DNA from: Rugalucina vietnamica
Taxonomy: Eukaryota > Mollusca > Bivalvia > Lucinida > Lucinidae
Reading direction: 5' to 3'
Length of the DNA: 64,000 nt
Assembly (NCBI GenBank): GCA_964017185.1
Contig: OZ024876.1
Coordinates: forward strand, 34,511,278 to 34,575,277
This document shows positions 1 to 64,000 of the stretch, piece after piece. Made by a program: the position numbers and the translations under genes. Under the pieces are notes generated by a model. It searched no databases. It was not told the origin of the DNA and worked only from the letters and a program-made list of their open reading frames with translations. Numbering within the stretch: position 1 is the first letter of the stretch; each line of letters opens with the position of its first letter.

Positions 1-161
1 GGGTACTCGTTAGAACCGCCTCGCCGAGGCGGTTCTAACGTGTACCCACAATCTATGTTTTGAGCAAAAATAAGAAAAATATCAATTTTTTTCTTCTGAA
101 AATTTTCTTTTTTTACAACTTTAAAAATCTTTGTATATTGCATGGGCAAGTTTTCGTAATG
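1..161 (-). repeat. Family A element, copy 1, cut by window edge
   Basis: Begins inside the element at the palindromic loop (GTTAGAACCGCCTCG and its complement) and runs through the AT-rich half to the terminal motif GCAAGTTTTCGTAATG. The other half lies outside the window. The 60-codon frame inside it is a chance frame of the repeat. Confidence 0.85.
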
Positions 162-164
162 ATG

Positions 165-196
165 AAAAGGATGCCAGGCTTAAGTATACAAGTTAA
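165..196 (+). repeat. Family D 3' end fragment
   Basis: Reads AAAAGGATGCCAGGCTTAA and ends in GTTAA, matching the right terminus of full D copies (ATAAAAGGGACGCCAGGCTT...GTTAA). Only about 30 bp survive, directly next to A copy 1. Confidence 0.35.
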
Positions 197-837
197 CATG
201 GCAGATAGAAAAGAAAGACTGAGTCATTTGCGGGTGCAGTGACTGATGATTGCTAGTCTTGAACTAGCCCAAGACATTTCATATGATGCACAGGTCTTAG
301 GGAAGCCTGGGTCACAAAAAACATGATGTATTAATAACCTTAAAGGACTCACAAAGTCTGATTACAAGGCGAACATGCATTCAACTGAACGATCTGAATG
401 ATTTCAGTGTATAACTGGTTAGGACTCTGCAAGAACAGCAATTTTTGGCGAGAAAAAAACATTTGAACTGGAACACTTTTTTATAACTTCTCTGTTCATC
501 CTAGTGTAACCAGAAGCAGAGACCTGCTGGTTTACAGTTATCAGGTGCATCTAAAAGACAAGTGCTTATTTATCTACTTAAAATCTGATTTGGCTGATAA
601 TTCTTGGCACATATACATTGCAGTTCCTGATAACCTAGACTGCTTGACAAAGTATGGTGATGTTTATTTTTTCTTAATCCCCCATGATCATTACTGGTGA
701 TTTCCAGTATTCACAACCTAAACCTTAATATTGCCCATGTCGACAATTCTTAGAAAGTTCACAAGTATCACCCTTGTTCCATCCAAGTTACAAAATACAT
801 TGACAAAATCATGAAATAAACAGCCAAAAGTTTACAT
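197..837. other. No recognisable feature
   Basis: AT-rich, with no long frame, no repeat family seen elsewhere in the window and no convincing splice-flanked exon. Probably intron of the basonuclin gene. Confidence 0.5.
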
Positions 838-840
838 CAG

Positions 841-1394
841 GACCCAGTTGTTCAAAGCATAGTTAGCTTAACGATATCGTTCAGGCCTAGATATTTTTCT
901 GAGGACCTACTTGTCCTGTGGGGCGAGTTGTAAACAATTTTTACTCGTCCTTACTGCTGGTGCACTCGTCCTTAAAATCTGGATTTCAAAAGAGACAAAA
1001 ATCATCAAAAACTAATGTCGCCCTGCTTCGACATTTTTTGTCTACTTTCGATATCAAAATGGAAATTCTCGATTATACGAAATCTTCAGCTGATTTTGCA
1101 TTTACGGACATTTACTGCCTCGAGTCAGTCCCGAAAATGCTACTCATCCTGTCGGGCGAGCCAGGGTAAATTTCCACTCGCCCGTATCAAACTTTCACTC
1201 GTAAATACGAGCGGACGTGTGGATTTTTCCAGGCCTGTCGTTAAGACATAAATTTGTTAAGCAAATATCAGCTATAAAGTAACAAATACACTGTTATTTT
1301 TTCAACAAAAAATAACAGTGTATTTGTAATATTAATGTTTGAAATTTTAACAAAACGTTAACTAACGACGTCGTTAGTTTTGAACAACTGGGCC
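841..1394 (+). mobile_element. Family C MITE, copy 1, split by a nested element
   Basis: Ends are GACCCAGTTGTTCAAA and the inverted TTTGAACAACTGGGCC. Flanks are CAG on the left and CAA on the right, a one-mismatch version of the 3-bp duplication in the other two copies. The central hairpin is shorter here: the GTGAGAATCC arms of copies 2 and 3 are missing. A 356-bp element interrupts it after ATATCGTT. GGGCC-type ends with a 3-bp duplication resemble PIF/Harbinger-type MITEs, which is inference. Confidence 0.75.
882..1237. mobile_element. Nested 356-bp element with CAGGCCT ends and 5-bp TSD
   Basis: Starts CAGGCCTAG and ends CCAGGCCTG. The C element reads on from one side to the other, with TCGTT present at 877-881 and again at 1238-1242, so the insertion is bounded to the base. 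It contains several ACTCGTCC / ACTCGCCC motifs. An 83-codon frame inside has no domain I recognise. The family is unknown; CAGG-type ends occur in hAT elements, but those make 8-bp duplications. Confidence 0.75.
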
Positions 1395-2102
1395 CAATAT
1401 TTGTAAAAGCCAAATACCCTGGACAACTTTGTCTCCTGGTGTTAGCAGAACATGACCCAGTTTTTCCAAGATTTTTTTTTGTCAGCTTTACCTACATTGT
1501 AGATCTAAACCCAAGTTCATTGGAAACCAGATGCCAGTGCCACTAATTGACTGATGTCTGTTTCTAGTACAGAAACCTCAAGTTTGTCAAAACCATGACT
1601 AGTCCTGACTAAAACAAGTTGCTCATTACTCTAGTACTATGATCTTACCGCATAGCAACAGGTTTTAAAATTCTTGCAGCATTTCTCGAACCAATAGTCA
1701 ATTTTGGCTTCTGAACATTCATTCTTCAAATGTCAAAAAAAAATCAAAGACGGAAAGAGTAGCCAACTAGACTAACTAGATGCATTTCATGCTCAAAAAG
1801 ATGCAAATCATAGTCAACCTGAACTTGACTTATTTTTTTCCTCAAACAAATTATGACAAAATTCTTATAATATAGCTGAGTGTTATAACAGACTTTCAGG
1901 AAGCAGCTGACATCAGCGCCACAGATTTACCTGTCAAAAATGATAACTGGAAAAAACACATCATTGTACAATTAATTGAATTTCCAAACTTCACCAAATA
2001 TATAGACTTTTCATAAAAAGTTGCATTTTTCCTCTCCCCCTATTCGTATTATGATTTTGACATCTTTATTTCCAAACTTTCTGCATCATAATTTTGACCA
2101 AG
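1395..2102. other. No recognisable feature
   Basis: AT-rich sequence without frames over 60 codons and without repeats shared with the rest of the window. Confidence 0.5.
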
Positions 2103-2388
2103 GCAAATAGTTGAACATATCCTTGAAATGTTCACCCCCTTAAACCCCATGTTTAAATAGTAAAACTGGGGTTTACGGGGGTATACCTATTTTTCTTACT
2201 TTAATTTTGTTCCTAAACATAGATTGTGGATAATCGTTAAAACCACCTCTCGAGGCGTTTCTAATGAGTACCAACAATCAATGTTTTGTGTAACAATATT
2301 AAAAATACCGAAATTTTTCCAATGAATTTTTCCATTTTTGCAGCTGAAAAAAATATCTCTGTATATTGCATGGGCAAGTTTTCGTAAA
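2103..2388 (-). repeat. Family A element, copy 2, diverged
   Basis: Recognisable by the CCCCCTTAAACCCC block, a degraded loop (AAACATAGATTGTGG, then TACCAACAATCAATG) and the end GCAAGTTTTCGTAA. Many substitutions, so this is an old copy. Confidence 0.75.
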
Positions 2389-2426
2389 GTTTCAAAAACA
2401 ATCTTTTGTTTCTTTCAGAATGAGAA

Positions 2427-2546
2427 TCAGTGACAATCTGAGAGTTTTTGACCTATTATCTCTGCCACATCATGCTTGAATGTTTTATCAGGACCATCAC
2501 CCAGTTTTATTACTTCATCAGTAAAGGTGTCAGTGTCTTGTATCAT
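2427..2546 (-). other. Short open frame of unknown reality (39 codons)
   Basis: Reads from ATG to TGA with an acidic, balanced composition (begins MIQDTDTFTDEVIKLGDG), unlike the low-complexity frames around it. It lies on the same strand as the basonuclin exon and outside recognised repeats. There is an AG just upstream but no good pyrimidine tract, and no donor downstream. A frame of this length arises easily by chance, so it is noted only. Confidence 0.12.
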
Positions 2547-2602
2547 CTAAATCTGGTCTAGTGCCAAATCACTTCTGGCTTTCTTCTAGTCTTTCCTATG
2601 TG

Positions 2603-2842
2603 ATATTCACCCAGTAATGACGAATGGACTCACCCATCATTAATCATTTAGGTGATTCCACTTTTATTTTTAGGGACATCAGGACTGGTGTGTTTTAAGA
2701 TTTCTATTTCAATTTTTTTAATGAAACTCCTTTGTGCAAACAGATTAGCCGCAGATGGGACGCCGCGGTTTGCGCCGTCACATCTGGGGCTAAACTGTTT
2801 GCCTATGTCCCACAAATGGGATGCCAGGCTTATGTGAGTTAA
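2603..2842 (+). mobile_element. Family D MITE, copy 1
   Basis: Has the D hairpin (GATGGGACGCCGCG, then CGCCGTCACATC) and ends in GTTAA at 2842. The left terminus has diverged (ATTCACCCAGTAATGACG), so the left TTAA is lost. Confidence 0.75.
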
Positions 2843-3267
2843 ACTGGGGTCCAACAAAGCTACTACAATCATATGACCTTTGCTATTGGTAAGACAATTA
2901 ACAACAAAGGAACAACTTAATTATATTTCTCACTTAATATTTGCTATCATTTCAATGTTTTATTATAATCATTTGACTTTAAATATAAGGATAAATTGTC
3001 GTCTTTAAGAGGACCTCAGAGAAAATTTTCTTGTTTCAAACCAGCAACATTAAAATGGGGCCAGTGGTGTGAATAAGGGGTATTGCAGGGCTGAGTACCA
3101 AAGCTGCTTGATGCTAGATAAAACAAACAAACAAAAAAAAAATATAAATCCTGAAAAGTTTTGTGGAAACCTTTATAAACGAATAAAATCAACTTATCTG
3201 CATTGTAGGGTTTACTGGTGTGACATACAAACTTCTAAATATTTTGCTTATTTCAATGAGAAACGCT
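2843..3267. other. No recognisable feature
   Basis: AT-rich, with a short A-run near 3133. A 68-codon frame here is low-complexity and shows no domain. Confidence 0.45.
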
Positions 3268-3505
3268 ATCCCTAATGCTAGAGCGCCTCGGTACTGATTA
3301 CATTTAATTAGTTACTGTTATTCACCCATCCATGCAAAAATTGGTATAGCCTTATTATCATGCATCTTTGAATTATCTGTACAGAAGTTTCTCAACTTCT
3401 CCTGATTTCTCGGAGCCTTAATTTAAATCTATTAGTCCACATTATTCCGATCCATTGTTAGGTCAGAAATGACAATTTTTGAAGCCACTCAGTACTGATG
3501 ACAAT
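3268..3505 (+). repeat. Dispersed repeat N, copy 1
   Basis: Aligns with the reverse complement of 29640-29875 in several blocks in the same order: AATGCTAGAG, GTACTGATTACATTTA, TTGGTATAGC, ATGCATCTTTGAAT and GCCACTC. Diverged, non-coding, class unknown. Confidence 0.55.
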
Positions 3506-4845
3506 ATTTTATTTGTAAATCCCAAATCGCCCATTGAGAAAATGACTAAACATGAAAAACCTTGTTGTCTAATAACGTTGAGTAGCGTGGTATTATAGCT
3601 AACATGATCAAATTAGCCTCCGAGGACCCATTATTAGAAGGACCGAAGTCAATTGTCAGAGAGCGACTAATTCTCCGCTCGGTTAGCATTGCTCACAAAA
3701 TGTCTACAAGTATCGAAGCAACAACAAATTACTATTAGTCTCGCTTGTATTGCGATGTCAACTATTGTTAGTGAATTGAGCTCTGTGACACAACATTAAC
3801 CGCCAGAAAAAGAAAGCACAAATAAGAAGCATTGATTAGACTGAATCCTGGTGACTTTAGTAGAAAAACATCCAAAGTTTCATTTAGCAAGAATGGGAAT
3901 TCAATTTATTGTAATAATAAATTTCAAATTGAAAAGTTACCCCAATACATGTTTAGGTGCAACTCAAAAACAAGAATTTGAATTTTTGAATTCCCTACTC
4001 CCCTACGCAATGAAAAGTATATAAGAATAGAATGAAACCTTTTGTGTGTGTCTGTGTTGTTTTTTTTTGTTGTTGTTTTGTTTTTGTTTTTATTTGTTTA
4101 AGGACAAGGTCCCAAGACATCTGACGTTACTACAGGCCCTTTTACATATTAACGACATCGGTAAAACTAGCAACAGTTACTGACTGCCTTAAAATGCGAC
4201 ACTAAATTCTTCAAACAAAACCCACAGACATATCTTACATTTAGGAATAGCCAAAACCTTCACCGCCAGAAAGGAATCAATGATTGCCATCAAAATGACA
4301 AAATATACAGCATTTTACGAGATGACGAAATGACGCTGGCAGACACGGCTGGTGCCGGATGAGAGTTTGGCAAACAAAAATTAAAGAATTGTCACTTTAC
4401 CACTCAATAGTGGCATGACAGATCTCAGTTTGATCAGGCCGGGAACATATCGGAGCTGAAAAGACAAATATTATTGGACGGAAATTTGTTAGAATTGATG
4501 ATGTGCGCGTCATAAAGTGGTCATCGCATCTATCAATGACCCCAGTGGACAGGAAATGCCGATAAAGTCAAACTCCCTGATGGGAGGAAAGGAAAATATT
4601 GAATACGGCTAGGAACAGTCGATGAAAAATAATATAGTCTTTTTATCAGTTGATGGTCTTCTTGAAAAGAAGACAATTTTTGTCTGAGAACAAAATAATA
4701 GACTGCTGGTAAAAATGTCTATAAAATACCTAAAATGATCATGTCTATTAAAAAGAATCAGAACAGTTGCAATATTAATGGTTAGTACTTTGTTATTGCT
4801 AAGAAAAAGAAACTCTTGAAATGAATATCCTATTGCCACCACTTA
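3506..4845. other. No gene seen; unique sequence with a T/G-rich tract
   Basis: Holds a TTTG/TTG-rich tract near 4060-4100 and otherwise unique sequence. The 15-mer AGCCTCCGAGGACCC near 3617 recurs near 27435. No convincing exon. Confidence 0.45.
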
Positions 4846-4945
4846 CATTACGAAAACATGCCCATGCAATATACAGAGATTTTTTTAGTTGTAAAAATTG
4901 AAAAAATTCAGCAAAATTTTTTTTGATATTTTTCTTATTTTTGCT
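4846..4945 (+). repeat. Family A, left half only (copy 3)
   Basis: Starts CATTACGAAAACATGCCC and runs through the AT-rich half to CTTATTTTTGCT, then stops before the hairpin loop. A solo half-element. Confidence 0.8.
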
Positions 4946-5945
4946 GATGGTCTGGCCCTTAAAATGTCTCCCTACTAAAGATTCCGGTGGATGCAAACAT
5001 ATTGACAACATAACCTAATTCTTAAAATGACATTTGCTGATTTAAACCCCTACATGTAGATCCATTTTAAGATTATCTAAGCATCACTGTGGTTTAAGAT
5101 CTATCTGAGGTACTTGAAAGACTTAATATCTCCTATAGACACTAAGACCCTTAGTGGCACCCCTAGGGCTTGATGACCATTCAGTGGATCTGCCAACCAT
5201 TCCAATCATCACCAAATGTCAGGACTGGTTTACATATAGGGAACACAATCTGGACTGTTTGCATATAGGGAACATAATCGGGACTGTTTACTAAACTCTC
5301 CCAGCCTCTAGCAGTTCAATGATGATATCATGAAGAAGGTCATTAATACCTGCTAAGTCTTTCACCTTATATTTACCTAATGGATTAATGTCATCCTCAA
5401 ACACTTTTACAGATTAAGGTTTCCTCACTCCTTTATTTTTAGGCTGAAAGTTGGGGGCCCCAGTAATCCCTTTAAATTTTTTGTAAAGATATTCCCTTTG
5501 GCAAAATTAATATCACAATTGTTGTATCCCAATATCTCTAGATATCCTTTCCAGATTCCCATATACATTTTAAAAGTTTTTATATAAGTTACACATGTAT
5601 CATTTTAATTATTTTGCCAATATCCTTAAATTATTTAACTCTTTTGTTATCCCCTCCTTAACTATTTGCCTGTTTGTTTGTTTTTCTTTTTGTTTTTTTT
5701 TTACCAAACCCAACCCACCTTTATTTTGAAAAGGAAATACTGAATTCATTTTCTATACGCAATCAAAGCTGTTCAAATGACTTTAAAATGTATCAAAATG
5801 ATTCAAAGTATATATGGACACAAGACAGATATTTGTCAACTGACAAAACCAAAGTGTCTCTTTGATATTGGAATTTCTAAGCATTACACTGTCAACAATT
5901 GTGACAAATTCTACCACCACATGCAAAGAGACAGACAATACAAAG
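4946..5945. other. No gene seen; one small tandem duplication
   Basis: At 5222-5291 a unit of about 29 bp (GGACTG-TTT-CATATAGGGAACA) is present 2.3 times. The rest is unique, AT-rich and without a recognisable coding exon. Confidence 0.5.
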
Positions 5946-6182
5946 TGAGCCGCGACGCGAGAAAACCGGTCTTCGGGAGTTTCGACCAGGTCTGACACAA
6001 ACCGACCTGTACAGTCACAGAAGCGGGCTAGAAGCTTGAAATTTCGGATTTAATAAGAAGAGAAATTGTACTATCCGTGTAGCGAAAACAAAGGCGCTGA
6101 TCAGCTTCGCGGTTACCGCGAAGCTGATCTGCGCCTTTGTTTTCGCCTAGGCAAAAATCCGGTTTTCTCACGATGCGGCTCA
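5946..6182 (+). mobile_element. Family B MITE, copy 1
   Basis: A 237-bp copy with near-perfect inverted ends (GAGCCGCGACGCGAGAAAAC and its partner) and the central palindrome GGCGCTGATCAGCTTCGCGG. The 4-bp flank AAGT occurs on both sides. Almost identical to the copies at 6788 and 26979, so a recent amplification. Confidence 0.9.
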
Positions 6183-6358
6183 AGTGAAGAGATTAATATT
6201 ATTGTCCACAAGACTTGTAAGCCTATATGAACCTTAATTAGAAAATTTTCTTGATCACTGCTTTTATTTTTGTTGATAGTCAATAATAAATCTTTTTTTT
6301 TTTATTTCATTTCTTTTAGAGCACGCAAAAATGTTACAGAACCCTAAAATTGTTCTAA

Positions 6359-6526
6359 CATTACGAAAACTTGCCCATGCAATGTTACAGAGGCGGTTCT
6401 AACAAGTTCCCTCAATCTATGTTTTGAACAAAAATAAGAAACATTGTATACCCCTGTATACACCAGTTTTACTAAGAAAAGTGGGGTTCAAGGGGGTACA
6501 CATAATACGGACATGTTATCCTAATG
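6359..6526 (+). repeat. Family A element, copy 4, internally deleted
   Basis: Both ends are present (CATTACGAAAACTTGCCC and ATGTTATCCTAATG), but the AT-rich half and one hairpin arm are gone: the left end joins GAGGCGGTTCTAAC directly. Confidence 0.8.
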
Positions 6527-6567
6527 TTAACAAGGACTCAATCAGATCTACTGTCCTAGTACGTACC

Positions 6568-6645
6568 AACACTAATACAAGTAAGTTTCTTCATAACGTT
6601 GCCTAACAACACTGATACAAGTAAGTTTCTTCATAACGTTGCCTA
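6568..6645. repeat. 39-bp tandem duplication
   Basis: The unit CAACACTAATACAAG...GTTGCCTA is repeated once with a single difference, indicating a recent slip or duplication. Confidence 0.85.
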
Positions 6646-6787
6646 AATGACATTCTACAATTTCTGTTGGTGGACACTCAAATCAATGGTTGAATGTCTC
6701 CGAGAATTTATCATTTGCTGGGACATATAATTCCGCGCTGGGTTACGGGACAGAATTATAATTGTCGATACATTGCAATGAATCATT

Positions 6788-7024
6788 TGAGCCGCGACAC
6801 GAGAAAACCGGTCTTCGGGGTTTCCGACCAGGTCCGACACAAACCGGCCTGAACAAGCTCAGAAAAGAGCTAGAAGCTTGAAATTTCGGATTTAAGTAGA
6901 AGAGGAATTGTACTATCCGAGTAGCGAAAACAAAGGCGCTGATCAGCTTCGCGGTTACCGCGAAGCTGATCTGCGCCTTTGTTTTCGCCTAGGCAAAAAT
7001 CCGGTTTTCTCACGATGCGGCTCA
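6788..7024 (+). mobile_element. Family B MITE, copy 2
   Basis: 237 bp, nearly the same sequence as copy 1. Flanked by ATTT on both sides (left CATTTG, right CATTTG). A 113-codon frame starting at 6908 runs through its centre and has no domain. Confidence 0.9.
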
Positions 7025-7490
7025 TTTGGCTTAAGAGACAGAACCAAAATTAATAAACAGAGCAGATATGAATTACTGTCGCAGAAAGTCAAAGAATGCC
7101 TGATTATGTTGACTAGGAGATTGTCTGTGCACCATACTGTGAACTATTCCACTCCGGTGAACTTGCAATACTTAAAATTTGAATTCCAATTTGTTTGTTT
7201 GTTTTATGGCCATATTTATTTAGCTATATTTTGTTCATTCAGTTTTTGATTTGATAGACCTTTTAAGCTCGAACTCTACAAAAATCAGCTGACTGCCTAC
7301 AATTTACTGGGCAAATTTATACTTAATTCATACTGCAAATTCATACTTAATTTGTACTGCCGCCTTTAACATTTTATACCTTTGTCAATGGTCTTTTGCA
7401 GCATTTCTTAAGGTTAATAGAAAAAGTACCCCCATACCTCTAGCCCTTAAAAAAACATGTAGACCTGGTGTCACTACAGACAAGTACATA
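7025..7490. other. No recognisable feature
   Basis: AT-rich; a short imperfect duplication of ATTCATACT occurs near 7325. Nothing coding. Confidence 0.5.
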
Positions 7491-7726
7491 TGAGCCGTCT
7501 CATGGGAAAACCAACAATCTGCATAGGCGAAAACAAACACTCAGACCAGCTTCGCGGTAAACACGAAGCTGATCAGCGCCTTTGTTTTCGGTACTCGGAT
7601 AGTACAATTCCTCTTCTACATAAAGCCGAAATTTCAAGCTTCTAGCTCTTTTCTGTGCTTTTACAGGCCGGTTTGTGTCGGACCTGTTAGGAAACCACAT
7701 TGTTGGCTTTCCCACGAGGTGGCTCA
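7491..7726 (-). mobile_element. Family B MITE, copy 3
   Basis: Inverted relative to copies 1 and 2. Flanks are ATAT on both sides. Ends differ slightly (GAGCCGTCTCATGGG, CCCACGAGGTGGCTC). Confidence 0.88.
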
Positions 7727-8091
7727 TATATGAAAGTGGTTTCGTGAGAAAACCAGAACAACAACGCTGATCATCATTAATATCCACAGCTGACTTAAAT
7801 ACCAGCAGCAGGAAGAGCCATGTTGACAAAGCCAGAATTAGTTTCGGTCATTTCAGCCCGCCAAACAAACATGATTGTCATTTGTTTTTTAATTTCCTCC
7901 CCAGCTCAATATCTAAGATTGTATATCACATATGTAACGACATGTGTCATATTTTCATCTCAAAAAGAATTGGATTTACAACCCGATGACATCGGGCAAT
8001 AATCAACACAGGAAGTTTGATTTGTCCAAGAAGTTCCTGGTGACTGGGCAAGTCTTAAATTCATTCCGAACAAGGACCAAATTATGCTGTA
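7727..8091. other. No gene seen; short B-like remnant
   Basis: Bases 7741-7775 (TTCGTGAGAAAACCAG...CGCTGATCA) look like a collapsed B end and centre. The remainder is unique. Confidence 0.35.
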
Positions 8092-8327
8092 TAATACGAA
8101 AACATGCCCGCAATTTACAGAGTAAAAAATGAAAAATTTCTGAAGGAAAAAAAAGATATTTTTCTTATTTTTGCTCAAAACATAGATTGTGGGTACCCGT
8201 TAGAACCGCCTCGGCGATTACCCACAATCAATGTTTTGGAGCAAAATTAGGTTGAACCCTGCATACCCAGTTTTGCTATATAAAAGTGAGGTTCAAGGGG
8301 TATACATGTCACGGACATATCCTGATG
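8092..8327 (+). repeat. Family A element, copy 5
   Basis: Both ends are present. The loop is shortened: after GAACCGCCTCGGCGA the second arm resumes at TTACCCACAATC, so one arm of the GC-rich hairpin is lost. Confidence 0.85.
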
Positions 8328-8330
8328 ACA

Positions 8331-8378
8331 TTAACTCATTTAAGCCTGGCGTCCCCTTTATGGGACATAGGCAAACAG
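8331..8378 (-). mobile_element. Family D terminus, truncated by family C copy 2
   Basis: Starts TTAACTCATTTAAGCCTGG and runs to GGCAAACAG, where a C element begins. Only CAGAAT of D continues after the C element, so most of D was lost. Confidence 0.7.
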
Positions 8379-8620
8379 GACCCAGTTGTTCAAAGCATCG
8401 TTAGCTTAACGATATCGTTAAGACATAAATTTGTTAAGCAAATATCAGCTAAAGTAACAAATACACTGTTATTTTTTGTTGAAAAAATGTGAGAATCCTT
8501 TGCAGTGCAAAGGATTCTCACATTTTTTCAACAAAAAATAACAGTGTATTTGTAATATTAATGTTTGAAATTTTAACGAAACGTTAACTAACGACGTCGT
8601 TAGTTTTGAACAACTGGCCC
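8379..8620 (+). mobile_element. Family C MITE, copy 2
   Basis: Ends GACCCAGTTGTTCAAA and TTTGAACAACTGGCCC, with CAG directly on both sides (8376-8378 and 8621-8623). The centre is a perfect palindrome with arms of about 47 bp meeting at TTTGCAGTGCAAA. Inserted in a D element. Confidence 0.85.
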
Positions 8621-10078
8621 CAGAATTTTTAGAAGACAGTATGTTCTGTGGCAACATTTGAATACAATGTATCACTGAGAACTTTTTGCATTACCATTTA
8701 GCAAAATATGATTTGTCACGATCACATTACTTTCAATATGCCATTTTCTTCATCCAAATTGCCCTGACCATAAATAAAATCCCTACCATAATAGCTCAGA
8801 TAGCATGGAGGCAATAAACCACAATCAATTATGCCCCGCCCACATGACAATCAGGGTTTTAACCAGTCGCCCATAAACTGTAGCATGTCTCCAGAGGATG
8901 GGATGTATTGTCAAGACAAATGTTTGTTTATAACAGTCATCTCAGCTTAAATGCTTAAGTCGCAATCATGTCCCTGTATTTAGGCTCGGAAACCATACAT
9001 ATAGTCGCTTTAAAGATGTAATTTGGGAGCTTTACTTCGATGCCATATAATCATCGTCAGACAAGCGACTCGCCTTTGACAGAGCTCTAAAACCGTCTAG
9101 GATCAATATAAACATCTTGGGACAGCTTTGTGCTGGAATTCTACCCATAATTCCTGCTTTTACATCTTTTTTATTGCGGCACCTTTGGAAGGATGGAATA
9201 CTGATTTTATAAAAGGACATTTCGCTGTCGCAGGTCTTCACTCTATTTGTGACGGTAAAATGTCAGTTAGTCTCGTTGATCATAATTCATTGTTATCTCA
9301 ATAACGGTTCTCCGACCGCCATCAAGAGAATGGGCCATAAAGCTTTCTCATTCTTGTGTTTTTTAGATTCCTCAGACTTGTATGTGGTAATTTTAAAAGG
9401 CTAAAAAATATTATGCCATTAGGATAAAAACTTCTAAATGTCTTGACTGTAAATCCAAGAAATAGCTCCATAGAAATTATGTTTTGTCCCACAGACTCTT
9501 ATATAGACCAGCCCTGTTCAACAAATGCACATCTCTGCTTAACATATAGAACTTTTTTCATGCTCACCTCAAATTGAGCATGAAATCATGTTTAACTTCA
9601 AACTTGTGGCTTCCTTCAATTTCTTTGTTAAAATGTTGATAAGCTTTCTTAGTTTGCATTGATGTTGGTAATGGTGGTCTAGTGCATAATCTTGAGACTA
9701 TATGTAGGGGAAAACTCTGCGTAACTTTTCAGTTGGAAATTTTGTTTTAAAACATGATTTCCGACTGTATGTATGATAACATAGGCTCCCAAATGAAAAC
9801 TTGAAATATGGTTATCACCATTCTCATTTCTAATGCAATTTTCATATTAAAACGAAAGCACCAAATTTTTTACTAAACTTAAGTGAGCAACGTTAAACTC
9901 CAGACCAATCACAAGCAACATTACATCATGTTGTTGGGCTTTGAAAGAACATCACAGAATATACTACTGAAAATTTTGAACATTGTCATGGTATTACTCA
10001 TATTTTGTACACATTTGCCAATATAATGTGTCATGGATAGTCCAATCTTTCCTATAAGTATTCTTAAATAAAATTTTT
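8621..10078. other. No gene seen; probable intron
   Basis: Unique sequence. The minus-strand frame near 9032-9241 starts at GTG and has no domain or good splice context. No continuation of the basonuclin reading frame was found here. Confidence 0.5.
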
Positions 10079-10146
10079 TAAATCCTTCATCAGTCTGGTC
10101 ATCTTCTGTGGCCGTCCGTACAGCCTGGTTTATGTCAGAATTGCAC
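10079..10146 (-). repeat. Family B fragment, old
   Basis: TCTTCTGTGGCCGTCCGTAC, then AGCCTGGTTTATGTCAGA, matches the internal block of B copies in the same orientation as copy 3. It explains part of a 113-codon minus-strand frame that would otherwise look protein-like. Confidence 0.45.
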
Positions 10147-10174
10147 TTTCTATATTTATGAAGATACATGTTTA

Positions 10175-10428
10175 TTAACTCATGGAAGCCTGGCATCCTT
10201 TTTATGAGACATAGCCAAACAGTATAGCCACAGATGTGACGCCGCAGAACGCGGCGTCCCATCTGTGGCTATTCTGTTTGCTAAGAGGATTTTCATCAAA
10301 AACAATATATGAAAATTGAAAATTACAATGTATATCATATGGAAATTCACTCATGGTGCCCCTAAAAATGACAGTGGACTCACCCAAAAGATAATGATGG
10401 GAAAATCCATTTGTCAAATATGGGTTAA
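10175..10428 (-). mobile_element. Family D MITE, copy 3
   Basis: Complete, with TTAA at both ends (10175-10178 and 10425-10428), the terminal CATGGAAGCCTGGC block and the hairpin GACGCCGCAGAACGCGGCGTC. It lies 42 bp beyond the basonuclin exon donor, inside the intron. Confidence 0.9.
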
Positions 10429-10470
10429 TGTACATGCACGCCTCAAGTTAAAGTCAAAATATGTACTTAC

Positions 10471-10714
10471 CATGAGCAACCCATCCATGCTTGCATGTCT
10501 CGCATGCCCTCAGGACCGTCTTCCCCGGGGAGAAACACTCGCACGGACAGCCCGGCAGCGTACAGCGTATTGCCTGAAAGTAGACGCGGGGTGGAGGTTG
10601 AGATGTGGTTATATACTGAAGCACTCGACGATACTGTTCGCTCTTGGTCAGGTCGACCAGTGACGGTATGTTTCTTCCACTTTCTACCATGCTGATACTT
10701 TCAGTTTTTGCCAT
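10471..10714 (-). CDS. bnc: Basonuclin family exon (N-terminal Cys-rich block), partial gene
   Basis: Basonuclins are nuclear C2H2 zinc-finger proteins of the BNC1/BNC2 group that act in transcription. From the ATG at 10714 the exon encodes 81 residues and ends with one base of the next codon. Residues 48-81 carry the family signature: AIRCTL at 48-53, CPCEC at 56-60, then [11 protein letters not shown] at 71-81, with cysteines at 51, 56, 58, 60, 71 and 74. A perfect donor GTAAGT follows (10470-10465). The split codon begins with G, which fits the conserved Ala after VAH. The ATG has a strong context (AACATGG). Alternatively a pyrimidine-rich tract ending in TTTCAG just before Ala48 could be the true acceptor, making residues 1-47 intron; that segment is open and rich in Ser, Glu and Arg. 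A further possible acceptor (TTTTAG) lies 37 bases upstream of the ATG. No other exon of the gene was found in the window. The assignment to basonuclin is firm; the start is not. Confidence 0.85.
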
Positions 10715-10784
10715 GTTAATAGAGCATGATGATTCTTTAAGCTTTTCATGCTAAAATTGAGCATGCTTATATTTTCAGTTTTTG
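10688..10784. repeat. Duplicated 23-bp segment around the basonuclin start region
   Basis: CATGCTGATACTTTCAG-TTTTTG at 10688-10710 recurs as CATGCTTATATTTTCAG-TTTTTG at 10762-10784. The left copy overlaps codons 1-9 of the exon on the minus strand; the right copy lies upstream and includes ATATAAG, a TATA-like string. Confidence 0.6.
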
Positions 10785-11154
10785 TGGATTTTACTGAGCA
10801 TTAAATACATGTACATGCAACTAGTTCTCCATCACATAAACTGTACACTTTTCAAACGACAAATAACGGTCACATATTAGAAGTTGCATGGGATGCTGTT
10901 GCCAACGACAATTCAATTGCACTAAATATTGAGAACAACAAATCCAGAATCACTTCTTGCTGGAATATATAATATATTTGTTCCAAGCTTCCACAGGTGG
11001 ACACTATCACTTTCTTTCCTGGAAGGTTTTGAACATTAACTTGGCTGTGTAATTCATATCAATTCAATCACAAAGTATTTTTGTAAGTCCCCCTCACAAA
11101 AATTACCAAATATTTGATCCGCTAATGATCCTTGGCTGATCTTCAGTTAACAGT
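10785..11154. other. No gene seen; upstream of basonuclin exon
   Basis: Unique AT-rich sequence. It would hold the promoter if the exon at 10471-10714 is a first exon, but no convincing element was identified beyond the TATA-like string noted separately. Confidence 0.35.
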
Positions 11155-11378
11155 TGAGCCGCCTCATGAGAAAACCAACAATATGCATTGGCGAAAACAA
11201 AGGTGCAGATCAGCTCGAAGCTGATCAGCGCCCTTGTTTTCGTTACTCGGATATTACAATTCCTCTTCTACTTAAATCCAAAATTTCAGGCTTCTAGCTG
11301 TTTTCTGTGCTTGTACACGCCGGTTTGTGTCGGACCTGGTCGGAAACCACATTGTTGGTTTTCCCACGAGGCGGCTCA
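11155..11378 (-). mobile_element. Family B MITE, copy 4
   Basis: Flanked by AGTT on both sides (left CAGTTG, right CAGTTG). The central palindrome is shortened to CAGCTCGAAGCTG. Confidence 0.9.
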
Positions 11379-11433
11379 GTTGATAGCTGTTTTTGTTCAT
11401 GTCTGCAACAACTGGCGGTGCTTATCATTGAAA

Positions 11434-11712
11434 CATTACGAAAACTTGCCCATGCAATTAACAAATATTTTTTAGCTTTAAAAATTGAAAATTTTCAGCT
11501 GAAAATTTTTGATAATTTTCTTGTTTTTGCTCAAAACATAGATTGTGGGTACACGTTAGAACTTCCTCGATGAGGCGGTTCTAACGTGTACCCACAATCT
11601 ATGTTTTAAAGAAAAAAGGAAAATAGGTATACCCCTGCATACCCCAGTTATTAATATATATAAAAGTGGGGCTCAAGGGGGTATACATTACATACATATT
11701 TTTTTCCTGATG
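11434..11712 (+). repeat. Family A element, copy 6, full length
   Basis: Both halves and an intact loop (GTTAGAACTTCCTCG, GAGGCGGTTCTAAC) are present. The right terminus is degraded to TACATATTTTTTTCCTGATG. No target duplication is visible. Confidence 0.88.
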
Positions 11713-12239
11713 CTTTGCAGAAAAAATCTCAGAAGAGAAGTTTCTCCACAGAACCAAGTCTTTTATTGGATCCAACATAATTCTTCCATTTTATGCAACT
11801 TTGAAATATTAAATATATTGGTAAACAAATAGGATGAGCATTGTCTTTTCTCCAGTTCTCTATATATACTATAATTATATATGCTGAATTGTTATACTGA
11901 TTCAAAAATTATCAAAATTTTACAAAAATTATTAGGATATTTAGTAACGACTCTTCAGTTCTCTTAAATTAAAATCTGTGTAATCTTATCACAAACAAGG
12001 AGAATTCATGGCGGTTGTAACGACTTTATTTCAGCACATGAACACGTTTTAAGCACGACTGTATAACAAGATCTCAATATGATCAATAGTCTTTATGACT
12101 ATAATTGGAGCTATTCTCCAAATATTGGAATTGATCATAAAATATATAAATATGTAAGAATTGTCTCCGAAATGCTCAAAACAATAAATTTTTCATAAAC
12201 AGCCAAATGTTTTCTCTAAGACAATGGAACTTAAAAATA
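11713..12239. other. No recognisable feature
   Basis: Unique AT-rich sequence without frames or shared repeats. Confidence 0.5.
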
Positions 12240-12505
12240 TGAGCCCTGTCGTGAGAAAAAAACGGATTTTTGCCAATGCGAAAACAAAGGCACAGATCAG
12301 CTGCGCAGTAACTGCACAGCTGATCAGTGCCTTTGTTTTCTACTGCACAGCTGATCAGTGCCTTTGTTTTCGCTACGAGAATAGAAAAATTCCTCTTCTA
12401 CTTTTACCCTTCAAGATTCTAGCTTTCTTCTGAGACTGTACAGGCAGATTTGTGTTAGACCTGGTCGGAAATCCCGAAGAGTGGTTTTTCTCGCATCGCG
12501 ACTCG
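12240..12505 (-). mobile_element. Family B MITE, copy 5, with internal duplication
   Basis: Diverged ends (GAGCCCTGTCGTGAG, CGCATCGCGACTC). Bases near 12311-12370 contain GCACAGCTGATCAGTGCC and TTTGTTTTC twice in tandem, making it longer than the usual 237 bp. Confidence 0.78.
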
Positions 12506-12628
12506 AATATCCTTCATGTTCATCTCGGTATTTGGTGTCTCCGATGAAAATGATTACGGTTTCTAACTATTTTTCACAACTAGCATGATTAGACTTGGGG
12601 AATTATTACAAAATCTTTCAATTTACGC

Positions 12629-12744
12629 CACAAGCATTCCATAATGTCATATTGAGAAGAGCATAACTTCTGAAATAAGTACTCTTTTAATTTTATACAT
12701 GACACAAACATTCCATAATGCCATATCGAGAAAAGCATAATCTT
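12629..12744. repeat. 74-bp tandem duplication
   Basis: CACAAGCATTCCATAATG, then TCATATTGAGAAGAGC, at 12629 is repeated at 12703 with about four differences in the first 38 bp. Confidence 0.75.
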
Positions 12745-13813
12745 CAAAGTGAAGTCTGTAATATACGTTAGACCACGGAACACATTGTTAGAACAAGATG
12801 AGTTAATAGTTCCAATCAGTTGATTCCAATGAAGCGAGAGAAAGTGCCAATCACCTGTTTTGTTAGTAGCAGAACCCTCAAAGCATAATGCTACAGACTA
12901 AGCAAAAATGGGGGGGAAAATTATAAGACAAAAAAAGTATAACAATATTATGAAATTTGAAGAAACGATTTATAAATAAATTATTTTCACAACTGACTGC
13001 GAAGTTCAAGATTTTTTGTGAGTTTCAGTTTTTTGTGGATCATACACTATTTCAATAAGTAAATGCACAAACACTTTAAAACATTTTGTAGCAGATTTTA
13101 TAACGTTGTGGCCAGGAGTATTGTACTATTTGGAAGAGCCCACAAGCTACTGGTATTGGTTAATGTTAATTACATGACAGCCGACTAATTTAAAACCTTT
13201 CAACAGACATTATCTTCAGAATTCTATTGCATCCAAGAAAATGGCAGTCAATCAATTCTTTTCCAAAATCAGGTATTTCATATAATTTTAAAACAAATTA
13301 CATATCAATTTAAAAAACATTTAAATGAAAAAATTCAAGCATCTAGCAATTTTATTTATTTTTTATTTTATTTTTTTTTTCTTTTTTCAGAATTTAACCC
13401 TTGGACTATAAAAATCTCCTCCCTCCTCCCCACACCCACACACAAGACCAGTTGGTAGTATTTGTAACTGCACATTTAAAGTTGAATAGAAAATTCAGCA
13501 TTTTTTTTTCTCCCAATTCAAAACCACAGTTAGCAGAGCAGACACTGACTAACGTTTTTTCTTTATGTCATAACCAACCTATCCTTCAAATTTCAAGACA
13601 CTGACATGAAGTACAATCCTGGAACTTTTCAGGTAAATTGCAGGAAATTGATTCTAAAATTAATACAGGTGCCATTTTATTCAGAAACTATATGTACAAT
13701 ATAAATATTATAACGTACAGACTAAAAATTGCCAATGAAAGATTTTTTGACAATTTTATAATTATTGTAATCAACAACACAACATATTAAACAAAAACAC
13801 TGATATTTCAGTC
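12745..13813. other. No gene seen; one strong pyrimidine tract
   Basis: Bases 13352-13390 form a long T-rich tract ending in TTTTTTCAG, a good 3' splice site in isolation, but the following sequence has no sustained protein-like frame. Otherwise unique AT-rich DNA. Confidence 0.4.
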
Positions 13814-13838
13814 AAAAAAAAAAAAAAAAAAAAAAAAA
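13814..13838. repeat. Poly(A) run, 25 bases
   Basis: Uninterrupted A-run. It could be a retroposed tail, but no SINE or LINE body is recognisable to its left. Confidence 0.9.
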
Positions 13839-14484
13839 CTTTCTAAAATTTAACTGTTTTTCAGAAATAATTAAATTGAAAGACCAACCTTTTTCAGAGT
13901 GATATTTTCCATGTCTGGAATCTTCATGTGTCCTATCTCAGTCACAATATTTTCTAAGTCAACAACTTAACATTTCTACAAACTAGACTTTCTAAGAAAA
14001 ACCTCCGCTTAGTTTCTTTCAAAATTGTCCCAAGAACTAATTTCTTCCAAACTTCCTATAAAACTGATGTTTCTCTAAAGATTTTAACACCAACTGTCTT
14101 TGAGTTAGCAGGATCACACAGCATCAGGAAGCAATGACTGAGGAAATGTACAAGCCTTGGTGTCAATCAATTCTGCTAGGAGGAAACTGTCCAAATTCTT
14201 CCTACAGCTAATCTGTTCTACTAGATGGCACTGAGATCTGGACACATGTGCCTATTTGTCAACCTTGGACTGTAGGTAGCAGAACTTATCAATTATAGGA
14301 GGCTGGCACTAAGAAGTGGTATATACTTGACTGTGGGATGGATGATTTAAGTATATTGGTTTATTGGCTAACTTCCTGGAATTAATCCCAGGTAAGAGAG
14401 GCTGTGACAGATTCCATACGACTCCTAAATATAGGGATAGTCGTTGCAGTTTTTGTTTGTTTGATTATTTACTTTATTTTATTA
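13839..14484. other. No recognisable feature
   Basis: Unique sequence, no shared repeat and no splice-bounded frame that looks coding. Confidence 0.5.
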
Positions 14485-14713
14485 TTAACACATATTTGAT
14501 GAATGGATTTTCCCATCATTATCATTTGGGTGAGTTCACTTTCATTTTTAGGGGCATCAGCAGTGATTTTTATATTTTATTCAATTTTTCAATGAAAATT
14601 CTCTAAGCAAACAGAATAGCCCCAGATGGGACGCCGCGTTCTGCGGCGTCCCATCCGGGGCTATTCTGTTTGCCTGTGTCCCATAAAAGGGACACCAGGC
14701 TTAAATGTGTTAA
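14485..14713 (+). mobile_element. Family D MITE, copy 4, full length
   Basis: TTAA at 14485-14488 and 14710-14713. The hairpin GATGGGACGCCGCG / CGGCGTCCCATC is nearly perfect. The best reference copy of the family in this window. Confidence 0.92.
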
Positions 14714-14853
14714 GGAGGTATTCACTTTTTGTTTTCAATTTTATGTGCACAATTGTATTTTAGCAAAAATATAAAACTTTAAATTTCATAATTATACATA
14801 TCCTATCAGGCTTAATACATTGAGGATGCCTATCTTTTAAATGAACTACCTTC

Positions 14854-15000
14854 CATATCAAGTAAAAACTTGGAAATGAAAAAACTCACTCGACAAAAAA
14901 TTCTACTAAAATTATAATGACTTTTAATCATATCAAGTAAAAACTTGGAAATGAAAAAAATCAACAAAAAATTCTACTAAAATAATGACTTTTAATTTAT
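14854..15000. repeat. 75-bp tandem duplication
   Basis: CATATCAAGTAAAAACTTGG, then AAATGAAAAAA...TTCTACTAAAAT, is repeated once with a few small indels. Confidence 0.85.
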
Positions 15001-15122
15001 AAGAATTATAAGTACTTAATCTCATTAAATAAATTATAAACACAGGTATTAATTATCTTTGACTGAGCATAATAAGTAGCACTAAGATGAATGTAGGAAA
15101 AACTTTAATGTCTATAATATTT

Positions 15123-15202
15123 GTTTTCTTTTCAAGAGATTTTTTTTTATTCATTTTTATTCCTTTATTTACTTTTTTTTTTATTTATTTATTTTTTTTT
15201 TT

Positions 15203-15245
<43 letters not shown>
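15123..15245. repeat. T-rich tract and (TTG)n microsatellite
   Basis: T-rich sequence leads into about 14 perfect TTG units at 15205-15245. The long run of Cys in one translated frame is this microsatellite and is not a protein. Confidence 0.95.
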
Positions 15246-15966
15246 CTTATGTCAATTGATAGCCAACTTATAGCCTAATATTTATGGTCTCACAAACTGA
15301 TAAGCAGCAACTGTGGTTCTGGACCTTATCAATTTGGTCACTGGCCCCATGGGGTGTCATCTGACCCCATAAGTGAAAACAGATCCCTAATCTGGGAGCA
15401 CACAGGACAGGAACTAAGCAAAGTGTCAGTAGGGGTCTGTTTACATCAGTAAATCCAGCTGGGGTCCAGTGTCCTTGAACTAATGTGGACTGAGTGGACA
15501 AACAACACCTAAACTAATCACCCCAATGATTATCTGGGGACCCCATGGCAGGGGCTGGAATTAATTAGGTAAGATACCATCTTGGTCACATACAATTAAC
15601 ACTTTGTTTTAATGTCAAATGGCAGACTGATGAAGATTTAAGTAGTTTAACCCAATAAAGTCATTTTAATTTCACTTTTCTCTATGAAAGCATTATCTTT
15701 CTTTTCTATATATACTGAAGCACCCTGACTCGTGAGGATTATTTGTAAAATAATCTTGGACAGCTTTTCCTCTTCTTGTATTTTGAACCTGTTTTTGGTT
15801 TTCAATTTTCATTCATTTAGTTGATATGAAACTTTCCAGGTGAAAACTAGACATCTTGTAAAGAATTCTGGAGTCGTGCCAGTGGCTAGTCTAGTTACCT
15901 GTTTGGAACTCATCAAAGTTTCCTATCATCAGTCACCAGAGAGCTTAGCCAGTCAACTGTTTGAAA
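15246..15966. other. No gene seen
   Basis: Somewhat GC-richer near 15290-15550, with GGCCCCATGGGG-type strings and a 77-codon minus-strand frame. No domain, no repeat partner in the window and no clear splice sites. Confidence 0.4.
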
Positions 15967-16203
15967 TGAGCCACGATGTGAGAAAAACGTGCTTCTGGAG
16001 TTTCAAGCAGGTCCGACACAAACCAACCTGTACAGTCACAGAAGCAGGCTAGAAGCTTGAAATTTCAGATCTAAGAAGAAGAGAAGTTGTACTATCCATG
16101 TAGCGAAAACAAAGGCACTGATCAGCTTCGCAGTTACTGCGAAGCTGATCTGCGCCTTTGTTTTCGCATAGGCAAAAAATCGGTTTTCTCATGATGCGGC
16201 TCA
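15967..16203 (+). mobile_element. Family B MITE, copy 6
   Basis: 237 bp. Flanks are AAAT on the left and AGAT on the right: the A--T pattern is kept with one mismatch, so an older copy. Confidence 0.85.
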
Positions 16204-16239
16204 GATATACCAGCATTATTCTAAAAGTTTGAACACCAT

Positions 16240-16375
16240 TTGTGCAGTGTCTCTGTCAGGGTTTCATGCCAGACTGTCAGACATAAACCAGTCTTTACAG
16301 TCATAGAAGAAGGCTAGAGGCTTAAAATTCAAAACTTTAAATTAGGATGAAGAGGCTCTGATCAGAGTGTTAATG
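16240..16375 (+). repeat. Family B left-half fragment, old
   Basis: Matches the B sequence from the TTTCATGCCAGACTG block through AACCAGTCTTTACAGTC to GATGAAGAGG, then ends at CTCTGATCAG. Heavily substituted, directly beside copy 6. Confidence 0.5.
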
Positions 16376-16503
16376 CTAAAACTACATCATTTTGACTACA
16401 TTTACTAATACAATGTAGTTTACGCTATGCACCAAACCCACCCCACCCCCTCTAGCTCTCACTGACCTCCAATGTTCTTGTCATCATACTGCTTTGTAAT
16501 AGG

Positions 16504-16826
16504 CATCATGAAAACATGTCCCTTTTACTTATACCCCCTTGCACCCCACTTTTATATAGTAAAACTGGGGTAAACAGGGGTATACCTATTGTTCTTATTT
16601 TTGGTCCAAAACATAGATTGTGGGTACTCGTTAGAACCGCCTTGGTGTTAGAACCGCCTCAGTCAGGCAGTTCTAAAGTAGAACCGCCTCAGCAAGGCTG
16701 TTCTAACGTGTATCTACTATCTTATGTTTTTAGCAAAAGTAAAATATCAAAAACTTTTCTGATGAATATTTTCAATTTTTATAACTTACGAAAAATCAGT
16801 ATTTTACATGGGCATGTTTTCGTAAT
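16504..16826 (-). repeat. Family A element, copy 7, with multiplied loop
   Basis: Between the two arms the GC-rich loop is amplified: GTTAGAACCGCCTTGG, then GTTAGAACCGCCTCAG, CAGGCAGTTCTAAAG, TAGAACCGCCTCAG and GGCTGTTCTAAC, giving two stacked hairpins rather than one. Confidence 0.85.
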
Positions 16827-16861
16827 TAATGATATTGCAAATTGTAAACAGGTTAGTAAAT

Positions 16862-16972
16862 TATGATGTCCTCGAGCAAAACATGCTAGCTCCTGATATT
16901 GGCTCTGTCCCAACTTGACTGAAAATCTGTCAACTGGGATGTTAAACCATAAAACAAACAATAAATAATATG
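16862..16972 (+). repeat. SINE 3'-end remnant
   Basis: Ends in ACTGGGATGTTAAACC, then ATAAAACAAACAATAAATAA, the GGGACGTTAAAC plus A-rich tail seen at the end of many molluscan tRNA-derived SINEs. No A or B box is recognisable upstream. Confidence 0.35.
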
Positions 16973-17231
16973 ACACATTGATTCTATCTGATCTCAGTCT
17001 TTTCATTCACATTTGTTTCTTCTACCATCTGCCTTTCTGCAAAAATAATTTCCTCTAAAAACTGTCAAAATATTATATTGTTTCCAGTGACTAGTGCACA
17101 AAGAAAATAATTAAGACATGTAACATGAAACCCAAGAATAATCAAAATAGGCAAAAAACAGAATCAGTAAGAATTCTAGGAACATTGAGAGGAGTTAAGT
17201 CTCTGAGCATGGAGTTCTGAAGTAAGAGTTA

Positions 17232-17278
17232 TACCATATTCATTCTATTAAATGCTCCAATAACCACACACCCAGTCT
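17232..17278 (+). repeat. Family M terminus fragment
   Basis: TACCATATTCATTCTATT, then AAATGCTCCAATAACC, matches the left ends of the M elements at 24237 and 25684. The right part is missing. Confidence 0.4.
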
Positions 17279-17647
17279 TTTCCAAATAACATGTACGGTA
17301 CATAATTTTATAAGCTCAAACTGAATATTTTTACTCAAAACATAAGATTGTGGGTACACGTTAGAACCGCCTCGCCGAGGCGGTTCTAACGAGTACCCAC
17401 AATCTATGTTTCCAAACAACATGTACTGTATGTACATATAAGCTCAAACTGAATATTTTTACTCAAAACATAATATTGTGGGTACACATTAGAACCGCCT
17501 CACCGAGGCGGTTCTAACGAGTACCCACAATCTATGTTTTGGAGCAAAAATAAGAAAAAAATAGGTATACCCCTGCATACCCCAGTTTTCACTATGTAAA
17601 AGTGGGGTATAAGGGGGTATTTATTTCACGGACATGTTTTCCTGATG
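17279..17647 (+). repeat. Family A element, copy 8, with tandemly duplicated hairpin
   Basis: A segment of about 130 bp containing CTCAAACTGAATATTTTTAC and the whole GTTAGAACCGCC palindrome occurs twice in tandem (17279-17411 and 17412-17541) before the normal right half ending at CCTGATG. Confidence 0.85.
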
Positions 17648-17966
17648 ATTTGAGTCACACCATTCGATGGTGTTGTAATAAGGGGAAAAGAAAACAAAAC
17701 CCTAATCAGTTCTGTTTTCATACATGGCCCTTCATACATATACGCACAACCAAGTATTCCCATGCAGCCATTGCTATGATGAATACCAGGCTCAACTGCA
17801 CACGGAATAATTTATTTTTGTACATGGACTAATTCCTGACAAAAATGTCACAAAGTCCATCTAATTACAATACATTTCCTATAAAAACAACAAATATATG
17901 CTGCCATAACTTCATGCATCATCAAAAAAGCATGAGCATAATGTCACAGAAGAAGTCAAAGCATCA
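17648..17966. other. No recognisable feature
   Basis: Unique AT-rich sequence; two 60-70-codon frames are low-complexity. Confidence 0.5.
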
Positions 17967-18123
17967 CATTACAAAAATGTGCCCATACAATATACAGAAA
18001 TTGCTATCTAAAATTTCATTAGAGCTTTTTTGATATTTTTCTTATATTTGCTCAAAACATAGATAGTGGGTACACGTTAGAACCGCCTCGTACCCACAAT
18101 CTATGTTTAAGAGCAAAAATAAG
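17967..18123 (+). repeat. Family A element, copy 9, left part
   Basis: Starts CATTACAAAAATGTGCCC, has a collapsed loop (GAACCGCCTCG joined to TACCCACAATC) and breaks after GCAAAAATAAG, where a Helentron-like element is inserted. It resumes at 19742. Confidence 0.85.
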
Positions 18124-19741
18124 AACCAGAGGATCATTGGTCCTGAGAACGCTCACCTGAAGCCTGATCTTGGAGCATCAAGTCATCATGATATAACCTT
18201 GACCTTGAATACTCGATCATAAGTTGCCTGCATCTGCCAAGTTTCAGGTCTCAGGCTGCAATAGTTTCCAAACCCAGTGATTTCTGAGAAAACCATAATC
18301 TTAATTTTGATATTTAAATGATCTTGGGTCAAGGTGACGAAATGACCTTGCCCTTAATTAATTACTTATCTTCATTGACTCCATTAGTTGATTGTATCTG
18401 GCAACTTTCAAGTCTCATGCTGCAATAGTTTCAAAAATATCCATTGTTTTTGCCTTTTCCCATGTAAAGCCTATAGATGTTTCCAAATTGACCTTGCCAT
18501 AAAATAGGTCAAGGTCATCCTAGGGTCAACATTTGATCAAACTATGATGGGCTGGAGTCCCAAATGCTACACACCAAGTTTCATGAAAATCGGCCTACCG
18601 ATTCTGGAGAAGATTTTTTAAGGGTATTTACCATATATGGGCCTGGCGGCCATCTTGGTCATGTGACCAAGATGCCACTATCCAAGGAGGCTCCACATAA
18701 AATTTCTACTTGATCGGCCTAGTGGTTTCGGAGAAGATCTTTGAAATTGTGACTTAATTTTGATATTTCAATTACCTTGGGTCAAAGTCAAGAAATGACC
18801 TCGACCTTAATTAATTACATACCTTCACTGACACCATTAGCTGTCTGTATCTAGCAACTTTCTAGTCTCAGGCTGCAATAGTTTCCAAAATATCCATTGT
18901 TTTCGCCTTTTCCCATGTAAAAGCCTATGTTTTCAAAATTGACCTTGTCGTAAAATAGGTCAAGGTCATCATAGTGTCATCATTTGAACAAACTATGATA
19001 GGCTGGAGGTCCCGATGTTACATACCAAGTTTCCTGGAAATCGGCCCACCGGTTCTGGAGAAGATTTTTTAAGGATTTTTACCATATATGGGCATGGCTG
19101 CCATCTTGGTCATGTGACCAAGATCCCGTGATTAAACTTTCATTCCCCCTACCCATGGAGGCTCCATATAAAATTTTCACTTGATCGGCAAAGCAGTTTC
19201 AGAGAAGATCTTTGAAATTGTGACTTAATTTTGATATTTCAATGACATTGGGTAAAGGTCAAGAAATGACCTTGGCCTTAATTAATTATATACCTTCATT
19301 GACTCCATTAGTTGTCTACATCTAGCAACTTTCAAGTCTCAGGCTGCAATAGTTTTCAAAATATCCATTGTTTTAGCCTTTTCCCATGTAAAAGCCTATG
19401 TTTCCGAAATTAACCCTGCCGTAAAATAGGTCAAGGTCATTCTAGGGTCAACATTTGAACAAACTATGATGGGCTGGTGTCCCCGATGCTACATACCAAA
19501 ATTCGTGGAAATCGGCAAACCGGAGAAGATTTTTGAAGGGTTTTTACCATATATGGGTGTGGTGGCCATCTTGGTCATGTGAACTTTCATTCCCCCTACC
19601 CATGGAGGCTCCACATAAAATTTCAACTTGCTCGGCCAAGCGGTTTCAGAGAAGAAGATCTTTGAAATTGTGGATGGCGACGACGACGGACGGATGCCGG
19701 AGCATGCCTATTCTATAAGCTCACCTTGGCTCACGTGAGCT
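18124..19741 (-). mobile_element. Helentron-like element E1 (subfamily a), inserted in A copy 9
   Basis: Read on the minus strand it starts AGCTCACGTGAGCC, has a GACG-rich stretch, then about three tandem units of about 460 bp, and ends in TCAGGTGAGCG, the hairpin AGGACCAATGATCCT and CTGGTT. The host A sequence AATAAG/AAAAATAGG is continuous across the insertion with no duplication beyond the A-run. Terminal stem-loop, subterminal inverted GCTCACCTGA, tandem core and T-rich target fit Helentron/HINE-type non-autonomous Helitrons. There is no Rep/helicase frame. The long frames in it are repeat noise. Confidence 0.7.
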
Positions 19742-19831
19742 AAAAATAGGTATATTCCTACATACCCCAATTTTGCTATATAAAAATGGGGTTCAAGGGG
19801 GTATACATTATACGGACATGTTTTCGTGATG
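19742..19831 (+). repeat. Family A element, copy 9, right part
   Basis: Resumes AAAAATAGGTATATTCC and ends GACATGTTTTCGTGATG. Completes the element interrupted by E1. Confidence 0.88.
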
Positions 19832-20166
19832 ATCTGAATTTGGATAAATAGATGCCTCCCGTTAAGTTTTAACATGCTTTGCCATTATCAAAATAGTTTG
19901 ATCTCATTAGGCTTAGGCCCTTGCACAGTTTACGCCACATAAACGGAATCAGACATTTATTTTTGTCAACAATGTGTATTCTTTAAACAAATCTTAATCT
20001 ACTATGTGCATGAATAAACCACAAGCTACGCAAATTAATCCAGCTGGCTAATCTGCACCTTTGTGTAGGTAGTTTGACGTCGCTAATAAGACAGAGACAA
20101 ACTTTTATGTAATCGCTAGACCGGGCTCTTTTGACACACCAAGGGACAAGACATTTTGATACCATG
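19832..20166. other. No recognisable feature
   Basis: Unique sequence between an A and a B element. Confidence 0.45.
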
Positions 20167-20404
20167 TGAGCAGCAACGTGAGAAAACCAGTCTTCAGGGT
20201 TTCCGACCAGGTCCGACGCAAACCGGTCTGTGCAGCCACAGAAGATGGCTAGTAACTTGAAATTTCGGATTTAAGAAGAAGAGAAATTGTACTATCTGTG
20301 TAGTGAAAAACAAAGGTGCTGATCAGCTGTGCAGTTACTGCACAGCTGATCTGCGGCTTTGTTTTCGCATCTGCAAACTCCGGTTTTTCTCATGACGCAG
20401 TTCA
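20167..20404 (+). mobile_element. Family B MITE, copy 7
   Basis: Flanked by ATGT on both sides (left CATGTG, right CATGTG). Ends have drifted (GAGCAGCAACGTG, GACGCAGTTC) while the duplication is perfect. Confidence 0.87.
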
Positions 20405-20629
20405 TGTGAGGTTAGTTCATGGATGTCTATGGAAGGTTGTCATTTGCTAATTAATTACAGCATTAAGGGACTCGTCCACAAAGACACATTTAGCACCGAT
20501 GGTGTTCTGTTTTAGTGCTTTGACAATATAGAAGTGTCAATTGTCTACATATGTTCTTGATCAGGTTGAGACCAAAATATACTGATGAGAAAAAACATGG
20601 AATGTTCGGGTTAATTTTCTACAATTGAA

Positions 20630-21121
20630 CTACATGATGAAAAGTATTTCCACAACATCAGGAAAACATGTCCGTACAATAAATACCCCCTTAAACCCCA
20701 TTTTTATACAGTAAAACTGGTGTATGCAGAGGTATACCTATTTTTCTTATTTTTGGTCAGTATTCTAACGTGTACCCATGATCTATGTTTTGGGCAATAA
20801 TATTAAGAATATCAAAGTTTTTCTGATGAATTTTTCAGTTTTTACAGCTGAAAAAAATCTCAGTATATTGCATGGGCACATTTTCATAATGACGTCAGAA
20901 ACTTCCACAGACATGCATGTATTTTCAGGTTTTCAGGCAACATATTTTCATGATTCTGGTGTCATTTGAAAAGTAAATGAATAAAGTAATAAACAAGATA
21001 TTTTCAATCAATGCCATGCATGCGTTTTCAAGCTACCAATTTTTAAACATTATATATATAAGATTTATTTTGACAATTTTTGAGCAATGTCACCATTTAA
21101 AATACAAAGGTCCTAACTGTA
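20630..21121. mobile_element. Family I Tc1-like element, copy 2, interrupted by A copy 10
   Basis: Shares AAAAGTATTTCCACAAC, CACAGACATGCATGTATTTTC, TTTTCATGATTCTGGTGTC and AATAAAGTAATAAACAAG with the clean copy at 55104. The right end reads GGTCCTAACTGTA. The left end is degraded. Confidence 0.6.
20656..20891 (-). repeat. Family A element, copy 10, inside family I copy 2
   Basis: Starts CATCAGGAAAACATGTCC, lacks the loop (jumps from GGTCAG to TATTCTAACGTGTACCC) and ends TTTTCATAATG. It splits TTTCCACAA from CGTCAGAAAC of family I with at most one or two duplicated bases. Confidence 0.82.
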
Positions 21122-21182
21122 TCCATTCAATCTTTGTCTATGTGTTGTGGGGGTTGAGTGGTTGGTTAAGAGGAGGTGGGAT

Positions 21183-21207
21183 GGGGTTGGGGTGGGGTTG
21201 GGAGGGG
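21183..21207 (+). other. G-quadruplex-capable G-rich tract
   Basis: Four or more G-runs of at least three (GGGGTTGGGGTGGGGTTGGG, then AGGGG) in an otherwise AT-rich context. The wider G-rich segment starts near 21139. Structure is predicted from motif only. Confidence 0.6.
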
Positions 21208-21403
21208 AGTCAAAGGCATACAAAGATTTGTATAATAAAATATTTTTAAGTGCCACTGGGTGATGTATCCAGATATTTAGACTAATCCAACAATGGTATT
21301 CAAAAATCTCCAAGGAAATGCCATCAGTTATTTTAATTAACCAGTAATTTGCCATTTGTTGGAAAAAGATAGCTGTAACCTATTGGTAGCAGATGTAGCA
21401 ATT

Positions 21404-21639
21404 TGAGCCATGTCATGAGAAAACCTACATTTTGCATATGCAAAAACAAAGGCGCAGATCAGCTTTGCAGTAACTGGGAAGCTGATCAGCGCCTTTGTTT
21501 TCACTACATGGATGATACAATTCCTCTACTTTCTAAATCCAAAATTTCCAGCCTAAAGCCATCTTCTGTGCTTGTACAGCCCCGTTTCTGTCGAACCTGT
21601 TCGGAAATCACATTGTTTGTTTTCTCATGACGCAGCTCA
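21404..21639 (-). mobile_element. Family B MITE, copy 8
   Basis: Flanked by ATTT on both sides. Ends GAGCCATGTCATGAG and CTCATGACGCAGCTC. It lies 53 bp before the 58-bp satellite. Confidence 0.87.
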
Positions 21640-21692
21640 TTTATTCTCCAATATCTGCTGTAACAGTCTCTGACAGCTTCAGGACCATACCT

Positions 21693-23364
21693 GGCATGGT
21701 ATTAGAGAGACAAAGCATTGTCACTGACTGAGACTATAGTCTGATCAAATGGCACGGTATTTTAGAGAGATAAAGTATTGTCACAGTCTGATCAAATGGC
21801 ATGGTATTAGAGAGACAAAGTATTGTCACTCACTGAGACTATAGTCTGATCAAATGGCATGGTATTAGAGAGACAAAGTATTGTCACTGACAGAGACTAT
21901 AATAGTGTGATCAAATGGCACGGTATTAGAGAGACAAAGTATTGTCACTGACAGAGACTATAGTCTGATCAAATGGCATGGTATTACACAGACAAAGTAT
22001 TGTCACTGACGGAGACTGTAGTCTGATCAAATGGCATTGTATTAGAGAGACAAAGTATTGTCACTGACAGAGACTATAGTCTGATCAAATGGCATGGTAT
22101 TACAGAGACAAAGTATTGTCACTGACGGAGACTGTAGTCTGATCAAATGGCATGGTATTAGAGAGACAAAGTATTGTCACTGACAGAGACTATAGTCTGA
22201 TCAAATGGCATGGTATTACAGAGACAAAGTATTGTCACTGACAGAGACTGTAGTCTGATCAAATGGCATGGTATTAGAGAGACAAAGTATTGTCACTCAC
22301 TGAGACTATAGTCTGATCAAATGGCATGGTATTAGAGAGACAAAGTATTGTCACTGACTGAGACTGTAGTCTGATCAAATGGCATGGTATTAGAGAGACA
22401 AAGTATTGTCACTGACGGAGACTGTAGTCTGATCAAATGGCATGGTATTAGAGAGACAAAGTATTGTCACTGACTGAGACTGTAGTCTGATCAAATGGCA
22501 TGGTATTAGAGAGACAAAGTATTGTCACTGACGGAGACTGTAGTCTGATCAAATGGCATGGTATTAGAGAGACAAAGTATTGTCACTGACGGAGACTGTA
22601 GTCTGATCAAATGGCATGGTATTAGAGAGACAAAGTATTGTCACTGACGGAGACTGTAGTCTGATCAAATGGCATGGTATTAGAGAGACAAAGTATTGTC
22701 ACTGACGGAGACTGTAGTCTGATCAAATGGCATGGTATTAGAGAGACAAAGTATTGTCACTGACTGAGACTGTAGTCTGATCAAATGGCATGGTATTAGA
22801 GAGACAAAGTATTGTCACTGACTGAGACTGTAGTCTGATCAAATGGCAAGGTATCAGAGAGACAAAGTATTGTCACTGACTGAGACTATAGTCTGATCAA
22901 ATGGCATGGTATTAGAGAGACAAAGTATTGTCACTGACTGAGACTGTAGTCTGATCAAATGGCATGGTATTAGAGAGACAAAGTATTGTCACTGACTGAG
23001 ACTATAGTCTGATCAAATGGCATGGTATTAGAGAGACAAAGTATTGTCACTGACGGAGACTATAGTCTGATCAAATGGCATGGTATTAGAGAGACAAAGT
23101 ATTGTCACTGACTGAGACTGTAGTCTGATCAAATGGCAAGGTATCAGAGAGACAAAGTATTGTCACTGACTGAGACTATAGTCTGATCAAATGGCATGGT
23201 ATTAGAGAGACAAAGTATTGTCACTGATGGTGACTATAGTCTGATCAAATGGCATGGTATTAGAGAGACAAAGTATTGTCACTGACAGAGACTGTAGTCT
23301 GATCAAATGGCATGGTATTAGAGAGACAAAGTATTGTCACTGACGGAGACTGTAGTCTGATCAA
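21693..23364. repeat. 58-bp satellite array, about 29 units
   Basis: The unit reads GGCATGGTATTAGAGAGAC, AAAGTATTGTCACTGAC, then a variable GAGACTRTAGTCTGATCAAAT block. Unit 2 is shortened to 47 bp; the rest are 58 bp. Variation concentrates at three sites: TGACTGAG, TGACGGAG or TGACAGAG; ACTATAG or ACTGTAG; and ACAGAG or GAGAG. A rare GGCAAGGTATCAG unit occurs at 22845 and 23135, exactly five units (290 bp) apart. No frame stays open through the array. Confidence 0.97.
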
Positions 23365-23633
23365 AATCGGCTGAGAATCTTGAAAAGAAACAAATAATTA
23401 CTCATTCACATTAAAAGAGTTTGGTATATTCCTACATAGGGATTTCCTACAAAATTTTATTTCATTTTTCTTTTTTGATTTCATTGGCCAATGTTTGAAT
23501 TAGGCATTATCATGCTCTAAAATACACTGGTACCATTATATTTGACTTTTTGTTTTAAAAAAAAAACGGTACAGCATTAATTAGTATTTACTACATCATT
23601 AAAATGACAATATATTTTGAAAGCAACTATATA
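23365..23633. other. No recognisable feature
   Basis: AT-rich, with a T/A-run near 23555; separates the satellite from element K. Confidence 0.5.
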
Positions 23634-24164
23634 CAGGCCACCTGGGCTATCTCAAACTGGTTGTCTCGAAAACCCCACTTATGTCGAAGTTATCTCTCAC
23701 TCCCGAGAGTTTCTCCCTATATCTTATTGTATTTCAACCTTGCTTGTGTCAAACTCTGTTATGTCGAAAACTCGGCTGTGTCGAAGGGATAGTTTGCTCC
23801 TCACAGATAAAATACTATTAGTTTCACCCTTCCAGTGTCAAACTTCGAAATCAAAAATTATCGGTCAGACTTCATGGTCAGCAAAGAGGAATAAAATAGC
23901 CAGTAGTCTATGCTGATTCGATATCTACATGCAACCTTTCATCACTGGAATTGTAAAAGAACGTTTTGACTTGTGTCATGGTGGGAATATATGTTTGAAA
24001 CCACTATCGATGGAGTAAACATGGTGTAAAACGAAAGGAGAACCACTCAGACCGGAAATGTGAGAGAGTTGAGCTTTTTGGTCTCAATTAGCTTATCTCG
24101 AACTTCAGAAAACTCGAAGTGTTTTCTTAATTCCCCTTGATTTCGAGATAGCGAAGGTGGCCTG
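23634..24164. mobile_element. Element K, pogo-like MITE, 531 bp
   Basis: Inverted ends CAGGCCACCTGGGCTATCTC and its partner (GAGATAGCGAAGGTGG, CCTG), flanked by TATA on both sides, consistent with a TA duplication. The interior is full of TGTCGAA/CTCGAA motifs, common in pogo/Tigger-type elements. No transposase frame. Confidence 0.75.
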
Positions 24165-24236
24165 TATAGAGATAATTTAATATATGGTCTTGTGTCAAAT
24201 AACAACGACATACCCAAAGTTCATAAAATCCAAACA

Positions 24237-24466
24237 TACCATAAAAATTCTATTAAACACCCACACTCTAATAAACACCCATCCCCTATTTGGATGCTAA
24301 AAACTGGCCATTTTATCTGTGAGTTTTGGAATTCAAGGAACCTCTCATAAATGCCCACTTTAAAATGTTGGGAGAAAATCCTATATTTTAAGCGGTAAAT
24401 TTCTAATTTCCCTGCTTTATCACATAACGCAAATCTAAGTTTCCCTTGTAGTCCAAATAAATGGTA
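24237..24466. mobile_element. Family M element, copy 2
   Basis: Left end TACCATAAAAATTCTATT with repeated AATAAACACCC motifs, right end AATAAATGGTA, both bounded by TA. Shares the layout of the copy at 25684. An 83-codon minus-strand frame starts at 24472 and lies almost wholly within it, with no domain. Confidence 0.5.
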
Positions 24467-24529
24467 ATACATTGGGATTATAACACCTTCTTAGAACAAA
24501 AGTCCTGTCTGCGGCAATCGAGATCCACC

Positions 24530-24548
24530 TAACAGCTCAGGTGAGCTA
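24530..24548. repeat. Family E terminal motif, solo
   Basis: CAGCTCAGGTGAGCTAATAA matches the tail of the Helentron-like elements. Only this short piece is present. Confidence 0.3.
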
Positions 24549-24643
24549 ATAAACACTGCAAACAGGTGGTATACTCCAAACAGGTATTTTTAGTGGATAC
24601 TTTACGTCTCTTTTGGACAAAATTTAATCTGCACGGTCATGCA

Positions 24644-25557
24644 ATTCCGATTATCGGAAAAGATGGCGTGACGTCATCAGCCAGCATCCGGGTCACTTTC
24701 ACGGGTACAAATCAGTGATGGCGGCTTTATTAAAGGTCAATATACATTATGGTTTATTTTCATAAATAATCCAAAACACCCAAATCTTTAAAAGTTTTGT
24801 TGTGTAATGAAGGAAGATTGTTTCGAGAATGAATATATTTTGAATTTGGAAGGAAAATATCTTGAATAGCGCAATATTTCCCTGTTTATTTATAGTTAAA
24901 TATTTTGATTTTTCGGCAAGCACGGGCGGCTGTGTTTGATCTCTCGTTAATTAATATCATGCAATTTCAGGCACTTCAGCCTAAAATTACACTGAAAACT
25001 TAAGACAAGCTTACGTCGTAGTATTTTTGCTGTCATTTTGTAGTATCTGTTTTTGGAGGAGATCGACATATTTAAGATTTTAAATAACTACCACACATGC
25101 TTGGATTTTAAAACTCCAACAACGCCACGGTTATTGTTGTTTCTTCATATTACTAAGTAAAATCGTGAAATATAAGCTGCCGTTAGATAAAAAACAAATC
25201 TAGAAAAAGGTGAGCTGAAAATTCATTGTTTTCAACTCGGAATACTGAATTAGCTTCTGAGAAAGAGTTAGATCTACATGTTATTGGATAACTTTATCAT
25301 TCAGTTTTCCAAGTTGAAAACAAACCTTGCCAAAATAATTTTGCAGACATATGACGGATAATTCTTTTTCAGTGGTTCTATTATTAAGTTAAATTTATTT
25401 TAGTTAATTCAGCTTTGATTCAACGTATATAACAATTTAAGACACATTTTCCCGCACAAATATGTGTATTAAGTTTGTGTATTTATTGACTCTGTACCCG
25501 TGAGTTCACAGGTAATGTTATAGATGACGTCATCGCCATCTTTTCCGATAAGCGGAA
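24644..25557. mobile_element. Element L, about 910-bp inverted-repeat element with TGACGTCA in its ends
   Basis: Left end ATTCCGATTATCGGAAAAG, then ATGGCGTGACGTCATC; the right end is its inverse (GATGACGTCATCGCC, ATCTTTTCCGATAAGCGGAAT). About 35 bp of inverted similarity. No coding frame and no clear target duplication. Class unknown. Confidence 0.65.
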
Positions 25558-25685
25558 TTATCCTAGCAACTCTGTTCCTGGGCAGATTACCAATGCATAG
25601 TGGACATACTTTGAAAACTGTTTTCTGGAATCAGCCTGGTTTGTGTCTAACCTGCTCAGAAACCCCTTAAACAGATTTTCATGTA

Positions 25686-25990
25686 CCATATTTGATCTAA
25701 TTAGCGCACATGCTCCAATAAGCGCATACCCTGGTAGTTTCCGAAAAGCATTTGCATAAATGCACATTGCTCGACTAGCATATTACACATTTTTTACACA
25801 AAAATAATGTATCACCGCATTTAAACACTATTTTGAAATGATTGGAACATGGCATCATCACTGATTTATTTTGACATCTTTGTTTTATCAGTTAATGTGT
25901 TGTTTTGGTTCGTAGAGTGCACTTATTAGAACCATATTTTGTTACCTTTGAAAAATTAAGTGCACTGTGCCCAAATTAAAATGAATATGG
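25686..25990. mobile_element. Family M element, copy 1
   Basis: Inverted ends CCATATTTGATCTAATT, AGCGCAC and the partner GTGCCC, AAATTAAAATGAATATGG, with TA on both outer sides. Contains AATAAGCGCA and CACTTATTAG motifs. A TA-flanked MITE. Confidence 0.6.
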
Positions 25991-25992
25991 TA

Positions 25993-26226
25993 TCTTATAG
26001 CTCAACGGAACCTGCTTTAGAAGAGTCATGTTTTATAATTAGGAGTCCTGTCTGTATTTACCATTTGTCTTGTTTGACTTGTTATCTCATTAACAGTAAT
26101 TACTACAACATACACCAGCAATTAGCATGATGCTTCTTTTCCAGCATAAAGAGAATGAAAGAAGTCATCAAATAGTTTTTGTGCAATTTTTATTCATTTT
26201 TGTTATTTTTTATCTGTTTATTTTTT
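25993..26226. other. No recognisable feature
   Basis: Short unique AT-rich stretch. Confidence 0.45.
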
Positions 26227-26290
26227 AGCTCATCTGAATGAGCCATTAAAAACTTACTAGGTGAGCTTATGGTATAATTCGGCAAATAGG
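26227..26290 (+). repeat. Family E 5'-terminal fragment
   Basis: TTAGCTCATCTGAATGAGCC...AGGTGAGCTTATGG reproduces the 5' stem-loop of the Helentron-like elements, here in plus orientation. The core and 3' end are absent. Confidence 0.5.
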
Positions 26291-26375
26291 TCACTGTATA
26301 GGCGGCAACTTTAATATTCATATCTGGGCGTGGTCGGCTAATCGATCTGTTCAAGTAGGGAGATTATAGAAAAGT

Positions 26376-26502
26376 CGAACATGTACCCACAATCTATGTT
26401 TTGAGCAAAAATAAGAAAAATATCAAAAATTTTCTACTGAAAATTTTCAATTTTTACAACTTAAAAAATCTCTGTATATTGCATGGGCATGTTTTCGTAA
26501 TG
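26376..26502 (-). repeat. Family A, AT-rich half only (copy 11)
   Basis: Starts at ACATGTACCCACAATC and ends GCATGTTTTCGTAATG. The terminal ATGGACATGTGTGCGTAATG is partly repeated just after it. Confidence 0.8.
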
Positions 26503-26576
26503 CATGGACATGTGTGCGTAATGATAACGTTGGCTGGGATGACATTACTCAAAGTTCCAGCAAGTTATCATTATGC

Positions 26577-26763
26577 CGCTGGGTCCGACACCAACCGGCT
26601 TGTATATTCACAGATGCAGTCGAGAAGCTTGAAATTTTGAATATATGTAGAACTAGGAGAGGAACTCCTACTATTCATGTAGCGAAAATAAAGGTGCATT
26701 ATACAATGGTCTGCACCTTTGTTTTCGCATATGCATATTGTTAGTTTTCTGATGCGGAGGCTC
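26577..26763 (+). mobile_element. Family B MITE, copy 9, left end lost
   Basis: From CCGCTGGGTCCGACACC through TAGCGAAAATAAAGGTGC to GATGCGGAGGCTCA. The central palindrome is reduced. The left inverted end is unrecognisable. Confidence 0.75.
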
Positions 26764-26978
26764 ATCTGTCTTCAACCATAAACTCTCCAATGCATTCTGA
26801 TTGGATAGAAGAATATCAGTTTAGTCTAGCTTTTCTATTTGCCAGAAATTATTTAAATACATTCAAATGTTTGCTTGTCACTGCGCCAAATTGTTTCTTT
26901 CACAAAGCATATGAAATCCAATTAACGCCTAACGACAGATTTTCACACATTATATAATGGCTTCAATTTCGGCACAAA

Positions 26979-27215
26979 TGAGCCTCGACGCGAGAAAACC
27001 GGTCTTCGGGGTTTCCGACCAGGTCCGACACAAACCGGCCTGTACAAGCTCAGAAAAGAGGTAGAAGCTTGAAATTTCGGATTTAGGAAGAAGAGAAATT
27101 GTACTATCCGAGTAGCGAAAACAAAGGCGCTGATCAGCTTCGCGGTTACCGCGAAGCTGATCTGCGTCTTTGTTTTCGCCTAGGCAAAAATCCGGTTTTC
27201 TCACGATGCGGCTCA
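26979..27215 (+). mobile_element. Family B MITE, copy 10
   Basis: 237 bp, nearly identical to the copies at 5946 and 6788, flanked by AAAT on both sides. Confidence 0.9.
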
Positions 27216-27944
27216 AATTAGCATAGCAAGTTTTCTCACTTTTCCATAGGAAGAGCTTCTGGGAGAAATATATTTATAGTTTCAAATTATCTTGTAGAGA
27301 TGCAACGAATATTTCTGTCATAATGTAAGATTATATTTATGAAATGTCTTTGGTTTCCGCGACAACACGTCTCCGAACAGGACGAGGTTTAATTGTTTTT
27401 CTCAGATCTTGTTTTTAGACCCCAGAAAGTTACGAGCCTCCGAGGACCCTTGTTCTGCCTCAATACTTTATTTAAATATTTGTAGATTAATACCAAGCTT
27501 GTATGCCACCCAAAGGGCCCACGAGGTGTGCTTTAATACACAACAACGACATGGCAATAATTGACAATAGTCGTCAGCACGAAAAACATTGGTCTCGTGT
27601 CGTTCATGATTTTTTTACATCTGAATATAGATTAGATCGTTGGTACCAGCGGAACACTAAATAAATATAACATTTCTTCCAATGTAGTAATTCAGAAGCG
27701 GAAAGAATACATATCGTCTCTGTAAGCAGGTTTATTGTACCTTAGATATTTCCGTCCTAACCATGAATTACTAGTCTGGTTATTTCTGAATTTGTGTTTT
27801 GTTTCAATGTGCCTAAATTTGTTTTTCCCGATAAACAAGTGCATGGACAGTAAATCTATGCTTGAGCTGTAGCTTTATGTCCCACTCACCAATTTTTCAA
27901 CCAATTATCGGGACAAAGCCACCAAACAACCCGCTTTCATAAAT
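27216..27944. other. Unique island, no gene seen
   Basis: About 730 bp without repeats. Contains GAGCCTCCGAGGACCC, shared with the 3.6-kb region. Mixed composition suggests it could be regulatory, but that is only a possibility. Confidence 0.35.
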
Positions 27945-28222
27945 TAATTGCAAAAACTTGCTCATACAATATACAGAGAAAAAGCTGCAGTAAAACTTGA
28001 AAATTTCATCAGAAAATTTTTGATATTCTTAATATCATGAATATTTTGGCTCAAAACATAGATTGTGGGTACATGTTAGAACCGCCGAAGCGGTTTTAAC
28101 GAGTACACACAATCTGTTTTGGATCAAAAATAAATAAAACTGGTATACCTCTGCAAACACCAATTTTACTATATAAATGTGGGGTGGGGTTCAAGGGGGT
28201 ATACATGTCAAGGAAAAGTTTG
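27945..28222 (+). repeat. Family A element, copy 12
   Basis: Left end TTGCAAAAACTTGCTC, reduced loop GAACCGCCGAAGCGG, right block GTGGGGTTCAAGGGGG. The right terminus has diverged to GTCAAGGAAAAGTTTG. Confidence 0.78.
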
Positions 28223-28268
28223 TATGAAGTCTATGACATGCCCACAGACCATGGATCAGAAAACCAAA

Positions 28269-28510
28269 CATAAGATTTTATGGAGGACGGAAAAAAAGTC
28301 ACAGGAAAAAAAGTCACGGAAACAAAGTCACAGAAAAAAAGTCACAGGAAAAAAAGATTTTATGTTTGTGACTTTTTTTCGTGTGACTTTTTTCCCGTGA
28401 CTTTTTTTCCTGTGACTTTTTTTCCGTGACTTTTTTTCCTGTGGCTTTTTTCCTACCCAAATCTGTGACCTTTTTTCCGAATTTTTGTCTTGTGACTTTT
28501 TTTCCTACAT
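28269..28510. repeat. Inverted array of AAAAAAAGTCACAGG units
   Basis: Four to five units of GGAAAAAAAGTCAC on the left face seven or more complementary GTGACTTTTTTTCC units on the right, around a short centre containing AAGATTTTATGTTTGTG. Transcripts could fold into one long imperfect hairpin. Confidence 0.9.
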
Positions 28511-28893
28511 TTGATTTTCTTGTGTCACAACACCATTATTTTCTGGCATGTGTACATGATTACCTGGCCCTGAGATGGCACAGGAACAACATGTCATCTA
28601 GATGAGTTGTGTCGCGGGTGAACCAGACCATCAAGGAACTCAAACAGCTATTATCCACATCCCCAAGTTGTGAAGCAAATGATATTTTGGATTCAAGACA
28701 ATGTACCTTATATAGTGCTATTCACTTGCATGTAGCATAAAGAAAGGTGCATGGAACCTGCACAGTAGCTGATCTGTGTCAACCTTTTCGCAAAAATGGA
28801 AATCATGTTTTCTTCTAACAAGGCTTAGATGATAATATACAGTCTCATTAGGATTTTGGCATCTTCTTTTAATTACCTGTCCTTTGTACCATG
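28511..28893. other. No recognisable feature
   Basis: Unique sequence following the inverted array. Confidence 0.45.
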
Positions 28894-29503
28894 TCTCAGA
28901 AACCGAGATACTGGTACAATCACCACATGATGCTAGGTATAGAGCTCAATTCTGATCTCTGGCTGATTAAAGATCAGGCAAGTTGACTGCCACTTGTTTT
29001 AATGAAGGTCATTGGAATATTCTTAGAAACTGAGATACTGGTACAATCAGGACATGATGCTAGGCATAGAGCTCGATTCTGACCTCTGGCTGATTAAAGA
29101 TCAGGCAAGTTGACTACCACTAAGTCTTGTTTTAATGAAGGTTTGGTCATTGGAATATTCTTAGAAACTGAGATACTGGTACAATCAGACATGATGCTAT
29201 TCTGACCTCTGGCTGATTAAAGATCAGGCAAATTGACTGCCACTAAGTCTTGTTTTAACCCATATTTGAAGAATGGATTTTCTCATCATCATTAGGGGAA
29301 GTCCACTTTCATTTTAAGGGGCGTCAGGAGTGATTTTTAAATTTTATTCAATTTTTCGATGAAAATTCTCTAAGCAAACAGAAGAGCCCCAGATGGGAAG
29401 CCGCGTTCTGCGGCGTCACATCTGGGGTTATTCTGTTTGCCTATGTCCCATAAAAGGGACGCCAGGCTCAAATGAGTTAATGAAGGTTTGGTCATTTGAA
29501 TAT
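28894..29503. repeat. Tandem repeat of about 138 bp, three copies, last one split by D copy 5
   Basis: The unit starts TCTTAGAAACTGAGATACTG and includes GACCTCTGGCTGATTAAAG, then CTTGTTTTAATGAAGG. Copies start at 28894, 29021 and 29159. The third is interrupted at its TTAA by a D element and resumes at 29481 (TGAAGGTTTGGTCATTTG). Confidence 0.88.
29255..29480 (+). mobile_element. Family D MITE, copy 5, with empty sites next door
   Basis: Bounded by TTAA at 29255-29258 and 29477-29480. The two preceding tandem units carry the same site unoccupied (CTTGTTTTAATGAAGG), so the element boundaries and the TTAA duplication are demonstrated within this window. Confidence 0.95.
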
Positions 29504-29529
29504 TTCCATTGCCATTCTTTCTCTCCTTC

Positions 29530-29585
29530 TGATGACTATAGCTGTTGACTGGGACATTAACGATCAATTCAAACAAAAACAAAAT
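29530..29585 (+). repeat. SINE 3'-tail remnant
   Basis: TGACTGGGACATTAACGATC, then AATTCAAACAAAAACAAAA, resembles a SINE tail (GGGACRTTAA plus A-rich end). No SINE body visible. Confidence 0.3.
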
Positions 29586-29639
29586 CTTCTGCTGATTCAA
29601 GAAGAGCGTTTGTCTGTTAGCAGTGAAATGCACACTAAA

Positions 29640-29875
29640 TACTGGTAATCTGCCCCTGGGAGGCTTTCATATAGGAGCCGAGTGGCTACGAAAACTGAAT
29701 GGCCAACATGAACAAAGATGTTGACTTTCGAATTAAGGCACTAACTCAACCAATGGTACAGTTGATTCAAAGATGCATAATAATAATGCTATACCATTTT
29801 TTGCTTGGACAGGTAAATAACGGTAAATAAATGTAATCAGTACTGACATACTCTAGCATTGCCCATTTAAACAGG
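29640..29875 (-). repeat. Dispersed repeat N, copy 2
   Basis: Reverse-complement partner of 3268-3505. Here GAGTGGCTAC, CTTAATTCG (inverted), GATGCATAATAATAATGC, TATACCA, TGTAATCAGTACTG and CTCTAGCATTG appear in mirrored order. Confidence 0.55.
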
Positions 29876-29904
29876 TAAAATATTTAAAACTTGCATCATG
29901 AGTT

Positions 29905-30151
29905 TGAGTAGAAAAAGTTTGATATTTTTCTTATTTTTGCCTAAAACATACATTGTGGGTACACGTTAGAACCGCCGCCTCGCCGAGGCGGGTTAGAACC
30001 GCCGCCTCGCCGAGGCGGTTCTAACGTGTACCCACAATCTATGTTTTGGAGCAAAAATAAGAAAAATATGTATACCCCTGCATAGCCCAGTTTTACTATA
30101 TAAAAGTGGGGTTTAAGGGGGTATTCATTGCACGGACATGTTTTCCTGATG
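29905..30151 (+). repeat. Family A element, copy 13, with doubled loop
   Basis: The left terminus is missing (starts in the AT-rich half). The loop reads GTTAGAACCGCCGCCTCG, CCGAGGCGGGTTAGAACC, GCCGCCTCGCCGAGG and CGGTTCTAAC, so two GC hairpins are stacked. The right end is intact (CATGTTTTCCTGATG). Confidence 0.85.
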
Positions 30152-30687
30152 TTTTATCTGTTTATTAGGGTTTTCATAAAACTTTTGAGGATCTACATTT
30201 ATGAATTCATTCTAATATGTTCCTATAAATTCTTAAGTAATTTGTGGCATACATGTTAAGAATGAGCTAATATTGCACTCATAAAGTTAACTTGACAAAT
30301 GTTCCTAAGATTTCTGAGTAATTAGATCACCGAGTTATTGACTCTTTACTACACACTCTAGCAGTCCTTCTTTATGCATCCTCAGAACTTGTATTTTTCT
30401 AACGACTCTCTCGTTAACCTCTAAGTGTTTGTCAAAAGGGCCCTTTTGATCTTGATCAGAAATAAGTTGGTGGCCTGGCATATTTAGTTCCATGTCACCT
30501 GGTTGCTATTTACTGGGCTGTTAACTGCCTGCTGAAAACACTCAACTTGTTCAGGAAATTTCTGGGAAAAAAGTAAAATGACACAGAACACTCTTTGACT
30601 CTTGAAGTAGGTTTACAATATGGACATTTCGAGTTTTCAGCTGTTAAAATTGAAAATTTCATTGGAAAAATTTGCCAGTTCCGTATT
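30152..30687. other. No recognisable feature
   Basis: Unique AT-rich sequence. Confidence 0.5.
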
Positions 30688-30905
30688 CATCACCAAAACA
30701 TGTCCATGTGATGTATTGAATATACCCCCTTGAATCCCACTTTTATAAAGTAAAACTGGGGTTTACAGGGGTATACATATTTTTAATTTTTTGCTCAAAA
30801 CAAAACTGTGGGTACTCGTTAGAACTACCTCGGCGAGGCGGTTCTAGCGTGTATGTAAAGTGGGGTTTAAGGGGGTATTCAATACATGGTTATGTTTTCG
30901 TGATG
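30688..30905. repeat. Family A element, copy 14, mirror form with the same half on both sides
   Basis: The left side is the inverted GTATACCCC half (CATCACCAAAACATGTCC...TGGGGTTTACAGGGG). After the loop comes the same half in direct orientation (AAAGTGGGGTTTAAGGGGG...TTTTCGTGATG) instead of the AT-rich half. A larger palindrome than usual. Confidence 0.75.
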
Positions 30906-30927
30906 AATATGGAACTGGCAGGATACA

Positions 30928-31066
30928 AGACCCTCAACATGAGTGTGAGGTATGGACACATTTGTCCCGTGGGACACTGTTTGACATCACGCAGCTCTGC
31001 CTAGTAAAGCTAAACTGTGACCTGAGGGACAGATTTGTCCAGCCGCACCTTACCATCATGACAGTA
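30928..31066. repeat. Old copy of the GTATGGA hairpin repeat
   Basis: GTGAGGTATGGACACATTTG...GACATCACG pairs imperfectly with CTGTGACCTGAGGGACAG, ATTTGTCC. A degenerate relative of the palindrome at 31085, in tandem with it. Confidence 0.6.
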
Positions 31067-31084
31067 TAAGAATCCTATATGAGT

Positions 31085-31196
31085 GTCAGGTATGGATAGA
31101 CAAATCTGTCCCGAGGGTCACATTTTGGCATCACGAGGCTCGCCGAGTGATGCCAAATTGTGACCCGAGGGACAGATTTGTCTATCCATACCTGAC
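31085..31196. repeat. 112-bp near-perfect palindrome
   Basis: Left arm GTCAGGTATGGATAGACAAA, then TCTGTCCCGAGGGTCACA, TTTTGGCATCAC; the right arm is its inverse ending TATCCATACCTGAC. Only a few mismatches over arms of more than 50 bp. It could extrude as a cruciform or fold as a hairpin RNA. Confidence 0.92.
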
Positions 31197-31735
31197 AAGA
31201 ATGTTGGATTCATTTTCTTGCACGCTTTAATGCGGCGAAGCTTGATTTTCATACTATTTACCTAGGAAAACGCTACAATCGCGGCGTCAGCCATTTTGAT
31301 TTAAAACGTTTTGACGTCATTGTGACGTGTGCGCTTAACGACGAAATTACGTGACGTCCTATACAACCAATGTTAAAAAAGAACACTTGAACGCAGAATG
31401 AGCCTGGGTGAGATAACAAGGGTGAGATAAGAATTTCTCACATGGTGTAAAACGTAGGATTTCTCTATCTGGTGTGCAAGAAATTCTTTTTCTTGCACAA
31501 CTTTAGGTGGCATGGCTTGATGCTCATCAACTGGAGATGCCATTTTGAAATACAATGTTATTGACATGTATGTCATTGTGAAATGAAGTTACATGACAGC
31601 CTGTACACCTAAGTTTTTGTGCTTTATGATGACGTCATCCCTGTTTGTGTCGATCTTCACATAAGATATGAAGAAAGCAAAACATGGGACGTTCTGTACC
31701 TGATGTGCAGGAAAACATAATTAATTGAGCCTTCG
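31197..31735. repeat. Diverged tandem duplicate with TGACGTCA motifs
   Basis: Two related blocks, near 31210-31375 and 31485-31620, share TTTTCTTGCAC, GGCGAAGCTTGAT/GGCATGGCTTGAT, CCATTTTGA and TTGACGTCATTGTGA-like strings. Two TGACGTCA (CRE-like) sites lie at about 31313 and 31631. No gene. Confidence 0.45.
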
Positions 31736-31956
31736 CACAAGTAAACCAACAATCTGGGTTTCCGACCAGATCCGACACAAAGCGGCCTATACAGTCGTAG
31801 AAAAATGCTAGAGGCTTAAATTTTGGATTTAGGAAGAAGAGGGACTGTACTATCCATGCAGCGAAAACAAAGGCATGATCAGTTGTGCAGTGACAGTCAG
31901 ATCTGCGTCTTTGTTTGCGCATATGCAGATTGTTGGTGTTCTTATACGGCGGCCCA
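31736..31956 (+). mobile_element. Family B MITE, copy 11
   Basis: Flanked by AATT on both sides, although the right end has mutated to GGCGGCCC. The central palindrome is shortened. Confidence 0.82.
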
Positions 31957-31977
31957 ATTCTTGCCCACTTTTCAGAA

Positions 31978-32254
31978 CATCACGAAAACATGTCCGTGTA
32001 ATGTTTACCCCCTTATACCCCACTTTTATACAGAAAAACTGGGGTATGCTGGGGTATACTTATTTTTCTTATTTTTGCTCCAAAACAGATTGTGGGTACT
32101 CGTTAGAACCGCCTCGGCGAGGCGGTTCTAACGTGTACCCACAGTCTATGTTTTGAGCAAAAATAAGAAAAATATCAAAACTTTTCTACGGAAAATTTTC
32201 AATTTTTACAACTTAAAAAATGTCTGTATATTGCATAGGCAAGTTTTCGTAATG
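31978..32254 (-). repeat. Family A element, copy 15, full length
   Basis: Intact in all parts: CATCACGAAAACATGTCC, GTATACTTATTTTTC, loop GTTAGAACCGCCTCGG / CGAGGCGGTTCTAAC, GCAAGTTTTCGTAATG. A good reference copy for the family. Confidence 0.92.
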
Positions 32255-32519
32255 AGCTAGGTTTACCCATGATGAAGCCCAACAATTTCTGTAACTTATC
32301 TCTGCTTTCTTTATTGACTTTCTTCTGTGATGTCAAAGTATTCCCAGGGGAACCTGCACACAAAATCACAGGATAATCACTGAAATTTGATTAACTTTAT
32401 AGTCAACAGAGTCAAAGTTTCATTAAAGATTAAGAGTGTCTCCTCATTAATAATGGAGACAGTTCCCTGACTGTGGTTTCAAGCATGTCATAAAGAAGCG
32501 TTTAAAGACTTCCCTGTCA

Positions 32520-32756
32520 TTAACCCATATCTGACGAATGGATTCTCCCATTATTATCATTAAAATTTTGAGTGAGTCCACTTTCATTTTTAGGGGCATC
32601 AGGAGTGATTTTTTAAATTTTATTAAATTTTTAGATGAAAATTCTCTAAGCAAACAGAATGGCCTCGGATAGGACGCCACGTTCTGCGGCATCCCATCCG
32701 GGGCTATTCTGTTTGCCTATGTCCCATAAAAGGGACGCCAGGCTTATATGAGTTAA
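32520..32756 (+). mobile_element. Family D MITE, copy 6
   Basis: TTAA at 32520-32523 and 32753-32756. The hairpin has several mismatches (GATAGGACGCCACG / CGGCATCCCATCC), so it is older than copy 4. Confidence 0.9.
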
Positions 32757-32909
32757 GATTCAGTTTGCAAGCCAAGCAGGCATCATTGAGCATTATAAAA
32801 CAATCAAAATTTGCCTCACTGCACTCAGAGGAGGGAGAAAAGACAGTCATTCAGAAGTCACCATGTCAATAATTCCTTGTCCTATATATATATAGTGGTC
32901 ACCGGTAAA

Positions 32910-33194
32910 CATTACGAAAACACACCCATGTTACATAATAGACTGATTTTTCCTAAGTTGTAATTATAAATTTTCAGCAGACAACACAGTTACTTTTGAT
33001 ATTTTTCTTATTTTTGCACAAAACATAGATTGTGGCTACACGTTAGAACCGCCTCGCTGAGGTGGTTCTAACGCGTACCTACAATCTATATTTATGATGA
33101 AAATAAGGAAAATAGGTATACCCCTGTAAACCCCAGTTTTACTATATAAAATTGGGGTTAGATGGGGTTTACTTTTCATAGAAATGTTTTTCTG
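32910..33194 (+). repeat. Family A element, copy 16, ended by family C copy 3
   Basis: Full left end CATTACGAAAACACACCC and intact loop. The right terminus reads GAAATGTTTTTCTG and then joins a C element, so the last bases of A were the C target. Confidence 0.85.
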
Positions 33195-33462
33195 GGGCCA
33201 GTTGTTCAAAGCATCATTAGCTTAACAATATCGTTAATACATAAATTTGTTAAGCAAATATCAGCTAAAGTAACAAATACACTGTTATTTTTTGTTGAAA
33301 AAATGTGAGAATCCTTTGCAGTGCAAAGGATTCTCACATTTTTTCAACAAAAAATAACAGTGTATTTTTTCAACAAAAAATAACAGTGTATTTGTAATAT
33401 TAATGTTTGAAATTTTAACAAAAGGTTAACTAACGACGTCGTTAGTTTTGAACAACTGGGCC
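33195..33462 (+). mobile_element. Family C MITE, copy 3
   Basis: Ends GGGCCAGTTGTTCAAAGC and TTTGAACAACTGGGCC, with CTG on both sides (33192-33194 and 33463-33465). Same perfect central palindrome as copy 2, plus a tandem repeat of TTTTTTCAACAAAAAATAAC, AGTGTA on one arm. Confidence 0.87.
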
Positions 33463-33465
33463 CTG

Positions 33466-33939
33466 AGTGCAGGTGATTATAGCTGCCATGGGTGTTTTCT
33501 TTTGAAAACGATATTATTCACACTTCTCCTGTTCAATAGTAATTATGGTCACCATGATTATACAGACTTTCTACAGACCGGCAGTAACTAAATTAAATTT
33601 GTTTGCTGACGTCCCATTTTGACAGAATTTTTTTATAAGGGCATAATTTTGTGTTTTAATTGAGGTGTAGAAGGGAGAACATACATGACAAATATGTATT
33701 CAGAGTCGGTAAATGAGGCTTACTTCTGGTGGCTGTAAATGTTCATTTTTATATTGCGTTTTTAAATGTTTAGCATTTTGTTTTTAACTTTTATGCATGT
33801 AAATCCAAATTGCATGACGTTTTGTCTGCGTCACATCAACATCAACACAAGCTAAGTTCAGTAACTCTTGATTATGTGTGCCCTTATTATAAGGGAACGC
33901 TCGATCAACATAAATGTAGTACTATGATCTCATCTGAAA
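33466..33939. other. No recognisable feature
   Basis: Unique sequence. Confidence 0.5.
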
Positions 33940-34166
33940 CATCAGGAAAACATGTCCGTGCAACCAATACCCCCTTAAACCCCACTTTTATATAGCAAAA
34001 CTGGGGTATGGAGGGGTATATCTATTTGCGAGGCAGTTCTATTGAGTACCCACAATCTATGTTTTGGAGCAAAAATAAGAAAAATATCAAAATTTTTCTG
34101 ATGAAATTTTCAAATTTTACAGCAGAAAAAAATCTATGTATATTGCGTGGGCAAGTTTTCGTAATG
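33940..34166 (-). repeat. Family A element, copy 17, one loop arm lost
   Basis: CATCAGGAAAACATGTCC to GGTATATCTATTT, then directly GCGAGGCAGTTCTATTGAG, so the first arm of the inner hairpin is deleted. Ends GCAAGTTTTCGTAATG. Confidence 0.85.
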
Positions 34167-34295
34167 TATGATCCAAAGGTTCGGACCATCCACATGTTTG
34201 TTTCCGAACCTACAAACCTTTAATCTTACACCAAATGACATCCCTACAGTCAACCAAAGAAGATCAGGCCAGGGGTTAAATGAACAAACTATCTA

Positions 34296-34530
34296 CATTA
34301 CGAAAACTTGCCCATGCAATGAACAGAGATTTTTTTTAGCTTTAAAAATTTTCATCTGAAAAATTTTGAAATTTTTCATATTTTGGCTCAAAACATAAAT
34401 TGTAGGTACCCACAATCTATGTTTTTGAGCAAAAATAAGAAAAAATTGGTATACCCCTTTAAACCCCAGTTTTTCTATATAAACGTGGGGTTCAAAGGGG
34501 TATTCATTATACGGACATGTTTTCGTTATG
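34296..34530 (+). repeat. Family A element, copy 18, loop lost
   Basis: The two ACCCACAATC arms are fused with no GC loop (AAATTGTAGGTACCCACAATC). Ends CATGTTTTCGTTATG. Confidence 0.85.
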
Positions 34531-34612
34531 TAGGAAATAAAGGGGCTGATCAATTGCACAATTAACCACACAGATCAGCATGCAAACAAAGGTTTACTCA
34601 TGTCACGGCTCA
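34531..34612. repeat. Family B fragment
   Basis: AAATAAAGGGGCTGATCAATTG...CAGATCAGCATGCAAACAAAGG...TCACGGCTCA is a collapsed B centre and right end directly after A copy 18. Confidence 0.5.
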
Positions 34613-35156
34613 TATCTTCGAGCCTACGCAATCTACCGAATTCAATTTAAACTTGTTTTGCCAAGAATCAATTTAATTTTCTTTACCAAGTCTTTAATGT
34701 GTCACAGAATCCAGTTTTAATTGAGAAAAGACATTTGTATTCACACGCTTTGACAGCTCAATTGTCACAGAAGCGACTGTTTAAAATAATCTATGATTCC
34801 AGGACGTACAACTAGCTCAAGACGTCAAATTTGCATATTTAACAAAATTGTCTCTGACTTTTGAAATGAAGTTCACTATGTCCCAAGATCATTCTATAAG
34901 ACCTTGCTTCAATTGGGAAATTAAACCGCTTCCAAATGACAAACAAGTGAATTTCCCTAAAGCCCCTTTACGGAATATATCATCAACTATTGGCAATTTG
35001 TGATTTTACAAATTTACATTAATGTCATTGCAAAAAATCATAATAAGAAACGATAAATTTTGTCAGAAGAGTCAAGTCGAGATGAGATGTCGCAGTTTGT
35101 CACAACTTAATGAAATGAAGCGACGGAAATCAATACCAGGAAAACATTGTCACAAA
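34613..35156. other. Unique island, no gene; possible regulatory DNA
   Basis: About 540 bp free of repeats. Contains the inverted pair TGACAGCTCAATTGTCA near 34751 and an octamer-like ATTTGCAT near 34830. These strings match common homeodomain/TALE-type sites, but short motifs prove little. Confidence 0.3.
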
Positions 35157-35378
35157 TGAGCCTGTGTGTGAGAAAACCAACAATTTGGGTTCCGACCAGG
35201 TCCGACACAATCTGGCCTGTACAGTCACAGATGTAGGGTAGAAGCTTGAAATTTTGGATTTTAGAAGAAGAGGATTAGTGAAAACAAATATGCTGATCAG
35301 CTTCGTGGTTACCGCGAAGCTGGTCTGCACCTTTGTTTTCGCTTATGCAAATTGTTGGTTTTCTCATGCGGCAGCTCA
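35157..35378 (+). mobile_element. Family B MITE, copy 12
   Basis: Flanked by AAAT on both sides. A block of about 15 bp before the GCGAAAACAAA motif is deleted. Confidence 0.85.
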
Positions 35379-35504
35379 AATAAGGAAACATCCCACAGGG
35401 ATCATAGCGTACTTCATAAAACTTTAGGACCGAAAACAAATTTTACATGAAGGAAAATTTTTCAGTCTTATTTAATTTAAGAACATACAAAGTTTAAACC
35501 AGAG

Positions 35505-36290
35505 TCCCAATGGTTAAAAGCTCACCTTGGGTCAATTTCTTTTTCAAAATCATAAATGTTCTAGCTGTTCATTTGCCCATTTCCTGAAAGTTTTCCCTTC
35601 AATGACATTTTAACAGTTTTCTGATTATTAGACCTATGTTGACCTTGCCATAATATTTGTCAAGGTCATCACAGGGTCATGATCTATAAACATATTATAG
35701 TACTCTAGTCCCAGATGCTACACATCATTTCTTTGCAATAGGTTAGCAGATCCGGAGATTAAGATTTTTGAAGGGTTTTTACCATATATGGGCATGGTGG
35801 CCATCTCGGTCATGTTGCCTGGATTTTTTCATACACATTTTGGTAACCCCATCCTATAGATGCTTCATATAAGATTTGGCTTTGATTGGCCAAACGGTTT
35901 CAGAGAAGAGGTTTGAATATTATGGTAATATACATGTATATTGCCCAAGGTTGGGGGCAGACAACCCCCTGGGAACAAATTTTTTCTTAAACATAAATCT
36001 TCTTTCCATTTGCATAATCCCAGCAAGTTTTCCCTCATATAATTACATTTTACTAATTTTCCGCATTCAAATGCTTAGGCAACCTAACTGACATTGCAGT
36101 AAAATAGGTCAAGGTCATTTCAGGGTCATGATTTATACAAACTTTGTAGCGCTCCTCTTCCTGATGCTTCATGCCAAGTTTCAAAATTATAGGCCTTCTG
36201 CAGTTCTGGTTCTGGAGAAGAATTGATTTTTAAAGGTTTTTGCTATTTATAGCCATGTCGGCTATCTTGGTTGTGTGACCTTGACCACTT
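35505..36290 (-). mobile_element. Family E (Helentron-like) fragment E2, terminally degraded
   Basis: Starts near AAAAGCTCACCTTGGGTC and contains nearly two core units with TTGACCTTGCCATAAT, GGGTCATGAT, TACCATATATGGGCATGG and GGCCAAACGGTTTCAG. Neither the CTGGTT terminus nor the AGGACCATTGGTCCT hairpin is present. A family A half-element abuts its right side. Confidence 0.6.
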
Positions 36291-36301
36291 TTACGATCTT
36301 T

Positions 36302-36452
36302 TGCGAAGCGGTTCTTAAGGTGCCCATAACCTATGTTTTGAGTAAAATGGTAAAAATAAGAAAAATATATAAAAAACAAAAATGTAATAACTTTTTTTCA
36401 ATTTTGCAGCTTCAAAAATCTCTGTATATTGCACGGGCAAGTTTTCGTAATG
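36302..36452 (-). repeat. Family A, AT-rich half (copy 19)
   Basis: Starts at GCGAAGCGGTTCTTAAGG and ends GCAAGTTTTCGTAATG. The GTATACCCC half is missing where E2 lies. Confidence 0.75.
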
Positions 36453-37144
36453 AACATTCAGTGTGTCCTTTTTAAATAATGAGGATTTTTTTGTACAAAA
36501 GTTGCATTACTAATATATTCGCATTTGATACAATTTCCTAAAAGATCAAGTCATCGATGAGTTACATAAAGTAGCTAAACTAATCAGCGAAGAGCCTTTT
36601 ATAAAATTTGACAGTGATTAATGGGACATTTCGGTAGTGTCAACGAAGGCGACATTTTTACATCTCTCTCCGCAAGCCACAATAGGACATACAACAAATA
36701 TTAATACGTTTCCGCTAAAACACAATTGTGTGTTTAATCAGTTAAGTCATCACATGAGAAAAAATGCCATTCACTTTTACTGAGCAGTCTGATTATCATT
36801 TTTATTTTCTGCAGAAATTAAAACATAATTTGTTTCTTTATCAGAGAATTCAAGCTCTATTTAGCACCTTCCCTCCCCCACCCAACCCCCTTCCATGGTC
36901 CCCTACCTCTATTAATTGTATGTCAGACCTCTGAGGCCTTGCAGACAGATTTTCTCACTTCCAGGCTCAATGTATTCCTGGAGTGTGCTCAATTTAATTG
37001 CGTTAGTCTCCAAAGTAAAGTACCGAAAGATATCGAGAAACATTACGTTAGAAGACAAAATTAAAACTTGATGCTGCTGTAGCGTCTTCAATACCCGGGG
37101 ATCAATAGTGACAAATGCTTCTACAGAGAGGACAATATTAATAC
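36453..37144. other. Unique island, no gene; possible regulatory DNA
   Basis: About 690 bp without repeats, including ATTAATGGGACATTTCGG and TTGTGTGTTTAATCAG and a C-rich stretch near 36880. No exon recognised. Confidence 0.3.
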
Positions 37145-37391
37145 CAGCATGAGAAAACCTGTTTTCGGCATATTACGATTAGTAAGACACGGATCAGCTG
37201 AGCAATTAATGCACAGCAGATCATGCAGTGCCTTTATTTTTGCTATATAGATAGTTCTGTTATTAGAACTATTGCTCTGCACTTCCTAAATCCAAAATTC
37301 CAAATATCTAGCTATCTTCTGTGGCTCTTGAGCCCGGTATGTGTCAAAGCAAGTCGGCAACCCAAAGACAGGCTATGTTCCGACATGGCTC
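37145..37391 (-). repeat. Family B copy, strongly decayed
   Basis: GCATGAGAAAACCTG..., GATCAGCTGAGCA, CCTTTATTTTTGCTA, TCTTCTGTGGCTC and GACATGGCTCA keep B order. A 12-mer GAGGACAATATT lies on both outer sides, about 20 and 10 bp from the ends, which may be coincidence. Confidence 0.55.
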
Positions 37392-37739
37392 ACTTCTTCT
37401 TAGAGGACAATATTGAGAATGGGACAAATCTTCTCGAGTACTTTGCGACAAAGTGACAATGAGACGCGATTCATTTAGAGATTACTTTGATGAAGTGGAA
37501 TTGGCGGTAAAACGTTCCACAGGATACAAGTTTATACCGACAATTTATGTATATTTTTCAACTTTTTGACTCAATAACATTTTAGTTTAGGTACTCGATG
37601 TATTAACCTGATGCAGAAAATGCTTTCCAGTAGTCCGGTACTGAGGTAAGGAGACGAAATATGAAAAATAACGTGAAACAATGATCCAACAAACAGTGCC
37701 AAATGCAACCCCCGACAGGACAATGTCTCCAACTGTAGA
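37392..37739. other. No recognisable feature
   Basis: Unique sequence. Three overlapping minus-strand frames of 60-70 codons here have no domain and partly extend into B copy 13. Confidence 0.4.
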
Positions 37740-37950
37740 TGAGACGCCATGCGAGAAAACCAGTCTTCTGTGTTTCCGACCATTGGTCCGACACAAACCG
37801 GTCTGTAAAGTTATAGAGAAGGGCTAGCTAGAAGCTTGAAATTTTGGATTGAAAAAGAAGAGGAATTGTGCTATCTGTGTAGCGAAAACAAAGGCGCTGA
37901 TCAGCTGTTTTCGCATAGACAATAATCCCCTTTTCTCACGACGTGGCTCA
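37740..37950 (+). mobile_element. Family B MITE, copy 13, central deletion
   Basis: The palindrome is collapsed: GGCGCTGATCAGCTG joins TTTTCGCATAG directly. Flanks AGAT and ATGT do not match, so an old or rearranged copy. Confidence 0.8.
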
Positions 37951-38290
37951 TGTCACACTGAGTCCCTTGGCTATTGAATAATATCCATTAAAGTTCCGTA
38001 AAAAAAGACCACAGTGCGACCAAAGCCGTTGCAGTTATAAGAGATGTGGATGATAACTATTACATATTCAAAGGACAATCTTAAAACAAGCTTTTGTTAA
38101 TTCAACGATGATTAACAAACATTTTTCAAACAAACAAATTCCCCCAATACGGGTAGTTTGGGTGAACAATAGTCACCAACAAGACAGGCATTTCCCAGTG
38201 CTAGCACATAATGACAGACGCCAAAGGATGCCAGTATCCTATACTTTCACCACTTCTGATGATGGCTCAGGTGAGCTTAAAAGGCCTAAA
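37951..38290. other. No gene seen; small family E end
   Basis: Near 38261-38280, GGCTCAGGTGAGCTTAAAAG resembles the tail of Helentron-like elements. Otherwise unique. Confidence 0.35.
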
Positions 38291-38514
38291 TTAATCCATA
38301 TTTGACAAATGGATTCGCCCATCATTATCAATTGGATGAGTCCACTTTCATTTTTAGGGGTGTTAGGACTGATTTTTATTTTTTATCTCATTTTTCAATG
38401 AAATAACTTTTAGCAAACAGTATAGCCCCAGATGGGACGCCGCGTTCTGCGGCGTCCCATCTGGGGCTATACTGTTTGCCCCACAAAAAAGGACGCCAGG
38501 CTTATATGACTTAA
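38291..38514 (+). mobile_element. Family D MITE, copy 7
   Basis: TTAA at 38291-38294 and 38511-38514. Perfect hairpin GATGGGACGCCGCG / CGGCGTCCCATC with longer outer stem AGTATAGCCCCA. Confidence 0.92.
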
Positions 38515-38693
38515 AGATCACTTCTAAATAAATGCCTCATCATTCTTGAGAACATCTTTCTGTTCAATGTCTGGTATATTGAAATTGATCTATTCTGATC
38601 AGTTACAGTTTATGAGAGTTTGGCACGTCCTATTCCAGGTGGAAGTCATTTCTGGTCTTCAGGTGTCAAATGTTTTGGAATGTTCTCAAGATC

Positions 38694-38929
38694 TGAGCCG
38701 CATCATGGGCAAACCAACAATGTGGTTTCCAAACAGGACCTACACAAACCGAGCTGTACAAGCACAGAAGATAGCTACAAGCTTAAAATTTTGGATTTAG
38801 AAAGTAGAGGAATTTTACTATCCGATTAGCGAAAACTAAGGTGCTGTTCAGCTTCGCAGTTACTGCGAAGCTGATCTGTCCCTTTGGTTTGGCATATACA
38901 GATTGTTGGTTTTCTCATGAGGCAGCTCA
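38694..38929 (+). mobile_element. Family B MITE, copy 14
   Basis: Flanks ATCT and ATTT, one mismatch. Ends GAGCCGCATCATGGG and CTCATGAGGCAGCTC. Confidence 0.85.
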
Positions 38930-39229
38930 TTTACTTTGCTGGAAGTTAAGAATTGTCCAAAATTAATGTATTGAGCCATGACAAGATAAAAAGGTGTCTT
39001 TTACGAATTTGAAAAAGTCAAACATAGCCCGGACTTGCACTTCTATAAAGCAAGAATGTAGCTGTGACATATATTTGCAGACAACAGCCAATCTGATGAG
39101 TTTTTTTTAAATTTTAAAGTATGCATTTGCATGCTGGAAGGCCCTGTTATTTACATGATTTTTATATCAAACTTGAATGCATATAAGATTTTTGCATGTT
39201 TTTCCTCTAGCTTTTCATGTTTACAATTG
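38930..39229. other. No recognisable feature
   Basis: Unique AT-rich sequence leading into the CAGTATGATTG region. Confidence 0.45.
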
Positions 39230-39840
39230 AAATGGGTGGGGTAACATGACAGGCATGTGGAAAAAAGTGGTATGATTTCCAGCATGAAAGCAGTATGATT
39301 CCAGTATGAATTCAGTATATGCTGCATTACAGCATGAATGAATGCAGCATGAAACCAGCATGGAAGCAGCAAACAAGGCTAAGAGGTTTGTAATTATTTT
39401 AGTCATGCTGCAATGCAGCATGGTTCCAGCATGATATCAGTATGATTGCAGCATGAAAGCAGCTTAATTTGCATAACTGATGCAGTATTTTTCCAGTATG
39501 ATTGCAGTATGATTGCAGTATGGTGACCATACTGCAGTGCAGCATGATTGCAGCATGAAGCCAGCGTAATTTGCATAATTGAAACACGCTGCTGTGCAGT
39601 ATGATCCCAGCATGATTGCAGTATATGGCAATACTATATAAGACCATGCTGCAATGCAGTATGATTGCAGTATGAAAGCAGCTTAATTAACATAACAGTT
39701 ACTGAAACACGCTGCAATCATATTTCTTCCATTTAAATCACCATAGTACCAGCGTACGCTGCTATCATGCTGGAATCATGCTGCAAAACTATGCTGTATT
39801 TATACTGGATTCATGCTGGAACTGCGCTACAATTTCGTAA
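39230..39840. repeat. Degenerate 11-bp repeat region (GCAGTATGATT / CAGCATGAAAG)
   Basis: Dozens of loosely spaced units of the form YCAGYATGAWW on the plus strand, switching to the inverted form ATCATGCTGG near 39760. Two longer segments repeat (AGCAGCTTAATT-CATAA, GAAACACGCTG). Low-complexity frames of His, Ala and Ser on the minus strand come from this repeat. Confidence 0.8.
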
Positions 39841-40049
39841 GGGACTAATTAGAACAAATACGGTATTTTAGCATCTGGTTAGAATTATTGCCAGAATAAG
39901 CCTAATATACAGAGAAATAAGCCAACTGTTTAAAGTGTCACTTGAGAGTCACTTAATGGTTTAACCGTTTACATCAATAAAGTATATGTTATAAACTGTC
40001 CCAGAAGCCAGCGTTTCTCTATAAGGGAGACAATTTGAATAGCGCTATT

Positions 40050-40242
40050 CGCGGCATGAGAGAACCTGGATTTTAGGTTCAAGACCAAGTAAGACTGTAA
40101 CCAGGCTGCACAGCCAAAGTAGATGGCCAAAGTCATGAAAGTTTTGGTTAATAAGGTATAAAGACCCCACTGTGTAGCTTAAATCAAGGAGCTGATCAGC
40201 TTTTCGCATACGCAAAAAAGCAATTTTCTCATGAGACAGATC
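40050..40242 (+). repeat. Family B copy 15, decayed
   Basis: GCGGCATGAGAGAACC...AGACTGTAACCAGGCTG...GGAGCTGATCAGC, TTTTCGCATACGC...TTTTCTCATGAGAC keep B order with many changes. Confidence 0.6.
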
Positions 40243-40441
40243 CAATGGAAAACCATATGTAGGCGCTGTGTCATTTATTAGCGTCAACCTAAACAGACAT
40301 GGCCCTTGATGGGACAATGTTATTCGATTAGCGGTGAAACATCACAAATAAATGTTGTTTTCAAGTTTGCTTGGCTCTACCAAATCACAAGAGATTTTAT
40401 CAATATTTCAATAATGAAAGGACAAAGGGACATCTGTACAT

Positions 40442-40718
40442 TATTACGAAAACATGCCCATGTAATATACAGAGATTTTTTAAGCTGTAAAAGTTGAAAA
40501 ATTTCAGTAGAAAATATTTGATATTTTTCTTATTTTTGCTCAAAACATAGATTGTGGGTACACGTTAGAACCCTCGCCGAGGCGGTTCTAACGAGTACCC
40601 ACAATCTATGTTTTGGAGCAAAAATAAGAAAAATAGGTATACCCCTGCATACCCCAGTTTTGCTATATAAAAGTGGGGTTTAAGGGGGTATACATTACAT
40701 GGACATGTTTTCGTGATG
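40442..40718 (+). repeat. Family A element, copy 20, full length
   Basis: Both ends and loop are present (first loop arm short: GTTAGAACCCTCG). TGTACATT lies close to both ends (40435-40442 and 40718-40725), the only hint of a target duplication in this family. Confidence 0.9.
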
Positions 40719-41100
40719 TGTACATTTATTGAAAAGAATTATACTAAACTTCCATTTCCAGAGAAATTTATCCACATAACAGGAATTTCTTTGATCGGGA
40801 CTGGAAAAAATTGTTCGAAAAATTGAAGTTTTTGAAAATTCGAAATTTGAAAAATCTGTAAAATATTTTTTCAATGAACTATTGAGGAAATTTTCAGGAC
40901 TGTCAACCCTTTTCAAAAAGATTGGTAGTTTCATAAGATCGATCTGCCATCGAATTTGACATACATGTATATCTTTCTGAGTCTGGCCAGTTTAGAAACC
41001 CCCAAAATGGGAATTTTCAACAAAAAGCTTCTGAAACACTCAAAAACAATTGAAGCCTTAATTATTAAAAGACCTCTTTCAAATTTTCGAAGAATAGCTG
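40719..41100. other. No recognisable feature
   Basis: AT-rich, with many AAATTTGAAAA-like strings; no gene. Confidence 0.45.
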
Positions 41101-41331
41101 ATATAACGAAAACACGCCCATGAGATAAACAGATTTTCCAGAAGAAATTTTGTGATATTTTTCTTATTATTGCTCAAAACATAGATTGTGAGTATCCAAG
41201 ATTGTGAGTATCCACAATCTATGTTTTAGAGCAAAAATAAGAAAAATAGGTACACCCTTGTATACCCCAGTTTTACTATATGAAAGTGGGGACCAAGAAG
41301 GCATACATTTTACGGACATGTTTTCCTGATG
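41101..41331 (+). repeat. Family A element, copy 21, GC loop replaced
   Basis: The GC loop is absent; instead AGATTGTGAGTATCC is duplicated between the arms. Ends ATAACGAAAACACGCCC and CATGTTTTCCTGATG. Confidence 0.85.
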
Positions 41332-41812
41332 CAAGTCAAAACTCTTCATGTGTCACACATCAAGAACAGCTGATATGAATTCTGAGACACCCCAAATTCA
41401 CTTCCCACCAAGAAAAACAAGTGCATTACATTTTGGCGCCAATCTCTGTTTATCCTGCCAATCATCAAAGACTGTAACAGTGTCAAATGTCCCATGAGGC
41501 ACTAGGACTGGTTTTCACTAATGGGACACACATGTGGAAGACATAAAAACCAACAGGCCACCTGGTGTAAAAGCCAACAAAATGTTGCCATAACTGTCAC
41601 AGACTTGCATGAAGAACAAACTTTGTACCAAGTAATAATTTTTCACCATCTGATACTGTTGGATGCAGTTAAAGCTTCTGAAAAGCATAAGAAGTTTGAA
41701 GGAAAATGACTGCCCAGTCTGGTTAAGCAGATCAAAGAAGTAAAGTTTATTGGGAGCAGGCTGTACATGCACAGAAGATCATCAGATATGGGAAACCAGT
41801 ATATGAACTGTA
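41332..41812. other. No gene recognised
   Basis: Overlapping frames on both strands (84 and 62 codons) with no domain, no splice support and no repeat partner. Confidence 0.4.
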
Positions 41813-42044
41813 TGAGCCATGTCGTGAGAAAACCGGTCTTAGGGGTTTCCGACCAGGCCCGACACAAACAGACCTCTGCAGCTACAGAAGATGGTTAGAA
41901 GCTTGAAATTTTGGATTTGGAAAGTAAAGAATTGTACTGTACTATCCGTGTAGCGAAAACAAAGGCGCTGATCAGCTTTGCAGCACAGCTGATCTGCGCC
42001 TTTGTTTCCGTATTAGCATAAATCCGGTTTTCTCATGACGTAGT
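41813..42044 (+). mobile_element. Family B MITE, copy 16
   Basis: Left end GAGCCATGTCGTGAG is intact; the right end has decayed to CTCATGACGTAGTA. Part of the central palindrome is lost (GCTTTGCAGCACAGCTG). Confidence 0.82.
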
Positions 42045-42284
42045 ATGTATTATAATGGATAAATAATGAAAGATAATTTTGTGATTTCATTATAAAAGCA
42101 TACAAGTATGTTGTCTTTGGAATCCTATTGTCTTATGAAAATCATAAGATTTTATTTGATACTCAATTATCTCTTAGTCACTATCAAATAGTACCCTTAT
42201 CTGCCCCACTGACTTTTGATGACTGTGAGAAATTGACATGAACATGTGTTTCACATTTAGTCACAGTCACACAGAGGACAAATA

Positions 42285-42521
42285 TGAGCCTCCGCATGGG
42301 AAAACCAACAATCTGCATATACGAAAACAAAGACGCAGATCATCTTCGCAGTAACTGCGAAGCTGATCAGCGCCTTTGTTTCCGCTACATGGATAGTACA
42401 ATTCTCCTTCTTCCTAAATCCAAAATTTCCAGTCTCTAACCATCTTCTGTGACTGTACAGCTCGGTTTGTGTCAGACCTGCTAGAAAACCCCGAAGACCG
42501 GTTTTCTCGCGTCGTGGCTCA
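42285..42521 (-). mobile_element. Family B MITE, copy 17
   Basis: 237 bp; flanks ATAT and AAAT differ at one base. The right end is very well conserved (CGGTTTTCTCGCGTCGTGGC). Confidence 0.86.
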
Positions 42522-42579
42522 AATTATATCTGGAACCATACATGCATGTCACTCTGGAGTCTCCAAGATACAGCAAATC

Positions 42580-42812
42580 TGAGCCGTGACACAAGAAAAC
42601 TGGTCTTTTCGGGAATTCTGACCTGGTTTGACACAAACTGGCCTGCACAGTCCCAGGCGAATGTTAGAAGCTTGAAATTTTGGATATAAGTAGAGGATAA
42701 ATTGTTCTATCCATGTAGCAAAAACAAAGGCGCTGATCAGCTTCACAGTTACTGCGAAGCTGATCTGCGCCTTTGTTTTCGCATAGGCAAATTCGAGTCT
42801 TCTCATGACTCA
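42580..42812 (+). mobile_element. Family B MITE, copy 18
   Basis: Flanked by ATCT on both sides. The right end has drifted to TTCTCATGACTC. It lies 58 bp after copy 17 in opposite orientation, so the two could pair as a larger hairpin. Confidence 0.86.
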
Positions 42813-43202
42813 TCTTGAAATGTATCTAAAACTCAAGTTTATCAGTGTAAGGTTCATTTCTTGCTGGTAAAAACATAAAGTTGGACTCACAATCAAAGCT
42901 TTACTTCCATGGAAATTTTTCTTTGACAAAGTAGGTTTGTCACAGAAAAAATTTAATATGCTCCTGTAAATTCAATTCTGTGGCAAAGTTTCATTGTCAA
43001 ATATCTGCGACAAAGATGAGCGAGCGAAGTAATATAAGTAATCTTTGCTGTGTGTGAACGCAATCTCATTGCCAAAGTTTCTGTGACAAATAATCTTATT
43101 GTCTGTGGAGATGCGGCCTAAGTTTGAATTTGTCAATTTTACCACTACATGTATATCGAAATAGCAGGGAGTGGCATGTGAGATAAATATTTGTGTCCCT
43201 GT
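42813..43202. other. No gene; weak internal inverted repeats
   Basis: Recurring TTTGTCACAGAAA / GGCAAAGTTTCATTGTC strings in both orientations between 42900 and 43110 suggest an old MITE, but its ends cannot be placed. Confidence 0.35.
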
Positions 43203-43428
43203 CATGAATACCCACTAAAATCCCACTTTGATACAGTGAAACTGTGGTGACAGGGGTATAAAAACTCTTCTTATTTTTACTCCAAAACATAGACTATGGG
43301 TACTCATTAGAGGTAGTCCTAATGTGTACCCACAAACTATGCTTTGAGCAAAAATAATAAAATATCAAAATTTTCCTGATGAATTTTTCCATTTTTACAG
43401 CTGAAAAAAAAATGTATTTTTTGTAATG
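43203..43428 (-). repeat. Family A element, copy 22, diverged
   Basis: Starts CATGAATACCCACTAAAATC. The loop is reduced to TCATTAGAGGTAGTCC. Ends TTTTTTGTAATG with part of the TIR missing. Confidence 0.75.
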
Positions 43429-43562
43429 CATACTAATATTACATCAAAGTATGACAGCGCAAAATCCAGGCTGAGGCATCGTCTTAAGTGTTGGGACAAT
43501 TATAACTATCTGTGGTTGACAAGATGCAGCAACAAAATATTGTCTCTACCCATATACATACT

Positions 43563-43851
43563 CATTACGAAAACTCGCCCATGCAATAAACAGATCAAGA
43601 TTTTTTAAGTTGTAAAAATTAATAAAATTCAATGGAATTTTTTTTATATTTTTCTTGTTTTTGCTCAAAACATAGATTGTGGGTACACGTTAGAACCGCC
43701 TCGATGAGGCGGTTCTAACAAGTACTCACAATCTATGTTTCGGAGCAAAATTAAGAAAAATAGGTATACCCCTGCATACCCCAGTTTTGCTATATAAAAG
43801 TGGGGTTCAAGGGGGTATTTATTGCAAGGACATAATTATGTTATCCTGATG
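43563..43851 (+). repeat. Family A element, copy 23, full length
   Basis: Both halves and a perfect loop (GTTAGAACCGCCTCGATGAG, GCGGTTCTAAC) are present. The right terminus carries a small insertion (GACATAATTATGTTATCC). Confidence 0.9.
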
Positions 43852-43927
43852 GTTGTAATTTTAGTACTGTCAGATCTACTTAAGCTGCAACCAAGAGCAT
43901 TGACTGGAATATTACATATATTACATA

Positions 43928-44165
43928 TGAGCCGCATCATGAGAAAATCAACATTTTCCATGTGCAAAAACAAAGCTGCAAATCAGCTTTGTAGTAACTG
44001 ACCAGCTGATCAGCGTCTTGATTTTTCGCTTCTCCAATATTACAAATCCTCTTCTTTCTAAATCCAAAATTTCCAGTCTCTAGCCATCTTCTTAGCTTGT
44101 ACAGCTCAGTTCATGTCCAACCTGCTCGAAACCCAAAATTGTTGGTTTTCTCATGCCGTGGCTCA
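43928..44165 (-). mobile_element. Family B MITE, copy 19
   Basis: Flanks ATAT and AAAT. The interior is more diverged than most (AGCTTTGTAGTAACTGACC). Confidence 0.82.
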
Positions 44166-44200
44166 AATAATGGCACACCTGAAATTCATGAAGTCCCATT

Positions 44201-44415
44201 TGAGCTGCCGCATGGGAAAACAAACAATCTGCATAGGCGAAAACAAAGGCGCAGATCAGCTTCGCAGCGCCTTTGTTTTCCCTACACGGGTAGTAGAATT
44301 CCTCTACTTTCTTAATCCAAAATTTCCAGCCTCTAACCATCTTCTGTGACTGTACAGCCCGGTTTGTGTCGGACCTGGTCGGAAACCCAAATTGTTGGTT
44401 TTCTCATGCACAGTC
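44201..44415 (-). mobile_element. Family B MITE, copy 20
   Basis: Left end GAGCTGCCGCATGGG with ATTT before it; the right end is broken (CTCATGCACAGTCCT) but followed by ATTTG. The palindrome is shortened to CAGCTTCGCAGC. Confidence 0.8.
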
Positions 44416-44735
44416 CTATTTGTCAGCCAGCTCTGACTGAGATGGCATCAAAAGCTGACTAATCATTTACCTGGAAATTGGTCTGTTTACCCAAGTCTTT
44501 TGAAGAACTAATTTTATTATTTATATTTGTTTACAGAAGCCATGCATGCGTACAGTCTCATCTTTCTGTCTTCCAAAGATTTTCCTTCATTAGTGTCAAA
44601 AGTTATTTTTTGGCACAACAGATTGTCAGTCATGCTTGCTTTAAATTTATTTTGTAGTTTAATGTCCCAGTCAATACTTGTTTCAGTTATGCCGGGTGTT
44701 AACCAGTAGTAGTACTATGGGGAATCATGGACACA
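44416..44735. other. No gene; possible inverted SINE tail
   Basis: Near 44655-44690, TAGTTTAATGTCCCAGTC reads as the complement of the GGGACATTAAAC SINE tail. A pyrimidine tract plus TTTACAG precedes a short unconvincing frame at 44537. Confidence 0.3.
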
Positions 44736-44868
44736 CATCAGGAAAACATGTCCATGTAATGAATACCCCCTTATACCCCACTTTCATATAGTAAAACTGG
44801 GGAACGCAGGGGTATACCTATTTTTCTTATTTTTGCTCCAAAACATAGATTGTGGGTACTCGTTAGAA
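44736..44868 (-). repeat. Family A, GTATACCCC half only (copy 24)
   Basis: From CATCAGGAAAACATGTCC to the loop start ACTCGTTAGAA, where it is cut by a tRNA-derived SINE. Confidence 0.82.
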
Positions 44869-44990
44869 TAAAGGGTAATCAAGGACAACCCTGTGCCAGT
44901 GGGGGCTTGACCCCAGGATCTTTTGATTCAGTCCAATGCTTTAATACCACTCGGCAATATGCTCCTCAAAGGCTAGACTTTGTAAATTTA
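44869..44990 (-). mobile_element. tRNA-derived SINE head
   Basis: On the minus strand it reads TATTGCCGAGTGGTATTAAA (A-box TTGCCGAGTGG), then CCTGGGGTCAAGCCCCCAC (B-box-like GGGTCAAGCCCC), with tRNA spacing of about 40 bp between them. Internal Pol III promoter boxes of this kind mark tRNA-derived SINEs. No 3' tail is recognisable to the left. It is not an intact tRNA gene: stems are not preserved. Confidence 0.65.
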
Positions 44991-45104
44991 CTTCTGTGAT
45001 GTAACTAACACCCGGGTGGTCAGGGCAAACAGCACAGACCGAGATCAGATAATTTCTGACTGTACTGCAATATTCTACATGAGATTTGGTGGCATTCCTC
45101 TTTA

Positions 45105-45365
45105 CATCAGGAAAACATGTCCGTGCAGTGAATACCCCCCTAAACCCCACTTTTATGTAGTAAAACTGGCATTTGCAGGGGTATACCTATTTTTCTTATT
45201 TTTGCTCCAAAACACAGATTGTGGGTACTGTGGTCAAGGCGGTTCTAACGTGTACCCACAATCTATGTTTTGAGCAAAAATAAGAAAAATATCAAAACTT
45301 TTCCACTGCAAATTTCATTTTTTACAACTTTAAAACTCACTGTATGTTGCATGGGCAAGTTTTCA
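45105..45365 (-). repeat. Family A element, copy 25, loop arm lost
   Basis: CATCAGGAAAACATGTCC to GTGGGTACTG, then TGGTCAAGGCGGTTCTAACG. The right terminus is changed to GGCAAGTTTTCAACAAG. Confidence 0.82.
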
Positions 45366-45433
45366 ACAAGATCAGATGACAGCTTGTTGGAAGAGTTAGG
45401 AACATTATGGTACTTAGTTTCAGCAGGTAAATA

Positions 45434-45670
45434 TGAGCTTCGTGGTGAGAAAACCCCTCTTCTGGGTTTCCAACCAGGTCTGACACAAATTGGCCTGTAC
45501 AGTAACAGAAGAATGCTAGATGCTTGAAACTTTGCATATCAATAGAAGAGGAACTGTACTATCCGTGTAGCGAAAACAAAGGCGCTGATCAGCTGTGCAG
45601 TTACCGCACAGCTGATCTGTGCCTTTGATTTTGCACAGGCAAAGATCTGGTTTTCTCATGACGAGGGTCA
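45434..45670 (+). mobile_element. Family B MITE, copy 21
   Basis: 237 bp, flanked by ATAT on both sides. Ends GAGCTTCGTGGTGAG and CTCATGACGAGGGTC have drifted while the target duplication is exact. Confidence 0.86.
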
Positions 45671-46041
45671 TATAAATTATATTCAGATAACGTTTTCAAA
45701 ACATATATTATTTCAAATGATGAAATTTTAATTGATTTCCAACTTTTCTAGATACCCTCAAGGAAAAGCTAAAGAAAAACATCAGCAGACACACTGTCAT
45801 GGTTCTGCAAGTTTTGCCAAGAAATGTTACAGGTTAATAAATTGCTTCCTCATTTACCAGAATGTCACAAAAATAATAACAAAACCACACATCATATACA
45901 TTAAAACCTAAAAACCTCAAAGAATCACAGAAAATCTGGTATAAAAAAGAAAAGTCACTCTAATAAGCAACAATAAAATCATTTGGCTTACCTCTAGAGG
46001 TTTCATGACAACATGGACACTCCAGTTTACGTGGTCGTCTG
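45671..46041. other. No repeat; splice-like signals on both strands
   Basis: On the plus strand 45752-45832 is an 81-bp open segment between TTCCAACTTTTCTAG and GTTAAT (one frame contains KLKKNISRHTVMVLQVLP). On the minus strand a frame with KLECPCCHETSR runs into a good donor, GTAAGC, near 45990. Neither is enough to call an exon. Confidence 0.2.
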
Positions 46042-47003
46042 CTACTGAATGGCACTATAAAATGGCTGCTGCATGACTTGTTCACCAGGAACAGTTGCCA
46101 AATTTAGAACAGAGTGCTCCTGAAGCTGACACACACTGTGATTGCCTGTAAGAAGATAGGTACAAGACTTTGAACACACTTCCTCGCCTGTAAGACAGTG
46201 GAAAAGTTGACAAAGTCCGGGTTTACCGTAAACATTCTCAAACGTTGCTGTCACATTGTAATTATTGTAAAGTTTAATACTGTATGTCTGGAAATGTTCA
46301 CCAAGACTTTTATATAATATCTGCGAATTCATTGCTTCTGGAATTAAGATTTCTCAATACTGTAAATTATGAAATTCTTGCACAACTTATTTTGAAAATT
46401 TTCGTTTTCCAAACTATTCGTGAAGTTTTGAATTCGCAAACATTTATCATGTAGTCTTTACGCACCAGTCATTTGTAACCACTGCTCCCCCACCTATGGG
46501 GAAGGGCAGGGATTATGATTTTTCAGCTTTCAGTGCCCTGCTGTAAGCCCCACCCCCAGGGGGTGAACTGGATGTCAAAACATTGCTCTTTTCCCCACCA
46601 TTAGCAAGAGAAAATCTCCCTGGGGTAAGGATCGTAACATAAAACCCCCGTCATTTCCCCTGCAGGGACACTCGAACACTCGAAAAGTAATTGCCCTGCA
46701 CTTTAGCACGGCTATCCCCAACCTTCCCCGTAGGTGGGGGTGGGGGTGGCAGTGGTTACAAATGACTGGTGCATTTTGAATTCTCTAGGCGCCGGATTCA
46801 CACATATTCATGAGTTTTAAATTCTTGCAAACATTTATGATCTTATAGTAGTTAGGTCTAGATTATAAGCTCTGTAAAACTGAAAAAAAACTTAAACATG
46901 ACACCTCAAAAGAACTTTCACAAACAACATGAAATTCATGTGATAATTTTCATACTTACAGTAAAGAAAGTGAAATGTAGAATACGAAAACAATCAGCCT
47001 CAT
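46042..47003 (-). CDS. Putative small secreted protein, two-exon model, possibly decayed
   Basis: I do not recognise this protein. The first exon (47003-46960) starts in a strong context, GCAGCCATGA, and encodes a signal-peptide-like string (MRLIVFVFYISLSLL region), then a perfect donor GTAAGTATG. A second segment, 46279-46042, is open on the same strand and stays in phase if the acceptor is ACATACAG at 46281-46280. It carries NVT and NHS glycosylation sequons and five cysteines (LCQLFHC, EEVCSKSC, SVCQL). The frame ends at TAG, but another frame, open across the stop, continues with RRPRKLECPCC to a good donor near 45990, so a frameshift or unseen splice is possible. The intron would contain a TA-flanked MITE whose own end supplies the donor. 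Real gene, pseudogene and coincidence are all still possible. Confidence 0.25.
46358..46963. mobile_element. Family H MITE, copy 2, with a nested element
   Basis: Ends TACTGTAAATTATGAAATTC and (inverted) TACTGTAAGTATGAAAATT, beginning and ending in TA. Interior strings such as TTTTGAATTCGCAAACATTT and CATGTAGTCTTTA match copy 1 at 59261. Read on the minus strand it starts TACTGTAAGT and ends TTTACAGTA, so it carries GT and AG splice dinucleotides at its ends. Confidence 0.65.
46462..46772. mobile_element. 311-bp MITE with GCACCAGTCA ends, nested in family H copy 2
   Basis: Left end GCACCAGTCATTTGTAACC, then ACTGCTCCCCCACCTA; the right end is its inverse (TAGGTGGGGGTGG, GCAGTGGTTACAAATGACTG, GTGC). 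Inverted similarity covers about 45 bp. GC-rich interior with CCCCAGGGGG-type palindromes. No clear target duplication, no frame. Confidence 0.8.
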
Positions 47004-47082
47004 GGCTGCAGAGGAAGTCATTTGAAAATGATGACAATAGATGACAGTGGCCAGGTACCCACGCATGCTATAAGCTCACCTA

Positions 47083-47211
47083 CCTGCGAAGCTAATCAGC
47101 ACCTCTGTTTTTGCTACATGGATAGTACAATTCCTCAACAATGCCTTGTACAGCCCAGTTTGTGACAGACCTGTTCAGAAACCACATTGTTTTTCCTCAT
47201 GACATGGCTCA
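47083..47211 (-). mobile_element. Family B, right half only (copy 22)
   Basis: CTGCGAAGCTAATCAGCACC to CTCATGACATGGCTCA. The other half is missing; it abuts a CTATAAGCTCACCT string similar to family E ends. Confidence 0.75.
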
Positions 47212-47275
47212 AATTTTGTCGATTACGGGTCTTACGCTCTACCAACAGCTAATGCCATACGGACAAGGGGCCTCT

Positions 47276-47554
47276 CATTACGAAAACATGCCCATGCAAT
47301 ATACAGAGATTTTTTTCAGATCTAAAAATTGAAAATTTCATTGTAAAATTTTTGATATTTTTCTTATTTTTGCTCAAAACATAGATTGTGGGTACACGTT
47401 AGAACCGCCTCGCCGAGGTGGTTCTAATGAGTACCCACAATCTATGTTTTGGAGCAAAAATAAGAAAAATAGGTATACCCCTGCATACCCCAGTTTTACT
47501 ATATAAAAGTGGGGTTTGCGGGGGTATTCATTTCAAGGACATGTTTTCCTGATG
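47276..47554 (+). repeat. Family A element, copy 26, full length
   Basis: CATTACGAAAACATGCCC to CATGTTTTCCTGATG, with an intact loop GTTAGAACCGCCTCGCCGAG, GTGGTTCTAA. No matching flanks. Confidence 0.92.
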
Positions 47555-48020
47555 GTTAAAAGTCTCATCTGACAGAACATATGACAAGAGCCAGTCTAGT
47601 AAGTTCACATACAGGTAATTCCAGCACCAGAACATGCTGCCTCTTTGAGCCAATAATGTGTTCAGTTTATTTACCTGGTCAAACATTTCATCAAGTGATT
47701 CTTTTCATTCAATCTCTGGTTGCCATGGCAACTGTCCCGTAGCCAGGTATAAACTGTCAAAGATCAAAGTATAACTGTCAGGGGAAGCTGCGACTTATCT
47801 CTACAGTCAAAACAGCAGATTAGCAACAAGGGGTGTAACATGCATGGTATTTGTGGTCATTTTTAAGTATATTTTGTGAAATTATTTTTTGGGTTGATTT
47901 CGGTTTGAATGTCCCAGTAACAGCTTAAGTCATGTGGACAGGGGACCACAGTTGAAAGTCTTATCCGACAGACGGACTGGAGAACTGTTAAATTATGCAT
48001 TAGCAGAAGATAACATGACC
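47555..48020. other. No gene seen
   Basis: Unique sequence; near 47905 GAATGTCCCAGTAACAGC weakly resembles an inverted SINE tail. Confidence 0.4.
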
Positions 48021-48272
48021 TATCAGGAAAACATGTCCTTGTAATGTATACCCCACTTTTATACAGTAAAAGTGGGGCATACTGGGGTATACCTATTTTT
48101 CTTATCATTTCTCCAAAACATTGACTGTATGTACTCGTTAGAATCACCTCGCCCCATAATCTATGTTTTGAGCAAAAATAAACAAAATATAAACAAAAAA
48201 TTCTACTGAAATTTTCCTTTTTGTACAATTTTTTAAAATCTCCGTATATTGCATGGGTGTGTTTTCGTAATG
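48021..48272 (-). repeat. Family A element, copy 27, loop arm lost
   Basis: TATCAGGAAAACATGTCC, first arm and TTAGAATCACCTCG, then directly CCCCATAATCTATG; ends GTGTGTTTTCGTAATG. Confidence 0.83.
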
Positions 48273-48441
48273 GTCAGAACCTAAGTCAAAAGGTTTTAAC
48301 AAACTCAATTTAAGCATACTGTCAGCAGCAAAGTAACTGAATGATAAGTGCAAACAGAACTTTTGAAATGAACTCAATGCAATAGCAACTTCTGAATATG
48401 CCCAAGTACAGGTTTTCTCATGACTCGAGTTTGCATTTTAA

Positions 48442-49385
48442 GGATGTTCGCTGCCAATGAAAAAGTATTCAAACTTTTTTTCTAACCACTCTTTTTTGAT
48501 TCCAAAATACAACACAAGACATTTGAAAACAAAATAAATAGAGGGTAGTGTGCATTTTTTCAAGCTACAGGCCTCTGAATGAGACCTCTGAGCACCATGT
48601 TTTAAATTTGGTAAAATTAATTGAATTTTTAATTCTTTGAAACATACCTGTCTTGAACAAAAATACACCTAGAATGCTTTCAAAAGTCATAATATTTACG
48701 TAGCGCAGACAATTTTGGACCAAAAGCATAGAAAATTTTGCAACTTGGAGTGGATGACAAAATTTTACAATTCCTTTTCCAACCCTACCCCCATACTTGA
48801 AAAGTCGGAAAAAATCAATATTTTGAAATGTACCAAACCCATATTTGTTGATTCAAACTTTTTCTTGTATTTTCACACAACATAGAACTTGGTAATATTG
48901 TTCGAATAAAAGAAAGAAATGTATAGGGTAGTGAGCATATAAGAGAGAACCAACAACTTGAAAATCGCCATTTTCAGCCTTTTTTCGGCTGTTTTGTTTC
49001 TAAAAGCCCATTTCATAAAACCACCTTAAATTTTCAAACCAACACACCAAAGACACAAAGAATAGCTTAGAAGACCATGTACACATATACTGCTGCTAAA
49101 ATAAACATCGAACTAGTGCAATTAATTTGAAGATGTGTAATATTCAAGTTTAATCTACCCTACCCCCTAAATTTTACTGACAACTAAAATTTTCTGAAAA
49201 GTTGCAGAAAATGGGGTGAAAAAATGAAGCTTCTTAGATTGACAATTTTCATAGCTCATTCAATGCATATTATCAATATGTAATCAAATATAAAATATTA
49301 GGAAAATATCTGCAACCGTTTGCGAGATATTCAAGAAAAGAAAAACCGGAAGTTCCGAAATGTCAAATGTTAGCAGCGAACATCC
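48442..49385. mobile_element. Element O, 944-bp MITE in a TTAA site
   Basis: Ends GGATGTTCGCTGCCAA and the inverted TTAGCAGCGAACATCC, with TTAA directly outside both (48438-48441 and 49386-49389). The AT-rich interior has no frame above 76 codons and no transposase motif. TTAA duplication is typical of piggyBac and Kolobok superfamilies; which one is unresolved. Confidence 0.87.
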
Positions 49386-49465
49386 TTAAAGCACCTTTTG
49401 GGATAAATCACAGAGAGACATGATGTCCCAGTATGAGACACAACACAATAAAATATAATCATGAC

Positions 49466-49701
49466 CATTACGAAAACTTGCCCATGCAATATATATATAG
49501 AGATTTTTTCAGCCATAAAATTCGGAAATTTCAGCAGAAAATTTTTGATACTTTTTCTTATTTTTGCTCAAAACATAGATTGTGGGTACACATTAGAATC
49601 GCCTCGCCGAGAAAAATAGGTATACCCCTGCATACCCCAGTTTTGCTATATAAAAGTGGGGTTTAAGGGGGTATACATTACACGGACATGTTTCCCTGAT
49701 G
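49466..49701 (+). repeat. Family A element, copy 28, loop arm lost
   Basis: CATTACGAAAACTTGCCC through GCCTCGCCGAG, then directly AAAAATAGGTATACCCC, so one full arm is missing. Ends CATGTTTCCCTGATG. Confidence 0.86.
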
Positions 49702-49857
49702 AGCCCAAAAATATGGCAGTGCCAAACATACAAGAGATCAGCCCAAATATGAGCCCAAACTGATAATGTCTTTGCTGCCAAGCTATGATGCTCCTTCAAT
49801 ATTCATCAAAAGCTAGCAATGGCCTCCACTTAAATAATCAGATATCTGATCAAAAAT

Positions 49858-49889
49858 CACATTGATGGTTTTCTCATGACGCGGCTCAA
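49858..49889 (-). repeat. Family B terminus, solo
   Basis: CACATTGATGGTTTTCTCATG, then ACGCGGCTCA, matches the right end of minus-oriented B copies; the rest is absent. Confidence 0.5.
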
Positions 49890-50048
49890 ATCACAGCTGA
49901 ATAATTGAAGTGCCTTTAGATCAGATTGGTTTACCTGTAAACTAATTAAGGTTAATAATTAATGAGTTTGATTAAGTAAAAAATCAAAGACATGATATCT
50001 GTCCTTTGAACATGGAGACATCACTGATAGAAAATTGCTGCAGTAAAA

Positions 50049-50268
50049 CATTATGAAAACTTGCACATACAAAGATTTTTTTTTTTCAGATATAAAAATT
50101 GAAAATTTTACTGGAAAAATTTTGATTTTTTTTTTATTGGAAAAATTTTGATTTTTTTAATATTCGCGCTCAAAACATACATTGCAGGTACACGTTACAT
50201 ACATTGTGGGTACTCGTTAGAACCACCTCACCGAGGCGGTTCGAACGAGTACCCACAATGTATGTTTT
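50049..50268 (+). repeat. Family A element, copy 29, left part (host of a SINE and two Helentrons)
   Basis: CATTATGAAAACTTGCAC onward; ATTGGAAAAATTTTGATTTT is duplicated in the AT-rich half and ACATACATTG occurs twice before the loop. It breaks after CACAATGTATGTTTT, where a SINE is inserted. Confidence 0.85.
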
Positions 50269-50520
50269 TTTTTGTTTTTTGTTTTTTAATTCAGTTTTAC
50301 GTCCCTTTCAAGATTATTTCAGCTCACATGAGACGGGCCAATCAGTAGGTGGGCGAAAACGGGAGAACCCCGAGAAAAACCACCTGGCACACCCGCAAGC
50401 AGAACTTGGCTTGTCTCACATGTGGTCAGAGCGGGGCTCGAACCCACACCAGACACAGCGGTGAGATGATCGAATGATTAAGAAACAGCGTTCTTAACCG
50501 CTCCGCCACAGGGGCCGCTT
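50269..50520 (-). mobile_element. tRNA-derived SINE, full length, with 15-bp TSD
   Basis: On the minus strand it starts AAGCGGCCCCTGTGGCGG. A-box TGGCGGAGCGG and B-box GGTTCGAGCCC are perfect and correctly spaced. A GGGTTCTCCCGTTTTCGCCC block and the 3' end GGGACGTAAAACTG plus A/T-rich tail follow. CACAATKTATGTTTT flanks it on both sides (50254-50268 and 50521-50535, one mismatch), the duplication expected from LINE-mediated retroposition. Transcription would be by Pol III from the internal boxes. Confidence 0.9.
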
Positions 50521-50549
50521 CACAATTTATGTTTTGGATCAAAAATAAG
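50521..50549 (+). repeat. Family A element, copy 29, short middle part
   Basis: SINE target duplicate CACAATTTATGTTTT followed by GGATCAAAAATAAG, then the Helentron-like element E3 begins. Confidence 0.85.
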
Positions 50550-52533
50550 AACCAGAGGACCAATGGTCCTGTAAACGCTCACCTGAGATCAGCTGCATAT
50601 ACCAATAAACATGTTTGAATATTATGGAATTTAACTCCAGTGCAGGGGCAGATGAGGCCTTGGGCCATTTTCTTTTTTCAGAATCTTCAATATTCTGTCC
50701 ATTTGCCAATTTCCTGCTGGCTTTTCCCTTCAAATGACATTTTAACAGTTTTCCCAATTCAGATACATAGGCAACCCATGTTGACCTTGCCATAAACTTG
50801 GTCAAGGTCATCACAGGGTCATGATTTATATATACATTGGAGTACTTTAGCCATCGATGCCTCCCGCCAAGTTTCCTTGAAATCAGTCTTTTGGTTTCAG
50901 AGAAGATGACTTTTGATGGGTTTTTACCATATATGGGCATGGCGGCCATCTTTGTCATGTGATCTAGATTATTTATATACACACTGATTCCCCCATTCTA
51001 TAGATGCTTCACATAAAATTTGGCTTTGATTGGCCAAGCGGTTTCAGAGGAGAAGATGTTTAAATATTATAGAGATATACATGTATATTGCCCCAGGGTG
51101 GGGGCACATGAGCCCTTGGGGTCCATTTTTTTTCAGAATCATAAATATTCAGTCCTACTTCCCATTTTCTGCAAGACTTTCACTTTAAATGACATTTTAA
51201 AAGTTTTCCCCATTCAAATACATTGGCAACCTATGTTGACCTTGCCGTAAAATAGGTCAAGGTCATCACAGGGTCATGATTTATATGTACATTAGAGTGC
51301 TTGAGCCATCGATGCTTCATGCCAAGTTTCGTTGAAATCGGTCAACCGGTTCTGGAGAAGAAGATTTTTGAAGGGTTTTTACCATATATGGGCATGGCGG
51401 CCATCTTGGTCATGTGACCTGGACTTTTTTATATACATACTTGTTACCCCTTCCTATTGATGCTTTACATAAAATTTAGCTTTGATTGGCCAAGTGGTTT
51501 CAGAGGAGAAGACTTTTGAATATTATGGAGATATACATGTATATTGCCCCAGGGTGGGGGCACATGAGCCCCTGGGGTCCAATTTTTTTCAGAATCATTA
51601 ATATCCAGTCCTACTGCCCATTTCCTGCAAGACTTTCACTTTAAATGACATTTTAAAAGTTTTCCCCATTCAAATGCATTGGCGACCTATGTTGACCTTG
51701 CCGTAAAATAGGTCAAGGTCATCACAGGGTCATGATTTATATATACATTGTAGTGCTTGAGCCATCGATGCTTCATGCCAAGTTTCGTTGAAATAGGTCA
51801 ACCGGTTCTGGAGAAGAAGATTTTTGAAGGGTTTTTACCATATATGGGCATTGCGGCCATCTTGGTCATGTGACCTGGATTTTTTATATACACATTGGTT
51901 CCCCCTTCCCATAGATGCTTCATGTAAAATTTGGCTTTGATTGGCCAAGCGGTTTCAGAGAAGAAGATGTTGAATATTATGATAATATACATGTATATTG
52001 CCCCGGGGTGGGGGCGGATGAGCCCCTGGTGCCCAATTTTTTTCAGAATCATTAATATTCAGTCCTACTGCTCATTTTCTGCAAGATTTTTCCTTTAAAT
52101 GACAATTTAACAATTTTTCCCATTCAAATGCAAAGGCGACCTATGTTGACCTTGCCGTAAAATAGGTCAAGGTCACCGCAAGGTCATGATTTATATACAC
52201 ATTGTAGTACTTGAGTCATCGATGCTTCATGCCAAGTTTGGTTGAAATCGGTCCAGTGGTTCCGGAGAAGAAGATTTTTGAAGGGTTTTTACCATATATG
52301 GGCATGGCGGCCATCTTGGTCATGTGACCTGGATTATTTATATATACATTGGTTCCCCCTTCCCATAGATGCTTCATGTAAAATTTGGCTTTGATTGGCC
52401 AAGCTGTTTCAGAGGAGAAGATCTTTGAAAATGGTGGACAACGGACGACGGACGGACGACGGACGGACGGACGGACGACGGAGCATGGGTATACTATAAG
52501 CTCACCTTGTGAGCCTGACGGCTCAGGTGAGCT
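50550..52533 (-). mobile_element. Helentron-like element E3 (subfamily b)
   Basis: On the minus strand: 5' stem AGCTCACCTGAGCC / GGCTCACAAGGTGAGCT, a CGTC-rich microsatellite (complement of 52436-52478), four tandem units of about 457 bp, subterminal TCAGGTGAGCG, hairpin AGGACCATTGGTCCT and terminal CTGGTT. Units start with TTGACC-TTGCCGTAAAATAGG near 50780, 51237, 51692 and 52148 on the plus strand. Non-autonomous; no coding frame. Confidence 0.75.
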
Positions 52534-54666
52534 AACCAGAGGACCATTGGTCCTGAAAGGCTCACCTGAAGCCTGATCCTAGAGTATTAAGTCATCATGA
52601 AATGACCTTGACCTTGAATACTCACACACCTTTATTGAATTCTTAAGTTGTCTGCATCTGCAAAGTTTCAGGTCTCAGGCTGCAATATTTTCCAAACCCA
52701 GTGATTTATGAGAAAACCATAATTTTAATTTTGATATTTAAATGACTTTGGGTCAAGGTCAAGAAATGACCTTGGCCTTCATTAATTACTTACCTTCATT
52801 GACTCCATTGGTTGTCTGCATCTAGCAACTTCCAGGTCTCAGACTGCAACAGTTTCCAAAATATCCTTCTTTTCGCCTTTTCCCATGTAAAAGCCTATGT
52901 TTCCAAAATTGACCTTGCCGTAAAATAGGTCAAGGTCATCCTATGGTCATCATTTGATCAAACTATGATGGGCTGGAGTCCCAAATGCTACATACCAAGT
53001 TTCATGAAAATCGGCCTGCCAGTTCTGGAGAAGAAGATTTTTGAGTGGTTTTTACCATATATGGGCGTGGCGGCCATCTTGGTAATATGACCTGGATTTT
53101 GCGATCAAACTTTCGTCTCCCCTACCCATGGATGCTCCATATAAAATTTCACTTTGATTGGCCCAGCAGTTTCAGAGAAGAAGATCTTTGAAAAGTGTGT
53201 ATGGACGACAGACTGGCCAAGGTCAAGAGATGACCTTGACCAAAATTAATCACATACCTTCATCTACTCCATTGGTTGTTTGCATCTACCGCTTTTCAAG
53301 CATCAGGCTGCAATAGTTTTCAAAAAATCCATAGTTTTCACTTTTTCCCATGTAAAAGCCTATGTTTCCAAAATTGACCTTGCCGTAAAATATTTCAAGG
53401 TCATCCTAGGGTCATCATTTTATCAAACTATGATGGGCTGGAGTCCCAAATGCTACATACCAAGTTTCATGAAAATCGGCCTGCTGGTTCTGGAGAAGAA
53501 GATTTTTGAGTGGTTTTTACCATATATGGGCGTGACCTGGATTTCGCGATCAAACTTTTGTCTCCCCTACCCATGGATGCTCCATATAAAATTTCACTTT
53601 GATTGGCCAAGCAGTTTCAGAGAAGAAGATCTTTGAAAAGTGTGTATGGACGACATACTGGCCAAGGTCAAGAGATGACCTTGACCTACATTAATCAAAT
53701 TCCTTCATATACTCCATTAGTTGTTTGCATCTACCACTTTTCAGGCATCAGGCTGCAATAGTTTTCAAAAAATTCATAGTTTTCACTTTTTCCCATGTTA
53801 AAGCCTATGTTTCCAAAATTGACCTTGCCGTAAATTAGGTCAAGGTCATCCTAGGGTCATCATTTTATCAAACTATGATGGGCTGGAGTCCCAAATGCTA
53901 CATACCAAGTTTCATGAAAATCGGCCTGCCGGTTCTGGAGAAGAAGATTTTTGAGTGGTTTTTACCATATATGGGCGTGGCGGCCATCTTGGTCATGTGA
54001 CCTGGATTTCGCGATCAAACTTTCGTCTCCCCTACCCATGGATGCTCCACATAAAATTTTAGTTTGATTGGCCCAGCAGTTTCAGAGAAGAAGATCTTTG
54101 AAAAGTGTGTATGGACGACAGACTGGCCAAGGTCAAGAGATGACCTTGACCTATATTAATCACATACCTTCATCTACTCCATTAGTTGTTTGCATCTACC
54201 ACTTTTCAGGCCTCAGGCTGCAATAGTTTTCAAAAAATCCATAGTTTTCACTTTTTCCCATGTAAAAGCCTATGTTTCCAAATTTGACCTTGCCGTAAAA
54301 TAGGTCAAGGTCATCAAAGGGTCATCATTTTATCAAACTATGATGGGCTGAAGTCCCCGATGCTACATACCAAGTTTCGTGGAAATCGGCCCACCGGTTC
54401 TGGAGAAGAAGATTTTTGAAGGGTTTTTACCATATATGGGTGTGGCGGCCATCTTGGTCATGTGACCTGGATTTCGCGACCAAGCTTGAAATGCCACTAC
54501 CCAAGGAGGCTCCACATAAAATTTCAACTAGATCTGCCAAGCGGTTTCAGAGAAGAAGATCTTTGAAATTGTGGACGACGGACGGACGACGGACGGACGG
54601 ACGGACGGACGCCGGATCATGGCCATCCTATAAGCTCACCTTGTGAGCCTTCGGCTCAGGTGAGCT
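52534..54666 (-). mobile_element. Helentron-like element E4 (subfamily a), head-to-tail with E3
   Basis: Joins E3 with no intervening base (GAGCT/AACCAGAGG at 52533/52534). Four core units of about 440-470 bp of the same subtype as E1 (GGCTGCAATAGTTTTCAAAA, CTATGATGGGCTGGAGTCCC). Microsatellite at 54572-54613. Its outer end is followed by AAAAATAG of the host A element, the same position as E1 in A copy 9. Confidence 0.75.
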
Positions 54667-54756
54667 AAAAATAGTTATACCCCTGCAAACCCCAGTTATA
54701 CTATATAAAAGTGGGGTTTAGGGGGGTATTCACTGCACGGACATGTTTTCCTGATG
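54667..54756 (+). repeat. Family A element, copy 29, right part
   Basis: AAAAATAGTTATACCCC to CATGTTTTCCTGATG. Completes the A copy begun 4.6 kb to the left. Confidence 0.87.
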
Positions 54757-54978
54757 TATACCCCCTTAAACCCCACTTCTGTATAGTAAAACTGGGGTAT
54801 ACAGGGGTATACCACCTTTCTTATTTTTGTTCCAAAAGGCGGTTCTAACATGTACCCACAATCTTTATTCTACGTTTTAAGCCAAAATAAGAAAAATATT
54901 AAAAACTGTCAGCTGAATTTTTTCATTTTCAAAGGCAAAAAAAATCTCTGTATTTTACATGGGCATGTTTTCGTAATG
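54757..54978 (-). repeat. Family A element, copy 30, fused end to end with copy 29
   Basis: Starts directly at TATACCCCCTTAAACCCC without its own CATCAGGAAAAC end, so copies 29 and 30 share one terminus head to head. Ends GCATGTTTTCGTAATG. One loop arm is lost. Confidence 0.8.
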
Positions 54979-55021
54979 AGATGGCCCTTCCATTCTTTGC
55001 TGGCTGAGCTGGACCTACATA

Positions 55022-55707
55022 TACAATTTAACCTCATCATAACGCACCTCACTATAGTGTAATTTTCAAAATGACACTGCCATGCCATGCCATGGCTCTC
55101 AAATACAGTCAAGGACCAAAAGTATTTCCACAACGTCGGGAACTCCATAGACTTATGTGTATTTTCATGTTTGCCAGAAAAATTATCCTGCGTCTTCTGG
55201 TCAACATATTTGCATGATTTTGGTGTCTTTTGAAGGTTAAATAAATAAAGCAATAAAGAAAGGTGATTTGGTGAAGTTTCGACGTTGCATTTTCCATATA
55301 CAACAGTTTGAAATTTTAGGAAATTTTGAAAATGTCAATGGTGACGTTGCCCAAAAATTGTCAAAATAATATCACATGTTGTTTAAAAATTGGTAGCTTT
55401 AAATTGCATGCACGGGATTGATTGAAAAAACCTTGTTTATTGCTTTATTCGTTCACCTTCCAAATGACACCAAAATCATGAAAATATATTGACCGAGAGG
55501 GACAGGATAATTTTTCTTGTAAACAGGAAAATACACGTAATTCTGTGGAGTTTCTGACGTTGTGGAAATACTTTTGGTCCTTGACTGTAGTTATTTTGCT
55601 ATATGTCTTCTCTATTGTAAATAACCTCATCATAACATGGTTTCACTTATAACACAGTTTGTGTCCATGGACCCCAAACATAGCGTTATATTGAGGTTGC
55701 ACTGTAC
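55022..55707. mobile_element. Element J, TA-flanked MITE, host of family I copy 1
   Basis: Inverted ends TACAATTTAACCTCATCAT, AACGC and the partner GCGTTATATTGAGGTTG, CACTGTA, about 24 bp. Its centre is occupied by a family I element. Resembles Tc1/mariner/pogo-type MITEs; assignment inferred. Confidence 0.6.
55104..55589. mobile_element. Family I Tc1-like MITE, copy 1, long inverted repeats
   Basis: Ends TACAGTCAAGGACCAAAAG and its inverse CTTTTGGTCCTTGACTGTA, with similarity continuing for over 150 bp on each side (CCACAACGTC, TGTATTTTC, ATTTTGGTGTC, AATAAAGCAATAAA). TA at both outer ends. The end sequence is typical of Tc1/mariner elements. No transposase remains. Confidence 0.8.
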
Positions 55708-55913
55708 CTTGAAAAACAAACAAATGAGATTCAGTGAGCTAGAGTTTTCAGAAAGAATAGGAATCAGCACAGTCTTTTCAAGATCTGATATGGGGTTTTG
55801 GCAATTTAATATGCCAATCACAAAGTGGAAGCAATCATGACAAAATACAGGTAAAATTTGCACTCCAATTATCCTCTCTTTACTGAACACAGGTATAAAG
55901 GTAGTCAAACATC
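55708..55913. other. No recognisable feature
   Basis: Short unique stretch; the 137-codon minus-strand frame over it also runs through J and B sequence and is not a gene. Confidence 0.45.
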
Positions 55914-56012
55914 CTAGCCGCAACATGAGAATACAAACCAACATTTTGCATATGCGAAAATAAAAACAAAAGTACAGATCACCTTCACAGTAACCGCAAA
56001 GCTGATCGCTAC
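55914..56012 (-). repeat. Family B copy 25, left part
   Basis: CTAGCCGCAACATGAGAAT, GCATATGCGAAAATAAAAAC, CGCAAAGCTGATCGCTAC, then an A element interrupts it. Confidence 0.65.
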
Positions 56013-56284
56013 CGTCAGGAAAACATATCCGTAAAATGTGCACCCCCTCAAACCCCCACTTTTATATAGCAAAACTGGGGTATGCAGGGGTATACCTATT
56101 TTTCTTATTTTCGCACCAAAACAGAGATTGTGCAGGGGTACTCATCAGCGTGGCAGTTCTAATGTGCACCCACAATCTATGTTTTGAGCAAAAAAAAAAA
56201 AATTGCAAAAATTTGCTACTGAAAATTTTCATTTTTTACAACTTTAAAAAACTCTTTATATTACATGGGCATGTTTTCGTAATG
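56013..56284 (-). repeat. Family A element, copy 31, inside B copy 25
   Basis: CGTCAGGAAAACATATCC to GCATGTTTTCGTAATG; one loop arm is gone (GGTACTCATCAGCGTGGC, AGTTCTAATG). B sequence lies on both sides in the same orientation. Confidence 0.85.
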
Positions 56285-56384
56285 ACAGTTCCAAGCCTCT
56301 AACCATTTTCTTTCTCAGCACAGGATGGTTTAAGTCAGACCTAGTCGGAAACCCGGTAGACCAGTTTTCTCACATCACGGCTCA
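56285..56384 (-). repeat. Family B copy 25, right part
   Basis: ACAGTTCCAAGCCTCTAACC to CAGTTTTCTCACATCACGG, CTC. Completes the B copy split by the A insertion. Confidence 0.7.
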
Positions 56385-56697
56385 TTTATTGTCCTTTCTT
56401 TCACCAATATTAATAATAATATTATTGCCAATTGCCAAGTAACTGACTACTTGTGTTTCTTAAATCAGCATAAATGACCAAAAATCATAAATTAATGTGC
56501 GTTACTAATTTAATCTTATCATCAGCAAATGTCTTTTTTTCCAAAATACAGATCGTATGGGGTGGACCCGTATCAATCTACTGTTCACATGAATTGAACC
56601 AACTTACCTGCTCAAGGTTTGCACATTCCAGTCGCTCTAAGTGCCCCCAAACTTGTGTCCCCATGATACTACCCAGTGATCTTAGAGAAGCTGCAAT
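56385..56697. other. No recognisable feature
   Basis: Unique sequence; no exon or repeat seen. Confidence 0.45.
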
Positions 56698-57033
56698 CAT
56701 CAGGAAAACATATCCATGAAAAGTATACCCCCACCCCTGAACCCTAACTTTACATCATGAAAACATGTCCGCGTAATGTCTAACTCTTAAACCCCACTTT
56801 CATATAGAAAAACTGCATGGGGTTTGCAGGGGTTTCCTATTTTTCTTATTTTTGTTCCAAAACATAGAATGTGGGTACTCTTTAAAACTGCCTCAGCGAG
56901 GCGGTTATAACGTGTACCCACAATCAATGTTTTGAGCAAACATTTTAAAATTAACCAATTTTTTCCAATGAATTTTTCAATTTTTAATGCTGAAAAAATT
57001 CTCTGTATATTGCATGGGCAAGTTTTCGTAGTG
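56698..57033 (-). repeat. Family A element, copy 32, with duplicated left terminus
   Basis: A first terminus (CATCAGGAAAACATATCC...CCCCCACCCCTGAACCC) is followed at 56753 by a second complete one (CATCATGAAAACATGTCC), then a normal element with loop and end GCAAGTTTTCGTAGTG. Confidence 0.83.
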
Positions 57034-57040
57034 ACATAGT

Positions 57041-59024
57041 AACCAGAGGACCAATGGTCCTGTAAACGCTCACCTGAGTCTGCTGCATATATACATATTT
57101 GAATATTATGGTATTTAACCCCAGTGCAGGGGCAGATGAAGCCCTTGGGCCGTTTTCTTTTTCAGAATAATCAATATTCTGTCCATTTGCCAATTTCTTG
57201 CTGGCTTTTCCCTTCAAATGACATTTTAACAGTTTTTCCCATTTAAATGCATGGGCAACCCATGTTGACCTTGCCATAAACTTGGTCAAGGTCATCACAG
57301 GGTCATGAATTATATATACATTGTAGTACTATAGCCATGGATGCTTCACACCAAGTTTCATTGAAATCAATCTATTGGTATCAGAGAAGAAGATATTTGA
57401 AGGGTTTTTACCATATATGGGCATGGCGGCCATCTTGGTCATGTGACCTAGATTATTAATATATACATTGGTTCCCCCATCCTATAGATGCTTCACATAA
57501 AATTTGGCTTTGATTGGCCAAGTGGTTTCAGAGGAGAAGATGTTTGAATATTATGGTAATATACATGTATATTGCCCCGGGGTGTGGGCATATGAGCCCT
57601 TAGGTCCAATTTTTTTTCAGAATCATTAATATTTAGTCCTACTACCCATTTCCTGCAAGATTTTCACCTCAAATGACTTTTTAAAAGTTTTCCCCATTCC
57701 AATGCATTGGCGACCTATGTTGACCTTGTTGTAAAATAGGTCAAGGTCACCACAGGGTCATGATTTATATATACATTGTAGTACTTCAGCCATTGGTGCT
57801 TCATGCCAAGTTTCTTTGAAATCGGTCCACCAGATTCGGTGAAGAAGATTTTTGAAGGGTTTTTACCATATATGGGCATGACAGCCATCTTGGTCATGTG
57901 AACTAGATAATTTATATATACATTAATTCCCCCATTCCATAGATGCTTCACATAAAATTTGGCTTTGATTCGCCAAGCGGTTTCAGAGGAGAAGATGTTT
58001 GAATATTATGGTAATATACATGTATATTGCCCCGGGGTGAGGGCAGATGAGACCCTGGGGTCCAATTTTGTTCAGAATCATTAATATTCAGTCCTACTGC
58101 CCATTTCCTGCAAGACTTTCACTTTAAATGACATTTTAAAATTTTTCCCTATTCAAATGCATTGGCCACCTATGTTGACCTTGCCGTAAAAAAAGGTCAA
58201 GGTCATCACAGGGTCATGATTTATATATACATTGTAGTACTTGAGCCAAGGATGCTTCATGCCAATTTTCTTTGAAATCGATCCACCGGTTCTGGAGAAG
58301 AACATTTTTAAGGGTTTCTACCATATATGGGCATTGCGGCCATCTTGGTCATGTGACCTGGATAATATATATATACATTGATAACCCCTTCCTATTGATG
58401 CTTCACATAAAATTTGGCTTTGATTGGCCAAGCGGTTTCAGAGGAGATATGTTTGAATATTATGGTAATATACATGTATATTGCCCCGGGGTGGGGGCAT
58501 ATGAGCCCCTGGGGTCAATTTTTTTTCTTCAGAAAATTAATATTCAGTCCTACTACCCATTTCCTGCCAGACTTTCACTTTAAGTGACTTTACATGACAT
58601 TTTAAAAGTTTTCCCCATTCAAATGCATTGGCGACCTATGTTGACCTTGCCGTAAAATAGGTCAAGGTCATCACAGGGTCATGATTTATATATACATTGT
58701 AGTGCTTGAGCCATCAATGCTTCATGCCAAGTTTTGTTGAAATCAGTCCACCGGTTCTGGAGAAGAAGATTTTTGAAGGGTTTTTACCATATATGGGCAT
58801 GGCGGCCATCTTGGTCATGTGACCTGGATTTCTTATATACACATTGGTTCCCCCTTCCTATAGATGCTTCATATAAAATTTGGCTTTGGTTGGCCAAGCG
58901 GTTTCAGAGAAGAAGATCTTTGAAATTGTGGACGGACGATGGACGGATGGACGACGGACAGACGGACGATGGATCATGGCCATCCTATAAGCTCACCTTG
59001 TGAGCCTAATGGCTCAGGTGAGCT
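57041..59024 (-). mobile_element. Helentron-like element E5 (subfamily b)
   Basis: Same structure as E3: four core units (plus-strand marks at 57263, 57718, 58173, 58640), microsatellite at 58929-58970, 3' hairpin AGGACCATTGGTCCT, terminal CTGGTT on the minus strand. Inserted 7 bp outside A copy 32, in the target AGT/AAAATG, with no target duplication. Confidence 0.75.
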
Positions 59025-59058
59025 AAAATGTTAGGCTCACCAGAAAAATGGAGTGTGT

Positions 59059-59182
59059 ACATTTTTTCTTATTTTTGATCCAAAACATAGACTGTAGGTT
59101 CGTTAGAATGGCCTCGAGGTACACAATGGAAAAATTTCAATTTTTACAATTCAGTATATTGCATGGACAAGTTTTTGTAATG
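59059..59182 (-). repeat. Family A element, copy 33, short remnant
   Basis: CATTTTTTCTTATTTTTG, one loop arm (GTTCGTTAGAATGGCC), then a truncated AT half ending GACAAGTTTTTGTAATG. Confidence 0.75.
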
Positions 59183-59260
59183 TTAGAGGACAGCACAAGT
59201 AAATACTGTATGAGACAATGATTAACAAAAGCTGTCAAACAATTCTAAAACAATGCTACA

Positions 59261-59486
59261 TACTGTAAATTCGGAAATTTTTGCGTGACTTTTATTTCAC
59301 AAAAATTTGCGATGCCTTGAATTCGCGAACGAGTGTTTGTGTAGTCTGAATTCGCGAACCAGTGTTTGTGTAGTCTTTATGGCTCATAGTGATTCTTTAT
59401 TAACGAGAACATTAAATTCTCAAAGCAACAAACTTGTGAATATTCGCGAAAATTAAGTTCTCACAAACATTTCCGAACTTACAGTA
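59261..59486. mobile_element. Family H MITE, copy 1
   Basis: 226 bp with inverted ends TACTGTAAATTCGGAAATTT and (inverted) TACTGTAAGTTCGGAAATG; TA at both tips. GAATTCGCGAAC-AGTGTTTGTGTAGTCT is tandemly duplicated inside. Like copy 2 it carries GTAAGT near one end and TTACAG at the other. Confidence 0.85.
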
Positions 59487-59553
59487 TTTACTATCACAGT
59501 TATTGAAATATACATTGCTTTTTTTTTTTTACAATGTTCATTTATTTTCTTAA

Positions 59554-59576
59554 CCCCCCCCCCCCCCCCCCCCCCC
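59554..59576. repeat. Poly(C) run, 23 bases
   Basis: Uninterrupted C-run after a T-rich tract. Length may be inexact in the assembly. Confidence 0.9.
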
Positions 59577-59705
59577 GATCTGCTGTTTGATTTATAGTCA
59601 CACAGTCTATCAGCACCTGTGATTTCTGACTACATAACTTCTTTTCATTTTAAAATCAGCCAGTGCCTCTTACCATCTTTGTGGCTACACAGCCCAGGCC
59701 CCGAG

Positions 59706-60044
59706 CATCAGGAAAACATGTCCATGCAATGAATACCACCTTAAACCCCACTTTTATATAGTAAAACTGGGGTTTGCAGGGGTATACTTATTTTTCTTAT
59801 TTTTGCTCCAAAACATAGATTGTGGGTACTCGTAAGAACCGCCTCGGCCAGGCGGTTTCGGCGAGGCGGTTCTAACGTGTATCCACAATCAATGTTTTGA
59901 GCAAACATATTAAAATTTTGAAATTTTTTCCGATAAAATTTTGAAAATTTTTCCGATAAAATTTTGAAAATTTTTCCGATAAAATTTTCAATTTTCAATG
60001 CTGAAAAAATTCTCTGTATATTGCATGGGCAAGTTTAAGTAATG
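59706..60044 (-). repeat. Family A element, copy 34, with loop and AT-half amplification
   Basis: The loop reads GTAAGAACCGCCTCGGCC, AGGCGGTTTCGGCGAGG, CGGTTCTAAC. In the AT half TTTTTCCGATAAAATTTTGA is tandemly repeated three times. Ends CATCAGGAAAACATGTCC and GCAAGTTTAAGTAATG. Confidence 0.87.
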
Positions 60045-60296
60045 AAGAGCTACCGACAGGCATTCTTGTGACATAGCTTAAATTAATGTCTGCAATACCC
60101 AATTTCCCCAACATACCTGATGACGGTTAACGAATTTGCATATCAAGAGACCATGTCTGACGTACGACTATGATTTGTCTGCAATCCGATACGAGTTTCA
60201 TCGCCGGGACAGAATACATTGTTGTCTTCTCCTGGAATTCAGAGGAAATAATGACTGTGACAAATGAAGTATCTTTCCGAAGATCGTCATATTAAT

Positions 60297-60527
60297 TGAG
60301 CTGCATCATGAGAAAACCTTGTATTATGTGTATGCAAAAAAACATGGACAATAAAATCAACTGCATAGCCAAACAGGCTGAACAGTGTGTAGTATTTTTT
60401 GCTGCTGCAATAATTTTTCCTAATGGATATTTTAGAGGCTTTTGACTGACTTTTGTTGCTGTATATGCAAACTTCAGCTAGACCTGGTCAAACGTAACAC
60501 TGCTAGGTTTTCTCCTGATGTGGATCA
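60297..60527 (-). mobile_element. Family B MITE, copy 26, diverged
   Basis: Flanked by AATT on both sides; ends GAGCTGCATCATGAG and TCCTGATGTGGATC. The central palindrome is lost. Confidence 0.72.
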
Positions 60528-60535
60528 ATTTCATT

Positions 60536-60771
60536 TGAGCCACGTCATGGGAAAACCAACATTTTGCATAAGCAAATACACAGGCATGGATTAGCTTCAG
60601 AGTAACAGGGAAGCTGATCAGCGCCTTTGTTTTTGCTCCACGTAGAATACAATCCATCTTCTTTTTAAATCCAAAATTTCAAGCTTCTAAACATCTTCTG
60701 TGCTTGTACAGCTAGGTTTGTGTTGGACCTGTTCGGAAACCACATTGTTGGTTTTCTCATAAGGCGGCTCA
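60536..60771 (-). mobile_element. Family B MITE, copy 27
   Basis: Flanked by ATTT on both sides; ends GAGCCACGTCATGGG and CTCATAAGGCGGCTC. Eight bases from copy 26, same orientation. Confidence 0.87.
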
Positions 60772-61207
60772 TTTCATGGAAACGTAGGCTCCAGCCTGAC
60801 ACTGAAAAAGGAAAACCATCAGTTTCAAGTTGGCTATTTTATTCAGACTGTTATGAATTTTGGTGTCACATTCGTACCGATATGATGAATTTATGAATCA
60901 ATTGCGTCTCTAATAAACTCAGCGGAAATAAATGTGAACTTTAGCCCATCGCAAGACAGTGACAAATTTTCTCTCTATGAGGATTAGATGACATTCGCGG
61001 CTAAATCAATAAGTCACAAATAACTGTTATGCTACAATTTTTCTTAATCAATTGTCATATTTTCTAAGCTGAGGACATGTAAGTAGGCTTATTCTTAAAC
61101 GGCACCAGACACTTGGTCTAAGTGGGCCATTTAATGAGAAAATGTTGTTGTTCTTGTTGCAATGTGAATAAAACATGTATTCAGATGGGCAATCCATCCA
61201 TATGGTG
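60772..61207. other. Unique island, no gene seen
   Basis: AT-rich unique sequence. Confidence 0.4.
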
Positions 61208-61530
61208 TAACAATAAAAAAGGCATCATTGGAAGGAACTATAATGCAAAGCACAATACAGCATTGATGCATACGAAATATTCAAGCTTTGGCTCTTGCGG
61301 TTTCAGAAAAGACAATTTTTCATATGTTTCCTATTATAAGCCTATAGCAGATAATAACGTCCCTGGGTGTGGCCCCCAGGGGCATGGTTAGCAGGTTTTA
61401 TAAAGACGACTACTTAAAATTGCTACATACAAAATATAAAAGCTCTAGGACTCGTGATTCCTGAGAAGACTTATGTGTGTTTTCCCATTGTAAGTCTATG
61501 CAGGGTCTCTATAGAAGGGGTCAAGAATCT
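61208..61530. repeat. Diverged tandem repeat of the AAGCTCTRGGNCTCGTGGTT type
   Basis: Two blocks share TACATACAAAATATAAAAGC / GAAATATTCAAGCTTTGG, CTCTTGCGGTTTCAGAAAAG / CTCGTGATTCCTGAGAAG and CCTATTATAAGCCTAT / CCATTGTAAGTCTAT. A third relative lies at 63240-63410. Confidence 0.5.
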
Positions 61531-61756
61531 TTGCCTTATGTTCAAAATTCTTGTATGTCAGTTTCGTATTTACTCACCAAGAAAACGTACATTCAAAATT
61601 TATTATAAATGTCAATTTTACATAATCCTGTTGGTTATTGAATCTTTCATTTTTTCTATATCAGAACATGCTTAATTATCCAGTCTACATTAATAGTAGC
61701 ATAATAGTTTGGAATTTATATCTGTTTTGACTTAATATGTACCACAGACTCCACAG

Positions 61757-61799
61757 CATTAGGAAAACACGCCCATGCATGATACAAAACAGTGGCAGA
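61757..61799 (+). repeat. Family A element, copy 35, first part
   Basis: CATTAGGAAAACACGCCC to GATACAAAA, then a hAT-like MITE. Confidence 0.8.
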
Positions 61800-61958
61800 T
61801 TTAGAGGGGGGGTTCAGGTGGTTCGCTTGAACCCCCCTCTGGGCACAAATTATTTTAATTTCATGGGGAAATTTATGAACAGTCAGGCAAAATGTTGAAA
61901 ACAAACCCCCTCTTGATGGATTTGAACCCCCCTACCAGAAATCCTGGATCTGCTACTG
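61800..61958. mobile_element. 159-bp hAT-like MITE inside A copy 35
   Basis: Ends CAGTGGCAGATTTAGAGG and the inverse CCTGGATCTGCTACTG, the CAGTGGCGGATCCAGG type found in many animal hAT elements. Contains paired GGGGGTTC / GAACCCCCC. Flanks ACAAAA and CAAAAA are too A-rich to define an 8-bp duplication. Confidence 0.75.
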
Positions 61959-62164
61959 CAAAAATTATTTTTGTTGTAAAAATGAAAATTTTCACATTAA
62001 AAAATTTGATATTTTTCTTATTTACGCTCAAAACATAGATTGTGGGTACAGGTTATAACCGCCTCGCCGAGGCGTGTACCCACAATCTATGTTTTGGAGC
62101 AAAAATAAGAAAAATAGGTATACCCCTGCATACCCCAGTTTTGCTATATAAAAGTGGGGCTTAA
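61959..62164 (+). repeat. Family A element, copy 35, middle part
   Basis: Continues the AT-rich half, hairpin (one arm shortened: GTTATAACCGCCTCGCC, GAGGCGTGTACCC) and the GTGGGGCTTAA block, where it is cut at TTAA. Confidence 0.85.
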
Positions 62165-62889
62165 CCCTTGCCGCGCGGTGAATGACTAAAGTCGTACCCG
62201 AATGTAAGGTCTGTCAACGCGGCAAACAACTGAAGTCGTTTTTCTCCCTACTTTCGTTTTCGATCGAGTCTGACCGTGGAATACAATGGGAGGACCCATT
62301 TTATAATACAGACTTCCTCAATAGGCCCTGTACTGAGCATATGTAAGGTTTATATGGAACATATAATGGAATTTTTTGTTATGCGGAATGAAATCAATAA
62401 AATATTACTTTCGTTTTGGATTTCATTCATGAATTTGCAATGGCGGACACAGGAAATATTGCCGATATGGGGGTGATAAAAAGTTGAATATTACTTCAAA
62501 ATAATGACTTTGACAAGGATTTCTTGTGTTTTGGATGTCAGAGGATATGAATAAGGTAAATTGAATTGGAAATATCTCCCGTCATCATCTTTTTTCGTAC
62601 GAAATTAGCTTTCGTAACAGATTTGAAATGGAAATTTTGATTTGTTTCGGCGAAGTTGACTTGTTGTGTCATCGCTACAAGTATTATTCACAGACATCCA
62701 TTTATAATTTTTGGTTTATTTGATAGATAATTCAATGGCCTTTCGATCTCTTATTTGGTTTTTCAATGTAGCTTGTTTGTGAAAGAAGTTATATGGGTTT
62801 AAACACTAACAGTAGAAAATCACAAAATGGCTCCGACTTTGTCAGCGGTGAGCACCCAATCGGTAAAATATTTTGACGCGCGGTAAGGG
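62165..62889. mobile_element. 725-bp piggyBac-like MITE inside A copy 35
   Basis: With its target it reads TTAACCCTTGCCGCGCG on the left and CGCGCGGTAAGGGTTAA on the right: 13-bp inverted ends starting CCCTT inside a TTAA duplication, as in piggyBac elements. Other A copies show the unoccupied site GGGGTTTAAGGGGG. No transposase; the one 66-codon frame is not similar to anything I know. Confidence 0.88.
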
Positions 62890-62928
62890 TTAAGGGGGTA
62901 TTCATTGCACGGACATGTTTTCCTGATG
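62890..62928 (+). repeat. Family A element, copy 35, last part
   Basis: TTAAGGGGGTATTCATTGC, then ACGGACATGTTTTCCTGATG; completes the element. Confidence 0.87.
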
Positions 62929-63239
62929 GTGTCCATTTTCACAACTTTCATTCACATAAAATCTTTGGGAACAATTTTCTGGAACATTGCACAATTTATT
63001 TTGTTGAAAATTATATGATTGGGAAGCTGATATGATGCATTGCTTAATGGAATGTATCTCATATCTTTACATGGTTTTTCACAATTTTTATTGTGATTAA
63101 CTCAATTTTGAGTAAGTTTTAAAACTGCTTCTTACACTGTCTGTATATATGATTATATGGTACTTGACATACCCGAGTTTTTGATTATTGGAAAAATCAA
63201 TGCCATAGTTTCTTGACCCCTTCTACAGAGACCATGGTA
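62929..63239. other. No recognisable feature
   Basis: Unique AT-rich sequence. Confidence 0.45.
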
Positions 63240-63410
63240 TATAGGAGCTGATGACCCCCCGGGGGCAGGACCATTTCTTAAACCCCAGGGACATGATTGG
63301 AAGGATTTGTGTAGGGTACCAAAAAACATTGTTGCATGCTAAATACACAAGCTGTAGCTCTTGTGGTTTTAAAGAAGAAGATTTATAGCTATTTTAAGCC
63401 TATGGCAAAT
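63240..63410. repeat. Third relative of the 61.2-kb repeat
   Basis: GACCCCCCGGGGGCAGGACC, CAAGCTGTAGCTCTTGTGG, TTTTAAAGAAGAAGATTTAT and TTTTAAGCCTATGGCAAAT follow the order of the blocks at 61208-61530. Confidence 0.5.
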
Positions 63411-63712
63411 ACAAATGTACAACATTTGTAGGACACAAATATAAAACATTTGTAGGACATTTGTAGGACATTTGTATGAGTGTCGCAAAATTTTGCATTG
63501 TAAGTTTTCGTGGTGACAGCTTGGCGACGCTCACACGACTGTCATACGACAGTTGCGCAACAGTCTTGCGATGGGTTCGTAAGTTTATGCGTGCGTTCGT
63601 AGTTTTTTCCAATGGTAAAAATGGTACCATTGGTAGACAAAATCCGTTCAAGGTTTTACCAATGGTACCATTGGTAATGCCATTGGTACAAATGGTACCA
63701 ATGTTACCAACT
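63411..63712. repeat. Short-motif repeats: ACATTTGTAGGAC and GGTACCATTGGTA
   Basis: 63418-63478 holds four ACATTTGTAGGAC-like units. 63520-63570 has CGACTGTCATACGACAG-type palindromes. 63610-63712 has several palindromic AATGGTACCATTGGTA units. Two 80-codon frames, one on each strand, are products of this repeat. Confidence 0.75.
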
Positions 63713-64000
63713 GGTTAACTGAAAAGATTCCAATCGCCCAATTACCGTTGGAGAGAACAAGAAAAGCGATGCAAAACTTATAATTTAACAATGAATCCCC
63801 AATCTGATATATGACTAATATTTCTTGAGCACATTTCGACGCCCAGTTTCAAATGCTATATGGAGTTGCATCGGCGAATAATATATCTTTGAAAAAAAGA
63901 TCTTTATGAAAGTGTCTCATCATTTGTGACCGTTTTGAAACATTGAGCACAGCCGGCCAAGAAGAGTTAAGATTAACACATACATGTGCATGTATGGGTG
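63713..64000. other. No recognisable feature
   Basis: Unique sequence to the window edge. Confidence 0.45.

What the first reader, a model, noticed from the sequence alone, without database searches (positions are those of the whole stretch)
18124..54666. Helentron-like elements sit at exactly the same position in two different A copies
E1 in A copy 9 and E3-E4 in A copy 29 both break the host between AATAAG and AAAAATAG. Either the elements target this T-run very specifically, or an A element already carrying E moved as a composite. E1 and E4, which touch the same right flank, belong to the same core subtype, which favours either reading.
Basis: partly seen in the sequence, partly recalled or inferred. 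Interest (0 to 1): 0.72.

Follow-up and report, generated by a model that had tools for sequence, protein, structure and literature searches.

The report
Helentron insertion hotspot in palindromic MITE
One family of jumping genes has landed again and again, at exactly the same base, inside many separate copies of another very common repeat, which suggests that it chooses its landing site by a longer DNA signature than a plain run of T's.

Summary
E1 (copy 9) and E3-E4 (copy 29) both split a 279-bp palindromic repeat (A) between consensus bases 190 and 191, with no host base lost. E is a non-autonomous Helentron (HINE): an autonomous Helentron read in this genome matches the E3/E5 end in 36 of 37 bases.

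The coincidence is a genome-wide hotspot. Exact junctions at this base number 338 (AATGG form of E) and 75 (ATTGG form). The A-run 8 bp away has none at the corresponding base; another A-run of A has 2.

Repeated targeting explains it; a travelling A+E composite does not. The site is hit in both palindrome arms, in opposite orientation, by three E end-classes. Host-half and E distances are uncorrelated, although each carries signal (weakest for left-arm E). E-bearing hosts do not cluster apart from empty ones. Class-i E copies are younger than their hosts (median distance 0.046 against 0.161).

The arm bias (80:20) and flanks outside A point to sequence recognition reaching about 8 bp from the cut. 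E-bearing hosts do not have better palindromes, so a hairpin cue is not supported.

The parts
17967..18124 (+). Left part of host A copy 9 (MITE-like palindromic element, consensus 1-190)
   Evidence: alignment to A consensus
18125..19742 (+). E1, HINE-type non-autonomous Helentron, 5' class i (ACCAGAGGATCATTGG...GTGAGCTA)
19743..19831 (+). Right part of host A copy 9 (consensus 191-279)
50049..50550 (+). Left part of host A copy 29 (with a further insert at about 50269-50519)
50551..52534 (+). E3, HINE-type element, 5' class ii (ACCAATGG), core repeats of about 456 bp, ACGG microsatellite 52441-52482
52535..54667 (+). E4, HINE-type element of the E1 type, core repeats of about 445-465 bp, GGAC microsatellite 54573-54616, directly behind E3
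54668..54756 (+). Right part of host A copy 29 (consensus 191-279)
57042..59025 (+). E5, same type as E3, inserted outside A (between CATAGTA and AAATG, one A ambiguous); comparison copy
47276..47554 (+). Uninterrupted A copy with the intact target AATAAGA|AAAATAGG at 47459-47472
40442..40718 (+). Uninterrupted A copy with intact target at 40623-40636

Best explanation
E is a HINE, a non-autonomous Helentron moved in trans by autonomous Helentrons of this genome. Helentrons insert between two T's (A|A as written here). The motif that the machinery prefers in this genome is longer than TT: about TATTTT|TCTTATT on the T strand (AATAAGA|AAAATA on the other), with a further preference about 8 bp away on the T-run side. 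The A repeat carries this motif in both arms of its palindrome and is present in tens of thousands of copies, so it is the main carrier of the best target. Independent E insertions therefore fall at the same base in hundreds of A copies. E insertion leaves A|A at both of its edges, so a second E can land flush against the first, as E4 and E3 did. SHOWN: the shared insertion base, use of both arms, lack of shared history of host and E in the sample, preference over two other A-runs of A, and near-identity of E's end with that of one autonomous Helentron. INFERRED: that the Helentron's own Rep or C-terminal endonuclease makes the choice, the exact extent of the motif, and that A is its main carrier.
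For: Exact shared junction. 338 and 75 exact junctions genome-wide with 0 in controls. Both arms, opposite orientation: in the first 100 of 338 listed, 80 right and 20 left by the diagnostic base. All 20 left-class loci were fetched: 16 show the A right half upstream on the reverse strand, 2 (L119, L125) are right-arm cases with a changed base, 2 (L120, L135) show no second A half; the 20 right-class loci fetched all score as right arm. Three E 5' classes at the same base among 87 distinct loci. Mantel A-half against E: r -0.03 (R,i, n 24), -0.125 (R,ii, n 27), -0.27 (L,ii, n 15), -0.51 (L,i, n 5); positive controls for R,i: within A 0.39/0.63, within E 0.80/0.98. Host tree: E/empty label 30 changes against 31.2 +- 2.5 shuffled (96 rows); class i/ii 19 against 17.2 +- 2.0 (51 rows). 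E in A and E elsewhere intermix: 26 of 52 nearest neighbours of the same label against 26.9. 338/40,795 against 2/1,979 at another A-run, odds ratio 8.2, p 4e-5; 0 at the adjacent A-run. Bases beyond the A-run matter: AAAAATATG:AAAAATATC 30:3 behind E outside A against 16:21 in background. Autonomous Helentron L180 shares 36 of 37 end bases with E3 and E5 and carries Helitron_like_N, PIF1 and Exo_endo_phos matches.
Against: 0 of 41 E starts taken in list order lie at the site, and exact counts give about 2% (338 of 17,621 and 75 of 4,330, lower bounds): a hotspot, not an exclusive target. The motif was not derived from an unbiased genome-wide insertion logo. The junction patterns count only insertion at one base of each A-run. 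The two control sites differ from the hot site in their flanks as well as in position. The control signal was weak in some groups (R,ii half against half 0.24 in A and 0.23 in E; L,ii E half against half -0.03), so L,ii says little and R,ii less than R,i. How often the same word is hit outside A, per word, was not measured.
Confidence: 0.8

Rival explanations
1. Composite movement: E inserted once (or a few times) into an A, and the A+E unit then spread as an A element.
For: Same base in many copies; the right arm is favoured about 4:1 over the left.
Against: Both arms are used, by three E classes in all. No A-E distance correlation. E-bearing hosts are not a clade. Hosts of class-i E differ by a median 0.161 but their E by only 0.046. 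No near-identical A+E pair: the smallest summed distance among the pairs tested within the four groups is 0.061.
Confidence: 0.05
2. Structure-directed targeting: the site is six bases inside the base of A's 55-pair stem, and an extruded hairpin or cruciform exposes it to the Helentron nuclease.
For: Mirror-image use of both arms at the same stem position; the consensus folds into one long stem with the site near its base; the neighbouring A-run further inside the stem has 0 insertions at the counted base.
Against: E-bearing hosts do not have better palindromes: a partner arm is found in 33 of 40 AATGG-form hosts against 19 of 20 empty copies (Fisher p 0.25; scores lower in E-bearing hosts, p 0.08), and in 22 of 30 ATTGG-form loci, 3 of which are not in A. 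Three of 30 AATAAGA|ACCAGAGG junctions lie outside A. The arm bias and flanks outside A fit sequence preference.
Confidence: 0.1
3. Generic T-run preference plus coincidence: any A-run of A would do, and the window's two copies agree by luck.
For: Helentrons are known to favour TT in T-rich DNA (PMC4067079, passages and section 6 read); -1 is A in 40 of 41 and -2 is A in 33 of 41 E starts taken in list order.
Against: 338/40,795 against 2/1,979 and 0 at two other A-runs of the same element.
Confidence: 0.04

Closest known systems
Cg_HINE elements of Crassostrea gigas (PMC7492417; passages and section 9 read)
   Same: Non-autonomous Helentrons with satellite-like tandem cores, short microsatellite (GTCC and similar), subTIRs and end palindrome; no TSD; TT in T-rich DNA; some inserted in other DNA transposons.
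   Different: That paper reports a general T-rich/TT preference and insertions into repeats; the passages read report no single-base hotspot in one repeat family.
Helentrons/HINE and DINE-1 (PMC4067079; passages and section 6 read)
   Same: subTIRs, palindrome near the 3' end, T-rich target without TSD, terminal T's belonging to the element, Rep/helicase with C-terminal AP-endonuclease in the autonomous partner.
   Different: Here the preferred target is longer than TT, and both mirror arms of a palindromic MITE are recurrent targets.
Nested-insertion preferences of plant LTR retrotransposons (PMC6911290; outline and abstract read)
   Same: TEs landing preferentially in particular regions of other TEs, with a weak preference for palindromes.
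   Different: Different element class; regional preference, not one base; no palindrome effect was found here.

Membership tests
HINE (non-autonomous Helentron) | Insertion in T-rich DNA between T's, without target-site duplication | tested here: met
   A at -1 in 40 of 41 and at -2 in 33 of 41 E starts; host parts of copy 9 abut at one consensus base with a single ambiguous A
HINE (non-autonomous Helentron) | Subterminal inverted repeats and a palindrome near the 3' end | tested here: met
   Seen directly: GCTCACCTGA near one end and TCAGGTGAGC at the other; AGGACCATTGGTCCT-like palindrome next to the ACCAGAGG end
HINE (non-autonomous Helentron) | Tandem core repeats and microsatellite (typical of DINE-1/Cg_HINE, not in every HINE) | tested here: met
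   445-465 bp cores and ACGG/GGAC microsatellites in E3 and E4
HINE (non-autonomous Helentron) | Shares terminal sequence with an autonomous Helentron (Rep/PIF1 helicase plus C-terminal endonuclease) | tested here: met
   L180: long ORF, PF14214 E 2e-27, PF05970 E 7e-19, PF03372 E 2e-5 (24.7 bits, cut-off 24.5) on the C-terminal piece; its 3' end matches E3 and E5 in 36 of 37 bases and then diverges. One copy was read. Its 5' end was not found in L181, so only one end was compared
Canonical Helitron | Insertion between A and T, 5'-TC...CTRR-3' ends (end motif recalled) | tested here: not met
   A|A (T|T) insertion and other ends
MITE of a TSD-making DNA transposon superfamily (for A) | Terminal inverted repeats | tested here: met
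   CATTACGAAAACATG / CATCAGGAAAACATG ends
MITE of a TSD-making DNA transposon superfamily (for A) | Target-site duplication of fixed length | tested here: not met
   No excess of matching flanks at 2-12 bp in 46 end pairs (a few redundant or loosely placed); only a 1-base excess, 50% against 30%

The most novel reading that the evidence does not exclude
The Helentron integration complex reads a motif of a dozen or more bases, with a DNA-structure component: it recognises the base of a palindromic stem, so that a hairpin MITE acts as a docking platform for a rolling-circle transposon, mirror-symmetrically on both arms.
Probability: 0.15. Interest if true: 0.65.

Novelty: new member of a known kind. 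Interest (0 to 1): 0.4.

Why it matters
Helentron target choice is described only as TT in T-rich DNA in the passages read (PMC4067079, PMC7492417). A repeat with tens of thousands of near-identical target sites, hundreds of them filled, is a natural experiment: it gives the insertion base, orientation, neighbouring-base effects and relative age of the events, and makes the role of the Helentron endonuclease in target choice testable.

Tried and rejected
Composite A+E movement: tested by distances, trees, arms and relative age, and rejected for the sample.

Hairpin/cruciform cue: tested by partner-arm score in E-bearing and empty hosts; no support.

Right-arm lineage expansion as the cause of the 4:1 arm bias: not needed, since E outside A shows the same direction of preference at a base that differs between the arms (of the 30 TG-class flanks listed only 11 were read, none in A; of the 5 TC-class all were read, 2 in A; of the 11 GC-class 4 were read, 1 in A).

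TSD of A: none found. 5' end of the autonomous Helentron: not within the 1.46 kb fetched upstream. PDB sequence search with the endonuclease piece: no match up to E 1. In the script one line used 383 = 338 + 45; the 45 was a guess of mine and that line is not used. Species: 17 large contigs and 1.09 Gb would suit Mya arenaria (1.22 Gb, 17 chromosomes; PMC10663159, passages read), but this was not tested.

Full report
WHAT WAS CHECKED. The window lies at G000:C8:34511278-34575277 of a 1.09-Gb genome in 47 contigs. The A repeat was described by a 279-base majority consensus from 16 of 20 uninterrupted copies fetched without regard to E. It starts CATTACGAAAACATG, ends CATGTTTTCCTGATG, and its centre folds into a stem of 55 pairs, consensus 81-136 with 140-196; the 16 copies differ from the consensus by 7.7% on average. 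The end of each arm carries AATAAGAAAAATA, followed by GG in the right arm and, on the other strand, by TC in the left arm. The 22-mer that includes this site occurs 40,795 times; among the first 100 listed 51 are GG and 46 TC.

THE TWO INSERTIONS. In copy 9 the A alignment runs to consensus base 190 at window 18124 and resumes at 190/191 at 19742/19743; in copy 29 the right part resumes at 54667/54668, and the last bases before E3 (CAAAAATAAGA, to 50550) end at the same base. No host base is missing or duplicated apart from one ambiguous A. E1 and E4 are one type, E3 and E5 the other. Copy 29 therefore holds two elements of different types in a row, not one rolling-circle concatemer. The exact E-E junction seen there occurs 250 times in the genome, in keeping with a target A|A left at each edge of an inserted E.

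WHAT E IS. The T|T insertion without duplication, the subterminal inverted repeats, the palindrome near one end, the satellite-like core and the four-base microsatellite match HINEs as described in PMC4067079 and PMC7492417 (passages and single sections read). All 150 scored Helitron_like_N candidates, of 409, pass the family's cut-off, many in open frames above 2,500 aa. One of the copies (L180) was read: a frame of at least 2,400 aa with Helitron_like_N, DUF6570 and PIF1 helicase and, in its C-terminal piece, Exo_endo_phos at E 2e-5. Written in E's direction, its 3' end matches the first 37 bases of E3 and of E5 with one mismatch each and then diverges; of 50 class-ii E copies in A, 1 has no mismatch, 37 have one, 10 two and 2 three; E1 and E4 differ more (4 and, through an indel, 11). 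E of class ii is thus most likely moved by this Helentron group. The Helentron's other end was not found in the stretch fetched.

HOW OFTEN THE SITE IS USED. Exact E starts: 17,621 of the AATGG form and 4,330 of the ATTGG form. Exact junctions at the site: 338 (AATGG form, with 15 host bases, one of them G or T) and 75 (ATTGG form, with 7 exact host bases). So the site takes about 2% of E insertions, a lower bound because only exact words were counted. None of 41 E starts taken in list order from contig C1 (20 AATGG-form loci, and 20 loci with 21 ATTGG starts) is at the site; two are in A at other bases. Of the 30 ATTGG junctions fetched (of 75), 27 lie in A and 3 outside it. From the other end, GGTGAGCTAAAAATAKS occurs 1,665 times; 54 of the first 100 listed end GG, and 18 of the first 20 GG loci, which were fetched, show the A right half. 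Within A, another A-run (CAGCTGTA|AAAATTG) has 2 filled against 1,979 intact, compared with 338 against 40,795 at the hot site (odds ratio 8.2, p 4e-5). The A-run 8 bp away in the same arm (GGAGCA|AAAATAAG) has 0 filled. Each count covers only one base position in its run, and the word lengths differ between filled and intact counts.

COMPOSITE OR REPEATED TARGETING. Of 87 distinct E-in-A junctions in hand, 62 were assigned to the right and 25 to the left arm by alignment score; window E3, whose left part is interrupted by another insert, was scored left although it is a right-arm case, and L120 and L135 show one arm only. Three E 5' classes share the base; right-i, right-ii, right-iii, left-i and left-ii all occur. 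The 76 with a host-half score of at least 150 (55 R, 21 L) were kept, and four groups of 24, 27, 5 and 15 were tested. The correlation of host-half and E distances was -0.03 (R,i), -0.125 (R,ii), -0.51 (L,i) and -0.27 (L,ii), with 995, 1594, 1982 and 1817 of 2000 shuffles reaching the observed value; on separate alignments -0.05, -0.08 and -0.28 for the three larger groups. The same sequences carry signal of their own: within host halves 0.385/0.626 (R,i), 0.244/0.516 (R,ii), 0.481/0.392 (L,ii); within E 0.798/0.983, 0.230/0.962, -0.030/0.964 (first against second half / odd against even columns); the half-against-half controls of R,ii and of L,ii E are weak. On a tree of 96 right-arm host halves (55 E-bearing, 41 empty) the E label needs 30 changes (shuffles 31.2 +- 2.5), and E class needs 19 (17.2 +- 2.0, 51 rows). 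Nearest neighbours with the same label were 34 of 96 against 48.6 expected; mean distances were 0.162 among E-bearing, 0.144 between, and 0.122 among empty hosts, so E-bearing hosts are more scattered, not clustered; the empty set was in part chosen on a longer exact word, which may make it look younger. E copies in A (32) and elsewhere (20) intermix (26 of 52 against 26.9). Class-i E copies differ by a median 0.046 while their hosts differ by 0.161: the hosts diverged long before E arrived, unless the two sequences evolve at very different rates. For right-arm class ii the medians are about equal (E 0.156, hosts 0.153), so the age argument rests on class i. Some of these loci (L001-L008) were found by similarity to E1's own junction, so the class-i set is not random.

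WHY THIS SITE. The arm bias (80:20 filled against 51:46 empty, p 7e-5) is stronger after reading the loci: of the 20 left-class places 16 are clearly left arm, 2 are right arm, 2 unclear, and the 20 right-class loci fetched are all right arm. It must come from what lies beyond the shared 20 bases. Outside A, E is followed by AAAAATATG far more often than by AAAAATATC (30:3 listed) while the background in hand is 16:21 (p 3e-5); some of the background TC sites may be diverged A copies, and 19 of the 30 TG flanks were not read further. The right arm (AAAAATAGG) and the left arm (AAAAATATC) differ at that last base in the same direction. This fits a sequence preference reaching about 8 bases from the cut. 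The hairpin alternative predicts better palindromes in filled hosts, but a partner arm is present in 33 of 40 AATGG-form hosts, 22 of 30 ATTGG-form loci (3 of these 30 not in A) and 19 of 20 empty copies. Today's palindromes need not be those at the time of insertion, so this lowers the structural reading without excluding it.

JUDGEMENT. The finding is real and its targeting reading is right. E itself is a new member of a known kind (HINE). The single-base hotspot in a palindromic MITE was not described in what was seen of the papers; the searches covered open-licence papers only, and apart from the four papers named in this report the hits were seen as listings with the starts of abstracts.

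Noticed in passing
G000 genome-wide; L180: All 150 scored Helitron_like_N matches (of 409 candidates) pass the cut-off, dozens in uninterrupted frames above 2,500 aa, many with the same score and similar length: the autonomous Helentrons look young and possibly still active.
   Followed up: partly
52534/52535 in the window; 250 places genome-wide: Head-to-tail E-E junctions of one form (GTGAGCTA|ACCAGAGG); in the window the two elements are of different types, so the pair arose by two insertions.
   Followed up: partly
L029:2763, L068:1717, L077:398 (strand-oriented offsets): Three separate E copies start at the same base of another E's core repeat (GCAATAGTTTTCAA or GCAATGGTTTTCAA|A), a second recurrent target.
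   Followed up: no
L164, L167: Two E copies share the same right flank outside A (AAAAATATGAAAACATACATAAGGCGCC), so another repeat may be hit at one base as well.
   Followed up: no
A copies, e.g. 47276-47554: A has terminal inverted repeats but no target-site duplication of 2-12 bp in 46 end pairs; only the single flanking base matches more than expected. Its superfamily is unclear.
   Followed up: partly
about 50269-50519: An insert in host copy 29 with tRNA-like letters on the reverse strand (a SINE by look; label recalled, not tested).
   Followed up: no
21785-23365: Tandem array of about 27 copies of a 58-bp unit, 95% matching.
   Followed up: no
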